NCBI GenBank assembly: GCA_036244855.1 | Contig: BQKZ01000127.1 | Coordinates: 159,235 to 223,234, forward strand | Length of the DNA: 64,000 nucleotides | Reading direction: 5' to 3' | Origin: Temnopleurus reevesii | Lineage: Eukaryota > Echinodermata > Echinoidea > Temnopleuroida > Temnopleuridae | In this document: piece by piece, positions 1 to 64,000 of the stretch | How positions within the stretch are numbered: the stretch's first letter is position 1 | Layout: each line of letters starts with the position of its first letter | The notes under the pieces: generated by a model | Seen by the model: the letters and a program-made list of their open reading frames with translations, nothing else | What the model was told of the DNA's origin: nothing | The model's database searches: none | Made by a program: the position numbers and the translations under genes

Positions 1-598
1 TTGTAATGGCGCAGAAAAAAAAAATGTTCTGAGAACACATATAAAAACACAAGTTCTGTTCAGTGTTTACTCTTCATTATTTGTTTCTTTCTTTCGTTTT
101 TTATTTGTACATTAATTCACTTCTTGTGTCAGGGATTCAACTCTTCATGCAAGATCCAAGTTTTTTTTTAAAAAAGCATGCACTTTTCCATCTTCTTCTC
201 GAAGAACGATCTTCTCAAAATATATGAATAAAATCTAGAAAATGAAAGTATAAATGGAAAAAGAGGGGTATAATCTTTATTCATGTCATACTTTTTCCAA
301 GATACTTAATTTTTATTAATAAGTTTAGTGTATTTTAGTTTCCTCACTTCATAAAAAGTAAAAAAAAATACGTCTGGGGAAAATAAAATATACAGGCTTG
401 ACAACCCTTACAAGTTCATTTCCCGGATTAAAAGAGGTAACAGATTTAGCAGAACATCTGCGAAGAAATTCCATTGTGTATTCCGTGTTTCATTACCATT
501 ATCATGATTATGTTTCTGAAACAATACACGTTTATGGCGTTCGCATTGCAGTAGGCCTATTCATAATCCTATCATATCTCTACGAAGGTTTAACAGCC

Positions 599-671
599 GA
601 GGAGCTAGCTCAGATGGTAGAGCGCTCGCTTAGCATGCGAGAGGTACCGGGATCGGTGCCCGGGTTCTCCA
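599..671 (+). tRNA. tRNA-Ala(AGC), probably degenerate
   Basis: A 73-base cloverleaf with anticodon stem CTCGC/GCGAG and loop TTAGCAT (anticodon AGC). G3:T70, the alanine identity wobble, is kept. Position 2 is A instead of G, which breaks the 2:71 pair. The T loop reads ATCGGTG instead of ATCGATG, so the conserved A58 in the B box is lost. A T-run terminator follows. It is probably a pseudogene in the array. Confidence 0.75.
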
Positions 672-909
672 AGTGTGACTTTTTTTTTTTGGTAATTTGG
701 GTAATCTAACCTGAACAAAAATTATACCCTTCTATTTCCATCGCCCACAAATTCACATGCCATATTATATTATACAAGGGGGATTTAAAAAAAAAAAACA
801 TCTTTTTCAGCTTTTAGATCTTTTGACGAGTTTCAATCCCTGATACAGGAGTTAAATCTTATTGGCCGTTGAAAAATTATAGTATAATTTGGGGTTTTAT
901 ACATTTTGT

Positions 910-1197
910 GGAAGCGTCATGGTGTAGTGTATCTGACTCTTGCCTTTCATGCAGAGGTCTGCAATTCGAGTCCCATTCACGGCGTTAATTTCCTTCAGCA
1001 AGAAATTCATCCACATTGTGCTGTACTCAACCCATGTGAGGTGAATGGGTACCTGGAAGGAATATATTCCTCGAAATACACAAGCTGCTAAATTACTAAA
1101 GCCAGGATAATAATATTGCATTAATTATTAGAGACTTCCAACAGAGGTGAGCATGGTGATTAGCGCTATGTAAGAACTATATATTATCATCATAATA
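910..1197 (+). mobile_element. tRNA-headed SINE, diverged copy
   Basis: The tRNA-like head starts GGAAGCGTCATGGTGTAGTG. It is followed by the body shared with the copies at 36819, 51115 and 58108 (ttccttcagcaagaaattcatcc, a caacccatgtgaggtgaatgg block, ggaatatattcct). The tail is short and lacks a clear ATT repeat. It lies within the tRNA-array unit and is repeated at 8596-8883. Confidence 0.75.
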
Positions 1198-1661
1198 TGT
1201 GCCGTCTGAAATTACTTTTTTCTACGCCTGGATGGAGTTTCCATCCTTCCTTTGTGCTATTGCTAAACATAGTGTAAACTATTGCGTAATATTTGCAAGA
1301 TATTACACAGTTGATGAAACCTTTGTAAAATTGGAAAATAATTTTTCTGACAAGATTTCAACGATATCCTCCAATGCAAACACATAGAATAGCGCTTCGG
1401 TTCAGAAGCATAGTGTTCTTGAATCTGACAAACGGTATACATTGTGATCTTTCACCACAGACCTCTGTTGTATCTCTATAAACTAAAAAGCACACGTTTC
1501 CCTCGATCAGACAAAATTTTGAGAAAAATAATTCCCGTTTGCACACTGGTACATTCTTTAAATTTATCGGTGTCTTTAAGACAACAATGTCATGCTCAAT
1601 AGCTACAAAATTGAGATATGATGACTTCAGAAATGAATTGACTCGATAAAAAGTATACCCT

Positions 1662-1736
1662 TGGAGAACCCGGGCATCGATCCCGGTACTTCTCGCATGC
1701 TAAGCGAGCGCTCTATACCATCTGAGCTAGCTCCCC
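1662..1736 (-). tRNA. tRNA-Ala(AGC), D-loop insertion
   Basis: A 75-base copy of the array tRNA with anticodon AGC and G3:T70. The D loop carries two extra bases (ggtataga instead of ggtaga) and the variable region has one G-to-A change. A five-T terminator lies downstream on the minus strand. Folding is still possible; function is uncertain. Confidence 0.75.
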
Positions 1737-2064
1737 GACTGTTATTGTTTCATATAGATAAATGATATCTTTTTGAATAGGCCTACCCCTGTGCAAACGC
1801 ATGGAATAGCGCTCCGGTTCAGAAACATGTTGTTGCATCTGATAAACAGAATAGAGTGACCTTTCAACACAGAGCTCTGATGTATCGAAAATAATATAAA
1901 CTAAAAAGTACATATTTCCATTGATAAAATTTTGAGAAAAATCGTGACTTCTACATAGGAGTAAATTATCTAGTTTTATCGGTGTCTTTAGCACATGTTC
2001 AATAGCTACAAAATTCAAATATGATGACTTCAGAAATGAATTGACTCGATAAAAAATCACCATT

Positions 2065-2137
2065 TGGAGAACCCGGGCATCGATCCCGGTACCTCTCGCA
2101 TGCTAAGCGAGCGCTCTACCATCTGAGCTAGCTCCCC
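2065..2137 (-). tRNA. tRNA-Ala(AGC)
   Basis: A consensus 73-base copy. The acceptor GGGGAGC pairs with GTTCTCC and includes the G3:T70 alanine determinant. The anticodon is AGC, A and B boxes are intact, and a T6 terminator lies within about 20 bases. CCA is not encoded, as usual for a eukaryotic gene. Confidence 0.93.
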
Positions 2138-2374
2138 GGCTGTTCCTACAAGGTGGATAAATGATATAATTATCAATAGGTCTACCCTTCTGCACCAGCG
2201 GGCTCAATTATTTTTTCCATTTTTCCTTTGTAAAATTATTTTCCATTTTTACAAAGATTACATCGACTGTGTAATATTTTGCAAATATACGCAATAGTTT
2301 ACATTATGTTTAGCAATAGCAAAGAAAGAATGGAAACTCCATCCAGGCGCAGAAAATAATTTCAGACGGCACAT

Positions 2375-2662
2375 AATATGATAATAATATATCGTTCTTA
2401 CATAGCGCTAATCACCATGCTCACCTCTGTTGGAAGTCTCTAATAATTGATGCAGCATTATTATCCTGGCTTTAGCAATAGCAGCTTGTGTATTTCGAGG
2501 AATATATTCCTTCCCGGTACCCATTCACCTCACATGGGTTGAGTACAGCACAATGTGGATGAATTTCTTGCTGAAGGAAATTAACGCCATGGCTGTGGGA
2601 CTCGAATCGCAGACCTCTGCATGAAAGGCAAGAGTCAGATGCACCACACCATGACGCTTCCA
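2375..2662 (-). mobile_element. tRNA-headed SINE, inverted partner
   Basis: Reverse-complement copy of the SINE at 910-1197. Head, body and degenerate tail are all recognisable. It is repeated at 10061-10348, where it forms part of the right arm of the long inverted repeat. Confidence 0.72.
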
Positions 2663-2760
2663 CAAAGTGTATAAAACCCCAAATTATACTATTTTTCAAC
2701 GGCCAATAAGATTTAACTCCTGTATCAGGGATTGAAACTCGTCAAAAGATCTAAAAGCTG

Positions 2761-2761
2761 N
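2761..2761. other. Single-N assembly junction
   Basis: One N separates the redundant block 1-2760 from unrelated sequence. The duplicated block next to it marks this as a contig join. Confidence 0.9.
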
Positions 2762-2888
2762 TCGGCTGCTGTTTACTGCTAGCCTCTATCAGATTATAAT
2801 AAACGCGTGTCAAAATACGGCGCGCGCAGCGTAGTCTCTATTATAATCTGATGAAGGCTAGCAGTATACAGCAGCCGAAACGTCACTA
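2762..2888 (+). repeat. Hairpin with hammerhead-like or Penelope-like terminal motif
   Basis: The arms at about 2762-2801 and 2840-2879 are complementary over about 40 bases with three or four mismatches. The right arm holds CTGATGA (2848-2854), a short stem-loop (2856-2862 with 2871-2876, one bulged A) and GAAAC (2877-2881). That is the order of hammerhead core elements found in Penelope-like retroelements. There is one extra A before helix II and I find no convincing helix I with a GTH cleavage site. Read it as a hairpin with a resemblance, not a proven ribozyme. Confidence 0.4.
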
Positions 2889-4420
2889 TACTAACGTTCT
2901 ACGTTTGCACATCGTGAGGCAACTGACCAACTTTCTTCAATTATTGTAAGTTTGTTGGAGATATTTTTAACTCTCTACATTGTCATCTTTCCATTTCCAG
3001 CATAATTTTTGTGACATACCTATCCAGTTGTGGCGCACAACTTGTATTCTTATAGTTCACACTCAGATATTCTGCGGCAGGAATATATACTGATTTATTT
3101 TTAGTATATACATAGAAATGTCGGCTGTACATATTTCATATACATTTTATATTGATATTTAGTATTCACGCACGAACTGTGACATAATACACGAAGAATT
3201 GTTATTACACAATGTGATGGCTTATTTATTGGCGATACTTTTTGTAGCTTTTTATATATAAAAAAATATGAACATTCATTAGTATGCAGATCACTTATTG
3301 ATGTTAGCCTGAATTTATATCTTGATTTTATGATTCTGTTTATGCATATTGGAAAATGTAAACTGGCCTATACACACTAGCTGAAGTGCCTTGGGGATAA
3401 GTTTTTATATATTTGGCGAATATACGATATGTCATATAATTTGCTCTTTAAAATTTGTTTTGCTGCTATAACTTCTACTGAATTTTCATTAATGTGAACA
3501 ATGCGGTAATTTTTTAATATTTCCCTTTTGCCTACCAACAACCTCGGTTCAGTACTACACTACCACTGGTTTATTTCTTATGTCCAAGTAGAGATAAATG
3601 AATATTTCATTGTTCGACCCCTATCGAAATTTTAATCATTACATTTTATTTCATTTTTATCAGTACTATATGAGCTTCACTTTCACATTTAGCGTATTCT
3701 CCTACATTCATTGTCAGGCGCGTACAAGATAAGATAAGGAACTCTGATTTTTTGCCAGTTCCTTTGCATCTTAGATATGCACGGTTTATAAATATATCTT
3801 TTCTTTAAAAGTTATCAATTTGACGTAAATATTAAATTATTAAATTTCAATGTCTCAAAAACCGAAATCAGTGACAAACACTGAACGGAATATTTTAAAG
3901 CGATTTTTTTTTCATAAATGATTATTCAAATACTAGGCTATGCTAACAAACTGTATGTTAATGTTTAAAAAATGAAGTTGTTGAAGCATATCTTCTGCGA
4001 TTCAAGATTTGTCACTACCAAATAAATAAGCTTACATAGGCTGTATAGGGCAAGGTCACATTCAATGTAGATACTTTTTAAATGTGAAAATTAGAAGGCA
4101 AAATCACAAGTGAAATGCTGCCATTGATTGGAGCAAAAATTAACCCCGCCTACTTCTATAGATCGTACAAATTTTTGATAAAATCATTACGATTATTTTG
4201 CATAATAAGCTGTGAAAATCATGAAGTGCGATACAGATGTAAGTATGATACTTATTATAGAAGTCTTTCAGTTTTGTAAACTTTTAGGTTTTGTTTTATT
4301 TGTTATTTGTAAATTCCTTAAATCTTGCCACAGTCATAACGCCTTTTTCACGATGCCTTTCGTGGTTTCGGTATGAAATGTTTTATCCATGGTTAAAAGG
4401 GAATCCTTCCCCACGCATCA
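2889..4420. other. AT-rich intergenic DNA, nothing recognised
   Basis: No long ORF, RNA gene or clear repeat seen on either strand. Confidence 0.6.
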
Positions 4421-4579
4421 GTAGCGTGTTTTCGAAATTGGTAGACGGATGCTTGTGGACGGTAGAAAACGAGTGCGCAACTAATGTGCACATCATTTAT
4501 TGCGCACATCAGATTGAGGTGCGCACTCGTTCTCTCCTGTCTACAAGCCTCCGGCCATCCATTTCGAAAACATCCTAAG
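4421..4579. repeat. Hairpin MITE-like element
   Basis: Inverted arms begin with ttttcgaaat / atttcgaaaa and include gagtgcgca / tgcgcactc, with a short centre near 4495. Arms are imperfect. No transposase is present. Confidence 0.6.
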
Positions 4580-5730
4580 TGTTTTCACTGAACAGATAAG
4601 TACATGAAAAGTAAACCGTGAAAAGTTGAGCAAATTCAGATAGTACATCCAGAATCTATATCACGGGATCCCACGAGCATGTAACTTTGGCAGATGATGT
4701 GGTGTCATAAAAGATAACCTCCCTTTTAATTTTTCAAAGTCTTTTTTATCAAATGTGAAATCACGAAATCGGCATGATTCTTTTCATAATTCGTGCAGAA
4801 ATGATAAAGGTGTTTTATTAGTAAACTTGTTTATCTTGTTTATTTTCCTTCTAAAGAGAAAATATAAAATTTGGCGTACAAACTTGAAAGAAAATTATAC
4901 GCAGTGCAGTCACGTCAGAGATTTTCTCAAAGTTGCCAACTCATGGATCAGAAAATATGACTGAAACTTTGAAAAAGAGCGTTACTTCTGGATGAACGTC
5001 ATTTTTTTGCTCAAACTTTCACTTTGTTCATCTCACTTTCCTCATTTATATACTGACTGCATAATTATCGGGGCTGGATTCCTATGTAAAAATTGATTCA
5101 CCAAGATGCACTTAGTCGTAAGTTATAAAATTTGAGATATATTTGTACTTGAAAATATCTGTATTGCGCACAACGATTCAATATTTGTACCACCAACTCA
5201 GAAATTGTGTATTTTATTATAAAAATCAGATTATGAAATGAAATCGAGCTTTGTTTCTGTTATTAGTGTCATATTTTCTTCTAATCTTGTATGCTGAATT
5301 TAGTCCCTGGCCCTTCTGATGATCCTTTATTCTTTTCCCACCCCCTTCCATCTCCATCCAATCACATTCCCATTTCAGTATTGTAATATTTTGCCTGTTC
5401 AGTTTCATAAACTGCCTATATTACAAAGAACACGATATAATCTATTTCCGTAAAAATAAGTCGAACGCCAATTCAATGCTCCTTTGTAATGCCATTCAAA
5501 TCGGAACCGGCTTTTAATGGTTGTGTCCGCACAGTTCAATACACCGCGTATGGATCTATTGTCCCGTGATCCATTTCATTTTACAAAAATAGTTTATATC
5601 GTGTTGTGTGTATTTGTCTCTATAGGAATATTGTGCGTTTTTGTGGGTTTATGATGCTTGTAGAATAGGGACTGTATTTTTTTGTTAGCAATCGACTGTC
5701 GCTACTGGCGGATCAAGTTGGCGATGTGAG
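4580..5730. other. Intergenic DNA with a decayed MITE
   Basis: About 4590-5085 shares phrases with the TTAA-flanked palindromic family described at 6433-7040 ('gttgagcaaatt', 'gctcaaactttcac', 'gttcatctcac'). It is too diverged for ends to be fixed. No gene seen. Confidence 0.4.
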
Positions 5731-5900
5731 CTGGGCGGTTATTTATCAAGATAAAGACTTTAAGAACGTCTTTAAGAACGAATGGTATCAGTTCCTTCAC
5801 TGAATGGTCGAGTTTTACGCATCTGATACACTCATTAACTGCTCCAGTCTTTATTAAAGTCGTTGTTGACTGTAAAAACGATTTGGTGAAACATCGCACA
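5731..5900. mobile_element. Non-autonomous palindromic MITE, family M2
   Basis: Diverged member of a family with copies at 28476-28677, 29986-30096 (partial), 41043-41190 and 48206-48381. Common features are outer ggcggt...ttcacca / tggtgaaac..cgcc ends and an internal ggtatcagttc / gaactgatacc pair. No coding capacity. Confidence 0.55.
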
Positions 5901-6196
5901 AAAGGGACAGAGGCCTGGGACAAAGTAGACAACCTCAATTCAAGCATTACCAATAGCTAGGTGGACAAAAAAGAAATGCCATCTTATTTCTTATTCTGCG
6001 GAAAATGTTGAACAATAGTCGCACCTGGAACTTTCTTTCGCGATCATGAAGCTATTGTGAATGCCTTTAAGAAGTTGTTTAGTTTGTCCCAGTTCTTTGC
6101 CTCGTCTGCTCAAAGTGTGGAGGAGAATGGTTGTATACTATTTTGGCGCCCATCCAAGACAGAATGACTGGCTGAAAAAAATAAAAGTGAATACTA

Positions 6197-6387
6197 CTCT
6201 CTAAATTCCTAGGACTAAAAAGTCAATCGAAAAGATTGAAGTCGGGGACCAATCCAAATTGGATTGGAATTTTCAATCTAATAGATTTAAAATTCAATCT
6301 TATTTGATTGAAAATTTCAATCGAATTTTGGGTTGGTCCCTGACTACAATCTATTAGGTTGACTTTCAATCTTAGGAATTTAGAGAG
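6197..6387. mobile_element. TA-flanked MITE (Tc1/mariner-type target)
   Basis: Terminal inverted repeats CTCTCTAAATTCCTA / TAGGAATTTAGAGAG (approximately) with inner matching ctgaccaaccc-type arms, flanked by TA on both sides. 191 bp, no ORF. The TA target duplication is typical of Tc1/mariner-mobilised elements; the family is inferred. Confidence 0.7.
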
Positions 6388-6432
6388 TATCTTCGAGAAA
6401 TTTGGCACTCTAAAGAAAAATTTTGACCGTGG

Positions 6433-7040
6433 TTAAAGTGGAATGAAACCCTGGAATTAATTTGCTATCAGTCGATGAAGAAAAATATGATGATCAAATT
6501 GAAAATTTGAGCTTAATTGGACAGTCCGTTCAAAAGTTACGAATTTTCAAAGTTTCAATTATCCCATGTCATGGGGATCCTTGAATTGGCAACGCTTAAC
6601 AAATCTATGACGATATGCGGACAACTCTCCATTTATTTTGTACATTATTTTTTATAATTATGGAATTTGATTGAATATACCATAAATATTCAACATAATT
6701 CTTACAACAATACTTGAAGAATTATCCAACACCTATAATACTGACGAGAAAAGGGAAAATTGTGTCCACTTTTCTGAAAAAAAGAAGAAATTGTTAAATT
6801 TTGTGTACAGAATGAATGGAGAGCTGTCCACAAATACGTCACAGATTTGAACGTAGACGACTAATAATTGATCGGCGTTGCCGACTCGAGGATTCCCATG
6901 ACGGGACATTCACTATAACTTTGTAAATTCATAACTTTTGAATGGATCGTCGGATTATGCTCAAATTTTCACAGTTGGTTCATTTTATTTTTCTCCATCT
7001 ACTGAGAGAATATAAAATGCAGGGTTTCGTTCTTCTTTAA
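6433..7040. mobile_element. TTAA-flanked palindromic MITE (piggyBac-type target)
   Basis: TTAA at 6433-6436 and 7037-7040 bounds an element whose ends are inverted (AGTGGAATGAAACCC against the complement of cagggtttcgttcttct). Inner arms contain 'gttcaaaagttacgaattt' and its inverse 'aattcataacttttgaat'. Related copies: 38301-38890, 39014-39594, and 34349-34838 (left end missing). TTAA duplication is the hallmark of piggyBac-type transposition. Confidence 0.75.
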
Positions 7041-7206
7041 ATGTTCCACCTTGAAGACCCCCAAAGGCTCCCTCTCCTGGTGCGCGCATAGACCTCTTTC
7101 ACCCTACCAAATGTAAAATTTTAAGAGAAAATAATTTCTTTGATGACTAAAGAAAGTAATATGTCACACTGAACGTTAACAAAAAAGAAAAAAAAGAATA
7201 TCAACT

Positions 7207-7279
7207 TGGAGAACCCGGGCATCGATCCCGGTACCTCTCGCATGCTAAGCGAGCGCTCTACCATCTGAGCTAGCTCCCC
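7207..7279 (-). tRNA. tRNA-Ala(AGC)
   Basis: Consensus 73-base copy, anticodon AGC, G3:T70, intact A and B boxes, long T run downstream. It starts the first complete array unit of this contig, which runs to about 7984. Confidence 0.93.
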
Positions 7280-7984
7280 ATCTGTTAAATACCAAATATA
7301 ATTGATAGGATTATTAATAGGCCTACTGCAATGCGAACGCCATACACGTGTTACGTTTCAGAAACATAATCATGATAATCATTGTATTGACAAACATGAT
7401 TCAAGATGGAATTCCTGCACAGATGTTCTGCCAAATCTGTTATCTCTTTTAATCCCGGAAGTAAACTTGTAAGGGTTGTCAAGCCATTTTTTGTTTTCCC
7501 GATACGTTCTTTAAAAAAAAAACTTTTTCTGAAGTGAACAAACCAAAATAAACCAAACGTACTAAAAAGAATTAAGTATCTTGGAAGTGTTTTTCCTTTT
7601 GTAAAGTTACAGTCTTCTTTCTTAATTTTGTAGATACATTACAAAATATGAGAAAATGGTAATGCCGTTCTTTATCAAATATAACTTTGTAATGGCGCAG
7701 AAAAAAAAAATGTTCTGAGAACACATATAAAAACACAAGTTCTGTTCAGTGTTTACTCTTCATTATTTGTTTCTTTCTTTCGTTTTTTATTTGTACATTA
7801 ATTCACTTCTTGTGTCAGGGATTCAACTCTTCATGCAAGATCCAAGTTTTTTTTTAAAAAAGCATGCACTTTTCCATCTTCTTCTCGAAGAACGATCTTC
7901 TCAAAATATATGAATAAAATCTAGAAAATGAAAGTATAAATGGAAAAAGAGGGGTATAATCTTTATTCATGTCATACTTTTTCC
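7280..7984. repeat. Spacer of the tRNA-Ala array unit
   Basis: The spacer ('aataggcctactgcaatgcg', 'ttgtaagggttgtcaagcc', 'gccgttctttatcaaatata') recurs in the same order in 10654-13460. There it is interrupted by the retrotransposon at 10804-12885. No coding sequence. Confidence 0.8.
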
Positions 7985-8284
7985 AAGATACTTAATTTTT
8001 ATTAATAAGTTTAGTGTATTTTAGTTTCCTCACTTCATAAAAAGTAAAAAAAAATACGTCTGGGGAAAATAAAATATACAGGCTTGACAACCCTTACAAG
8101 TTCATTTCCCGGATTAAAAGAGGTAACAGATTTAGCAGAACATCTGCGAAGAAATTCCATTGTGTATTCCGTGTTTCATTACCATTATCATGATTATGTT
8201 TCTGAAACAATACACGTTTATGGCGTTCGCATTGCAGTAGGCCTATTCATAATCCTATCATATCTCTACGAAGGTTTAACAGCC

Positions 8285-8357
8285 GAGGAGCTAGCTCAGA
8301 TGGTAGAGCGCTCGCTTAGCATGCGAGAGGTACCGGGATCGGTGCCCGGGTTCTCCA
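8285..8357 (+). tRNA. tRNA-Ala(AGC), probably degenerate
   Basis: Identical to the copy at 599-671: A at position 2 and ATCGGTG T loop, so the acceptor stem and B box are both damaged. It is the only plus-strand copy in this contig, because it lies in the inverted left arm. Confidence 0.75.
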
Positions 8358-8595
8358 AGTGTGACTTTTTTTTTTTGGTAATTTGGGTAATCTAACCTGA
8401 ACAAAAATTATACCCTTCTATTTCCATCGCCCACAAATTCACATGCCATATTATATTATACAAGGGGGATTTAAAAAAAAAAAACATCTTTTTCAGCTTT
8501 TAGATCTTTTGACGAGTTTCAATCCCTGATACAAGAGCTAAATCTTATTGGCCGTTGAAAAATTATAGTATAATTTGGGGTTTTATACATTTTGT

Positions 8596-8883
8596 GGAAG
8601 CGTCATGGTGTAGTGTATCTGACTCTTGCCTTTCATGCAGAGGTCTGCAATTCGAGTCCCATTCACGGCGTTAATTTCCTTCAGCAAGAAATTCATCCAC
8701 ATTGTGCTGTACTCAACCCATGTGAGGTGAATGGGTACCTGGAAGGAATATATTCCTCGAAATACACAAGCTGCTAAATTACTAAAGCCAGGATAATAAT
8801 ATTGCATTAATTATTAGAGACTTCCAACAGAGGTGAGCATGGTGATTAGCGCTATGTAAGAACTATATATTATCATCATAATA
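8596..8883 (+). mobile_element. tRNA-headed SINE, diverged copy
   Basis: Same as 910-1197, in the left arm of the inverted repeat. Confidence 0.75.
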
Positions 8884-9347
8884 TGTGCCGTCTGAAATTA
8901 CTTTTTTCTACGCCTGGATGGAGTTTCCATCCTTCCTTTGTGCTATTGCTAAACATAGTGTAAACTATTGCGTAATATTTGCAAGATATTACACAGTTGA
9001 TGAAACCTTTGTAAAATTGGAAAATAATTTTTCTGACAAGATTTCAACGATATCCTCCAATGCAAACACATAGAATAGCGCTTCGGTTCAGAAGCATAGT
9101 GTTCTTGAATCTGACAAACGGTATACATTGTGATCTTTCACCACAGACCTCTGTTGTATCTCTATAAACTAAAAAGCACACGTTTCCCTCGATCAGACAA
9201 AATTTTGAGAAAAATAATTCCCGTTTGCACACTGGTACATTCTTTAAATTTATCGGTGTCTTTAAGACAACAATGTCATGCTCAATAGCTACAAAATTGA
9301 GATATGATGACTTCAGAAATGAATTGACTCGATAAAAAGTATACCCT

Positions 9348-9422
9348 TGGAGAACCCGGGCATCGATCCCGGTACTTCTCGCATGCTAAGCGAGCGCTCT
9401 ATACCATCTGAGCTAGCTCCCC
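9348..9422 (-). tRNA. tRNA-Ala(AGC), D-loop insertion
   Basis: Identical to 1662-1736: two extra D-loop bases, anticodon AGC, T5 terminator. Confidence 0.75.
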
Positions 9423-9750
9423 GACTGTTATTGTTTCATATAGATAAATGATATCTTTTTGAATAGGCCTACCCCTGTGCAAACGCATGGAATAGCGCTC
9501 CGGTTCAGAAACATGTTGTTGCATCTGATAAACAGAATAGAGTGACCTTTCAACACAGAGCTCTGATGTATCGAAAATAATATAAACTAAAAAGTACATA
9601 TTTCCATTGATAAAATTTTGAGAAAAATCGTGACTTCTACATAGGAGTAAATTATCTAGTTTTATCGGTGTCTTTAGCACATGTTCAATAGCTACAAAAT
9701 TCAAATATGATGACTTCAGAAATGAATTGACTCGATAAAAAATCACCATT

Positions 9751-9823
9751 TGGAGAACCCGGGCATCGATCCCGGTACCTCTCGCATGCTAAGCGAGCGC
9801 TCTACCATCTGAGCTAGCTCCCC
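9751..9823 (-). tRNA. tRNA-Ala(AGC)
   Basis: Consensus copy, identical to 2065-2137, with G3:T70 and a T6 terminator. Confidence 0.93.
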
Positions 9824-10060
9824 GGCTGTTCCTACAAGGTGGATAAATGATATAATTATCAATAGGTCTACCCTTCTGCACCAGCGGGCTCAATTATTTT
9901 TTCCATTTTTCCTTTGTAAAATTATTTTCCATTTTTACAAAGATTACATCGACTGTGTAATATTTTGCAAATATACGCAATAGTTTACATTATGTTTAGC
10001 AATAGCAAAGAAAGAATGGAAACTCCATCCAGGCGCAGAAAATAATTTCAGACGGCACAT

Positions 10061-10348
10061 AATATGATAATAATATATCGTTCTTACATAGCGCTAATCA
10101 CCATGCTCACCTCTGTTGGAAGTCTCTAATAATTGATGCAGCATTATTATCCTGGCTTTAGCAATAGCAGCTTGTGTATTTCGAGGAATATATTCCTTCC
10201 CGGTACCCATTCACCTCACATGGGTTGAGTACAGCACAATGTGGATGAATTTCTTGCTGAAGGAAATTAACGCCATGGCTGTGGGACTCGAATCGCAGAC
10301 CTCTGCATGAAAGGCAAGAGTCAGATGCACCACACCATGACGCTTCCA
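10061..10348 (-). mobile_element. tRNA-headed SINE, right arm
   Basis: Reverse complement of the SINE at 8596-8883, with several substitutions between the two. Both were present before the inverted duplication or were copied with it. Confidence 0.72.
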
Positions 10349-10580
10349 CAAAGTGTATAAAACCCCAAATTATACTATTTTTCAACGGCCAATAAGATTT
10401 AACTCCTGTATCAGGGATTGAAACTCGTCAAAAGATCTAAAAGCTGAAAAAGATGTTTTTTTTTTTTAAATCCCCCTTGTATAATATAATATGGCATGTG
10501 AATTTGTGGGCGATGGAAATAGAAGGGTATAATTTTTGTTCAGGTTAGATTACCCAAATTACCAAAACAAAAGTCACACT

Positions 10581-10653
10581 TGGAGAACCCGGGCATCGAT
10601 CCCGGTACCTCTCGCATGCTAAGCGAGCGCTCTACCATCTGAGCTAGCTCCCC
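10581..10653 (-). tRNA. tRNA-Ala(AGC)
   Basis: Consensus 73-base copy in the right arm. Its left-arm partner (8285-8357) is the damaged version. Downstream on the minus strand TTTT is present. Confidence 0.93.
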
Positions 10654-10803
10654 GGCTGTTAAACCTTCGGAGAGATATGATAGGATTATGAATAGGCCTA
10701 CTGCAATGCGAACGCCATAAACGTGTTTTGTTTCAGAAACATAATCATGAATGATAATGGTATTGACACACGGAATACACAATGGAATTTCTTCGCAGAT
10801 GTT

Positions 10804-12885
10804 TTTTGAAGCAAAAAATCAAGCTAATGCTCAATTTAAGTATGCTCTACGGTTTATTAAAAATAATGAGAATACTATGCGTGCAGATTCCATTGCTAAC
10901 AAATTGCAAAACAAGAATTATCGGGAGTTCTGGAAAGAAATAAGGTACATGAATAATAGTAAATCACCTTCACCTACCAACATTGAAGGTGTTACAGGGG
11001 ATGTTGAAATATGTGACTTGTGGAAAAGGCACTATGAGGAGTTGTTAAACTGTGTAGGAAGTCAAGTTTTTGCCGTTGACAATGTTCCCAATCATGATGG
11101 CATGATCGTTACTGCTCATGAAGTTGAAAAAGCTATTAAACAACTAGAAGATGGAAAATCTTGTGGTTTAGATGGTATTGTGGCAGAGCATTTAAAGTAT
11201 GCAAGTTCTGGCTTAGCTCCTCTGCTCGCCCGATGTTTTTCTGGTTTTCTAGTTCATGGAATTCTGCCAAACAGTATGATTTCCGTTATTTTGGTTCCTG
11301 TGCTAAAAGACAAAGCTGGACGCATTGCAAGTAAGGATAATTATAGACCAATTGCTTTAGCTAGTGTACTTTCTAAAGTTTTAGAGAAGATCTTATTATC
11401 TAGATTAGAACATCACGTTTCGATTCTTGACAATCAATTTGGTTTCAAAGCTCAACTCGGGACAGATATGTGTATCTTTGCTCTAAAAGATATTATTGAA
11501 AGTTACCGTAGAAGGAATTCTTCAGTGTTTTTATGTTTTCTTGATGCTTCTAAGGCATTCGATAGAGTCAATCATGAGAAGCTTTTCAAAAAGATGTATG
11601 ATAGAGGCATTCCACTGTACTTGATAAGAATCTTAGTTTATTGGTATAGTCATCAAACTATGATGACAAGATGGGGTAGCAGCCTCTCTGACAAATTCAC
11701 AGTTAGCAATGGTGTTCGGCAAGGAGGAATTTTGTCGCCCTTTCTGTTCAATTTGTATATGGATGACTTATCTGAAAACCTAAATGATTGCAGCACTGGC
11801 TGTCTAATTGGTCGGACCAAGGTTAATCATTTAATGTACGCTGATGATCTTGTAGTATTTAGCCCATCAACTGCAGGATTACAGAGTTTGCTCAATGTTT
11901 GTACTAGATTTGGTAGAGAAAATGATGTGAAGTATAATGCGAAAAAGAGTCATGCTATGTTTATAAAATGTAAAGAACATGATACGTTAGTATTTCCAGA
12001 TTTTTACTTGTGTGACAACAAACTTGATGTTTGTAGTGAGATCAAATACCTTGGCCATTTCTTCACAGAAGATCTATGTGATGATAAAGATATCTACAGA
12101 CAATGTCGAAAATTGTATGCTCAGGGTAATACACTATGTAGAAAGTTCCATATGTGTTCTTACAGAGTTAAGGTTGAATTGTTTCGTGCATACTGTACAC
12201 CACTATATACTGGGCATCTCTGGTGTAAATACAAAAAGAGTAGTCTAAGGAAACTAAACGTAGCTTACAATGACGCTATGAGGATGCTTTTGCAGAAGCC
12301 TAGACACTCAAGCGCCAGTAGAATCTTTGCTGAGGCACATGTTCCGACCTGCCAGGCTGTAGTTAGAAACTTGACCTTCAAGTTTATCCAAAGAATAGAT
12401 TTTTCTCAAAATACTATTATTAATGCACTAGTTAATCCTAGGCTGAGCAGCACAAGGTATACCTCTGATTTATGGAATATTTGGTATCGTAATTTATTTG
12501 TTAGGCATAATGCATGAACTAGTTCTTTGATTGTTGTCTATTTGATAATAGTTCTTTTCCTAAATTGAATTGAAAGAGTTAATCTTGCCATTAGATTTTT
12601 GTGCTATCTACCTTTTATGTATGAATAATGTTTAGGTGCTATTTATCCTTCTTAGTTTTTCTTTTCTTTCTTTAATATGTTGTAGATCATATGTAACCGT
12701 AGTTGTAGTACCGGTAACGGTATTCTAAGTATATTCATTTGTAGAGTTTACTGTGTCTCTTATTGGTAACTTGTTCTTCTCATTTTGTTTGATGTTTGTT
12801 TGTTGTTTTTGTGTTCTTTGTATTTTTTTTATGATATGGACCTCTGCTGATGCAGCTGTGTCTGGAATAAAGTCTTGAATTGAAT
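10804..12885 (+). mobile_element. 5'-truncated non-LTR retrotransposon (LINE)
   Basis: The array spacer is interrupted between 'gatgtt' (ending 10803) and 'atctcttttaatccggg' (from 12886). Uninterrupted copies, such as 7421-7470, carry 14 more bases there, so insertion came with a small target deletion. The element holds a reverse-transcriptase reading frame, a 368-bp 3' region and a short TGAAT-type tail (cttgaattgaat). There is no endonuclease region, poly(A) tail or LTR. The tail and motifs suggest the CR1/L2-like range; the clade was not tested. Confidence 0.85.
10805..12517 (+). CDS. Reverse transcriptase, 5'-truncated LINE ORF2 fragment
   Basis: About 570 codons are open to a TGA at 12515. 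Reverse-transcriptase motifs appear in order: NYRPIALASVLSKVLEK, then FLDASKAFDRV (first catalytic Asp), GVRQGGILSPFLFNLY, and LMYADDLVVF with the catalytic YADD near codon 348 of the fragment, then KYLGHFF. The N-terminal endonuclease that precedes this domain in LINEs is absent, so this is a dead-on-arrival copy rather than a cellular gene. The open frame extends upstream to 10751, but those first codons come from the host repeat and the ATGs there are accidental. The intact frame implies a fairly recent insertion. Confidence 0.9.
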   Translation, partial: FEAKNQANAQFKYALRFIKNNENTMRADSIANKLQNKNYREFWKEIRYMNNSKSPSPTNIEGVTGDVEICDLWKRHYEELLNCVGSQVFAVDNVPNHDGMIVTAHEVEKAIKQLEDGKSCGLDGIVAEHLKYASSGLAPLLARCFSGFLVHGILPNSMISVILVPVLKDKAGRIASKDNYRPIALASVLSKVLEKILLSRLEHHVSILDNQFGFKAQLGTDMCIFALKDIIESYRRRNSSVFLCFLDASKAFDRVNHEKLFKKMYDRGIPLYLIRILVYWYSHQTMMTRWGSSLSDKFTVSNGVRQGGILSPFLFNLYMDDLSENLNDCSTGCLIGRTKVNHLMYADDLVVFSPSTAGLQSLLNVCTRFGRENDVKYNAKKSHAMFIKCKEHDTLVFPDFYLCDNKLDVCSEIKYLGHFFTEDLCDDKDIYRQCRKLYAQGNTLCRKFHMCSYRVKVELFRAYCTPLYTGHLWCKYKKSSLRKLNVAYNDAMRMLLQKPRHSSASRIFAEAHVPTCQAVVRNLTFKFIQRIDFSQNTIINALVNPRLSSTRYTSDLWNIWYRNLFVRHNA

Positions 12886-13226
12886 ATCTCTTTTAATCCG
12901 GGAAGTAAAATTGTAAGGGTTGTCAAGCCTGTATATTTTGTTTGACCCAGACGTATTTTTACTTTTTCTGAAGTGAGGAAACTAAAATACACTAAACCTA
13001 TTAATAAGAATTAAGTATCTTGGAATTTTTTCCTTTTGTAAAGTTAGTCTTCTTTCTTTATTTTGCAAATCCATAGTCCATTATTTCAAAGATATTAATG
13101 TTACAAAATATGGGAAAATGGTTATGCCGTTCTTTATCAAATATAACTTTGTAATGGCGCAGAAAAAAACATTCGGAGAATACATACAAAACCATAGGTT
13201 TTCATGTTTGCTGTTCCTTTTTTCTC

Positions 13227-13267
13227 CCCCCCCCCCCCCCCATTTTTTTTTTTTTTTTTTTTTTTTT
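13227..13267. repeat. C-run followed by T-run
   Basis: Long C and T homopolymers replace the moderate T-rich tract found at this place in the other array unit (about 7780). Length is likely to be inaccurate in the assembly. Confidence 0.7.
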
Positions 13268-13494
13268 ACATTAATCCACTTCTTTTGTCAGGGATTTAAC
13301 TCTTCATGCAAGATCTAAGTAAAAAAAAACATACATTTTTGCATTTCCTTCTTGAAGAACGATATTCTTAAAATATATGAATAAAATCTAAAAAATGAAA
13401 GTACAAATGGAAAAAGAGGGGTATATAATCTATATTCATGTCACACTTTTTCAATACACTCTGTAGATTCGTAGGAAAAAAAAAGTAACCGCTC

Positions 13495-13567
13495 TGGAGA
13501 ACCCGGGCATCGATCCCGGTACCTCTCGCATGCTAAGCGAGCGCTCTACCATCTGAGTTAGCTCCCC
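13495..13567 (-). tRNA. tRNA-Ala(AGC), one D-stem change
   Basis: Matches the consensus except G10 to A (TAACTC instead of TAGCTC). This breaks the 10:25 pair and alters the A box. G3:T70, anticodon AGC and a T9 terminator are present. May be weakly active or inactive. Confidence 0.85.
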
Positions 13568-13910
13568 ATCTGTTAAAATATTAAAGATAAATGATAGAAT
13601 TATTAATTGGCCTAGTCCAATTAATGCAAACACCTAAAATAGCGCTCCGGTTCAGAAACATGTTCTTGAATCTGACAAACGGCATACATTGTGATCTTTC
13701 ACCACAGAGCTCTGTTGTATCTCTAGAAACTAAAAAGTACACGTTTCCCTTGATGAGATAAAATTTTGAGAAAAATAATTCCCGTTTGCATATTCTGGTA
13801 CATTCTTTAAATTTATCGGTGTCTTTAAAACAGCAATGGCATTTTCAATAGCTACAAAATTGAGATATGATGACTTCAGAAATGAATTGACTCGATAAAA
13901 AGTAAACATT

Positions 13911-13983
13911 TGGAGAACCCGGGCATCGATCCCGGTACCTCTCGCATGCTAAGCGAGCGCTCTACCATCTGAGCTAGCTCCCC
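13911..13983 (-). tRNA. tRNA-Ala(AGC)
   Basis: Consensus copy with T5 terminator. The preceding 290 bases repeat the spacer at 9058-9345. Confidence 0.93.
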
Positions 13984-14840
13984 GGCTGTTAAAATACTAG
14001 AGAGATATGATACAATTATGAATAGGCCTACTCTTGTTCGAACGTATTTATCGTTCCGGTCCTGAATCAATTTTATTCAGAAAAACTACACCAGCGGGCT
14101 CAATTATTATGAGACCGTTTTCTTTTGTAAAATTTACAAAGATTACAGTGATTGTGTAATGTTTTGCAAATATTACGCCATATTTTACACGTATTACGCA
14201 ATATTTTTGAAATGTTTATCAATAACACAAAAGAAGAATGGAAAAGTTATGGATTTATTTTTATTAATTTTATCCAGGCGCACTAAATAATTAAAAAGCA
14301 CATAATTATAGAACCTCAATATCTTAATACCGTATTTCCACATTCGATAAACATATTTTTTTATATCCCGTGTCAAGGATAGAAAATCTTTAAAAGATAT
14401 AAAAGCTTAAAAAGCTCACTTTTCGAAGAATGAAGTATGGCATGTGAATTGGGATCAATAAAAGAGAAAATGTTTATTCTTTATTCAATTCAGAGAGCTA
14501 AAATCTTTAAAAAGAATAGTCTGCTAAAAATGATTAGTTCAACAGGGGCAGAAAATGAAATGAACAGAACAAAAGAAAAGGAGAAAATCGCACAAGAGAG
14601 TTTTGAATAATTTTTTAATAATTTTTTAATAATTAGACAAATTGGCAACTGATAACGTCATAGGTGCACAATATTGACCATTTATTATATTCATACTTAT
14701 TTTCTAAAATGTTACTTTTTTGCCCAAAAATATGAGTTCCTCAAAATTTGTAACCATGGATCATTGCAAACAAAAATGTATTTTCATTTTTTTTAATGTA
14801 CTACTCATTCTACTACTTGTGGAAAATAAAAACTCACACT

Positions 14841-14913
14841 TGGAGAACCCGGGAATCGATCCCGGTACCTCTCGCATGCTAAGCGAGCGCTCTACCATCT
14901 GAGCTAGCTCCCC
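14841..14913 (-). tRNA. tRNA-Ala(AGC), last copy of the array
   Basis: Consensus except T-loop base 60 (ATCGATT instead of ATCGATG), a change that should not harm folding. T5 terminator downstream. The array signature ends just past this copy (about 14920). Confidence 0.92.
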
Positions 14914-15009
14914 ATCAGATACTCATATGGAGAAATATTTCATGTCTTTGATTACACAGATGTGGACGCATTATAAAGACGTATTATAAGACCCCGTTCA
15001 AACCTAGTA

Positions 15010-15435
15010 GCTTCCACTCCATCGACGCGCCGGAGGTGGTAGGCCTGTGCTTAAAGGCGGGGCGACATGACGTTCAGGGCGTGGCTAACTGGCCGCGGCC
15101 ATTTTGGTTACGAAGATTGGCGAACAGAAAAATCACAGCATTTTTAACCTGGAATAGCGAGCGAGCAAGTTATATTTCGCTAGCTCGCATCTCGGCAATC
15201 GCATACGTGTGGGTTTCATACATGTTTAGAAAAATCGAAGCTGAAGAGGGGACGAATCAAAGTTACACGTGGCGACAATATGGATCGGAAAGTCGTACGA
15301 AGTTTTCCGAGTGTCTGAGCTTGGCAAGGTGCGTAAGCAAGGAAATTTAGAAATATCGTTGTTGCCAATACGCCGAACACGCCGTCCGTTCGCGCTCGCA
15401 ACCGGAAGTCCTGTCGATCATGACGGACTTACTTT
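15010..15435 (+). repeat. Dispersed repeat M7
   Basis: Related in reverse complement to 46485-46925 (shared 'gcgtattggcaacaacg', 'tttccttgcttacgcacctt', 'tttctgttcgccaa'). About 430 bp, higher GC than its surroundings. It could be a transposon fragment or a dispersed promoter-like segment. The 104-codon frame across it is not conserved in the second copy. Confidence 0.6.
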
Positions 15436-15826
15436 AAGCTAAGCTAGTTTCGAAAGCCGGTTCGAAAAGACAGTTGTGTCCCCGTTCAGATTACAGACCT
15501 GCAAACTGGATTTCCTGTCCACTTCTGGCAAAATGGCTCTCTCGGGTTGTCATAGAGATGGACAAACAATTGGGTCGTGTATGTTAATGTGTAAATTTCT
15601 TTGCCATTATTTCCCTTGCATACCGCGGGCACGGTACAGCAAGATGCTTGCCATATTCAGTGTGAAATTTACAACCTAAGGCCGCTTTATACGAGTCTCA
15701 ACCGGCTTAACTCTGGTTCCTGGTCACGAAAATCTACCTCTCAAATGAAAAAAAAAAAACAGTTTGGAAGTCCACTTTTGTGACCGCTTGTCCCGACTAG
15801 TTTCTATCAAACTTGTTTACGTTACT

Positions 15827-15956
15827 GCCCCGGTCACATAGGACCCCTGAAGCAACACGATTCACCCCGACTCGTTGTTCTGAGGCAGTTAACTGTAAAT
15901 TAACAAAGAGTCGGGGTGAATCGTGTTGCTTCCGCGGGGTCCTATGTGACCAGGGC
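15827..15956. repeat. Hairpin MITE-like element
   Basis: The arms, from ccccggtcacataggaccc and its inverse ggggtcctatgtgacc, include gaagcaacacgattcacccc. They are nearly perfect over about 50 bp, with a loop of about 30 bp. No ORF. Confidence 0.8.
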
Positions 15957-16615
15957 TTAAAGTGGTTTAACGCCGTATGTTTGAACAAGGTCTTAATACA
16001 ATAATAGCTTGAAAACACAGCACAGAGGGTTTTCCACAATGATTCTATTAATAAAGATCTTTTCCCCCTTTTGTAACACTATAATTCATTCTTCAACGAC
16101 ATTGCGTTTTGCAAATAGTAACTGTTGTTACAAAGGAAGGGCTTTTCTCTGTCAAGAACAATTTTATCCGTTCATAGAAAATGCAGCAAAAATTTGAGAG
16201 TTTGTTAAAATGAACAATCTTCTCAATTTCTACAGTAGGCCTATATCAACAGTTGAATTTCTAAGTGAACTTAAACATATTCAAAAGAAAGAGTGGAAAA
16301 GGTTTGTGGTCTACCATTTTATCCGGGCGTAAGGAGAAGGAAGATATTTGGAAGAGCAAATATTAAATAAAAGAAGATCTATTTCTACAGTCCATCAATA
16401 ATTGTGGCTTCATCCATCACATTTGTGGCACTATGAAATGAGATAACATACATAAAGAGATCTCAATCGTAAAGACAAACTATTATCTGATTACATGATG
16501 ATTGAGTCAGTTATCAGCAAAGTGTAAATAAGGGTTTAAAAGTCCATAAAGTTGTGTTTACACTATTCTCCGGCAAGTCCGTGGCAACAGACATCGCAAA
16601 CCTAATTGATAATAG

Positions 16616-16643
16616 CATGGATATATCAGCTGATATATCCATG
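16616..16643. repeat. Perfect 28-bp palindrome
   Basis: catggatatatcag followed immediately by its exact reverse complement, with no spacer. The surrounding 15957-17294 shows no gene or other clear feature. Confidence 0.9.
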
Positions 16644-17294
16644 ATAATAGTAAGTTTTTTGGTTAATCATGCTGTCGTACTTCGTTGAATCTAGTATTTC
16701 ATCCCCTATACACCAACAACAGCCTGAACAAATTCAACGAAAATGATCAGATCAGACCCAATTATATGTTTTTATCTTTTTTTCATTCACGATGAGAGGC
16801 CAGAAGGGCGTATTAGTAGCAATAAAACGCTTTTGAAGTTTAATTTGACATCATTTTAATTTTGTAACCTTTCTTTTAATGAGACAAACGCAAAAATAGG
16901 AAGAAATGAAAAGATTTTTACGACTGACCGTATTCTTATATATAAAAAAGGGGCGCTTATTTGATAATAGAAATACCGTATATCAAAGTGTGGATCCTGA
17001 AAAAAAGAGTCGACCCCCAAATATTTTTTTTTAAAGGAGCAAAAAAATCACATGAATAGAACAGAAAAATGAGGAAAATAGGACAACAAACAAGAGAGAT
17101 ATGAATGTTTTAAACATTTAGACAAATCTGCATCTGATGACATCACAGATTCTCAATTATTAACATATTCATATCATATATTATTTTACCTACAAATATG
17201 ATTTCCCCAAAACATTAACCAGTTTAACATTCAGTTGGTAGTATTACTGTATGCAGTGGCAGATCTACGGTGTAGGGGGGTGGCTTCACCCCCC

Positions 17295-17800
17295 NNNNNN
17301 NNNNNNNNNNNNNNNNNNNNNNNNNNNNNNNNNNNNNNNNNNNNNNNNNNNNNNNNNNNNNNNNNNNNNNNNNNNNNNNNNNNNNNNNNNNNNNNNNNNN
17401 NNNNNNNNNNNNNNNNNNNNNNNNNNNNNNNNNNNNNNNNNNNNNNNNNNNNNNNNNNNNNNNNNNNNNNNNNNNNNNNNNNNNNNNNNNNNNNNNNNNN
17501 NNNNNNNNNNNNNNNNNNNNNNNNNNNNNNNNNNNNNNNNNNNNNNNNNNNNNNNNNNNNNNNNNNNNNNNNNNNNNNNNNNNNNNNNNNNNNNNNNNNN
17601 NNNNNNNNNNNNNNNNNNNNNNNNNNNNNNNNNNNNNNNNNNNNNNNNNNNNNNNNNNNNNNNNNNNNNNNNNNNNNNNNNNNNNNNNNNNNNNNNNNNN
17701 NNNNNNNNNNNNNNNNNNNNNNNNNNNNNNNNNNNNNNNNNNNNNNNNNNNNNNNNNNNNNNNNNNNNNNNNNNNNNNNNNNNNNNNNNNNNNNNNNNNN
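17295..17800. other. Assembly gap (506 N)
   Basis: Run of N followed by a CT-rich microsatellite (17801-17880), which probably caused the break. Confidence 0.99.
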
Positions 17801-18209
17801 ATCTCTCTCTCTTTTCTCTCTCTCTCCCTCTCACTCTCTCCCTCTCTCCCTCTTTCTCTCTCTGTCTCCCTCTCTTACTCACTAATGAGAATACTTACTT
17901 CGTTCCGCATGAGCAAAAGCACGAGTATGCTTTTTCAAGAGATGTTGAAAGATCCCCTCTTTTATTCTTTTGTCCCGTTTGATACACCAATGGATTGCTT
18001 TCGATTTGCCGTCACCAGGTGAATAGGTCATACCCCCGGGGCTGAGGTCCCGTGAAAACACCACCAACACTTCGATCGCACTCGACTATTCGCCACACAC
18101 TACTTCAACGTTCACTGATCGCACTTTCGAGATTGCAGACGTGAACTCTGTACTTGGCGGGCAAGCAACTACCGTACATAACTCGTGAAATCTACATGTT
18201 CTCATCGCC

Positions 18210-18234
18210 ATGTTTATAACGGTGCGATTTGGGG
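18210..18234 (+). CDS. CXorf65-like, exon 1 (start)
   Basis: Starts at ATG and encodes MFITVRFG plus one base, before the donor gggGTAAGT. Only 25 coding bases. The choice of ATG rests on the family-like opening and on phase agreement with exon 2 (G+AT gives Asp). Confidence 0.78.
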
Positions 18235-19574
18235 GTAAGTTTCTACGCCATTTTCTCCATTTCCACCCCTGGGTTTCGTTTACTATTTCAAGTCCATCAG
18301 ATTGTTGCGTTCTGTACACATACCCATTCAAGGAAATGCTTAGTGAATACAGGATTACCGAAGCGTGCGCCGTGATAATATATCCCGATCATATGCAAAC
18401 CGCTATGGTTGCTAGGCACGCTATACCAGATTTTAATACCACTTCGTATATTTGCCTTGTATTAATACTGTTATATACATCATATTATAGTTATGCTTAG
18501 TATATAAGGTTGTGTATTTTATCGTGTTGTATTTGTTGTATCAAATGTTGCTCTTACTTTTATCGGCTTTCTTCAATTGAAATCTTGTTGAATCAATATT
18601 TTCTTTGAAGCGAACAATACCACCTGCTGACAATGGGGATCTAATTTTCTATCACAAAACTTCCACTAAATAAAGTTCGATGAATGAATGATGAAGCCGT
18701 TCTTTCATTAGATATGTATGTTTGGTAACCCAGAGATTAAAAACTTTCCATGAGCAGTTGCGAGTATTCATTATTTATAAATGCCATTTTGGCCGGATCT
18801 GAAAGATTCTTGAGAATTTGTAGGGAAGATAACCTGAAGAAACAACGTATATGATTTCGAAATATGGCTGAATATTCTGAAATAAAATAAATGTGTTTCC
18901 ATAACAATGTGGAATTTGAGATGGAAAGATAAGAGAGGGGGTGGAAGGTCGAGAGATACGTGGAGATAAGATTGGACGATGAGAGGGAGAGAGAGAAAGA
19001 GGGGAAAAAAAAGATATTTTAAGAATTAGGTGGATATGGGGTGAAGAAAAAGATAAAGATGGGGCGAAAAAAGAAGGAAGGGAAAAATAGAAGGACAAGG
19101 GATACGGATAGTGGATGTGGGGTTGTTTTCTGGCTTGAGGCTTGGAATATAGATGAGTGCACATCTGGGAACTTTAATTTGATAAAAATATACACATGTA
19201 TGAGAAAAGGGAGGAAACACAATTGTAATAACTTTTTCTCGTTTTCATACAATGAGAAAACTTACCAACTTTCTATCAATGTTTCACCGCGATGAATTTC
19301 GTGTAATTTTAAGATCTACCATGAAAATTATGTATGAAATTATGATGAAGGAGAAAATCAATTTAATTTGATTCCGAACATGTAATAAGCTGACACAGGT
19401 AGACAATGGGAGAGAAAATTGAGAATATAATAGGGAAATGAGAAGGTTTATCCCTCCATGGATGTATAAACGACGGTCCCTCTCTAACTATGATGACTAC
19501 AGTAATAATAATAATGATAATAATAATCATCATCATCATAAATAGTGATAACAATAATTATGACAATAATATTG

Positions 19575-19632
<58 letters not shown>

Positions 19633-22600
19633 TAGTAATGTGACGTATAAAGCCCCAAATCCATTAAAATTTAGTGTTCAAGGCGCGCACCGAAAGAAAA
19701 TGAGAGAGTGGGAAATAACCCAGAATAGCTTAGCATAGCATAAGAAAGTCATCAGGCGGCTTAAATACTAAACAATATGGTAAGAAGTGGAAACATATTG
19801 GAAATATGTATGACAGAATATATTTCTCATCATGCACATTGGATATAGGAATGTAAATCATTTTTCAATTAGTCGTTAATCATGAAGTGATTGTGACTCG
19901 TGATCAAAAAAAATAGAATAATAATTGAGTTTTTTTCACCAACATTATCATGATTTGACTTTCACAAAACTCGCCTATTACTGGAACCTATTACTGGAAA
20001 CGATATATCTCTCATTCACTCAGTACTGCAAATTCACCCCGTCTCGACAGTGATAATGCTAGTGTGCCAAATTTTATTATTCAGTTTTTTCTCCTCTTTT
20101 TTCCCTTCTTAATTTACCGCTTCATAATCTTTTCATAACCAGGATACTTTGCGCTTAGAAACATCGTATTAAGCGCCTAATGAATGTTATGTATTATCAT
20201 GCTACGTTATTATTATTGTTAAATGTTTGATAATTATGTTAAAAACTATTTTCATTAACGCGCCGTGTAACGACATAAAATGTACAGTTCAAATCTGAAT
20301 ACTTTGCTACAAACCAGCATCTCACTATAAACATGATAAAAGATCAGAATAAGAGATATGATCCAGTGATCCCGTTGTAATCCCACTGTCCTGTGTTTTA
20401 TAGTAATAACAGGTATAGTAAAAAAATCTGACTTCCACTGTAGGTTTGCTACATAGGAACACCAATTAATTTGAATATACAAAACAAAGGCGGCCTATTA
20501 TAAGCTGCGTATAGCGTGATGTTAATGAAGCAATTAAAAACAATCATCCTCTGACATGGCGTTATTGTTTTGTGATGATGATAATGAGACTCGGTTGGTC
20601 GACATATACATTTATGATGGATGTGCCGAGGACATAAATCATCGGGAGATATGTACTTTTTGAGGAAGAGCAAGGTCATAAAGTATCGGATCAACAGAGA
20701 AGTGCCGAAATAGACAGGTGCACCGTATTAGACGTTGCCATGGCAACGACACGCTTATATCTCCATCATTAATATGACATAGACATGCAGTGTGACACAT
20801 ACTGTATACTCATGCAGCAATACCTTGGCTGTGTTTCATAAAGCTGTTCGTAGATCTATGCACGAATCTACGAACGATTGGTGACCCTTTCCTGCACACA
20901 ATGATAACTCCCGTCGCTGAATCACATTTGAATAATAGGGTCACCAGTCGTTCGCACAGTCATGCAAACTTCTACAAACATATGTATGAAACAGGGTCAT
21001 ATTTTCCGATGGTTTTGCGCTCTTTTGTTTGCTTTCTGTCTGTCTTAATGTTTGCTTTCTTCTTTTTTTCCGGAGGGTCGGAAAAAGCACAATTTTCATT
21101 CATAAATGAAGCATTGGTGGAACTTGAAAAGACATACACGAGCAATTGGTCCTCTTTTCTGGTTTCTTCCCGAACAAATTAAACATAGAAAAAAAAGAGA
21201 ATGCACTGATCGGGGAAAAATATGAAAGTGATTACATAGTATTGGAAAGAGGAAAGGGATGAAAGCAAGGGTCCGGATGAGTAGTACATGCACATGTATG
21301 GTTTTGATGAATTAAACAGGGGAATTCGAATTCTCTCGGATAATGCACATTTCCTTACATTTATTTTGTATTATTACAAATGCAACTCTTTGATCTCGAA
21401 ACTTCATGTTCTAACTCTCTCTCTCTCTTTCTCGACTGGTGCAAACATTTACACTACTCTCAAAGTGGATGTGCTAAGCGAATCTTGTTTGGAGATATCC
21501 AATTGTCAGTGTCACATTAGTGTTATCACGCCATGTTACATGGATGTTGTATTTGCCCTTTTAGTGAGAAGAAAATAGTATTATACTCCCCCCCTGGCCG
21601 ACGGGGTCGCAAAATGGCTATTGTTTGGGAAGATAGAAAAACTTTCGAACAAAAGATACAATAGGAAATGTTTTGCATGAAGCCCACCGCCCGTTTCATT
21701 CAGTGACAATAGTGTGCAAACATGTCATGGGGGTATTTATAGATTGGCTTCTATTATTCATTGCCGACGATCTTTTCTCTTGAGAGTTAACCTTCCAAAA
21801 GAAGAAATAAATTGAAATGATACAATCAAGCTCTATAATAAACCCGACCAAATATTACATTTAAAAAAAAAACATTACGAATTTACTGATTACAAATTAA
21901 AATTGCTCATGGGGAAAAAAAGGTTGTAGGCGCTATAATATCGCATAAACATGCATGTATATAGTTCAGGCTCTCGGGAAATAGCATGGTTTAAGCTTCG
22001 GTATAACGTCTTTCTGATGGTGACGTTGAATGCAAGGCAGTCACAGACTCGTGTATTTTTACTCAAACCTTCATTTCTTCAGCCCAAAAGATGGGAAAAA
22101 AGAGGCACTTCAGGCAAAAATGCATGCTTATGGGTTCATCACGCAAGAAAAAAAAAATCCCAGTAAAACTTATCCCTAATAATTTTGCACAGAGAGAAAG
22201 TATGTTTACCTTTCTTCATTATTTGAGTATTAATACCACGCAGTCTTTTTAGCGCGCGTATACACGTATACTTTGTTGATTCCAACAGTTGCTCTGTTAC
22301 CATGTTTATTTATTCTGCTTCAGAGTTTTAAGCATATTTCCAGTCCATTTAAAGCACGAAGACGTAATCATGATAAATGGACACAGATAATGATAAGATA
22401 CTGATTTGGAAAGAACCTCGGGTTTTGAATAAAAAAGAATGACCAACAAGAAAGTGAAGAGCTAATCAATTTTCTACTGTCACCCCATTTTGACAAAAGA
22501 ATGTATGTCTGAATTTAAGAGACTTGAAATTCTAGGGCTTTAGATTATTGTGAATTATAGTTGAGTTGGACTCTTGTGAAAATTTGTGAAGATGATTGCG

Positions 22601-25600
22601 TCTTTGGTTTTGGACAGTATTGCACAGAATACGAAAATATGTTATTTTCGTCTGCTGCTTTCTATAATATATAAACGGCACAAACGGCATAATATTATCG
22701 TCCGATTTGCATACATATAAGCGCTTGTAGCAGTTGCTTTACTTTTGCTATACTTTTATGATTATGATACAATCAAATTCTCAATCGTTTTGAAATCATG
22801 TCTTTGTCCTACTTTCTATTGCGATGAATTGAAATGCTATATATTGACATTTTAACAATGTGGAATATAATTGTGCAGCTTATATAGAATTATAGGACCT
22901 ATATTAACAGTAAAGACTTCATAATGGTTATAAACTTTGAGCTGGTAAACTTAATCCATACTTAATCTAAAAACTCACGTTCTCATTTTTAATGTCTCTC
23001 GATCTTTGAGAATTATCTGTTTGTATTCAGAATACAATGATCGAAGGACGTGATGATTATTAATAGAGATTTATACAAGTGGGTTCGATTGGTGCTCCCA
23101 TATTGGTACTGTTCACATTAATGATCTGTATATGCCTATTATTGGCGATTTTAGGCTCCTTTTTATTCATTGATTTCATTATGCCCTCTTCATGAAGAGC
23201 TCTTGAAAATTAATTTAATGGCAGGAATAATGGAATTGAGAAGGGTATATGAATGACAGGTAATGATTAATGTAGACATAAATGAAAAGAGAACGAGAGA
23301 GAAAGAGAGTGTTGAGATTTGGGATTAGAATTAACGAGAGAGGGAGAGAGGAAGGGGGAGAGAGGGGAGAGAGGGAGAGAGTGAGAGGGAGGGATAGAGA
23401 GAGAGAGAGGGGCAGATGGAGAGAGGGGCAGATCGAGAGAGAGGGAGAGAGGGGAAGGGAGGAGTAAAGAGTGAAAGCGGGAGATGAGGAGAGAGAGAGG
23501 GGTTGGGAGATCGGGAGGGGGAGGGAGAGGGGGAGAGGAAAGGAAGGAGAGGGAGAGGGGGAAACAGAGAGAGGGAGGAGGGAAAGAGAGACAGGGAGAG
23601 ACAGGGAGGGAGGGAGAGAAAGAGTGCTCTTGAGAAGGAATTTTATGATAGGAGATTTAGATTGATGGAGTTGTGAAGGGTCTGAATGACAGGTAATGAT
23701 TAATTAGGACATAAATGAAAAGAGAACGAAAGAGAAGGAGAGTTTGAAATTTGGGATTAGAATTAGCGAGATAGGGAGAGAGGGAGGGGAGAGAGAGGGA
23801 GAGAGAGGGGCGAGCAAGAGAGAGAGATTTTTTTAAAGAAGAAAAATGGTGCAAAGAAAGAACATGGAGTGATAGGATAGGTGTTTAGGGGTGACAATCG
23901 AGAGAGAAAATAATGGAAACGAGATGAAAATTTCTCTAGCTTTAGGCCTAACGTCGAATGAGCCTCTTGAAAAGAAAAATGGTCAAATTACACTTACTTA
24001 TAGTGCAATACGTTGCCATCTAGGTACCCGTCGTCATGGCTACATAACGTTTACTATTTAAAATAAGCTTGTTTTGTGCCTAAATTATATAAAAAGTATT
24101 ATATCAAATGTATAAACTTCATATTTACAGAATAAATAGGTTTTTTTTTTTACGTATGTTGTATTATATATCTATGATTCGTCATTTTCTATTCCCTTCA
24201 CAGATGACAAGAGTGAGTTGTTCAACCCGAATTGTCGAAACGTGATCCTCCTTGACAACATCCGAGAGAGATGTAACTGCGACGAAGATGGTAAGTTGTT
24301 GCTATGGTAACAATTATTAAAATATTTTGTGGTATCCGTTTTCAAGATATTTTTGCGTTGTGATGAGGATTATATATTCGTTAATTTGTAAGTTTTTGAA
24401 AACATTAATTCAATTCTTGAACTAATTAGACAAGTTTTGTTTCGCGATAAGGTTCCCAACGTTGGTGTGAACCAAAAGAACAAATGACGCAAAATTACCT
24501 GCGTACTAGAAAGATATACCGGCAATAGAGTTTGAAATAACCGCAAAGGAAAGTAATTCCACTATTTTATGATATTCATTGTATTTCAATCTGTTTAAAA
24601 AATCTTAAAATTCTTTTCAATGATTCATGACTTTCTTGTTTAGTGTGATTTCGTTCTAACCATTGGTTATTTTTTTTTTCTTCTGTTTGTGTGATCTGTG
24701 ATCTTTCAATCAATGTAATTTTTTTTCTGGCATGGGGTCCTCCTTCACCATTTCTTTTCACGATTTTCGGGCTGTCGAATCTTCGTACATTTTTATTTTC
24801 TGTTTCTAGAGTCTTCGGAATAACAAACAAACAAAGACTATTTGATTTTGTTTGCGTTTTACTTTCTTGAATATTTGATAAAGAAACAAGCAAACAAAAT
24901 CAAAGTAGTTTGAAAAAATGAACCTTGGAATATTCTAGGTATGAGATATATTATTGAATGGTATTTGTTTGTTATTGCGAAGATGCTAGAATCATAAAAT
25001 AAAAATGTACGAAGATTCGACTGCCCGAAAATCGTGAAAAGAAATAATTTTATTTTTTATTGTTTGCTTTTTGCTTCCGCTCGAAAGCCTAAGTTGATCA
25101 GTTGTACACAAGTCATCGCTATTTTGGGACACTAATCAATGCTAATTGGCAATTATATATATTTTTTTAAAATCTTATGTCACCCATTTTATACTATTTA
25201 TTTTATGTCATGCATTATCTCTATTCTAGACGTGATCGATCTATCAGATGAGAATGGTTCCGTGGCCAACCTCCCTGGGCATCTCGACGATTATGGGAAG
25301 AACTTTCTCACCGACAGGGGATCATTTATACTTGTCAGAGTCGAACGTAAGTAGCTTCGCAATTATTGAGAGGGGCACTCCTCCTGTTTAGAAAAAAATT
25401 ATGGACCTTTTCGATTTATTGGAGAAACTGTAAGAGGAATCCTTGTTATAATTTTGGGACGCCCCTCCCATTTTTAACGGACTGTGGCACATCACGATGA
25501 GAAGATCTTTCTCACTGACAGGGGATAATGTATACTTGTTAGAGAACGTAAGTAGCTCTACTAACCCATATAAAGAGACCCCTGTTTAGGCAAATTATGG

Positions 25601-27617
25601 ACTAAATTTGATTGGAGAAACTAGAAGAGGAATCTTGGTTTTAACAGGGACGTCCCTTCTATTTCTAACGGACTGTGGCCCATCATGATGGGCAGACCTT
25701 TCATACTGACTGGGGTTCATTTATACTTGTGAGAATTGAACGTACATAAACCCCTTAGAAAGAGGGGCGTCCTTATTTCGACAATGGGCCATTTTGAATA
25801 TTTGTATACTCGAAAGAGGACTGAAATATGTCCGAGTTGAAAGAGAGTAGCTATATTCACATGAGAGAAACAGTAATAGGTATTCCCGTTTTTACAGGGA
25901 CGCCCAGTTAAAAAAAATAATACACTAGGGCAAACGGCAATTACCCAGTGAGCTCTAAATAGCCCTTGCAAAATGTACTGCAGGGGTTAGTTTTCAGGAG
26001 GAAATGTAAAAAGATATCTCGTAAAAAAACTAATGGAAATTCTCATAGCAATATTGATTAATTTTCATCATGGAGATTCATTGGGTTCCAAAATAGTAAA
26101 GCCCCTATAACAAATACAAAGAAACTGATACCATTATTATATTGCCACTGTAATTGTGACTACTATTATGTCTGAAAATGTGTAGGAATGACGAAAAAGC
26201 AATGCACAAAAAGTCATTCACTTGGGTATGACAATTGTATTGTATTTTGGTAGTGTAAATGTTATTCCGCACCAACTGGTACGGATTATACCTAATTGTT
26301 GCGACATAGGCAATATTGTTTATGAATTGTAATTAGGATGAATGCTTTTGGAGCTTGTTCATTGCAGCAATTAGACATCACTTATTTCCATGTTATTTAA
26401 ATCCTTATCAATTTCTAATTCAAGTGAATGGGGGTGTTTATAGGCTCAAAAGCAGTGAAATGGGGGGGGGGGGGCATTCCCCCAAAGATTCCAAACATGA
26501 AAAAAAATCCCGTTCTGAGTCATATTTGCTCCGTTTTGTGACTATATTTAGGGTGAATTCATTCGGAGCATGTTCGTTGAAGTAATTAGACCTAATTGAT
26601 TTCTATTTTGGTAATTATTTTCCGTTTCTTACCCAGGTGAAGGAGAGGAGGGCGATGATGATCGTATTACATACATTCCTCTCTTACAAGGCATCGATGA
26701 TGATAAAGACTTCCTCTGTAAGTTACTTATATAAATAGATATTTTGGTAGTTGTTTAAGAAAAACATCATGCACTATTACATAGGCAACCGAAGGTTCAA
26801 TTATGCTTGAGGTTTTGTAAAAACAATATTTTGATACCCAGGGGGCTAAGAGCAAATTTGGCGCCCCCCTCCCGGCTGAACTGACAAGCACAAAAAAGGT
26901 AATCAGCTAAAATTTGGCGCCCCCAATCAGCAATTTGGCGTCCCCCTTTCAACGATTTGGCGCCCCCTTTTAAGAAATTTTAAAGAAATTTGTTTGCCAT
27001 CAAATTTTGGCGCCCCCTAGTTTTGACCTAGGGTACTAAAGCCGCCAAAGCCCCCCACGGTGCGCACATGCATAATGAGGTTTGTTGAAATGTATTAAGC
27101 TTCTTGATTAACGTTTATAAACCGGATATAGAACTATTCTAACTCTTCAATTGTATTTGTTGTTGAAACAAAACAAAAAAAATACGTAAATTGATAATGA
27201 ATCTTTATGACTTACATAGCTAAACACCAGGACCTCTTACCATAAGATTTTATTACAAAACATCTATGGGAAATAATGTACTAAAGATCTCTTTTCTGTT
27301 ACATGCCCCTGAACGATAGATCGAATTCCTAGCTGAAAAAGGGATGTAAGTTTTTTTTTTAATCTGAATGACATGAGAAACGAGCGTGATTACTTTACGA
27401 ATATGTATTCTTATCTCTTTCTTTTTTCCGTTCTACTCCAGCGCGACTAAATCCCAAGCCAACGAAGGGTGGAGCAGGAGGAAAAGGAAGACGAAAAGGA
27501 GATCGGGCAGGATCGCCGTCATCAGCCAAGGGAGATCGAAGAAAAGGGCGCGGAAAACAAGATTCACAAAGTCGGCGAAGCGGCGGCACGACGTCACGAA
27601 ATACACCCAAACGATGA
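18210..27617 (+). CDS. CXorf65-like protein, five coding exons
   Basis: Joining 18210-18234, 24204-24290, 25230-25346, 26637-26717 and 27442-27617 gives a 161-residue protein with every intron in phase 1 and every border GT/AG. It begins MFITVRFGDDKSELFNPNC, continues through a conserved LLDNIRERC..DVIDLSDENG stretch and FILVRVE, and then a short Y-I-P-L-L block. It ends in a basic low-complexity tail rich in Gly, Arg, Lys and Ser (about 58 residues). The opening, the 'D.IDLSDE.G' stretch and the 'LVRVER' strand followed by 'YIPLL' match my recollection of the uncharacterised animal family CXorf65. No function is known to me. No signal peptide or membrane segment is seen. Intron 1 is 6 kb. 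The 5' UTR and promoter were not identified in 17881-18209. It is convergent with the SPRY-TIR gene. Confidence 0.82.
19511..19630. repeat. AAT/ATC trinucleotide microsatellite
   Basis: ataataatgataataat...catcatcat, then (aat)n at about 19576-19630, in intron 1 of the CXorf65-like gene. Confidence 0.95.
20828..20995. mobile_element. Palindromic MITE, family M6
   Basis: Ends gctgtgtttcataaagctgttcg and the inverse form ...tatgtatgaaacagggt, with inner ggtgaccc / gggtcacc. A related copy lies at 28675-28848. In intron 1. Confidence 0.65.
20996..23231. other. Intron 1 interior, no feature recognised
   Basis: AT-rich sequence without splice-bounded coding segments, RNA genes or repeats that I could identify. 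Confidence 0.5.
23232..23835. repeat. Tandemly duplicated GA-rich segment
   Basis: The phrase 'gaatgacaggtaatgattaa...acataaatgaaaagagaacga' followed by GA-rich sequence occurs twice (from about 23250 and from about 23683), a unit of about 430 bp. Within each unit (GA)n and (GGGA)n tracts dominate. Lies in intron 1. Confidence 0.85.
24204..24290 (+). CDS. CXorf65-like, exon 2
   Basis: Acceptor ttcacAG, donor GTAAGT. Encodes DDKSELFNPNCRNVILLDNI and nine more residues to DED, entering and leaving in phase 1. Confidence 0.85.
25230..25346 (+). CDS. CXorf65-like, exon 3
   Basis: Acceptor ttctAG, donor GTAAGT. Encodes the DVIDLSDENGSVANLPG core through FILVRVE. Its 3' end and donor are copied in tandem in the following intron (25500-25900). 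Confidence 0.88.
25500..25905 (+). repeat. Tandem partial copies of exon 3 border
   Basis: At least two further copies of 'ctgacaggggat.atttatacttgt..ga...aacgta' plus about 130 bp of intron start, period about 190 bp, at about 25503 and 25690. A third, decayed copy starts near 25800. The first copy keeps a GTAAGT donor; the second has GTACAT. No copy has an upstream acceptor, so they are not exons. Confidence 0.8.
26637..26717 (+). CDS. CXorf65-like, exon 4
   Basis: Acceptor cccAG, donor GTAAGT. Encodes REGEEGDDDRITYIPLLQG and the acidic IDDDKDFL. Phase 1 at both ends. Confidence 0.85.
26855..27020. repeat. Short repeats with TTTGGCGCCCCC core
   Basis: Five near-copies of ATTTGGCGCCCCC at irregular spacing in intron 4. 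TTTGGCGC matches the E2F site consensus, but the repetitive setting suggests a simple-repeat origin. Confidence 0.6.
27442..27617 (+). CDS. CXorf65-like, exon 5 (stop)
   Basis: Acceptor tactccAG. Encodes the basic Gly/Lys/Arg/Ser-rich tail ending NTPKR and stops at TGA 27615-27617. Other frames over this exon are open only because of its composition. Confidence 0.8.
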
Positions 27618-28475
27618 CATCACAATGGATTTAGACCTTATATTTCTTTCGTCTGACTGATGGTGACGTTACAATGGAGTTCTTCATTCCTATTGTTGCG
27701 ATGACTTCTGCGATGACGTCACAATGGATTACTTCGTTCTTGTCAGCAGACTGTTATGACGTCACAATTGATTACTTCGTTCTTATTTTCTGACTGAATT
27801 AATTATGAAGTGAACATTGAAGAACTCCGCTTTGTAAATATCTATCATAGATAACTATAAGATATTCGCTATATATTGTAATCGATTTTGAAATATTTTT
27901 GTTGATAACAAAATTATGGAGCATGCGGCTTTATCAATGGTAACAAAAGGATTTGAATAGATATCACGGCGACGTCTAATGATCTTGATGTTTAATCCAA
28001 AACTGTTTTATGGTGAAGGGGAGATCTGGCTATATTTTGCTGTGTGCATTTTTGGGAATAAGGGTCGCTTTGTAATTACGGAATGCTCATAATCCAACAG
28101 TGACTGTTTTTATTATTGTTTTCTTTTCTTTAACGGTGTATCGGCGCTTCCGTGAATGAAAACAAACATTTTTGATCTTCCCCCTCCTTTTCTTGGTGTT
28201 AAATTTGAGTGAGATCTAAAAGAAAAAAGTCACAATCGCACAGAGCGCCGAAAAAAAATGGTGGCATGGCGCGGCGAAACGTTTAGGAGGGGGGGGGGGG
28301 GCGGTATAAGCCGGTTACCCCGGTAGAGATGGGGTTAAAGATCTTGTAATAAATAAATGATTGTCCATTTAACGAAGCAATATTTCTTTTGTCACTTCTA
28401 CGGAATGGATTATAAATTGTACTTGCAGGTGTGTGTGCGTGTGTGCGTGTATTATCCGTTTCTTCAACTCATATA
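27618..28475 (+). other. Probable 3' UTR and downstream DNA
   Basis: The first AATAAA downstream of the CXorf65-like stop is at 28348 (aataaataaa), followed at some distance by a GT-rich tract (28431-28450). This could be the polyadenylation site. A G-run lies at 28290. Short 'tgacgtcacaatggattacttcgttcttg' phrases recur at about 27665, 27715 and 27757, a small tandem repeat. Confidence 0.4.
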
Positions 28476-28677
28476 AAGTCCGTCCATTCACCAAATCTTT
28501 CTTAAAGTTACGCACGACTTTAAGAAGGACTGGAAGAAAGACTGGAGCACGTTAACGGTTGCAATGCTCATAAGATTATCGATCATTCACCACAAGAACT
28601 GATACCTGTCATGCGTAAAGTCATTCTTAAAGTCTTCCGTAACTAACTTGGTAACTCTTGGTGAAACATCGCCCAGG
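28476..28677. mobile_element. Palindromic MITE, family M2 (clearest copy)
   Basis: Central ggttgcaatgctcataag flanked by inverse arms (gactttaagaaggactggaag..., ...cattcttaaagtc). Right end cttggtgaaacatcgccc. The next MITE (M6) starts at its edge. Confidence 0.7.
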
Positions 28678-28848
28678 GTTGTATTTCATAAATCAGTTCG
28701 TATATCAACGTACGATTCTACGAACGACCGGTGGTCATTTCTCAGCTTGTGATTCAGCGGAAGGTGTATTTATTGAATGCAGGAATAGGTCACCAGTCTG
28801 TCGTAGAGTCGTGCATAGATCTAGGAACAGTCTATGACACACAGCCCT
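28675..28848. mobile_element. Palindromic MITE, family M6
   Basis: Begins agggttgtatttcataaatcagttcgta and ends in the inverse ...tctatgacacacagccct. It matches 20828-20995 in plan and in inner 'gtcaccagtc'. Confidence 0.65.
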
Positions 28849-29568
28849 GTTCTATTCCACTAGCACGTGATTTGTGCCTTTTGAATAAGCGATTTGTATT
28901 TGTGTCATTTCAATAATGATATAAATCGTAAATGTATGCATATAATTTCTTCAAATCAGAATATTGATATTTTTTTTAATTTTTTTTTCATAATTCTGTG
29001 TTTTTAAGAACAAAATCAAATCAAATTACAATATATACAATAATTATATGATTCAACAAAATTAAGATTACATCAGAACATAAATTGATATTAGTTTATT
29101 TCATTCCTCTCCTTATCACATAAACACATAATCACATAAACGGCAAACAAACGTAAACTGTCTGATTGATTAGTTTAACACCCATGTTTAAATATGCCTG
29201 CCTTTTATGGTGTCAAATTTAACGCCCAAAATGCACGGATTCACGAAAAATCAATGAAATTGCATTTATATCCGGGACACAGTTTTAAGTGACTGGCCAT
29301 TCGCTTTTGCAGTGCAACTCCCATTTTGTTGATATTTCCTTTTCAAATACTGTATTTATGTTACAGCAGCATTGTGAATTGTTACATTTTTGTACAGTGT
29401 ATTCTGATTAAAGATATAATCTGGAAAAAAAAACTATTTATGAACATTTTCGTAATATTTGTTGACTTTGTTTCACAGCAGTGAAAACGATTTTCCCCTC
29501 ATTTGGTATACCAGATGTACAACTTCTGTATCAAATGGTTGTACGACTATTTTACAACTCTGGAGAGC

Positions 29569-29756
29569 TGAGGCCAATTGCATGAAATGGTCTTAGTTAT
29601 AATATCTTCTTGCTTAAACGTCGTAACTTCTTGTACCACCTCTTAACATATACACTTACATTAATTGGTCTATGTTAAGAGGTTGGCACAAGAGGTTAAG
29701 ACGTCTTAGCAATTAAGTAGCAAATAGGTAAGACCATTTAGTACAATTGGCCCCTG
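29569..29756. mobile_element. MITE, family M5
   Basis: Ends ctgaggccaattgcatgaaatggtctta / taagaccatttagtacaattggcccct are inverted repeats. Inner 'cctcttaaca' and 'tgttaagagg' pair too. Second copy at 60455-60822. Confidence 0.7.
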
Positions 29757-29985
29757 ACTGATTCACTCTTGGATTGTTGGGCAAAAATTCATCCAACCCC
29801 TGATAGCATACAGTGCACACACCTACTATTGGTTAAAAGTGTCAAACTAATACAGATGAATTCCAGCATAGGTTTCACATGTTTTGACCAATAGCTGGGT
29901 GGACAGTCAGTATGTTGCCTAGTCCTGGGTAAATTTTCGCCCAACTTTTGATTTTGCGGGAACTCTCTTTTCATCTCCATTGCTG

Positions 29986-30096
29986 TGCTTCGCCGAGTGA
30001 CGGCCGACTTTAAGAACGTACATTGTATAAGTTCTTCTGTTGAATGGTTGAGTAACATAAGATTATACTCATCAACGAACTCCAGTCTTTAATTTT
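29986..30096. mobile_element. Partial M2 MITE
   Basis: Shares 'tttaagaacgtacattgtataagttcttctgttgaatg' style sequence and 'actccagtcttta' with the M2 copies at 5731 and 48206. One end is missing. Confidence 0.5.
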
Positions 30097-30235
30097 GGCG
30101 CTCCTTTAATAACAAATTTGCCCTTCAAGTACATGGCCTTCCCCCCCCCCCCCCCCCCCTCAAAGCAGATAAACAATAGCAGATAAACCATAGCACTAAT
30201 TAGGACATTGAAATCTGTAAGACATTATTTTTTAG

Positions 30236-30290
30236 TAATCAAGCGCCACGAGCGCTCAGCTGTGGCGGAGACCGGCGCTATACAAGAGGC

Positions 30291-30368
<78 letters not shown>
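30236..30368 (+). repeat. SINE tail with long ATC microsatellite
   Basis: 'aagcgccacgagcgctcag' and 'cggcgctatacaag' match the tail module of the SINEs, followed by about 26 uninterrupted ATC units. The head is missing. Confidence 0.75.
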
Positions 30369-30369
<1 letters not shown>

Positions 30370-31171
30370 TGCACAAGGAGAAAACTTTAAATTTGATTGT
30401 TAGCTCAGTTAACTAGTGAAATTTTGAAGAAGAAAAACACAGAAAACAGTGGACCATCAACCCAGTTGCACCAACCGCATTTTTATATGACGCAGAAGCC
30501 GATTACCAACAAATTGATCTCTCTCTCTCTCTCTCTCTCTATATAGCAACCCGACCTATTTCAGAGCAATACTATCTACAAATTTATTAAAGGCAAAAGT
30601 AACCTTAATAAGGTTCATATAATGCATCTCAACATTATTGAATGTAGAATGTTTGAGAATTCACTAAAACCCCCATCTCTTCACAAGTGTTTTCTAATAG
30701 TATCTGCACCATATATATTCCACATTTAATGTTTTTGTTCTTGAATTCTCCTTTATTGCACCTTGAGCACAATATTTATGTGGAATCTGGTATATGAAAA
30801 GTACCATGTATTATTTTTTTTTTATCATTTATCATCATGACTCACATGATGCAAGATTTTGTTTGAAAATGTTCAAATGTAGGCGTGTATATAACAACTT
30901 GCATTTCAGTGATTTTCATTTCTCACACACAAAAGACAACAATGACAAAATTTAAGGAAAGACTCATAATTTAATTATTCTCCTATTATTTCTACATTAC
31001 TAGATATAAATATTCACAAAGCCTCATAATAAGTATTATACACATGATAAAGACAATATAATCTAGACAAATATCAAAAATTTACATCAGAATAAATTCA
31101 TGTTTACTTGCACTAGAGAACTGAACTGTTACATATCAAAAATTGCATTAGTTATGTCATCCTTACTTTAA

Positions 31172-31795
31172 AGGTCCACTATTATGAAAATACAAGTTGA
31201 TCTGTATTGATGTATTATACCATTATCAATGCCCTTTTCAGTGAAAGAGGGCCCAAATATGTTTCATATATTTAATAATATTTTTTCTTCATTTTTATGT
31301 TGGCTTAGTTGGGAACGCTCCTACAAATTTCTTTCAAATGTCAATCCTATTGTGACATCACAAGAGTCAAGTTTGTTCACCTTTCTAGATCATGTTTCAG
31401 AGCTGGTTCTGTAAATAACAAAAGGAAATATGTGGATCAATGCAGGTATTTCAATTCAGGTGATTGCGCATTCCAATTCCCTTTCATGGGCAATCACCTT
31501 AATTGAAATCCCTGCATTGATCTACATATTTCTTTTTGTTATTTACAGAACCAGCTCTGAAACATGATTTAGAAAGGTGAACAAACTTGACTCTTATGAT
31601 GTCACAACATGATTGACATTTGAAAGAAATTTTTAGGGGCGTTCCCAACTAAGCCAACATAAAAATGAAGAACAGATATTATAAAATATATGAAACACAT
31701 TTGGACTCTCTTTCAGTGAAAAGGGTATTGATAATGGTATACTACATCAATACAGATCAACTTGTATTTTCATAATAGTACCCCTTTAAAAGGAA
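31172..31795. mobile_element. 624-bp near-perfect palindrome flanked by TTAA
   Basis: TTAA at 31168-31171 and 31796-31799. The ends are AGGTCCACTATTATG and the inverse of CATAATAGTACCCCT. Arms of about 290 bp stay complementary with few mismatches, around a short centre near 31460-31495. No transposase. TTAA duplication suggests a non-autonomous piggyBac-type foldback element. Confidence 0.85.
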
Positions 31796-32630
31796 AGTCA
31801 AGCCAGAAAAAAACTTTCTTTCAATAAAAACAGAGAAATGCAGCAACCTGATTCGTAAAATTAAGAAGTAAACTTCATGAGAAACAAGAGAATCACAATC
31901 GGAAGTTTTGGTAGTCATGTCTCCAATTCAATATTATCTTTTAAAGTTTGGATTAATAAGTTTTCTACATCATATCAGATTTCCAATCAGGTTCGTTATG
32001 ATGTCTGTTTTTATTGAAATCAGGATATTTTTGGGTGTACTTTCTTAGGAAAATCTTGAGTTCTGTTAGTGGTAGAAGAGAAGGAAAAACTGACATTATA
32101 TGTATATCTAAAAAAAATTCAAATACATCGATCACTCAAAGTATCATTTGATTTTTTTTAAGGGGTTATATAATTGTTTTCCCATGTCAGTTCAGGGTGT
32201 AATTTGCTCTCATAAATGAGTGTGATACAAATAAATCTGAAGTATTTTGAACCAGTCTCTTTCACGTTTAAACTCCCACTAGCAGAACTTAAGATTTACT
32301 TCAAACACTGAAAATCTCAATAGGGACAAACTATTCCCTTTTTAAATGTTTATCAATATAGATATACAATAAATTGTGATATCTCCTTCGAAAAAGTATC
32401 AAAATGTGCTACCTGTTTGAAAGATCTTTGGTTTTGTGTTCAGCAAATTACAAAAAGTAACAAGAATGAAATAAAATGCATAATGTATTTTCTTAATCTA
32501 TAATTACTTAATAAGCAAATGAAATTGTAAGTTGTCCTTTAAAAGCACTTTACTCTTTCGAGGACGAATATAAACAAAAACAGCTTTTCAGTATCGCATA
32601 GCTATGAACACAATAAAGAACAATGTCTAA

Positions 32631-32815
32631 GAGGGTGTTGTTCAAAATTTGCAATTGATCGCAAATCAACTGCAAATCAGTTACAAATTGTAATGCACAT
32701 TTTCATTCGCGCATCATATGCGCTTCTAACAAGACACGCATGAAACGATTTTGAATAGCACGTTTTGATCAACTGCAACTTGCAATCAGTTGCCACTTTT
32801 GAGCAACACCCCCTA
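32631..32815. mobile_element. Palindromic MITE, family M3
   Basis: Ends gagggtgttgttcaaaa and ttttgagcaacaccccct are inverted. Inner 'gatcgcaaatcaactgcaa' faces 'ttttgatcaactgcaac'. Related copies: 44289-44449, 47912-48092, 48563-48749 and a partial at 48433-48540. Confidence 0.75.
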
Positions 32816-33217
32816 CATGTGCTTGCTACTATGATTGCGATTCAAGCAATGTCATATCACAATGAAAAGTATACAAAGAGTATATGAAAAAGATAAACAT
32901 CATAGCATATCATTGCTATGTCAGGGATTGAAGCTTCACTCATCTGCTCAGGCAACTCAATGGCCTGTTGGCTAAGACCGATTTGGTCCTTCTTTCTCAG
33001 TTTACAAAGAATTTTTTTTCATTCTTCACAAAATGAAAATTGTGAAAAAAGTTCCATATACTAAAATGGGAAAGATATTTCACACAAATGTCACCTTGTG
33101 ATATCAAACAGTAAAAAAAAAAAGTTGCAAAATACATGAGATCTGTAATAACATTTAGCCAAACGATTCACTTATGGATAGGATTTCAGAGGTAGGTGTC
33201 TCCAAAATCCCTATCAT
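32816..33217. other. Intergenic, no feature recognised
   Basis: AT-rich DNA with no ORF or repeat that I can name. Confidence 0.5.
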
Positions 33218-34347
33218 TTAAATATCTGATAAATCTTTACATAATGCAAATGATACAAAGAAAGTAATACTTATAATTTTGACAGTATTGACAAAAAATG
33301 TTACACAGACTTTGGAGTGACATTGTGCGAGATTTATTTTATTTTGATCAACACTGTGTTAAAGAATTGAAAAAGTGAGGTAGCCCTTCAAATAAACAGG
33401 AGACACAAACAGACTGAACTGGGGTATTCATTTTGGATTATGACATCTCAATTTTGAAAGTAAGAATTGCATCTCTAATCATCAAACAACAACTAAATAA
33501 TCTATACAAACCAACATGCAAGGGATCAACTCGGAATAGTACAGAACAGCCATTTTTCAAGGTGATAGAACATGCAAAAACTTTAAGTATAAAAATATCT
33601 TCCAATCAAGTGGGCATGCATGATTTCTATTTCATTTCTATTTTCAATCAGCCAAAAAGGTATCTTTGAGAATCATAATTAATATATTCAATCCAGGACA
33701 ATAAATTATTTTGGACTTTTACTCAAGATAAATCTGAATACATGGTGGATCATCCTATCTAAAAATCACTGCTCATCACCATAAATGTACCTCTATCTAT
33801 TAAGCAATAATGACTTGCGGTTAAATAAAATAAATTCTGATACCTGATGGAGCTGATAATTTTCACAAAAATGAAATTTTCTTATTAATTTGGTCTTTCT
33901 ATATCATTGAAATGTCCATTGAGCTTTAGTGTAAATGTAAGTGTTGCAATGACAATTTCATGCAATGGTACATCTTAAATATGCTGGCTCAAAACACCAC
34001 TGACAATACAACAACATTTTGATACACCATTTCAACTAATCAGGTAAACAAAGGCTTTATCTTATCACTTTCCAAGTACTTTGCACTTTAATACTCAACT
34101 TGAAAGCAACCATTCTGTGTAAGAGTCTCGTGATTCACATCAGAAAAATTGAAATATTACAATTTTAATAACAAGTAGTAATAGGTCCATTTATCTAGCG
34201 CAATCACTATATGCATATAATCTACTGCGTTTGCGACTAGGTGCCATATGATTATCCTGGCTATAACTGTCGAGCAAGCCACTCAGGTTCTCACGCATGC
34301 AAGGGAATAAATTCCTGCCAGTTAACACCATGGGTGGGATTTGAACC
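33218..34347. repeat. Left copy of a duplicated block
   Basis: Matches 34839-36014 with small differences (for example a replacement of about 45 bp near 33300 / 34915). It ends at the single N. The small open frames at 33433 and 35121 come from this shared block and look non-coding. Confidence 0.88.
34172..34347 (-). mobile_element. SINE-related element, broken by the N
   Basis: Minus-strand copy of the element at 35838-36070 cut in its head at the assembly junction. Confidence 0.65.
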
Positions 34348-34348
34348 N
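34348..34348. other. Single-N assembly junction
   Basis: Lies inside the SINE-related element, at a point equivalent to about 36014 in the right copy. Confidence 0.9.
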
Positions 34349-34842
34349 TATTTGGGCTACCCAATGGACCTATTGTGCAAGTTTGATGAAAATCGGGCAC
34401 AGGGTTTTTGATTTATAGCAATTCTAAATTGTTGACGCCGTCGCCGTCGCCGCCGCCGTCGGAAAAAGCGGCGCCTATGTCTCGATTCTGCTACGCAGGC
34501 GAGACAAAAAAATGGATTAATGTAAATTTTAGAGTAAGGTTGCGACATCATTCTTCTCAAAATACATGCAGAATCAATACAGAAATGCTATACCCAATCG
34601 AAAATCAGCATTTTGTATACAGAATGAATGAGGAGTTGTCCGACATGACGTCACGGATTCCGTCGAAATTGCCGATCGCACGGATCCCCATGAGCGGTAG
34701 GGATCGTCATAATCTCTGTGAATTGATAAGTCATAACTTTTGAACGGGTTGTCCGATTTTGCTCAAATTTTCACAGTTTGTTCATCTGATTTTTCTTCAT
34801 TCAATGAGAGCACGATAATCCCAGGGGTGGGTTTCCCTTTAA
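34349..34842. mobile_element. TTAA MITE lacking its left end
   Basis: Right end ...gggtttccct is followed by TTAA (34839-34842). The inner 'cataacttttgaacggg..tgtccgattttgctc' block is that of the copies at 6433 and 38301. A GC-rich (cgccgt)n segment lies at 34435-34460. The left copy of the block has one TTAA (33218-33221) at the same place, that is, the empty site. Confidence 0.75.
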
Positions 34843-36014
34843 ATATCTGATAAATCTTTACATAATGCAAATGATACAAAGAAAGTAATACTTCTAATTT
34901 TGACAGTATTGATCAAAATGAAGTTGCATGTCATACCATGTCAGTGTGGTAATGTATACAATTTTACTTGGACTTTGGAGTGACATTGTGCGAGATTTAT
35001 TTTATTTTGATCAACACTGTGTTAAAGAATTGAAAAAGTGAGGTAGCCCTTCAAATAAACAAGAGACACAAACAGACTGAACTGGGGTATTCATTTTGGA
35101 ATGATTATGACATCACAATTTTGAAAGTAAGAATTGCATCTCTAATCATCAAACAACAACTAAATAATCTATACAAACCAACATGCAAGGGATCAACTCG
35201 GAATAGTACAAAACAGCCATTTTTCAAGGTGATAGAACATGCAAAAACTTTAAGTATAAAAATATCTTCCAATCAAGTGGGCATGCATGATTTCTATTTC
35301 ATTTCTATTTTCAATCAGCCAAAAAGGTATCTTTGAGAATCATAATTAATATATTCAATCCAGGACAATAAATTATTTTGGACTTTTACTCAAGATAAAT
35401 CTGAATACATGGTGGATCATCCTATCTAAAAATCACTGCTCATCACCATAAATGTACCTCTATCTATTAAGCAATAATGACTTGCGGTTAAATAAAATAA
35501 ATTCTGATACCTGATGGAGCTGATAATTTTCACAAAAATGAAATTTTCTTATTAATTTGGTCTTTCTATATCATTGAAATGTCCATTGAGCTTTAGTGTA
35601 AATGTAAGTGTTGCAATGACAATTTCATGCAATGGTACATCTTAAATATGCTGGCTCAAAACACCACTGACAATACAACAACATTTTGATACACCATTTC
35701 AACTAATCAGGTAAACAAAGGCTTTATCTTATCACCCTTCAAGTACTTTGCAATTTAATATTCAACTTGAAAGCAACCATTCTGTGTAAGAGTCTCGTGA
35801 TTCACATCAGAAAAATTGAAATATTACAATTTTAACGACAAATAGTAATAGGTCCATTTATCTAGCGCAATCACTATATACATATAATCTACTGCGTTTA
35901 CGACTAGGTGCCATATGATTATCCTGGCTATAACTGTCGAGCAAGCCACTCAGGTTCTCACGCATGCAAAGGAATAAATTCCTGCCAGTTAACACCATGG
36001 ATGGGATTTGAACC
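34839..36014. repeat. Right copy of the duplicated block
   Basis: Counterpart of 33218-34347. Confidence 0.88.
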
Positions 36015-36070
36015 ACAGACTTTCTAGTTGAAAGGCGCAAATCTGAACCACTACACCATGACGCATCCAA
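35838..36070 (-). mobile_element. Second SINE subfamily
   Basis: On the minus strand: head ggatgcgtcatggtgtagtgg, a B-box-like gtggttcaaatcccatcc, then ttaactggcaggaatttattcc and a tail with 'agtgattgcgctagataaatgg'. The head resembles the main SINE, while the body differs. Confidence 0.7.
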
Positions 36071-36818
36071 TATCAAAGTAAAAAGTCAGAAACAAAAAGG
36101 ACGTTTTCTAACACTTCCATAGATCTATGCAGTTTCTTTGATGTGACTCACATGACATTTTCACAAAATGGCTGCTAGAAAGAAAATACATTGGAAGCAA
36201 TTCCAACCCATTTTTTTCCCCAAAGGCCAGAGCACATTCTAGCTGATTAATATGCCCGCCCCCCTAACTGGTGGTACATAGCTTCTGCAGCTCATCACAA
36301 GAGGAAACAAAGTTCTCAGTTCCAAATGGTACAGTTTTACCAGGATTCATACTCAACATTATCAATCCTTTTGCAACTGAACAGCTGGAAGCTGCCCATC
36401 ATTTTCAACACAATTTTGTTACCATGGTAACCATTCTATTGGGGCAATGAATAATAAATTTGGTATGTGTGCAACCCTATGTTCCTGAGAAAACAATCCT
36501 ACCAAAGAAACACAAAAAGCTTTGAACATGTTCAGAAAAATTATATATTGTCCATAAAGATATAAAACAGGCAGCAATAATGGTACGCCTTCCAGCGAGT
36601 GATGAGACTTTTGTACACAATCTCCAGTTAGAAAACCTTGAAATAGACACTCTAGTCTCCAAAGCACACTTCAAAAACTTAAGTATCTAATGCTCGACCG
36701 CTAACCCTACGTATGCGATAACCAGATGTTCGTGATTGTACATCATGGACAGACACAGATACAGTTGATAATGGGTTAATAAAGAAAATTCTGAAATTGT
36801 GTGATAATACAATTAGTG
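36071..36818. other. Downstream flank of the SPRY-TIR gene, nothing recognised
   Basis: No coding segment seen. I found no AATAAA on the minus strand here, so the 3' end of the SPRY-TIR transcript is not placed. Confidence 0.4.
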
Positions 36819-37089
36819 GAGGCGCCGTAGTGCAGTGGTTCTGACTCTCGCCTTTCAACCAGAGGGTCATAGGTTCGAGTCCAACCTATGGCATCAATTT
36901 CCTTCAGCAAGAAATTCATCCATATTGTGCTGCACTCGACCCAGGTGAGGTAAATGCGAACGGCAGGAAGAAATTCCTTGTTATGCGGAGCGCCGTAATG
37001 GCTGCCAGCTAGAGCCGGGTAAGTGAGTGTAAAGCTTTCAGCGCCATGAGCACCGATAAGGTGGACCTGTGCGTTATACAAGTAGCCAC

Positions 37090-37126
<37 letters not shown>
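36819..37126 (+). mobile_element. tRNA-headed SINE next to the SPRY-TIR stop codon
   Basis: Head ggaggcgccgtagtgcagtgg with B box ggttcgagtcc, body 'ttccttcagcaagaaattcatcc', tail module 'gagcaccgataaggtgga..gtgcgttatacaag' and (ATT)13 ending 15 bp before the stop codon of the minus-strand gene. It is antisense to that gene and probably lies in its 3' UTR. Confidence 0.88.
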
Positions 37127-37141
37127 CCTGATTTTTTTTCT

Positions 37142-37408
37142 TCAAAGTAAAGTGCAGGTCTTGGACTGATTGATACGTCCTCCCTGGCTGGTGTGAGGCC
37201 TCCGCGGCTCGTCATAGTTCTTCTTTGGCTCCTTGAGGGAGGTGAAGGAGAACGACCTCCCTCCTCCACTAGCTCCATGGTCTCCTCTTCCGCCCGGCTC
37301 CTGGAAGTCGTCGCTCCCTATCGACTGGAGGTTGCTGCGGTCCGCCTCCGCCATGGCTTTCTTGAGGGCGTTGGGGTCACTGGCCTGGTTGGTAGTCTTG
37401 TTTCCTTT
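37142..37408 (-). CDS. SPRY-TIR gene, exon 18 (stop)
   Basis: Acceptor cttatcAG; phase 0. Encodes 88 residues of low-complexity tail (KGNKTTNQASDPN, a Gly-rich GRGDHGASGGGR, then ...CTLL) and TGA at 37144-37142. Probably disordered. Confidence 0.8.
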   Translation of the reverse strand, partial: KGNKTTNQASDPNALKKAMAEADRSNLQSIGSDDFQEPGGRGDHGASGGGRSFSFTSLKEPKKNYDEPRRPHTSQGGRINQSKTCTLL

Positions 37409-40400
37409 CTGATAAGGTAGAGAATAGATAAGAGAATAGATGAGAGATTCTGAATAGACATTGTCCCCCGTCTGTGGATCAGTGCTCAACAGACAGAGAG
37501 AGGGAGTAAAATTCCAAACAATGTCATTAGGTTTAGGAAAGTCCTCAGGAGAGGAAGAAAGCTAGCCGCAAAATCGAAGGGTTGGTAAATGCTTTGAACT
37601 TGATTCTAATAAAAGAAAGTATGTTTATTTATCGGTTGTAATTTCATAAGTACGAGAACCAAATTGAATAAAAGGAGAAAGACATTAAAGAAGAGCATGC
37701 ATTTTACCCCTATGTAGTGACTTCTGAAAAGGATATGGAAAAACAACACAATTTACAGAATAGAGTGTTTTTAAATTTGAGGCTGGATAAATTGAATTTA
37801 TTGAATTGAATATGGTTTATCTGAAGGAAGACGTGAAATAAGTAAACACTACATACAAACTAGTTGTAAAAAAAAATGGGTTGCAACTTAAATAGCGCCC
37901 ACATTTGTTCTGGAAGGTGGAACACAAGTGCATAACCGATCTGCGCAATACGTAACAGTATTTGTCGTCTATCCCCACTCAATATCTCTTGTCCACAGGC
38001 CTCTGTCCATCAAATTCAAGACTAACTAAATAATGTATATAAACTATAGTATTGTTTCCTCACCTGGGCATCTGAATAGAACATCTTTGCTCCCTTTCCT
38101 TCGGAAACTCTTATTTCTTTTCCGTTGTAGCCTTTGTCTTTCAGATTCAACGTCTTGTCTTCAATCTGTTCAATTGCCCAGTCAAAATCTCCACTCGTCT
38201 CTGCAGTAAAATAAGACAAACAAACATTGTTCATAATAATGATCAGTTCTGGCTGTTCTGTTCTGTATGTAGACTGCTAGACTTTTCGTTAAAAGATTAA
38301 AGGGGAATTACACCCAGACATTAATGTACGGTCAGTAAATGAAGAAAAATCAGATGAACAAACTGTGAAAATTTGAGCAAAATCGGATAATCCGTTGAAA
38401 AGTTATGAATTTTCAAAGTTATCATTTCCACCTGTGCTGGTCATCCTTGAATTGGCAACGTATAGTCAATTAGCATAATCTGTGATGTCATACATGGAGA
38501 ACCCCTCATGCACTTTGTATATAAATTTATTGAAAATGGATCAGTATCATATTTCAAATGAGGAATTAGCACCATTCTTTCTGGAATGCTTTCAGAATTG
38601 ATGTGGCTCTAATATACTTAACCGAAAAAACAAAATTTTGTCTACTTTTCTGGAAAAAGAGGAAAATGTGAAACTTTGTGTACAAAGTGAATGGAGAGTT
38701 CTCTATGTTGGCAGCCATTTTGTGCCTGTACGTTTGCCAATTTAAGGAGCCCATGAGGGGTGTAAATCAAAACTTAAAAAATTCATAACTTTTGAATGGA
38801 TTGCCAGATTTTGCTCAAATTTTCACAGATTGACCATTGTATTTTTCTTCATACACTGAGTGCAAATCAATGTCAGGGTGAAGTTCCCCTTTAATGAAGA
38901 CTTATAAAAGATATTTTGTCAAGCCCTGGGCAGCTTTTTGTGGCCCTCAAGAACTTCATTTTTGCTTGTTAGCCATGTTCCTATTTACACATCCTAATCC
39001 ATGCTTTATTTAAAGGGGAACTTCACCCAGACATTGATGTGCGCTCAGTGGATGAAGAAAAATACAATGGTCAATCTGTGAAAATTTGAGCGAAATCCGA
39101 CAATCCATTCAAAAGTTATGAATTTTCAATGTTTCGATTTACACCCCTCATGGGCTCCTCAAATTGGCAATGTACAGGCACAAAATGGCTGCCAACATGG
39201 AGAACTCTCCATTCACTTTGTACACAGAATTTCACATTTTCTTCTTTTTCTAAAAAAGTAGACAAATTTTCACTTTTCTCTTCAAGTATGATGTGGACAT
39301 TTTGAGTCTGCATGCATTTCGGAAGGATTTTTTTAAAATTTATTATCTACTTTTCTAGAAAAAGAGAAAAATGTGAAATTCTGTGTACAAAGTGAATGGA
39401 GAGTTCTCCATGTTGGCAGCCATTTTGTGTCTGTACGTTGCCAATTTAAGGAGCCCATGAGGTATTTGAATCAAAATTGTGAAAATTCATAACTTTTGAA
39501 TGGATCGTTGGATTTTGCTCAAATTTTCACAGTTTGATCAATGTATTTTACTTCATCCACTGAGAGTGCATCAATGTCTGGGTGAAGTTCCCCTTTAATA
39601 TCAAAACTATAATAAACAGAGATGGTAACAATATGGCTTGACTGTCGCAACAATCTTTGATAACATGTAACATACAAAGTAACTCACCAATCTTATGCAT
39701 GACAAGCTTCTGCCACTCGTTCTGAAGCGCGCCCTCTGGAGGCCACTTGACCGACTCCAGGATGAACGGCAGGACCGGTTTGGACCTCTTCTGGGCATAG
39801 TCCAGGACCAGGCCCATCTGTTTGGTCTCGCTAATCTCTGGACCCATGCAGCAGACCACGGCGGTGCATGACGAGACGTGGTTATCAATCAGACTGTCGA
39901 TGTTGGAGCTGTTTAGCTTGTCTTCAGGAAGGAGGTGCGTCATGAAACCTTTTTTGTCTAGTCTATTTTTGTTCCAAGAAGTAGAAAGAGAAGAAATTGA
40001 TCAGTTATAGATAGTTATAAGACCAACAACAACAACAACTGGAGAAACATCAGAATTATGTTAGGTTGTATTTATGACGTATAAAACATGTTATGGGTAA
40101 ACAGGGGAATACTATTAATAAAGTGACTCAATACCGTTGAATAACCAAAATATGATTTGGTGAAAATTGTATCTTAATTAGAAATTATATTCAATCTCTC
40201 ATATTCAAAATGAACTAAATAATTTTGCTTTTTACAAATAATGGAAAGATACATATTCACATTCATTTATTTTCTTCAAATGAGATATAATTACATAATT
40301 TTTTTTAATGTACTTCTCATTTTCAATATCATCATCACCACCATCATCATCATCACCACCATCATCATCATCACCACCATCATCATCTTCATCATCGTTA

Positions 40401-40570
40401 TTAACATCATCATCATACAAGTAGCTTTGTTGTATCTCTCTGGATCGCAGTGGATTTATAGTGTGTAACACTTGTTGAGATGATTGTCAGTTCGTTTACA
40501 TCATCATCTTCACCACCATCATCACCACATTACCACCGTCGTCATTGCCGTCGTCATCATTATTACCATC

Positions 40571-40602
<32 letters not shown>

Positions 40603-40645
40603 CATCATCATCAGCATCATCATCATCACCACCACCACCACCACT

Positions 40646-40703
<58 letters not shown>

Positions 40704-43700
40704 CCATCATCCCCATATCATACCTTGCTTGTATATGAGTAGCTTCGTTGTATCTCTGCGGATCACAGTGGATGTATACAGTGTGTTTGTTGAGATGATT
40801 GTCTGTTCGTTTGGATGCAGAGGCTGGTCTAGCACGTCGGTCAGCGGCTGTTTCCTTGTACTGACCTAGAATTAAAGACAAAATATGTTCAATTACTTCG
40901 TAACAGAGTAATAATTTCATTGGAATATCTGTTTAAAAACTATATTTACAATAGGAACCAAATTTAGGATAGGCTCATCAAATTGCTAGAGAGTATCAAT
41001 ATGACTCACAATATTGTGGGATTAATTAGCAATTTGAATCCGAGGCAGTGTTTCACCGAGATAAGAAAGACTTTAGGAATGACTGGTATGCGTTCTTGGG
41101 CGTAATGATTCATAATGTTACGCGTATTCAGCACAAGAATTGATACCTGACCTTCTCAAAGTGTTTGTAACTTGGTGAAAGACCGCACTGATTGCTCTTA
41201 CATAGAGTTGAATTATAATAATTTTTTACTTAACTTCCCCCCCACCCATTCACTTCAATTGACATGTACTATATATGCTGGTTCCCATTATAAAAATGCC
41301 CTCTCATCATTAATGGCCATAGATAGAGGATTTGAAAAATGTAATACAAGTAAAAGAAAATGCCTCTCATTTGCCATGATTTGGTTCCTGTACTTCTAGG
41401 TATATGGAAATAGCAGATTGAGAATTGAGAAAAGGAATGCTTTCAATGATCAAAGCAGTCATACTACATACAACATATTCGGAAGGACGCCGATTGAATT
41501 ATATTCTTAATTCTTCAACATACAATGGATTAGTGAAAATAACAGATCTGAAAATGAAAAGGGTGGGAAACCTAAGAAAAGCAAAAAAAAAAAAAGAAAA
41601 AAAAAGTGAACATCCACCACGCTTTCTTTACATGGTATTCTAAATTTCCAATCTTTATTCAATTAATGTTAGTAAGAATTTAACACCATAATGTAAGTGA
41701 TGTACTATCTAATTGTTAGAAAGTCAAATGACAGGACTGGCTTCTACAATCTATGTGCTCGGTTAATTCTTCACCATTTGTCAAGTTATACTTAAGTTTC
41801 GAAATGGTAATATTTTCAAGGCATTGCCTTGTATTGAAACCCCCAATTGGAAGGGATATATGCACCTTTAGTATCTTAAAATATAGGGATGGGGGCATAA
41901 CGGTTGCTTAAAGACAACTCAACTGGAGTGCAAGTCTAAATACCCTTCCAATTAATTCACTAAACTAAAATGCGTTAACACAACAGGGTTGTTCCATTCA
42001 TATTTTTTGTTGACTCCTTTCCCAGAATTAAAAAAAAAATCCTGCAATTCTTCCTTTAATTGTCAAATTCGAAAAATCGTCCTGAACATTACACATTCAT
42101 TTTTTCGTCTAGCAAAGCAAAGCTTGGGAATACTATAAAGGACATACAAAAAAGTTAATTGCTTTGTGGAATGCTGTATCCTGGTGTCGGATAATCTATC
42201 GTCTATGACAGTAACCGACATCCTTCAATTACAAAGGAATCTAAATGAATTAAAAAAAAAAACGGTGGAAGGAAAAGAAAAAAGACCATCTTAAATTGAT
42301 TCAGGTCCATGACATAAAATTAGAAATACAATGGAACACTCCATTTTGGTTTTGAAAGCCCATTGATTATGCAGAGCTCAATCGTATCATTTGGCCTTTC
42401 TTTTGTAGGTTGAAACGTACCTCGGCGGAACTTTCTTTTTGAGGGCAAGATTGGGCGCATGAGGTAGGGAAGATATAGCACAAATTCTGTGAAAGTAAAA
42501 CAGAATAAGAGCACATATTTGGTATTTTATAACCTCAAAGTATCATACAGAGCTTAAAGTTTTCAAGCAAGAAGATATTTGGCAGCAAATGAATAAAAGA
42601 TTGAATGCTTTATTGCTCACATAGTGAAATCATGTTATATCCCGATTATTATTGTTGGTTTCACAAGTAAAAGAGTTATAAAGATTTACAAAAGTTTGAA
42701 TGTGTCATTTCATAATATATGATTATAATGTAAGCCAGTGCTGATTTAAAAGCAAAAGAGCCCAACTTCGTTAGGAAATTCACTCACATAACTAGATTTC
42801 CTTTTTGTTGTTTAATATATCTTATAGCAAGGTTTCAATATAAAGAGGAAACTTTGCTGATCCCAAGACCACATTATATGGAGGTTTAACTGTATAAAGG
42901 AGCATTAAAATGGAATGTTTTATCGAATTTTACAGAGATAAATAGTCTTTGGGTAAGAATTCTTTTATCTTCTAAAAAAAGTATCTCAAACCTCATAAAT
43001 AGGCAAGACTTCTGTGTTAGAAAAGTGTATGAAAAGGGGATAGTGCATGCAAAATCATAGAAACATTCAATGACATGAAAATGTGATGACTAAAATATCC
43101 TACAGTGCATGCTGACCCAGTTTCACTCCATAACAATTCATTTCGTTTTGTTATCTTCAAAACAAAATTGTAAAGTAGAATCACGTTCTCAACTAATGGC
43201 TAGATAAAACAAGGCAGGGAAAGGCAGGAAAGTTCACGAATGAAGTGGAACTTGACTGTACACTTACAGTCTTCCACAGCAATTGATATAAATAGTAAAT
43301 AAATGAATAAATAAATTTACTTTAATCAATCAATCAAACAATCATTAAATGAATTAATAAACAAATACAAAACTAACAAGGGCCAATAATTAGTAAGCAC
43401 ATACATGTATGCAGTGTCCCCCCTAAAAAAAACATATTTACATGCACACTGGCCATATTCAGGGTATTACCCATATTTCCAAAGAGTATTTTCTTAACTA
43501 CACGAAGAAGCTTTTTTTCATGAAACTCAGTCCGGCAGGTTGAAAGTTAAAACTCTTTTTGTGGAGCAATGGCAAGTTAATTTTATTGCATGATTTGTGT
43601 TTGCCAGTACTGAAAACGCAAAACCTGCTAACCTAAACTTAGACTCCAAACTTTCCTGCTCATTTTATGGTTCCAAGGGGGATTACGAAAATAAAAAGAA

Positions 43701-46700
43701 ATCAGTAAATAATTACAAAAAGAACAACATTATTAAATGCGCCTGTCTCTTAGGGAGGATTTCCTTTATCCATTGGCATTAATCTTGTGTGATTCTGACA
43801 AAAAAGGTATTAAGATTTTTTTTTTGCTGCAATGCAAAACAGCATATCATAAACACTATGAATTCCAATGCATTATTCTTTTTTTCATTGATGCTATCCA
43901 TTAACAAAAGAGTGTGTTCAGAGACAGGTGGATGTGTAATGGTGTTATTGTATTCTGAAGTACTACAGGTGTCAAAAGATGTTGGTACCCCCTAATGATG
44001 GGTAAAAGGAGAAGAGTCTGATTTGGGGTTGGCAGGTATGCACTCCGAATCTCGCATTGCTGGCATTGCTCCGAAAAAATAAAGAGTCCTAACTTTTGAC
44101 TGGCTGGGCAGGTTATGATGAAATAAAACTCATTTGTCCAGGTTGCAGTTTTGACACTCTGTATATACAGTAGTTTTGGGTGAATTGGAATGAGGCTGTA
44201 GATTTTTCACTTCCGATGTACAGCTATGGGGGATGGGGTCTTATCCATCAGCTCCAGAAAGGGCAGAAGATGATGCCTATCAAACTAAGAGGGTGTTGTT
44301 TAAAATCAACTGCAACTTTGCAAATTGCAATGCGCATTTTCATTTGCACACAGTATGCGCATCTAATAAGTCACACATGAGACAATGATTTTAATTGGCA
44401 CGTTCCGATCAACTGCAACTTGCAATCAATTTTTTGAACAAAACCCCCATAGTGTTGAAGGCATTTGTGTCTTTTATTGTGCATTGTAGCATTGTTATGA
44501 CGTTTCAATGAATGTGCAGAAGAAAGGACCAAATTTTTTTTAATCTGACACTGCAAGCCTTGTTCTTGAAAGCAATGACAGCTAATTTGAAATTAATAGA
44601 TGCTTTCCACCTATCTGTACTATTGTTACTTGATACATAATATATATTGTTGCTAAATGTAAAATAAGATTTGCAAGTCATTGCTATCGTAGTAAATATG
44701 AAATCAAATCTATCTTAATTTTGTATCGCCTCCATCACAATACTAGAGAAACGAGAACCTCGATTTGAACCATGCTATGGAATTTCCTTCAGCAAGAAAT
44801 TCAACTGCACTGTGCATCACTCAACCCAGTTGAGGTGAATAGGTACTTAAAGTTACCCAGCAAGAATTTAAGCTGGGTAATAGTGAGAAGCCAAAATATA
44901 CACGAGGTTAGAATTAATGCACTAGCTGAACAAAGTATGAGAAAACATAGCAAAAGCCTCATTTTCAGCCATTTACTTGTGATGAAAGCCTTGAAGTCAT
45001 ATTAAAATATACCTCATGCATATTTCCAAATTTTGGGCACTTTCAGAAATAACACGGCAATTGCAGAGAAAATTGCTGGAAATGTTGCAGGGAATTCGAA
45101 GGGTATAAAAGGGACTTCTATCAAAATGTAATAGGTGCTTTTGTAAAAGCCAATATATTAGCATGCACAAATTTTAGGGAATTCCCTGAATTTCAGACAT
45201 ATTTACACATTAGCGGGTCGTTATTTTCACATTTTTGTATGATAATTGTACACAAGTCTATGGGCACCAAATTGAGTGGGGACTTTCGCAAATTCACAGT
45301 CGCAAAATAAACGAAAATAAAACCCCATTGAAAATTTCAGCTTATAGAGTATATAAGAATAAGAATAAGGATTATAAACGCCTACCTGCAGCTTTTCGTT
45401 TCTGGTCGACCTCCAGCCTGAACGCGTCGGCTTCTTCATACCACTTCAACTTATCTGGAAGTCTAGGCACCGACCCTTTAATGAACATCGAAACTTCTTC
45501 ACCTGCGTGCCAAGAACGAAATAAAGATCATTGAATTCACTTTGCAAGACTCAGATTTCAGAAAAAATATAACATAGAAATAGAAGAGTCAATTTGGAAT
45601 GCCTAATTAAAGTGGTATTACATACATTAATTCTATTCAGTTGCTTTATTTTCACTTGAAAAGGGGTATTAAAAACTTTGGGGTTTGATTTTATTCAGAA
45701 CGTGAAAGTGCCATCATGTATCCACCTTCCTTTCCAAACACAATAGATTACTACATGAAATCATTAGTTATGGGTTGTAAGACAACCAGGGTACCATTTT
45801 CGTCTCATCAACACCCAAAATTCAACAGAATTCCATGACTTTTAACAAATTGTCTGAATTCCCTGACTTTTCCTTGATTTTCCATGAACACAAATTTTTT
45901 CAGGATTTTCCGTGAGTGTAAGAACCCTGATCTTTAGACATAAGTATCCCCTTATGAAGCAAAAGAAGATTATTCAAAATACACAAGAAGTTTTTGGTTA
46001 GCAAGATGCCTAACCACTGCAACTCACCATATCTGTAAAGCGTTATCACGGGAAAGAACCCGCCACCGGGTTGCTCCATAGGCTTGTGAAACATAACGTT
46101 CCCATTTATCGCGCAATACACGATCACGACTTGTCTCGTTAGATTGGGGATGTTATTACACGAGGGGAAGATTATTCCCCATCCGATTCGGTCCCCCTTC
46201 TCAATATATCCATCCAAAGATTTCACTGATGAGAAATTGAGAAAAAATGATATAAAGTATAGGAGTAAAAGAATAATTAAGGGAATTTCTTACTTGCACA
46301 TGACAATCACAAAAAATGGAATATTTATAGAAAAATCATAATAATGACAATATGGTTTTTTTCACTGTTTATGTACCTAAATGGTATCTGAGGTAAAAAA
46401 AATATATGATTTGTATATCACTTACATACAAAAAAATTAATCTAGAATAACTTTATCTGACATGATACTAATTAACAGTTAAAGTCAGGACGGCGTGTTG
46501 CGTATTGGCAACAACGGTATTTGAAAATTTCCTTGCTTACGCACCTTGTCAATCTCAGAAACTCAGAACACTTTGTACAAATTTCCGATCCATGTTGTTG
46601 ATGCGTGTAATTTTTATTCCTCCCTTCTTTGGGTTCGATTTTTCTAAAAACGTGCCAAACGCATACGCACGCGATTGCCGAGCTGTGGGCTAGCAAAATA

Positions 46701-49700
46701 TAACTTGCTCACTCTCTATTGAGGTTAGAAATGATGTAATTTTTCTGTTCGCCAATTTTCGTAATCAAAATAGCCGCAGGCAGTCATTGCCACTACTTTG
46801 CACCCTCTGAACATCATGTTGCCCCACATTTTAAGAAGTTAGAAGCAAATAAACGAGTCGTTCATGATCGACGCACAGAACGTAAATCCAAGTTAGGCTC
46901 CGTGCATTGCTTTTCAATACGCAGAAACTAAGTCAGGTTTTGCAGTACTTACTCTGATTATCAAGGTAGTCCATGTATCCCACAGTGTTGGTGCGGCAGT
47001 AGTATCGGATATCTCGAGCATCTTTATTGTTGACGGTCTTTCTATATTTGGCAGGCCTCATGAAGTTAGTTAGTCCTATCGTAGGAGCTTTATCTAAGAA
47101 ATGAGTGTCTGTAGAGAAATTCTTGCTGTTCACCTCGACTTCGAAGTAACTCCATTCTGAATGCAAGGAAAATGAGACACTATGAAGTTAATGAGTCCTA
47201 ACATGAAAGGGTTGTTCAAATATTGATTTTCCAAAGGAAATTTCTTGATGCTAATCACAACTTTAGCACAACTTCATTTTAATGTGGAGGGGGATATTTA
47301 GTCACTCATATCGTAGGAACTTTATCTAAGAAATGAGTGGCTGTAGAGAAATTCTTGCTGTTCACCTTAACTTCAAAGTAACTCCATTCTGAATACTAGT
47401 AAAATGGGACAATAAAAAGTTAACGTGTTCTTATACACACACAAACAAACAAACAAACAACTATATACACAGATATACATGTCACAGTGACACATCTCAT
47501 TCTTCGTGAGGGTTTTCGACTTGCTTTGACTCATAGGTTGTGGTGCTATGATTATTTTACCCCAGAGTAGTTGAGATTTATCCTCACAGATAATCTTGTT
47601 CCCATTTATTACTATACCTGGACTTTTCAGCTCATACATACAAACTTACAAACAACACATATACACCCAGATACATCTTAATACGATACTATTTCATATT
47701 CTGATTGCTTTGGACTTACTTTGGCTCATAGGTTGCGGTGATATGACTATTTTGCCCCAGAGATGTCGAGTTTTCTCCTCACAGGTTATCTTATCTCCAT
47801 TCACCACTATGCCGGGACTTTTCAGCCAAACGTCCAGATTGTCCTGTAAAGATAAAACAAGATATCATACAAGAATCTTTCAAGAAATCAACATGTACAT
47901 ACCCTGTGACTTAGGGGTTGTTGCTCAAAATCAACTGCAAATCAACTGCAAATTTACAAATTGTTACGCGCATTTTCATTCGCGCACGGTATGCGCATGT
48001 AACAAAACGCGAATGAAACAATGATTGTGATTGGCGCGTTCCGATCAACTGCAACTTGCAATCACTAGCAACTTTTGAGCAACAACCCCTTAGACTGCAA
48101 GAATGCATGGTCTACTCAATTTTCTAATGGAAAGTTTTGGTGACATTATAGGAGTTATAAATGGTAGATTTCTTAATCATCTCATTTGCTGAATGGAAAA
48201 ATAGACCAGGGCGGTGTTCCACCAATTTTGAAATACTTTACGAATGACTTTACGCATGACAGGTATCAGTTCTTGTACTGAATGATCCAAAATTTCATGC
48301 GGATTAGACTTATCAATATACTCCAGTCTTTTTTAAAGCCATTTGTAACTTTAAGAGAATTTTGGTTAAACACCCCCCAGGACTTACAAATTACTAACTT
48401 ACATAGCGCCAAATCCACTCTGTGGAGTACTCAAGGTGCTTTCAAGAAAGAGGTTTTGAAATCTACATTTCAATTTGCAGACGATTTGCAGTTAATTCAT
48501 AATCAATTACAACTTTCTAGCAATACCCCCTCAGTCCAAAATAGTCCATAAAACATTACACTAAAGGGGTCTTGCCAGAAAAATGCGATCACCTGCAGTT
48601 TGGAGTTGATCGGCACGTGCCAATCAAAATCGATATTCATGCAATTCTTGTAAATAGTAAAGTCCTTGCGCGAAAAGGCACGTTTCAATTTGCAAGGCAG
48701 TTGCAGTTGATTTGCAATTGCTGGCAACTTTCTAGCAACATCCCCTTAGCCAATTCTATTGAACAATAAGACTTTACTCAAAACTCATCTCTTCAATACC
48801 TAGTTCACCTAACTCAGCTGTGGGTTGGTCTTCACTCATGGAGGCGCACATATTTTATTTTTTTCCAAATCAATTCAATTTAATTTGACTGTTCAGGATT
48901 TAGTTCATCAATAGCGAGACGGTCCGAGATGCCAGTACAAAGCGCCATATAAATGGTATAATTTATTATTATTATCATCATTAAGACCTCTTGGAATAAA
49001 AAGCATTAATGAGGCATTTTCCACAGTGTTGGACCCACTAATCTTGGAATATGTATGTTGTTCGGGTATACCGGGCCTTGATGAGGGCCGGATCACTTTA
49101 ACCGTTAAAACATTACCGAGACCCAACTAACATAAAACACAAGACCTACACCTCTTTGGATTATTTTGGACCTATTTGATTCAGGTATACCCGGCCTTGA
49201 TGAGAGCCATGTCACTTTAACCGCTAAAACAGTACCTAGACCCAACTGACAAAAAACACAAGACCTAAACCTCTTTTGGACCTACTAACCTTGGAATACG
49301 TATTTGGTTCGGGTATACCGGGCCTTGATGAGGGCAGGGTTACTTTAGCCGTTAACACATACCTAAAACCATCTCACATAAAAGAAAAGACCTAAACCTC
49401 TTTGGATTATTTTGGACCTACTGACCTTGGAATACGTATTTTGTTTGGGTATACTGATCAGGGCTTCCTGATTACCGCCAATAAACTGTAAAATCTAAAA
49501 TATTACCGAGCCCTAACTAACATAAAACACAAGACTTAATCCTCTTTGGATTATTTTGGACCTACTAACCTTGGAATAAGTATTTGGTTCGGGTACACCC
49601 GGCCTTGATGAGGGCCAGGTCACTGTCACGGTAGCAGGTTGACCTCTGAACCCTAGACTAGGGAAGATATCCTTGTTGGTTCCTTTGATGATACACTGAC

Positions 49701-52700
49701 CCATCAGTCGGCCATTCTTGAAGAATTGGACGACCTTTGACAGGTCAAGGAACTGCACATATACTGCCACCTCATCTCCTGTAGGAAAAAGGACATTGCA
49801 AATTAATTCAATTAAAGACATTGTCACACATTCCAAATAGACAAAGGCTATCTGACACCTTCCTTCTAGTTGTAACTGAACCAAAACACTGTATAGGTAA
49901 ATTGATCAGTCCCTTTCAAAAATGGCAATTGAGCTGACCTGTCTTTTACTTTTTCTATGTTTAATTGTGCTTTAATATATGAGTGCATCAAATATTTTGA
50001 ATATATAAATATATTGTAATTTAGTAGACGTGTTTCTTTAGAAGTATGCAAACAAGTTGCTGTTGGTATTAAAAAAAAAATTAAAAGTTGAAAGCAAAAG
50101 CACTGACCTTTCTCAAATTCATCGGCTTCAAACCGTCCGTCCATGCCCATTAGTATGTGACCATTGGAAGAATAACCGGCTGAATCGATGAGGGATCCAG
50201 GAATACTACCACAGCTTTGTCCACCTCTGCTTATTCCTACACAAACCATGCTCTTCTCATCTAAATAAATAGATAAGTGAATGAATAAATAAATAAACAA
50301 ATAAACAAATAAGTGATAATAATCTATGCCCATGAATATCTCTGAAGGAGCCAGGTATACTACCACAGCTCTGATCCCCTCTGCTTATTCCTACACATAC
50401 CATGCTCTTTTCATCTAAACAAATAGATAAATAAACAAATAAACAAATAATTAAATAATGACAATAATAATAATTCATGCCCATGAGTATGGGACCATTG
50501 GGAAAATAACCAGCTGAATCTACATAAGATCCAGGTATCCCTTTTTTCTACTTTGCTTATTCCTTCAAAAATCAGTATCTCAATGAATAGATAAATAAAT
50601 GAATGAATAGACAAATAAGCAAATGATAATAAACTATGCCCTTGAGTATACAACCATTGGAAGAATAACCAACTGAATTTAGAAGGGATCTAGGAATACT
50701 ACCACAGTTCTATGCTTGTCTACTTATTCTTATAAAAACCATGTTCTTTTCATCGAAATTAATCGATAAAATAAATAAACAAATAAAAAAAACCCTAATA
50801 ATAAGAAGAATGTGTAAAACATATCATGACCATCATGCTTCCAGATTTTTAGTAATAATCACACAATCTAAGGTCAAAACATAAAGATATTGGATAGATT
50901 CAATCTTCAATCTTTTATTTCCCCCCCCCCCCCTTCCAGGGAGCACAGCTTTTTTAGTGTTAATTTAATTTAGTATTAGACACAATGACATCATATGACA
51001 AATTACTAAAAAATCATCTATTTGTGCCATGTAACTTTAAATAGGATTTCAGGTTAAACAGTGAGTTTTTCTCACTCACTTTTTGACAACAATGACCCTG
51101 AGCTATATTGATGTGGAGGCGCAGTTGTATAGTGGTTCTGACTCTCGACTTTTAACCAGAGGGTCATAGGTTCAAATCCCACCCATGGCGTTGATTTCCT
51201 TTGGCAAAAGAAATTCATCCACATTGTGCTGCACTCAACCCAGGTGAGGTGAATGGGTACATGGCAGGAATATTTATTCCTTGACATGCCATGTGCGCTG
51301 GTGTACGCCGGGCTTAGGCCAGGGTAACAATAATGCAAAGCGCCTTGAGCACTCAGCAGAGTGGATATGTGCGCTATATAAATTGCATCTATTATTACTA
51401 TTATTATTTTTAAACAGAGATTTTTTTCCTCTCTCTCTCTCTCTGACAATAACCCAAAGCTTTATGATACTGTTGGTGAATTCTTACCTAATTCCTCGAT
51501 CTTGATAGTAAAGTACGGTTCAGATGGTGTGATTGTCTTGAGTAGCTGCAGCAGTTTGCCATCATCTAATTTTGACCGTGGTGTGATGGTGTCGCTCGTA
51601 GGGCAACCGATCGGTTCCGAGAACCGAAAAGAGCCTTCAGTCTTCCCTTCCTCGTGTTTGTGTTGATTGTGTTCAGGAATGTAACCTATAGAACATGGGA
51701 TTTAAAAAAAAAAAGAAGAAGAAGCTTAAAAGGCATTCACAGAGCTACCAACTTGCTAGAATATTGATGAGATGTATGTTCATTGTTTATCTTTGAAAAC
51801 AATCACCTTCAGGGGGGATGCATTTCTCTCTTGTCCTTTCTCCCATGAGATTTTATCAATTTCTTATATATTCATTTATTTATTACATTTTATTTGTACA
51901 GGGTAGCCCTAGCAATTGGTACAGCTGTTTGGCTATTCAGATTTTAATTTCTAACCTACAATAATGAATATTTTAGTTGGTTGGCATTTTTATGTTCCGT
52001 AAGATTGGTCTCATCTCAAACAACTTAAATATGGGTGAACACCTTTATGTCAATGCAACCACTAATATTTTAATGTGTAAAAGTACAGATATAAAAAATG
52101 GGTGTGAATCTCTTTAAGTGTCAATGCAACTACTAAAAAGATATAGAATAGTCTGCAAGTACAGACTCTTGGCTTTGTTTTTTGTCTGCGATGTGCATAG
52201 TGTACAATCAAGGGTCTGCTTTTATCATAAATCCCTCTGCCAAGGACGAAACAATGCAGAAGCAATGCAATCTGCATGGTAGTCTGCAATTGCAGACTCT
52301 GCATCATGCACTGCATATGCATACATCAAACACCAATGGTCAGTGCCTGCAGACGAGTCATAGAATTCCTTTCATACTGCCCCACCCCCTACTGCCCCAC
52401 TCCCGCAACAAAAGCATATTTGATTATTTTTTACTTTATTGCATAAAAGTAGTCCGAACACAATCCTTTATCATGTGGCTCATTCCATTTATTGAAAAAG
52501 ATATCTTAAAACTCTCTATGTACGCAAATTCTATGCATAATTATTCTCAGAGAAACATTGCTCTTGACAACCAGAGAGCTTACCCAACATAGCAACACAG
52601 CTACAAATAATGCATTCAAACTTGATTTCTTGCATTGTAATTTAATTTTTTACAAAAAGATTTTAGGAAGTCTATGTAATTCTGCATCTTGGCATGAAAT

Positions 52701-55700
52701 GTGTATAAATTTGAATCCCTTACAGTAGTAAATGTTCCTACTTGGGCAAGTGGGTAGATGACTTTTCTCGTTTGACATAAACTTACCATCAAAATCTCCA
52801 AGTCCTGGGAAGTCGAGTGCTCTCTTGGCTTTAGCNCTCCCATGAGATTTTATCAATTTCTTATATATTCAATATTACATTTCATTTCTCTAGGATAGCC
52901 CATCAGTATTCAAGTACTGTTTTTTATATCAATTGGACCAGCTGTTTGGCTATTCAGATTTTAATTTCTAACCTACAATGATGAATATTTTAGTTGGTTG
53001 GCATCTTTATGTTCCTTGAGATTGGTTTCATCTCAAACCACTTAAAAGTGGATGAGCGCCTTTATGTCAATGAAACTACTAATAATGTCTGAGGACATAG
53101 AATAGTATGCAAGTACAAACTCCTGGGGTGGTATTCTGGTAGGTGTCTTATCTCAAAATATTATCTTATCTTTAAATTGCTATTCTGGAAGCACGGTATT
53201 CTGGTAGGTGTCTTATCTCAAAATATTATCTTATCTTTAAATTGCTATTCTGGATGCTGTCTTATCTCGGTGTCCTAACTTTTGTCTTATTTTTTTGGCT
53301 TATCTCCTCTGCGCGTCATAAAAATGCAGCACGCAACGTATTGTGCGCAAGAGAGATAAGATAAATTGGTAAGTGTCTTATCTTTTGTCTTATCTTATGT
53401 AACATATTAGTTCGCATAGAGATTTAGGACACCTCCTAGCTGTCGTATCTCCGCCATGACGGCAATTTTTCTTGCATTAAACGTAATTAGGAAATAGGTC
53501 ACGTTTAGAAACGGTTGTCTGATCATGAAATACTATTACAGACTTTCAAAAAGTTGTTGTGCTTTATTTTTTAATGAATTTTGTTTACCTGCAACTTGAT
53601 GCAACAGGTTGAATTTGTTTCACATGTGCTCAAAACAAACACGTGATAATTAGGACAATTAATTTACTAGCGCGCAGTACGCAAAGTGTTTCAGCGTATT
53701 GAAACTGTGTTGCGCAGGGGCATCAGCTAAGCTTTTTATTGGTCAATGAGTTTCGGAGGGGAATGGAACATTGATTTCGATTGGTTATTTGAGATAAGAT
53801 AGGCGGGTCCTCAGAGAGATAAGACAGAGAAAAGTGAGTTTTCAGAATATCGATTTAAGACTGTCTTAGCACTGTCTTATCTTATGGAGATAAGACAAAA
53901 GATAAGACAGCTACCAGAATACCGCCCCTGGCTTTGGTTTTCTCCAATATGCATAAATACACAATCAAGGGTCTGCTTTTATCATGAATCCCTCTGCCAA
54001 GGAAGAAGCAATGCAGAAGCAATGCATTCTGCATGGTGGTCTACATCATGCACTGCACATGCATACACCAAACACCAATGGTCAGTGCCTGCAGACGAGA
54101 CATAGAACTACTTTAATACTGCCCCCCCCCCTTAAGGAAAAACGCAATAGAAGCATTTATGTCAATTTTTATTTTATTGAATAAACGTAGTCAGCAGAAA
54201 AACTTTTTTTTTTTTTACATATGGCTCATTCCGTTTACTGTAAAAAAAAAAAATCAAAAAAACCCTCTATGCAAATCTTATGCATATTTTCAGAGAAATA
54301 TTGCTCTTGACAACCAGAGGGCTTTCTCGACATAGCAACACAGCTACAACTATTGTATTCAAACTAGGTTCCTTGCATTGAGGTTAATTTGATGATAACG
54401 GATTTCAGGAATTCTATGTAACTATGCATTTTTGGCAAGGAATGTGTATAAATTTGAATCACTAACAGTAGTAAACAGGCCTACTTGGGCCTGCAGGTAG
54501 AGAAGTTTTTCTCGTCTGACATAAACTCACCATCAAAATCTCCAAGTCCTGGGAAGTCGAGTGCTCTCTTGGCTTTAGACAACCAATTTGCTTTGTCTGG
54601 AAGCTCGGGTGCGGAAGCAGTCATGTTCAGCCTCACACATGATCCTAAAAATACAACAAAAAAGGAAGGTTTTAATGATGATCAATCCCCGAATATGAAG
54701 AGTACCTAAAAAGGCAATGTTAAGTTTGGGAACCAATCAAAGCAACATCTATCAACCATGACTTTCCCTTCATTACTTTCCTCAATTTTTATTACCTTTC
54801 TAATAGCTAGAATATGATTCAAATACATTGCAATAAATTGACTTATTTATTAAAACTAGTGGAGTTTAGGTTTAGCAAGTCTTGTTTAATGATACTCGTA
54901 AATCAATCTCTAACCCAAATTAATTGCGACCCAGGTGCAACACCGCACTTCAGGCTTTTTTTCCAAAGTTTCTTCCATGGAATAATTTTTAACTATGAAT
55001 TCAAGTGTGTTTGGAATTTGAATTATACAATTTTTATAAAAACTCAAGAGGATTGCTTTAGGTTTAAATAAATGTTTTCTCTGGATAAATGTGTATTCTA
55101 ATTCAAGATACTGAAATTAAAAATGTCAGAACAAAAAGCTTTTAACATTAATTTGATTACTTTTAACATTAATTTGATTACTGATGAGGCTACCCTGTAT
55201 AAATAATACGTAATAAACAAACAAATAAATAAAGAAAGAAAAAAAGAAATAAATAAAGAAATAAAGAAATAAAAATAATATACTTAGGGAGATTTCAAAA
55301 ATGTAATCTCAACTTACCTTTCGATACAAATGCACAGGTTGGATAAAAGCCCCCTGTAGATTGTGTGACATTGCAATGGTGAAGAACTGTCTGGTTTCTT
55401 GTGAAGTAAGCTACAACCATCTGTGTGTCTGTTATAGATTTATCTGCTTCAAAGTGTAATATACCGCAACCAATGACGTCTCCAGTTTTGCACTTGCCAG
55501 CGTCTCCTAGGTTCTTTCCTGTGGGGAAAATACAAATTATTTAAAGTTGTTGTTCTCTTTGAGATTTAGATTTAAATTTGGAAGTACCCCAGAAACTTTC
55601 ACTACTTCTAAGATAAATTCAATGACAATAAAAAGCCTGATATAGAACTGGAAATTTCACCCCAAAGTTTAAGCTTGTTTTATTTTAATTGCAGTACCAA

Positions 55701-58700
55701 TTTCACAACCATAATAAATTAACAACATTAAAAATCACCGACTCCTAAAAGTTAATCCTGAAAAAATGTTACCTTCCCTCAATAGAAAATACATATTCCC
55801 AACACATAACACTCATTTTGGGGGGTACTCATTATCAAATTAAACAACAAATCAAACATACTCATTCTCAAATCAAACACCTAAATGTAGCAGCCACAAA
55901 GAATTTTTTTAAAATGATTATTTGATCATTTCTTGACTACATCTTTTCTTGCTACACATGGCAAATTTTCAGTGTACAGCTTACTATTCAAATCTTAAAT
56001 GACCTTTTTTTAAAAACTTTATCACATACTCTAAGACCTCTTGTAAATTACATTCCTCCTTGTTTACAAATCTGTGCCAAGAAATTAACTATAGAATTTC
56101 ATGTACATTTCACACCTCCTGTAACCTACAAGCTTGCTATTGTTCCAAATCTATTTTAAGATTCAGCCTGTGTAAGTTTCACATAGTACAAGTGTCAATT
56201 TCACTGAAGCATGTCCTGTGTAATCTACAACCTGTCAATCAAATGCACCTGTTTGCTTCAAGTGGATATAATGACCTACTTCATATATAAATATCTTGCC
56301 TCAAAATCATCATCTTGAAAAGTTCATTCGCAAAATCAAATAAATGACATTCTTTTAATCCACGTACTGTCACTTTATAAAGAACAAAACTAAAACTTTT
56401 TTATGTATAATGATGTATTCTACACTGCATATACATAATTTGTATTTTTGTATAGTGATCCTTAGATTATAGCGAAGAATTTCCCCCTTCATTTTACTGC
56501 TCTTGTACATATCTCGATTTGACTAACATGGAAATATTTTTTTTCTTTTCTTCAAATGATCCTATCATTTTCCCACAAATCCAAAAAATTAGTGTTTAGG
56601 GGATTCAGGAAGCTTATATATAAAATCATTGGGAACCTTACTGTGCATTTCACCAAAAATAATTGTCTATCAAAAACTCAATTACTTATACTAATTATTC
56701 TGTTCCACACGTAGTATTTCTTAACTCTTTCACTCTGTAATTTCAGTTTCCAAATTTCCTTATATCTGTACAGAATAGAATGCAGGGAATTGGGGGAAAA
56801 TATGGAATACATAGGGAAAGCATTGTAAGTTGCGTTCAAAAGCATACAAAAGTATGAATATTTTTTATCCTTGAGACTTCCTCTATAAAAATATGTATAA
56901 TTTGGCCATGTCACAGACAATATAACATGTGACATGTGACGTCACATATATCCTTGGGTATTTACAGTGACGTCAGCAAGCCGGTTTCACTGGCTATCCG
57001 TACAATACATACTATTTCTCTCACGTCGCTTACAACGGCCCGCCGTAGCGAAAGAGTTAATGTAACTTAAATGTAAGAGGGGGCATGCGTTTCACAAGCC
57101 TCTCTTTTTCTGCATGCTTCTCCATTTCTCTAACTTAATGAGCTTTTCTTTTTAGATGTTATGCATTATTGATTTATGTGTAACCGATAATATGTAAATA
57201 TTATCATTTCTGTTGCAAAATCATTATAATTTCTTGTTCAAATTGTGAAAATGCTATTGAAATGGAAAAACAGATATATAAATAAAAAAAAATCAAATCA
57301 AATTTACCTTTAGAAGTTTGTCCACTGTTGGTTATCTTCCCTTTCGCCGTGTCATAAGCTACGGAAAACTCGGCTTTCCCCGGCAGACCTTCATCCGGCG
57401 ACCAGGTAGCGGAGGTTAGACAGATCATTGGACTTTTCGGTTCGTTTTCTTCCGATGATTGCGATTCGCCGAGTGATTCCAGGCTCATCTCAAAGTACAT
57501 GCAAGAATCTGAAATTTCGAGGAAAAATTTGATGCAGCTTGCTTAAAATCAGTATATAGTTTTGTTAAAGATTGAACATTCCTACTTAGAAGGGTTGTTT
57601 ACAATGCATAAAAAGCTTACAAACTTAGGCTTTCACACAACATCAAGAGAAAGAGAATAAAAAAATTCCAGAATTCCAATTTCCAAAATCAATGATCATT
57701 TTTTTTTAAATACTAAATAAATCATCTCTGGTACCATACCCTTCTGTAAAAACTAATGAAATTAACCTTATCTCTCTCTCTCTCTCTTTCTGTTTCTCTC
57801 TGTTTCTCCCTGTTAATCTCTCTATCTCTCTCTGTTTCTCTCTCTATATCTCTTTTAATATCAATATTACATCATATTAGGTTGTAATATACATGCAAGT
57901 ATTTACCTTGCTGGAATCCACATGGAGACTGTGCGCATGCTTTCTTTTCATTCGTTGCACTCAGCGAATCTCCCTCAATTTTTATATTATCAGATGAAAT
58001 CCATTGACTGAGATTCGTCTGCCGAGAAAGAAAATAATCATTACAGGAAAATCTGCATAAGCTCACTTGAGAGCAACAAAATCTGTTTTAAAAGAATAAA
58101 TAGAATAGGAGGCGCCGTGGTGTAGTGGTCGTGACTCTCGCCTTTCAAGTAGAGGGTCGTAGGTTCGAATCCTACCCATGGCGTCAATTTCCTTCAGCAA
58201 GAAATTCATCCACATTGTGCTGCACTCAACCCAGGTGAGGTGAATGGGTACCTGGCAGGAATATTTATTCTTTGAAATGCCAAGTGCGCCGTGAATGGCT
58301 GCCGGGCTAAAGCCAGGGTAATAATAATGTAAAGCGCCTTGAGCACTCAGCAGAGTGGATACGTGCGCTATATAAATTGCATCTATTATTATTATTATTA
58401 TTAATTCATTGGTAAGTTTTCTTGTTTTATGGCATTCTAAAATACTTTAAAGATAAGTTTCAATGTGACCTTTGAAGTAAGGTATATTTCATGCTTAAAT
58501 TTAATACATTTATTGTGTAACAAAGGAAATGGCAATATCAATAGGAACACGCAGCTATTCTTCATCAGCAAGTAAAATCTCTAATCATTTGCCACATTGG
58601 GCAGGAGAATAAAGCAATTTCGTGGAGTTGGTTTGATTGTTCAAAACATCAAAAAGCTTGAATGTGAAACTAACATCTTGACTCAAATATCTTACCATTG

Positions 58701-61050
58701 ATAACGGAGGAACAGACGAACTCAGCCAATCGACTTCAAGCTCTGCCGGGCCCCACCAGGCGTTGATAGTCGGGAAGAGGTCTTTATCCTGAATCGTGAC
58801 CCACCTTCGATACTGAATCGTCTCATTCTTCCACACACAAACCAAGGACTTATGAGCACTGAGTTGTTCTATTACACACGTTATCACATCCCCTGGAAAT
58901 AGGAAAAAGTAGATGATTTATGATTAGGCCCCCAAAAAAAATTTTTTTAATTCCCTCTGCCAACCAACCTTCTGAAAATGACCCAGTCTGACCTACGGTA
59001 TTATTTTTTGGGGGGAGGACCTTCTGATATTGTTGATTTATGATTATGATGATGATGATGATGATGGTATTGATGACATATGATGACTAAGATGAAGATG
59101 ATGATTATAGTTAATACGTAACATGCCATGAACATCTTTCATATACGATAAAACCAATAGCTTTACAAACCAGTTTACTAACACAAGACAGTTTTGTAAA
59201 AATGTCACAGTAAATATATCAACAATAAAAGTGAAAAAGTATAAGAGTTATTATTAATTTGAACAGAATGTCAATGTACTTGTTTAAATGTCAGGGTTCA
59301 TTTGTGTTAATGTAGCAGTCACATATTTGTATGCTAGTTTGTAATGCAGGACAGGAATTATTCCACAACGAATTCAATCACTATTCCTTTCATAAAATGG
59401 CAACACTATAATTTCAAAACCTCTTTTTAGAACATTCCCATGGAATACAATGTTACTTGATTGCCCAAAAGTTTGTTAAAAAGTTCAAAGTTGCCAATTT
59501 GGATGGAAAACAGTGATTTAATAACGTTTACTGTGTAGCAATTTTAAGGATTTATTAAAATCTTAGTGATTTATTTTCATTGAAAACAGCAAATGTTGGG
59601 ACCATCATAATGGTCATGTTTTACCGGCGCTATGAATGAGTCCTTGTAAATAAAAAAAACAGTATTTTTTACCCTACTGCCGGAGGAGATTTATCCACCT
59701 TTTTCCATACAAAACTATCTCATATTCTAATAAAAGATACTCACCTTCACCAAAGGCTGAACAATTATTCTTTGAGTCTCGTGATGGCGATGACATGACC
59801 CCATCGTCACTATGATACATTAGGGCATCTCGCAACTTGTGTTCCGATTCCTGCTCTTTCTCGTCATTCTCTATTTCTTGAACGATTGGACTGGCACTTA
59901 TTCCAACTCCAACGACTGCACCTTCGCCTTGAAAAATAAAAAACAAGGATATAATAGTATGTAAAGCTTTACAAGAAAATGTAATAATACAACAATTTGG
60001 AGCTGCCACATGTTATTCCTGGGGCGAACAAGAACTCGAAAAAGATTTAAAAACATGATGTTCCGAGTAGAATTAACTAACTAACCTGTGGACGGGTTAC
60101 TCAATTCTACTCGAAACGTTGTGTTTTTTTTCATCTTTTTCGAGCTCTTGCTCAGTCCTTTCCAGGACTATTTCTTGAAAGATAACCCTACACCACATGG
60201 TGCAAGTGCAAATCTTTTTTTTAATGTTTACTTCACCATGCAAGCTCTAGTGTTCTTCAGTTATCTTTTTAATTTGCTGTATAAATTTTGATCACACTTT
60301 TGATCTGCTGATCACACTGTATACTCTAGGGCTAGCAACATAAAGATATATAATTAATTTTGCAATAAATCATATCTCTTTGGTGCACAATTTGCCATAG
60401 ACTTGTGATAAATATCTATAACAAGTTTAATTGCATCTATTATGTTACAGACCCCTGAGGCCAATTACACTAAATGGTCTTAGCTATCCTCTTCTTGCAA
60501 AGACGTTCTAACTTCTTGTGCCATCCTCTTAACACAGACATCAGGGAATAATTTTCCTTTGCACATTTGATTAGCAGTTTTAGACATTGAGGAAACCTTT
60601 TCAAAACCCTACTGTACAGTTCTATGTGAAAAAGTTGCTAAACAAAACATCTTTTGAATAGCAATCATGCATAAAATGCATAGCAAATTGCGATGCTAAA
60701 CCAGGAAAATTATTCCCTGGACATATCCACGTGTGTGTCTGTGTTAAGACGGTGGCAAAAGAAGCTAAAACGTCTTAGCAGGAAGAGGATAGCTAAGTTC
60801 ATTTCAAGCAATTGGCCCCAGATATCTTAACTTCAAATAAGCAAGGATTTTCACGGCTGGAACAATCTTTTTAACTTACCCAATTGCACAATTTTAACCC
60901 TGAATGCTGGATGACTGTTGTTGAGCGGTCCCTCATTGTGCTGAGCATAGACTACATGGTCCAATCCTTCCAGAAGATCTCTAATGCTGACAATTGCTCC
61001 ATCTTCTCTCAATTGGACCGAGTTGCTGTGTTTAATGGGGCCCATAATTC
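37142..61050 (-). CDS. Multi-SPRY protein with C-terminal TIR-like domain, 18 exons, 5' incomplete
   Basis: Eighteen exons, listed separately, join without a frame break into at least 1066 residues. All 17 introns are GT/AG and phases agree throughout. Order: SPRY A1 (about residues 1-184), B1 (185-393), A2 (394-580), B2 (581-794), TIR-like (about 820-935), charged tail to 1066. SPRY marks include YFEVEV, PTIGLTN, GYIEKGDRIGWGIIF, VVIVYCAINGN and GGGFFPV in B2. TIR marks are TVYIHCD, CTAVVCC, DYAQKRSKPVLPFIL and WPPEG. No signal peptide or membrane segment was seen, so a cytoplasmic protein is likely. SPRY domains bind partners in TRIM and some NLR immune proteins, while TIR domains signal or cleave NAD. 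A role in innate immunity is inference. The first exon enters in phase 1, so more exons lie upstream, possibly beyond the window. Confidence 0.85.
38064..38200 (-). CDS. SPRY-TIR gene, exon 17
   Basis: Acceptor ctgcAG, donor GTGAGG. Encodes ETSGDFDWAIEQIEDKTLN and a KGYNGKEIRV segment, charged, downstream of the TIR fold; no known domain recognised. Confidence 0.82.
38297..38894. mobile_element. TTAA-flanked palindromic MITE
   Basis: TTAA at 38297-38300 and 38891-38894. Ends AGGGGAATTACACCC / GGTGAAGTTCCCCT are inverted; inner arms contain 'aaaagttatgaattttcaaa' and its inverse. Within intron 16. Confidence 0.85.
39010..39598. mobile_element. TTAA-flanked palindromic MITE
   Basis: TTAA at 39010-39013 and 39595-39598, ends AGGGGAACTTCACCC and GGTGAAGTTCCCCT exactly inverted over 14 bases. 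Sister to the element 120 bp away. Same intron. Confidence 0.88.
39688..39962 (-). CDS. SPRY-TIR gene, exon 16 (TIR core)
   Basis: Acceptor aaatAG, donor GTGAGT. Enters in phase 2 (AG+A gives Arg), leaves in phase 1. Encodes RLDKKGFMTHLLPEDK, an SSNIDSLI helix, CTAVVCCMG strand, DYAQKRSKPVLPFIL and VKWPPEGALQNEW. The last part matches the WPP-type end of animal TIR_2 domains. At the place of the catalytic Glu of NAD-cleaving TIRs there is Val (MGLVLDYA). Confidence 0.85.
40327..40398. repeat. ATC/ACC microsatellite
   Basis: Repeating catcatcaccac units in intron 15. Confidence 0.95.
40497..40715. repeat. Long ATC microsatellite next to a splice donor
   Basis: About 210 bp of (CAT/CAC)n. Its edge is under 20 bases from the exon 15 donor. 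Frames across it are low-complexity artefacts. Confidence 0.95.
40724..40865 (-). CDS. SPRY-TIR gene, exon 15 (TIR start)
   Basis: Acceptor attctAG, donor GTATGA. Phase 1 in, phase 2 out. Encodes a linker rich in Arg and Ala, then the first TIR strand KHTVYIHCDPQRYNEATHIQ, equivalent to the FISYS strand and following helix. Confidence 0.84.
41043..41190. mobile_element. MITE, family M2, in intron 14
   Basis: Ends gtgtttcaccgag / cttggtgaaagaccgcac; inner 'gaattgatacctga' matches other M2 copies. Confidence 0.6.
41191..44288. other. Intron 14 interior, no coding segment
   Basis: AT-rich with A-runs and short 'aataaat'/'caatcaat' repeats (43300-43370). Small ORFs lack splice sites and resemblance to any protein. 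Confidence 0.5.
44289..44449. mobile_element. MITE, family M3
   Basis: agagggtgttgtttaaaatcaactgcaac ... ttttttgaacaaaaccccc, inverted ends; intron 14. Confidence 0.7.
44755..44850 (+). mobile_element. SINE fragment
   Basis: B-box remnant 'cgatttgaaccatgc', then 'ttccttcagcaagaaattcaac' and 'caacccagttgaggtgaatagg'. Head and tail are missing. Confidence 0.65.
45386..45502 (-). CDS. SPRY-TIR gene, exon 14 (SPRY B2, last)
   Basis: Acceptor acgcAG, donor GTAGGC. Encodes EEVSMFIKGSVPRLPDKLKW and a Glu/Arg-rich helix. Its PRLPDKLKWYEEA matches PELPDKANWLSKA of exon 7, supporting duplication. Confidence 0.86.
46028..46225 (-). CDS. SPRY-TIR gene, exon 13 (SPRY B2 core)
   Basis: Acceptor ctcatcAG, donor GTGAGT. 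Encodes LDGYIEKGDRIGWGIIF, VVIVYCAINGNVMFH and GGGFFPVITLYRY, the strongest SPRY signature in the gene. Confidence 0.9.
46485..46925 (-). repeat. Dispersed repeat M7, second copy
   Basis: Reverse-complement relative of 15010-15435, in intron 12. Its end contains 'gttcatgatcgac', matching 'gtcgatcatgacgg' at the far edge of the other copy. Confidence 0.6.
46953..47156 (-). CDS. SPRY-TIR gene, exon 12 (SPRY B2)
   Basis: Acceptor cattcAG, donor GTAAGT. Encodes WSYFEVEVNSKNFS, DKAPTIGLTNFMRP and the YYCRTNTVGYMDY strand. Phase 1 at both ends. Confidence 0.88.
47290..47402 (-). pseudogene. Decayed copy of the exon 12 5' border
   Basis: Copies the acceptor region and first half of exon 12 at about 85% identity. 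It reads SYFEVKVNSKNFSTATHF and then hits an in-frame TGA where the real exon has GGA. No donor follows, so it is not an exon. Confidence 0.8.
47500..47642 (-). pseudogene. Decayed copy of the exon 11 3' border
   Basis: Copies the latter part of exon 11 and its donor region. The frame is open (LKSPGIVINGNKIICEDKSQ..) but the donor is GCAAGT instead of GTAAGT and the acceptor is gone. A rare GC-AG use is possible but unlikely without an acceptor. Confidence 0.78.
47720..47843 (-). CDS. SPRY-TIR gene, exon 11 (SPRY B2 start)
   Basis: Acceptor tttacAG, donor GTAAGT. Enters in phase 0 and encodes DNLDVWLKSPGIVVNGDKIT through SPQPMSQ. Opening matches exon 4 (TNLSQWISSDNIKIEGD). Confidence 0.86.
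47912..48092. mobile_element. MITE, family M3
   Basis: Ends ttaggggttgttgctcaaaa / ttttgagcaacaacccctta are inverted over 20 bases; TTA-like flanks. Intron 10. Confidence 0.8.
48206..48381. mobile_element. MITE, family M2
   Basis: ccagggcggtgttccaccaa / ttggttaaacaccccccagg. Inner 'gcatgacaggtatcagttcttg' matches the inverse at 28600. Intron 10. Confidence 0.7.
48433..48540. mobile_element. Partial M3 MITE
   Basis: 'tttcaatttgcagacgatttgcagttaattc' and 'acaactttctagcaataccccct' match the right half of 48563-48749; left half missing. Confidence 0.55.
48563..48749. mobile_element. MITE, family M3
   Basis: Starts aaaggggtcttgccagaaa, ends ctttctagcaacatcccctt; inner inverse pair 'gttgatcggcacgtgcc' / 'ggcacgtttcaatttgc'. 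Intron 10. Confidence 0.65.
48909..48982 (+). mobile_element. SINE tail fragment
   Basis: 'gtacaaagcgccatataaatgg' followed by ttattattattat, the tail module only. Confidence 0.65.
49010..49560 (-). repeat. Tandem copies of the exon 10 border
   Basis: Four further copies of the last part of exon 10 (SSRPG.PE.NTYSK), donor and about 80 bp of intron, with period about 135 bp. The copies near 49280 and 49425 keep a GT donor; the copies near 49030 and 49165 have lost it. They lie inside intron 10, directly next to the real exon. Confidence 0.85.
49570..49778 (-). CDS. SPRY-TIR gene, exon 10 (SPRY A2 end)
   Basis: Acceptor cctacAG, donor GTTAGT. Encodes DEVAVYVQFLDLSKVVQFFK, NGRLMGQC and IFPSLGFRGQPATVTVTW. 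Leaves in phase 0. Parallels exon 3. Confidence 0.88.
50108..50260 (-). CDS. SPRY-TIR gene, exon 9 (SPRY A2 core)
   Basis: Acceptor atttAG, donor GTCAGT. Encodes DEKSMVCVGISRGGQSCGSI, DSAGYSSNGHILMGMDG and FEKG. Parallels exon 2 (VVGVGISAS...YHSDDG). Confidence 0.86.
50325..50772 (-). repeat. Tandem partial copies of exon 9
   Basis: Three copies of the acceptor region and the first two thirds of exon 9, at about 50325-50440, 50474-50600 and 50634-50772, with growing divergence. Each stops near the codons for GHILMG and lacks the donor. They sit upstream of exon 9 in intron 8. Confidence 0.85.
51115..51409 (+). mobile_element. tRNA-headed SINE
   Basis: Near-complete: head ggaggcgcagttgtatagtgg, B box ggttcaaatcc, body, 'aaagcgccttgagcactcag', 'gtgcgctatataaattgc' and an ATT tail. 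Antisense in intron 8. Confidence 0.88.
51488..51685 (-). CDS. SPRY-TIR gene, exon 8 (SPRY A2 start)
   Basis: Acceptor tctatAG, donor GTAAGA. Encodes a polar lead, FSEPIGCPTSD, SKLDDGKLLQLL and PYFTIKIEEL. Parallels exon 1 (AFRVKIVQL). Confidence 0.85.
51840..52835. repeat. Left copy of a duplicated block, empty haplotype
   Basis: Matches 52837-54574 apart from an 800-bp insertion in the latter. It ends at the N inside a partial copy of exon 7 (52787-52835, with its own GTAAGT donor). Confidence 0.88.
52836..52836. other. Single-N assembly junction
   Basis: Separates the two copies within intron 7. Confidence 0.9.
52837..54574. repeat. Right copy of the duplicated block, filled haplotype
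   Basis: Counterpart of 51840-52835, carrying the MITE at 53127-53926 and running into the complete exon 7. Confidence 0.88.
53127..53926. mobile_element. 800-bp TIR element with CCTGG target duplication
   Basis: Ends GGTGGTATTCTGGTAG and CTACCAGAATACCGCC are inverted repeats. CCTGG directly precedes (53122-53126) and follows (53927-53931). The empty site in the left copy reads cttgg once (near 52170). Many 'gtcttatct' motifs lie near both ends. No transposase. Confidence 0.85.
54531..54644 (-). CDS. SPRY-TIR gene, exon 7 (SPRY B1, last)
   Basis: Acceptor tttttAG, donor GTGAGT. Encodes SCVRLNMTASAPELPDKANW and ..ALDFPGLGDFDG. A partial duplicate exists at 52787-52835 on the other haplotype block. 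Confidence 0.85.
55318..55518 (-). CDS. SPRY-TIR gene, exon 6 (SPRY B1 core)
   Basis: Acceptor cccacAG, donor GTAAGT. Encodes CKTGDVIGCGILHFE, MVVAYFTRNQ and STGGFYPTCAFV, parallel to exon 13. Confidence 0.9.
55519..57307. other. Intron 5, no feature recognised
   Basis: AT-rich with no coding segment or clear repeat. A small CG-containing stretch lies at 56935-57060. Confidence 0.5.
57308..57508 (-). CDS. SPRY-TIR gene, exon 5 (SPRY B1)
   Basis: Acceptor atttcAG, donor GTAAAT. Encodes DSCMYFEMSLESLGES, a polar Glu/Ser stretch and ATWSPDEGLPGKAEFSVAYD. Parallel to exon 12. Confidence 0.88.
57771..57852. repeat. CT microsatellite
   Basis: tctctctctctct with tgtttctc interruptions; intron 4. 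Confidence 0.95.
57907..58018 (-). CDS. SPRY-TIR gene, exon 4 (SPRY B1 start)
   Basis: Acceptor tcggcAG, donor GTAAAT. Enters in phase 0; encodes TNLSQWISSDNIKIEGD through CGFQQ. Confidence 0.85.
58108..58403 (+). mobile_element. Full-length tRNA-headed SINE (reference copy)
   Basis: Head ggaggcgccgtggtgtagtgg, perfect B box ggttcgaatcc, 'ccttcagcaagaaattcatcc', 'gaggtgaatgggtacctggc', 'aaagcgccttgagcactcag', 'gtgcgctatataaattgc' and an ATT tail. Antisense in intron 3. Best copy for defining the family. Confidence 0.92.
58696..58892 (-). CDS. SPRY-TIR gene, exon 3 (SPRY A1 end)
   Basis: Acceptor atttccAG, donor GTAAGA. Encodes DVITCVIEQLSAHKSLVCVW, DLFPTINAWWGPAELEVDW and SSVPPLSM; phase 0 at its end, like exon 10. 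Confidence 0.87.
59042..59070. repeat. GAT microsatellite
   Basis: gatgatgatgatgatgatgg in intron 2. Confidence 0.9.
59745..59927 (-). CDS. SPRY-TIR gene, exon 2 (SPRY A1 core)
   Basis: Acceptor tttcaAG, donor GTGAGT. Encodes GEGAVVGVGISASPIVQEIE, an acidic loop, ALMYHSDDGVMSSP and AFGEG. Confidence 0.85.
60024..60155. repeat. Inverted repeat with actcgaaacg motif
   Basis: 'gaacaagaactcgaaaaagatt' faces 'catctttttcgagctcttgctc', and 'gagtagaatt' faces 'aattctactc'. About 130 bp, in intron 1. Confidence 0.75.
60455..60822. mobile_element. MITE, family M5
   Basis: Ends cctgaggccaattacactaaatgg / caattggccccag, inner 'gtcttagctatcctcttc' faces 'gaagaggatagctaag'. Longer than the 29569 copy by a central segment. 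Intron 1. Confidence 0.75.
60880..61050 (-). CDS. SPRY-TIR gene, first visible exon (SPRY A1 start)
   Basis: Acceptor aatgcAG, donor GTAAGT. Encodes (G)IMGPIKHSNSVQLREDG, LLEGLDHVVYAQHN and AFRVKIVQLG. The ATG could be a start, but phase-1 entry, as in exon 8, favours an internal exon. Confidence 0.78.
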
Positions 61051-62019
61051 CTGCATTTCATAAATGAAACAGATCATTTGAATTTAATCAAAGACATTGT
61101 CACACGTTAAGATTTAAGAAAACTATCAAATCAACCCGCCTGACCTATGTTATTACATTCAGATTGGTGAAAAAACAAGGAATGCAAAAAAGGAAATACA
61201 GGTGCTAGCAAGATATCAATGAAAATTGAATAGAGCGTTCAATGTCGCTATAATACTGCCCTATGTAGCTGATATTTTTAATTCTACTTTTTTAGCAATT
61301 TGATTTCAAAGCCTAATATTTTTACAGATTACCGAAAACGGACTAATAGTGATAGAGAATATATATGATGAGACTGTACAGATGCCCACGTGCTTGTAAT
61401 CCTTGATATACTTTTTTACGGACACGCTGGCATCTGGACAGTCTCGTCATATATTCTTTGTCAGTCTCTTTTCCGTAATCTGATTGGTCGACTGGGACAG
61501 CGTCCACTGCATGAAGACTTTAGCGAATTTGAGAAACGAAAGTGGAAGGCGTTTGCTGTCCGTAAGTTCATTAGTTCATTGATTTCTGGAAAAAAATAAT
61601 ATTAGCATCAGATGATTCTTTTATCAATACAGTTTCAGCTGTGATATCACTTTAATAGTGGCTACACTCTTATTCCCAGCAATAGTTTGGGTCAAATTTT
61701 TCGAGCGCGTTGGCATCCATTTTTACCATCAATGTCTTCTCGTTCTAAAGACTTTCCTTCTCCTACGTGTAGCGCTAATTAGGGGGTCCAGACTCTATAA
61801 TTTGGGGTGGCCAAGCAAAAGACAAAATTATTAAAAAAAAACAGCACCCACAATTGAATCTGGAGCCTTTGGATTATCAGTGATTGTATCACTGGCCGAG
61901 CAAAAGTCAATGCCACGGGATTGTGATATTCTGATAATCAGGTGAGATATTGTAGTTCAAACTTCAATGCCATCTGATGATAATGATGCACAAAATAATT
62001 CACAATAACATTGATATAC
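61051..62019. other. Upstream flank or intron, no exon found
   Basis: I looked for an upstream SPRY B exon with a P-DK-W motif on the minus strand and saw none. Holds the hairpin at 61325-61482. Confidence 0.45.
61325..61482. mobile_element. Hairpin MITE
   Basis: 'cagattaccgaaaacggactaa' faces 'agtctcttttccgtaatctg', and 'atgatgagactgtacagatgcc' faces 'ggcatctggacagtctcgtcat'. About 158 bp, high arm identity. Confidence 0.8.
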
Positions 62020-62190
62020 CAATACATGGTCGCCTATATTGAGATACAAGAATATTTGAAAGATCCACAAGGAACCACAACTCTCTTTCACTGGCAATTC
62101 CTTACTTGAAATCTAATACTCATCAGAAATCGTTCTTCCCGGACACTGCCAGAAACTGGAACAAATTGCCATACACACTAACGAGTATAC
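62020..62190 (+). pseudogene. LINE reverse transcriptase C-terminal fragment
   Basis: Encodes SFFPDTARNWNKLPYTLTSI before a stop at 62201, the typical end of LINE ORF2 proteins. Frameshifted or truncated upstream. Followed by a 3'-region containing 'aataaataaagc' near 62393. Confidence 0.75.
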
Positions 62191-62238
62191 TATACATGTA
62201 AAACACTCGGCCAAATTCCAAGCAGTTATCTGTGCTCG

Positions 62239-62577
62239 ATAGGAGGTAAGACTAACCCTCTGCTGTTCAATACAGCTTCGCATTGAGTGATGTTCCTGTA
62301 GGAGCTTAACAATTATATTCAGATCCAGATTTGACATTCAACCCAATAAATTTCGCCCAGGTCCAGGACCAGGAGCAGCACTGCATGCACTGAATAAATA
62401 AAGCTATACCGTATGAGCTCCAGTACCCGACCATGCAGGTGTCACCGGCCACCAAACCTCATGCAAATTGTCTATGGCGTGCACTTAAGTTAAATGCACG
62501 CGCATTAATAAGCGCACGTACGTTTCAACACAATCCCTATGGAGGTTCAAATCACCAGGCAGGTGACTGGCTACACC
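62239..62577. repeat. Left copy of a duplicated block, empty haplotype
   Basis: Matches 62654-63078 apart from scattered substitutions and the 75-bp insertion. Contains the LINE 3' region. Confidence 0.85.
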
Positions 62578-62652
62578 TAGCTATGGATAGCTCCCTGGAA
62601 TAGTTTTTGACATTTTTTGACATTGTCACTACTCCAGAGAGCTATGGAGTAG

Positions 62653-62653
62653 N
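62653..62653. other. Single-N assembly junction
   Basis: Lies between the two copies. Confidence 0.9.
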
Positions 62654-63078
62654 ATAGGAGGCAATACTAACCCTCTGCTGTTTAATACAGCTTCGCATTG
62701 AGTGCTGTTCCTGTAGGAGCTTATCAATTATATTGTGTTATTATTCAGATCCATATCTTACTTTCAACCCAATAAATTTCACCCAGGTCCAGGACCAGGA
62801 GCAGCACTGCATTCACTGAATAAATAAAGCTATACTGTATGAGCTCCAGTACCCGACCATGCAGGTGTCACCGGCCACCAAACCTCATGCAGTTTGTCTA
62901 TGGCGCGCACTTAAGTTAAATGCACGCGCATTAATAGTACAATAATACAATACAAAAAGTTCTTATATAGCGCCTTTTCAAAATATATGGTACAAAGCGC
63001 TTAAAAAAATAAGCGCACGTATGCTTCAACACAATCCCTATGGAGGTTCAAATCACCAGGCAGGTGACCGGCTACACC
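62654..63078. repeat. Right copy of the duplicated block, filled haplotype
   Basis: Counterpart of 62239-62577. Confidence 0.85.
62937..63011 (-). mobile_element. 75-bp SINE-tail insertion
   Basis: Minus strand reads aagcgctttgtacc..aaggcgctatataag..., the SINE tail module. AATA at 62933-62936 and 63008-63011 is a likely target duplication. The left copy has the uninterrupted site attaataagcgc. Confidence 0.8.
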
Positions 63079-63689
63079 CGCCCCATGTCGCTTGGTGATC
63101 GCCGATTGCTGCGCGAGTATACGGGCGCCACTCATCAAGTTATGCACATCAATTAATAGCCCAGGATTTCGGCTAAATAATAACCTGAAAATAAACTTGA
63201 AATGTTGGATTTTGCGACTTGTGGAAGAGCAAAACTGCTTAAGTTAAGGGGCCGGACACTGAAGCTCATACGGTATTGTACGGGCATCCTCCTCTGCGCC
63301 GGGTTGCTCATCTGCGCCTCATTGACATACGCGATGTAAAACGCGCGCTCGGTGAAACCAAGACTTTTTCCTGAAATTCTCCAACCGCGTGTAAAGTGAA
63401 TGGGATGCAGAGAAGGGACCCAAATATTTTGAACGGCATAAATGAGAGGGGTGTAGGCCTATATTTCATCTAAAATTACATTGTTCCTGGTCAGATTTTG
63501 CCGAGATATTTCTCACACACAACCTTTAGGATATTTGTGATAATATCAGACAAAAATCAAATTGGATATTCATCGACTTCATGCTTTTATCAAGGCTTTC
63601 AAGCTGAAAGTTTAGGCGGCGGCAAAAGTCCAAAATACACACAGGTAACCATCCACAAAACAAGTCCAAAAGCGACTTTTATTACATTT
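63079..63689. other. Intergenic, no feature recognised
   Basis: Nothing beyond short open frames. Confidence 0.5.
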
Positions 63690-63779
63690 TATAAACAGAA
63701 TAATGGTTTTAAATGTTATTTTCTTTCCCCTCCTTCAATATTTCATGAAATCTTTTGAGAATTTAATCCATTTTGGTGG

Positions 63780-64000
63780 TAAAAAGTGTAAACTTGAGCC
63801 AACTTTACCAAATGTTTGTTGGTCGAATCTGGTGCAAAAACCATCGCCGACGCACTACCGCACGCTTCCATATCTCCAAGTAGTCACGAATCACAAGTAT
63901 CTCGGAGTCAACCTTTCGGGAGACATGAGATGGAACACCCACATAGATAAGATAGCATCGAAGGCAAACAGTATGCTGGGCTTCATATGACGAAATCTGA
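63780..64000 (+). pseudogene. LINE reverse transcriptase fragment at the window edge
   Basis: Reads NHKYLGVNLSGDMRWNTHID, KIASKANSMLGFI, then TGA, then RNL. The family pattern KYLGV...W..HI..I..KA...LGF.RRNL indicates that the TGA replaces an Arg codon (CGA), a nonsense mutation. The sequence continues past the window. Confidence 0.8.

Follow-up and report, generated by a model that had tools for sequence, protein, structure and literature searches.

The window analyzed here, the whole 64,000-nucleotide stretch of DNA from the sea urchin Temnopleurus reevesii, contains on its minus strand an 18-exon gene encoding a protein in which four SPRY-type domains precede a TIR-like domain and the tail ends in a CaaL motif. 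The protein is conserved in the echinoderms sampled and a hemichordate and its gene is apparently single-copy; we propose, with a probability of roughly one half, that it is a membrane-tethered signaling adaptor or scaffold. The sequences of this family are already public and uncharacterized; the novelty lies in the architecture and in how we interpret it, rather than in finding the gene.

Gene model, relatives and copy number

The 18 minus-strand coding exons (61050-37142), spliced by script, give a single open frame of 1,065 codons from the ATG at 61045 to the stop codon at 37142. Each of the 18 acceptors is AG and each of the 17 donors GT, which bears out the proposal of an earlier note on this DNA that 18 exons with correct borders and phases join into one open protein (1,065 aa). 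As the ATG lies five bases past an acceptor, a 5′ UTR exon is probably present upstream of E1. Intron 14, of ~4.5 kb, separates the SPRY half from the TIR half and harbors an additional 66-nt exon. The exons are as follows:

60880..61050, minus strand: E1, 5′ part of SPRY1; the start Met (61045) is aligned in the relatives
59745..59927, minus strand: E2, SPRY1
58696..58892, minus strand: E3, end of SPRY1
57907..58018, minus strand: E4, start of SPRY2
57308..57508, minus strand: E5, SPRY2
55318..55518, minus strand: E6, SPRY2
54531..54644, minus strand: E7, end of SPRY2 and of unit A
51488..51685, minus strand: E8, start of SPRY3 and of unit B
50108..50260, minus strand: E9, SPRY3
49570..49778, minus strand: E10, end of SPRY3
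47720..47843, minus strand: E11, start of SPRY4
46953..47156, minus strand: E12, SPRY4
46028..46225, minus strand: E13, SPRY4
45386..45502, minus strand: E14, end of SPRY4 and of unit B
42421..42486, minus strand: 66-nt in-frame exon lying between E14 and E15, most likely a cassette
40724..40865, minus strand: E15, linker and first TIR strand
39688..39962, minus strand: E16, TIR-like core, with V892 in the column of the SARM1 catalytic Glu
38064..38200, minus strand: E17, end of the TIR-like domain and conserved post-TIR segment
37142..37408, minus strand: E18, variable tail, CaaX box CTLL (codons 37145-37156) and stop codon

Likely SINE copies with a tRNA-like part lie in two introns (58110-58446 and 51117-51408) and just past the stop codon (36820-37109); within the first of them, positions 58114-58183 match the Rfam tRNA family with 30.4 bits. 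Pieces related to this element also occur at 44781-44846 and in a direct repeat with tRNA-Ala genes elsewhere in the window. The two copies of this repeat (1 to ~2700 and 7687 to ~10400) are offset by 7,686 bases; their first 2,500 bases show 99.6-100% identity, and the similarity ends within the next 500. Altogether, the first 15 kb of the window hold 11 tRNA-Ala(AGC) genes, between which a 588-aa open frame on the plus strand (10751-12517) looks, by eye, like the reverse transcriptase of a non-LTR retrotransposon.

A protein search with residues 400-960 revealed eight entries among 5,038 candidates at E ≤ 0.001. These entries come from seven echinoderm species (Strongylocentrotus purpuratus twice), are all annotated as “uncharacterized” with lengths of 1,048-1,111 aa, and cover 99-100% of the query colinearly at 44-73% identity. 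End-to-end alignment showed that the order of the parts and the tail are common to all, with 25 additional N-terminal residues in the Lytechinus pictus model. Compared to S. purpuratus isoform X2, the alignment is gap-free within 6 columns of 16 of the 17 exon junctions, the exception being E10/E11 with a 2-residue insertion nearby. A search with the family consensus of the TIR and post-TIR segments gave nine matches among 885 candidates at E ≤ 0.01, namely the eight echinoderm entries and LOC102805911 (687 aa) of the acorn worm Saccoglossus kowalevskii. The latter model starts inside the equivalent of SPRY2 and continues through SPRY3, SPRY4, the TIR and the tail, indicating that it is probably truncated; it is identical to the Patiria protein at 246 of 675 aligned positions (36%) over its SPRY and TIR parts. 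The same SPRY-TIR order, which the earlier note had suggested seeking in other deuterostomes, is thus present in seven other echinoderm species and, as a shorter model, in Saccoglossus, and in view of these colinear proteins a gene-fusion artefact was rejected.

A family-profile search of the protein collection yielded nine matches among 6,168 candidates, five of which are family entries and four multi-SPRY proteins; as it missed three known relatives, its misses prove little. The four multi-SPRY proteins are large and carry no TIR_2 label, and two of them are labeled with a kinase domain.

In a tree of nine rows, from which the second S. purpuratus isoform was omitted and in which Saccoglossus sits on a long branch, the window protein and the three other sea urchins form one group (100/100), within which it is the sister of Strongylocentrotus and Lytechinus (100/99). 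Among urchins, the identity is 81% for the TIR-like domain, 85% for the post-TIR segment and 63-72% for the SPRY domains, and between urchins and other echinoderms the corresponding values are 51%, 65% and 36-45%. The TIR/post-TIR end is therefore the most conserved part of the protein, above the SPRY domains, among which SPRY3 is the most conserved in urchins (72%).

Searching the 558-Mb assembly with the protein gave 24 places, of which 23 belong to the SPRY-TIR locus (five extra copies besides the 18 exons) and the remaining one is a match with stops at E = 0.0049. Given an assembly fragmented into 10,433 contigs and a coarse exon-wise search, we grade the gene as apparently single-copy. 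An expanded receptor family was also considered, and no paralogue appeared in this genome search. Pfam TIR (PF01582), by contrast, was found at 25 places of the genome at E ≤ 0.01, of which 11 sit in open frames 885-950 aa long and two contain internal stops; this animal is thus rich in TIR genes. The large innate-immune repertoire presumed in the earlier note is supported for the animal as regards TIR genes, but is less supported for the SPRY-TIR protein as one of its members, which comes from an apparently single and conserved locus.

The duplicated SPRY half and its intronic exon copies

The whole window protein matches Pfam SPRY (PF00622) with E = 1.2e-9 and 38.8 bits against a cut-off of 26.3, and three stretches are found at E up to 1. 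Seven of the eight relatives also match at E up to 0.1, the exception being one S. purpuratus entry. Scored as single pieces from the window and from Patiria, SPRY1 (0.0086 and 1.8e-4, respectively) and SPRY2 (8.3e-5 and 9.1e-5) match in both; SPRY3 matches in Patiria (1.4e-8, the only one of all these pieces above the cut-off) but not in the window, and SPRY4 has no match in either. The assignment of SPRY4 rests on its homology to SPRY2 (profile E = 3.3e-28) and to human SPRYD3 (PDB 2yyo, 4.2e-5 with a six-row SPRY4 profile). Pfam places the whole protein above the SPRY cut-off, whereas the count of four, as given in the earlier note, is not reproduced by Pfam for the SPRY3 piece of the window or for SPRY4. 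Comparison of the family profile against solved structures showed that SPRY2 resembles human SPRYD3 (1.6e-16) and SPRY3 resembles RanBP9/RanBP10 (E of about 1e-6). SPRYD3 is the top PDB match for the whole protein, the family profile and the SPRY4 profile.

Residues 1-391 and 392-792 align with each other as two copies over 327 columns (profile E = 7e-38). Corresponding SPRY domains of the two halves match accordingly (SPRY1-SPRY3, 2.8e-15; SPRY2-SPRY4, as above), with further matches between SPRY2 and SPRY3 (4.3e-12) and between SPRY1 and SPRY2 (3.4e-5); profile comparison gave no match for SPRY1-SPRY4 or SPRY3-SPRY4, nor for SPRY1 or SPRY2 against the TIR part. Moreover, both units consist of seven exons of similar lengths with identical end phases (1,1,0,1,1,1,1). 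Judging from these alignments and phases, the four SPRY domains are the product of an intragenic tandem duplication of a seven-exon, two-SPRY unit, which predates the split of the sampled echinoderm classes.

In addition, the introns hold partial copies of six exons, which are newer than the unit duplication:

52787..52834, minus strand: 48-nt copy of the E7 3′ part, 100% identical
50343..50753, minus strand: three copies of E9, partial or decayed: 50753-50636 (contains a stop), 50574-50476 and 50414-50343
49043..49454, minus strand: four partial copies of the E10 3′ end, 29-63 nt
47525..47631, minus strand: copy of E11, open over 35 aa, 74% identical, lacking the first 17 nt, with GC at the position of the donor GT
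47298..47388, minus strand: copy of E12, with an in-frame stop
40420..40497, minus strand: decayed copy of E15, with an internal stop

E9 and the E10 3′ end (119-bp period) have been partly duplicated several times in introns adjoining the working exons (49043-50753), with SPRY3 as the domain beside these copies. Mutually exclusive splicing was considered and rejected, as the copies of E12, E15 and one E9 copy contain stops and those of E10 and E7 are short pieces. Two of the three E9 copies and the E11 copy have no stop in the matched part. Since the E11 copy lacks its first 17 nt and has GC in place of the donor GT, we read the copies as decayed; rare use of the E11 or E9 copies is possible, with 47525-47631 as a possible alternative exon.

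The TIR-like domain, the candidate cassette exon and the C-terminal tail

At E up to 1, a Pfam scan of the window protein returned only SPRY, TIR_2 (PF13676) and a weak GST_N_4. TIR_2 reaches 24.3 bits (4.8e-5) in the whole window protein, which is under the cut-off of 28, and 28.3 bits (2.7e-6) in the TIR piece alone; the whole S. purpuratus protein scores 23.3 bits, also under the cut-off. At E up to 0.1, TIR_2 is matched by all nine TIR modules (best 9.3e-7) and by all eight full-length relatives, and by none of ten shuffled modules at E up to 1, for which the best chance match to any family is 0.0065. The precomputed TIR_2 label is present in only two of the nine family entries (L. pictus and Saccoglossus).

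Other searches gave little further support. PDB search with the TIR profile found no match at E up to 10, no TIR family was among the NCBIfam matches for the nine modules, and PADLOC reported a TIR-like match in one of the nine (E = 0.005). GST_N_4 matches weakly in two of nine (best 0.0024), and alignment to SARM1 by hhalign has 37% probability over 42 columns around “KPVLP...WPP”. PF01582 is not among the Pfam matches of the window protein at E up to 1, and the genome-wide search with it at E ≤ 0.01 does not list the SPRY-TIR locus. Given the near-threshold TIR_2 scores and the little support from PDB, NCBIfam and PADLOC, we term the domain TIR-like, and consider it quite probable that it is a TIR domain. 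Of the two Pfam families that the earlier note had named for it, TIR_2 is found near threshold in every module, and PF01582 is listed neither for the window protein nor for the locus.

The alpha-C column of the SARM1 catalytic Glu is occupied by Val in seven and Thr in one of the eight echinoderm rows (V892 in the window), whereas Saccoglossus keeps the Glu. The Trp four positions before this Glu is absent from all nine rows. An excerpt of PMC7075850 puts this Glu at >90% in those TIR groups for which NADase activity has been reported, describes it as rare in TIRAP and MyD88, and cautions that activity is not always mirrored by its frequency. As the echinoderm rows lack the catalytic Glu, their TIR-like domain is predicted to be non-enzymatic.

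Directly before the TIR-like domain, the 66-nt exon at 42486-42421, which is absent from the exon list of the earlier note, has GT-AG borders and encodes hydrophobic and then basic residues; its inclusion keeps the frame open, giving an ORF of 1,087 aa. S. purpuratus X1, L. pictus and Diadema setosum have the corresponding segment in their models, and it is missing from S. purpuratus X2 and the four sea-star/brittle-star models. This pattern suggests that 42486-42421 is most likely an alternative cassette exon. While its splice sites and isoforms are seen in the genome and in database models, its effect would be to alter the linker between the binding and signaling halves, and contacts with the membrane or with partners could change as a result.

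In all nine species the C-terminus reads S-K-x-C-x-x-L, right beside a variable stretch (residues 1004-1055) with 18% identity between urchins and other echinoderms. Internal tetrads fitting C-[VILTSA]-[VIL]-L are rare in these proteins (1 of 8,119). The motif, which the earlier note missed, is a CaaX box at the extreme C-terminus with X = L (CTLL in the window). A Cys four residues from the end, Ile/Leu next to last and a final Leu are the signature of geranylgeranylation by GGTase-I, and the tail is predicted to be geranylgeranylated. The cytoplasmic molecule envisaged in the earlier note is accordingly less likely to be free in the cytoplasm.

Proposed role, alternatives and comparison with known systems

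The domain order, the duplication, the loss of the Glu and the invariant CaaL, combined with several putative steps, lead us to the adaptor or scaffold reading. Geranylgeranylation would place the protein on the inner face of a membrane, where the SPRY array may bind one or more protein ligands. The TIR-like domain, lacking the catalytic Glu in the alignment, would then serve as a non-enzymatic docking and assembly surface for other TIR proteins or adaptors, much as the membrane-targeted Toll adaptors do. The apparent single copy and the high conservation of the TIR end fit a TIR scaffold of this kind, anchored in the membrane and without enzyme activity, better than they fit a diversifying receptor. 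In line with this, conserved animal TIR proteins (SARM1, MyD88 and Mal) do not sense pathogen molecules directly, as stated in an excerpt of PMC9153377. A more far-reaching version, which we consider speculative and rather unlikely, is that the prenyl-anchored four-SPRY array controls the TIR, which changed from an ancestral enzyme (the Glu being kept in the acorn worm) to a pure scaffold in echinoderms, and that the protein acts in membrane-based innate-immune or stress signaling independent of Toll receptors.

The main rival, itself unlikely, is a function in ubiquitin ligation, with the SPRY array bringing substrates to an E3 of the MYCBP2 type and the TIR-like domain only making a protein contact or targeting the membrane. 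It draws on SPRYD3, which among solved structures is closest to SPRY2 and SPRY4 (1.6e-16 and 4.2e-5) and is a two-SPRY protein that recruits MYCBP2 via its second SPRY and promotes USP11 ubiquitination (excerpt of PMC12664034). That the closest solved SPRY relative works in ubiquitin ligation rather than TIR signaling also speaks against an adaptor. However, the SPRY fold is a generic binding module, SPRY3 finds its best match in RanBP9/10 instead, and the most conserved part is the TIR/post-TIR end, of which the excerpt on SPRYD3 (PMC12664034) makes no mention.

It is fairly improbable that the protein is a pathogen sensor, with SPRY domains that directly bind ligands from microbes or viruses, like those of TRIM5 or fish NLR-B30.2 proteins, and with a signaling TIR. 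SPRY domains do recognize viral molecules in TRIM proteins (excerpt of PMC8195603), the genome is rich in TIR genes, and the partial or decayed copies of E9-E12, including the E11 copy and two E9 copies that have no stop in the matched part, point to local exon turnover around SPRY3 and SPRY4. Yet there is a single locus, conserved from sea urchins to the acorn worm, and SPRY3 beside the exon copies is the very SPRY most conserved among urchins (72%). Far less probable is a SARM1-like NADase regulated by the SPRY domains: a TIR_2-type domain and the Glu of Saccoglossus would suit it, but all eight echinoderm rows have Val or Thr in that column and none of the nine has the Trp at -4. Finally, the length of intron 14 (~4.5 kb) between the halves could suggest a SPRY gene and a neighboring TIR gene wrongly joined, a reading largely refuted by the same junction in the models of seven other echinoderm species and Saccoglossus and by the occurrence of the cassette segment, encoded within this intron, in three sea-urchin models.

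SPRY and TIR both belong to the main modules of innate immunity in animals, which is why the membrane-tethered adaptor or scaffold would be of interest. It would be extended, by a conserved protein of the SPRY-TIR-CaaX type, with a membrane-tethered branch open to testing in embryos of sea urchins. The Glu/Val split that separates the hemichordate from the echinoderms provides a natural test of a TIR turning from enzyme to scaffold. SPRY domains are described as coupled to RING, HECT, NACHT or death-fold domains (excerpt of PMC8195603), and a 2008 survey reports about six TIR combinations in sea urchin (excerpt of PMC2575513); the word SPRY is absent from the latter paper. In the open-access literature, with most subscription journals outside its scope, no SPRY-TIR architecture was described among the matches listed (titles and starts of abstracts), and no paper was found for SPRY-TIR phrases or the S. 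purpuratus locus LOC577229. The suggestion of the earlier note that the architecture is undescribed agrees with this search.

Among known systems, human SPRYD3 (PDB 2yyo) matches SPRY2 and SPRY4 best of all solved structures and has two SPRY domains like each duplicated unit here, with no TIR, duplication or CaaX box mentioned in the excerpt of PMC12664034; the sequence comparison covers the solved structure. RanBP9 and RanBP10 resemble SPRY3 by profile match (E of about 1e-6). TRIM and fish NLR-B30.2 proteins likewise couple SPRY to an immune-type output domain, but the present protein has no RING, B-box or NACHT match in Pfam at E up to 1 and its gene is apparently single-copy. SARM1 is a conserved low-copy TIR protein with a weak local match over 42 columns, and differs in that SAM and ARM are not among the Pfam matches here, the Glu is absent from the eight echinoderm rows and the Trp from all nine. 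The invertebrate ecTIR-DC proteins are conserved TIR proteins also proposed as adaptors or regulators (excerpt of PMC6321704); the word SPRY is absent from that paper. Regarding RanBP9/10 again, the LisH and CTLH parts are not among the Pfam matches of the window protein. These parts are carried by RanBP9 and RanBP10. Among the Toll adaptors, TIRAP and TRAM are membrane-targeted, as is predicted here. Compared to MyD88, TIRAP (Mal) and TRAM, four SPRY domains here replace the death domain or the short targeting segment, and the predicted anchor, a CaaL at the C-terminus, takes the place of a PIP2-binding or myristoyl signal. Similar to the echinoderm TIR-like domain, the TIR domains of MyD88 and TIRAP usually lack the catalytic Glu (excerpt of PMC7075850).
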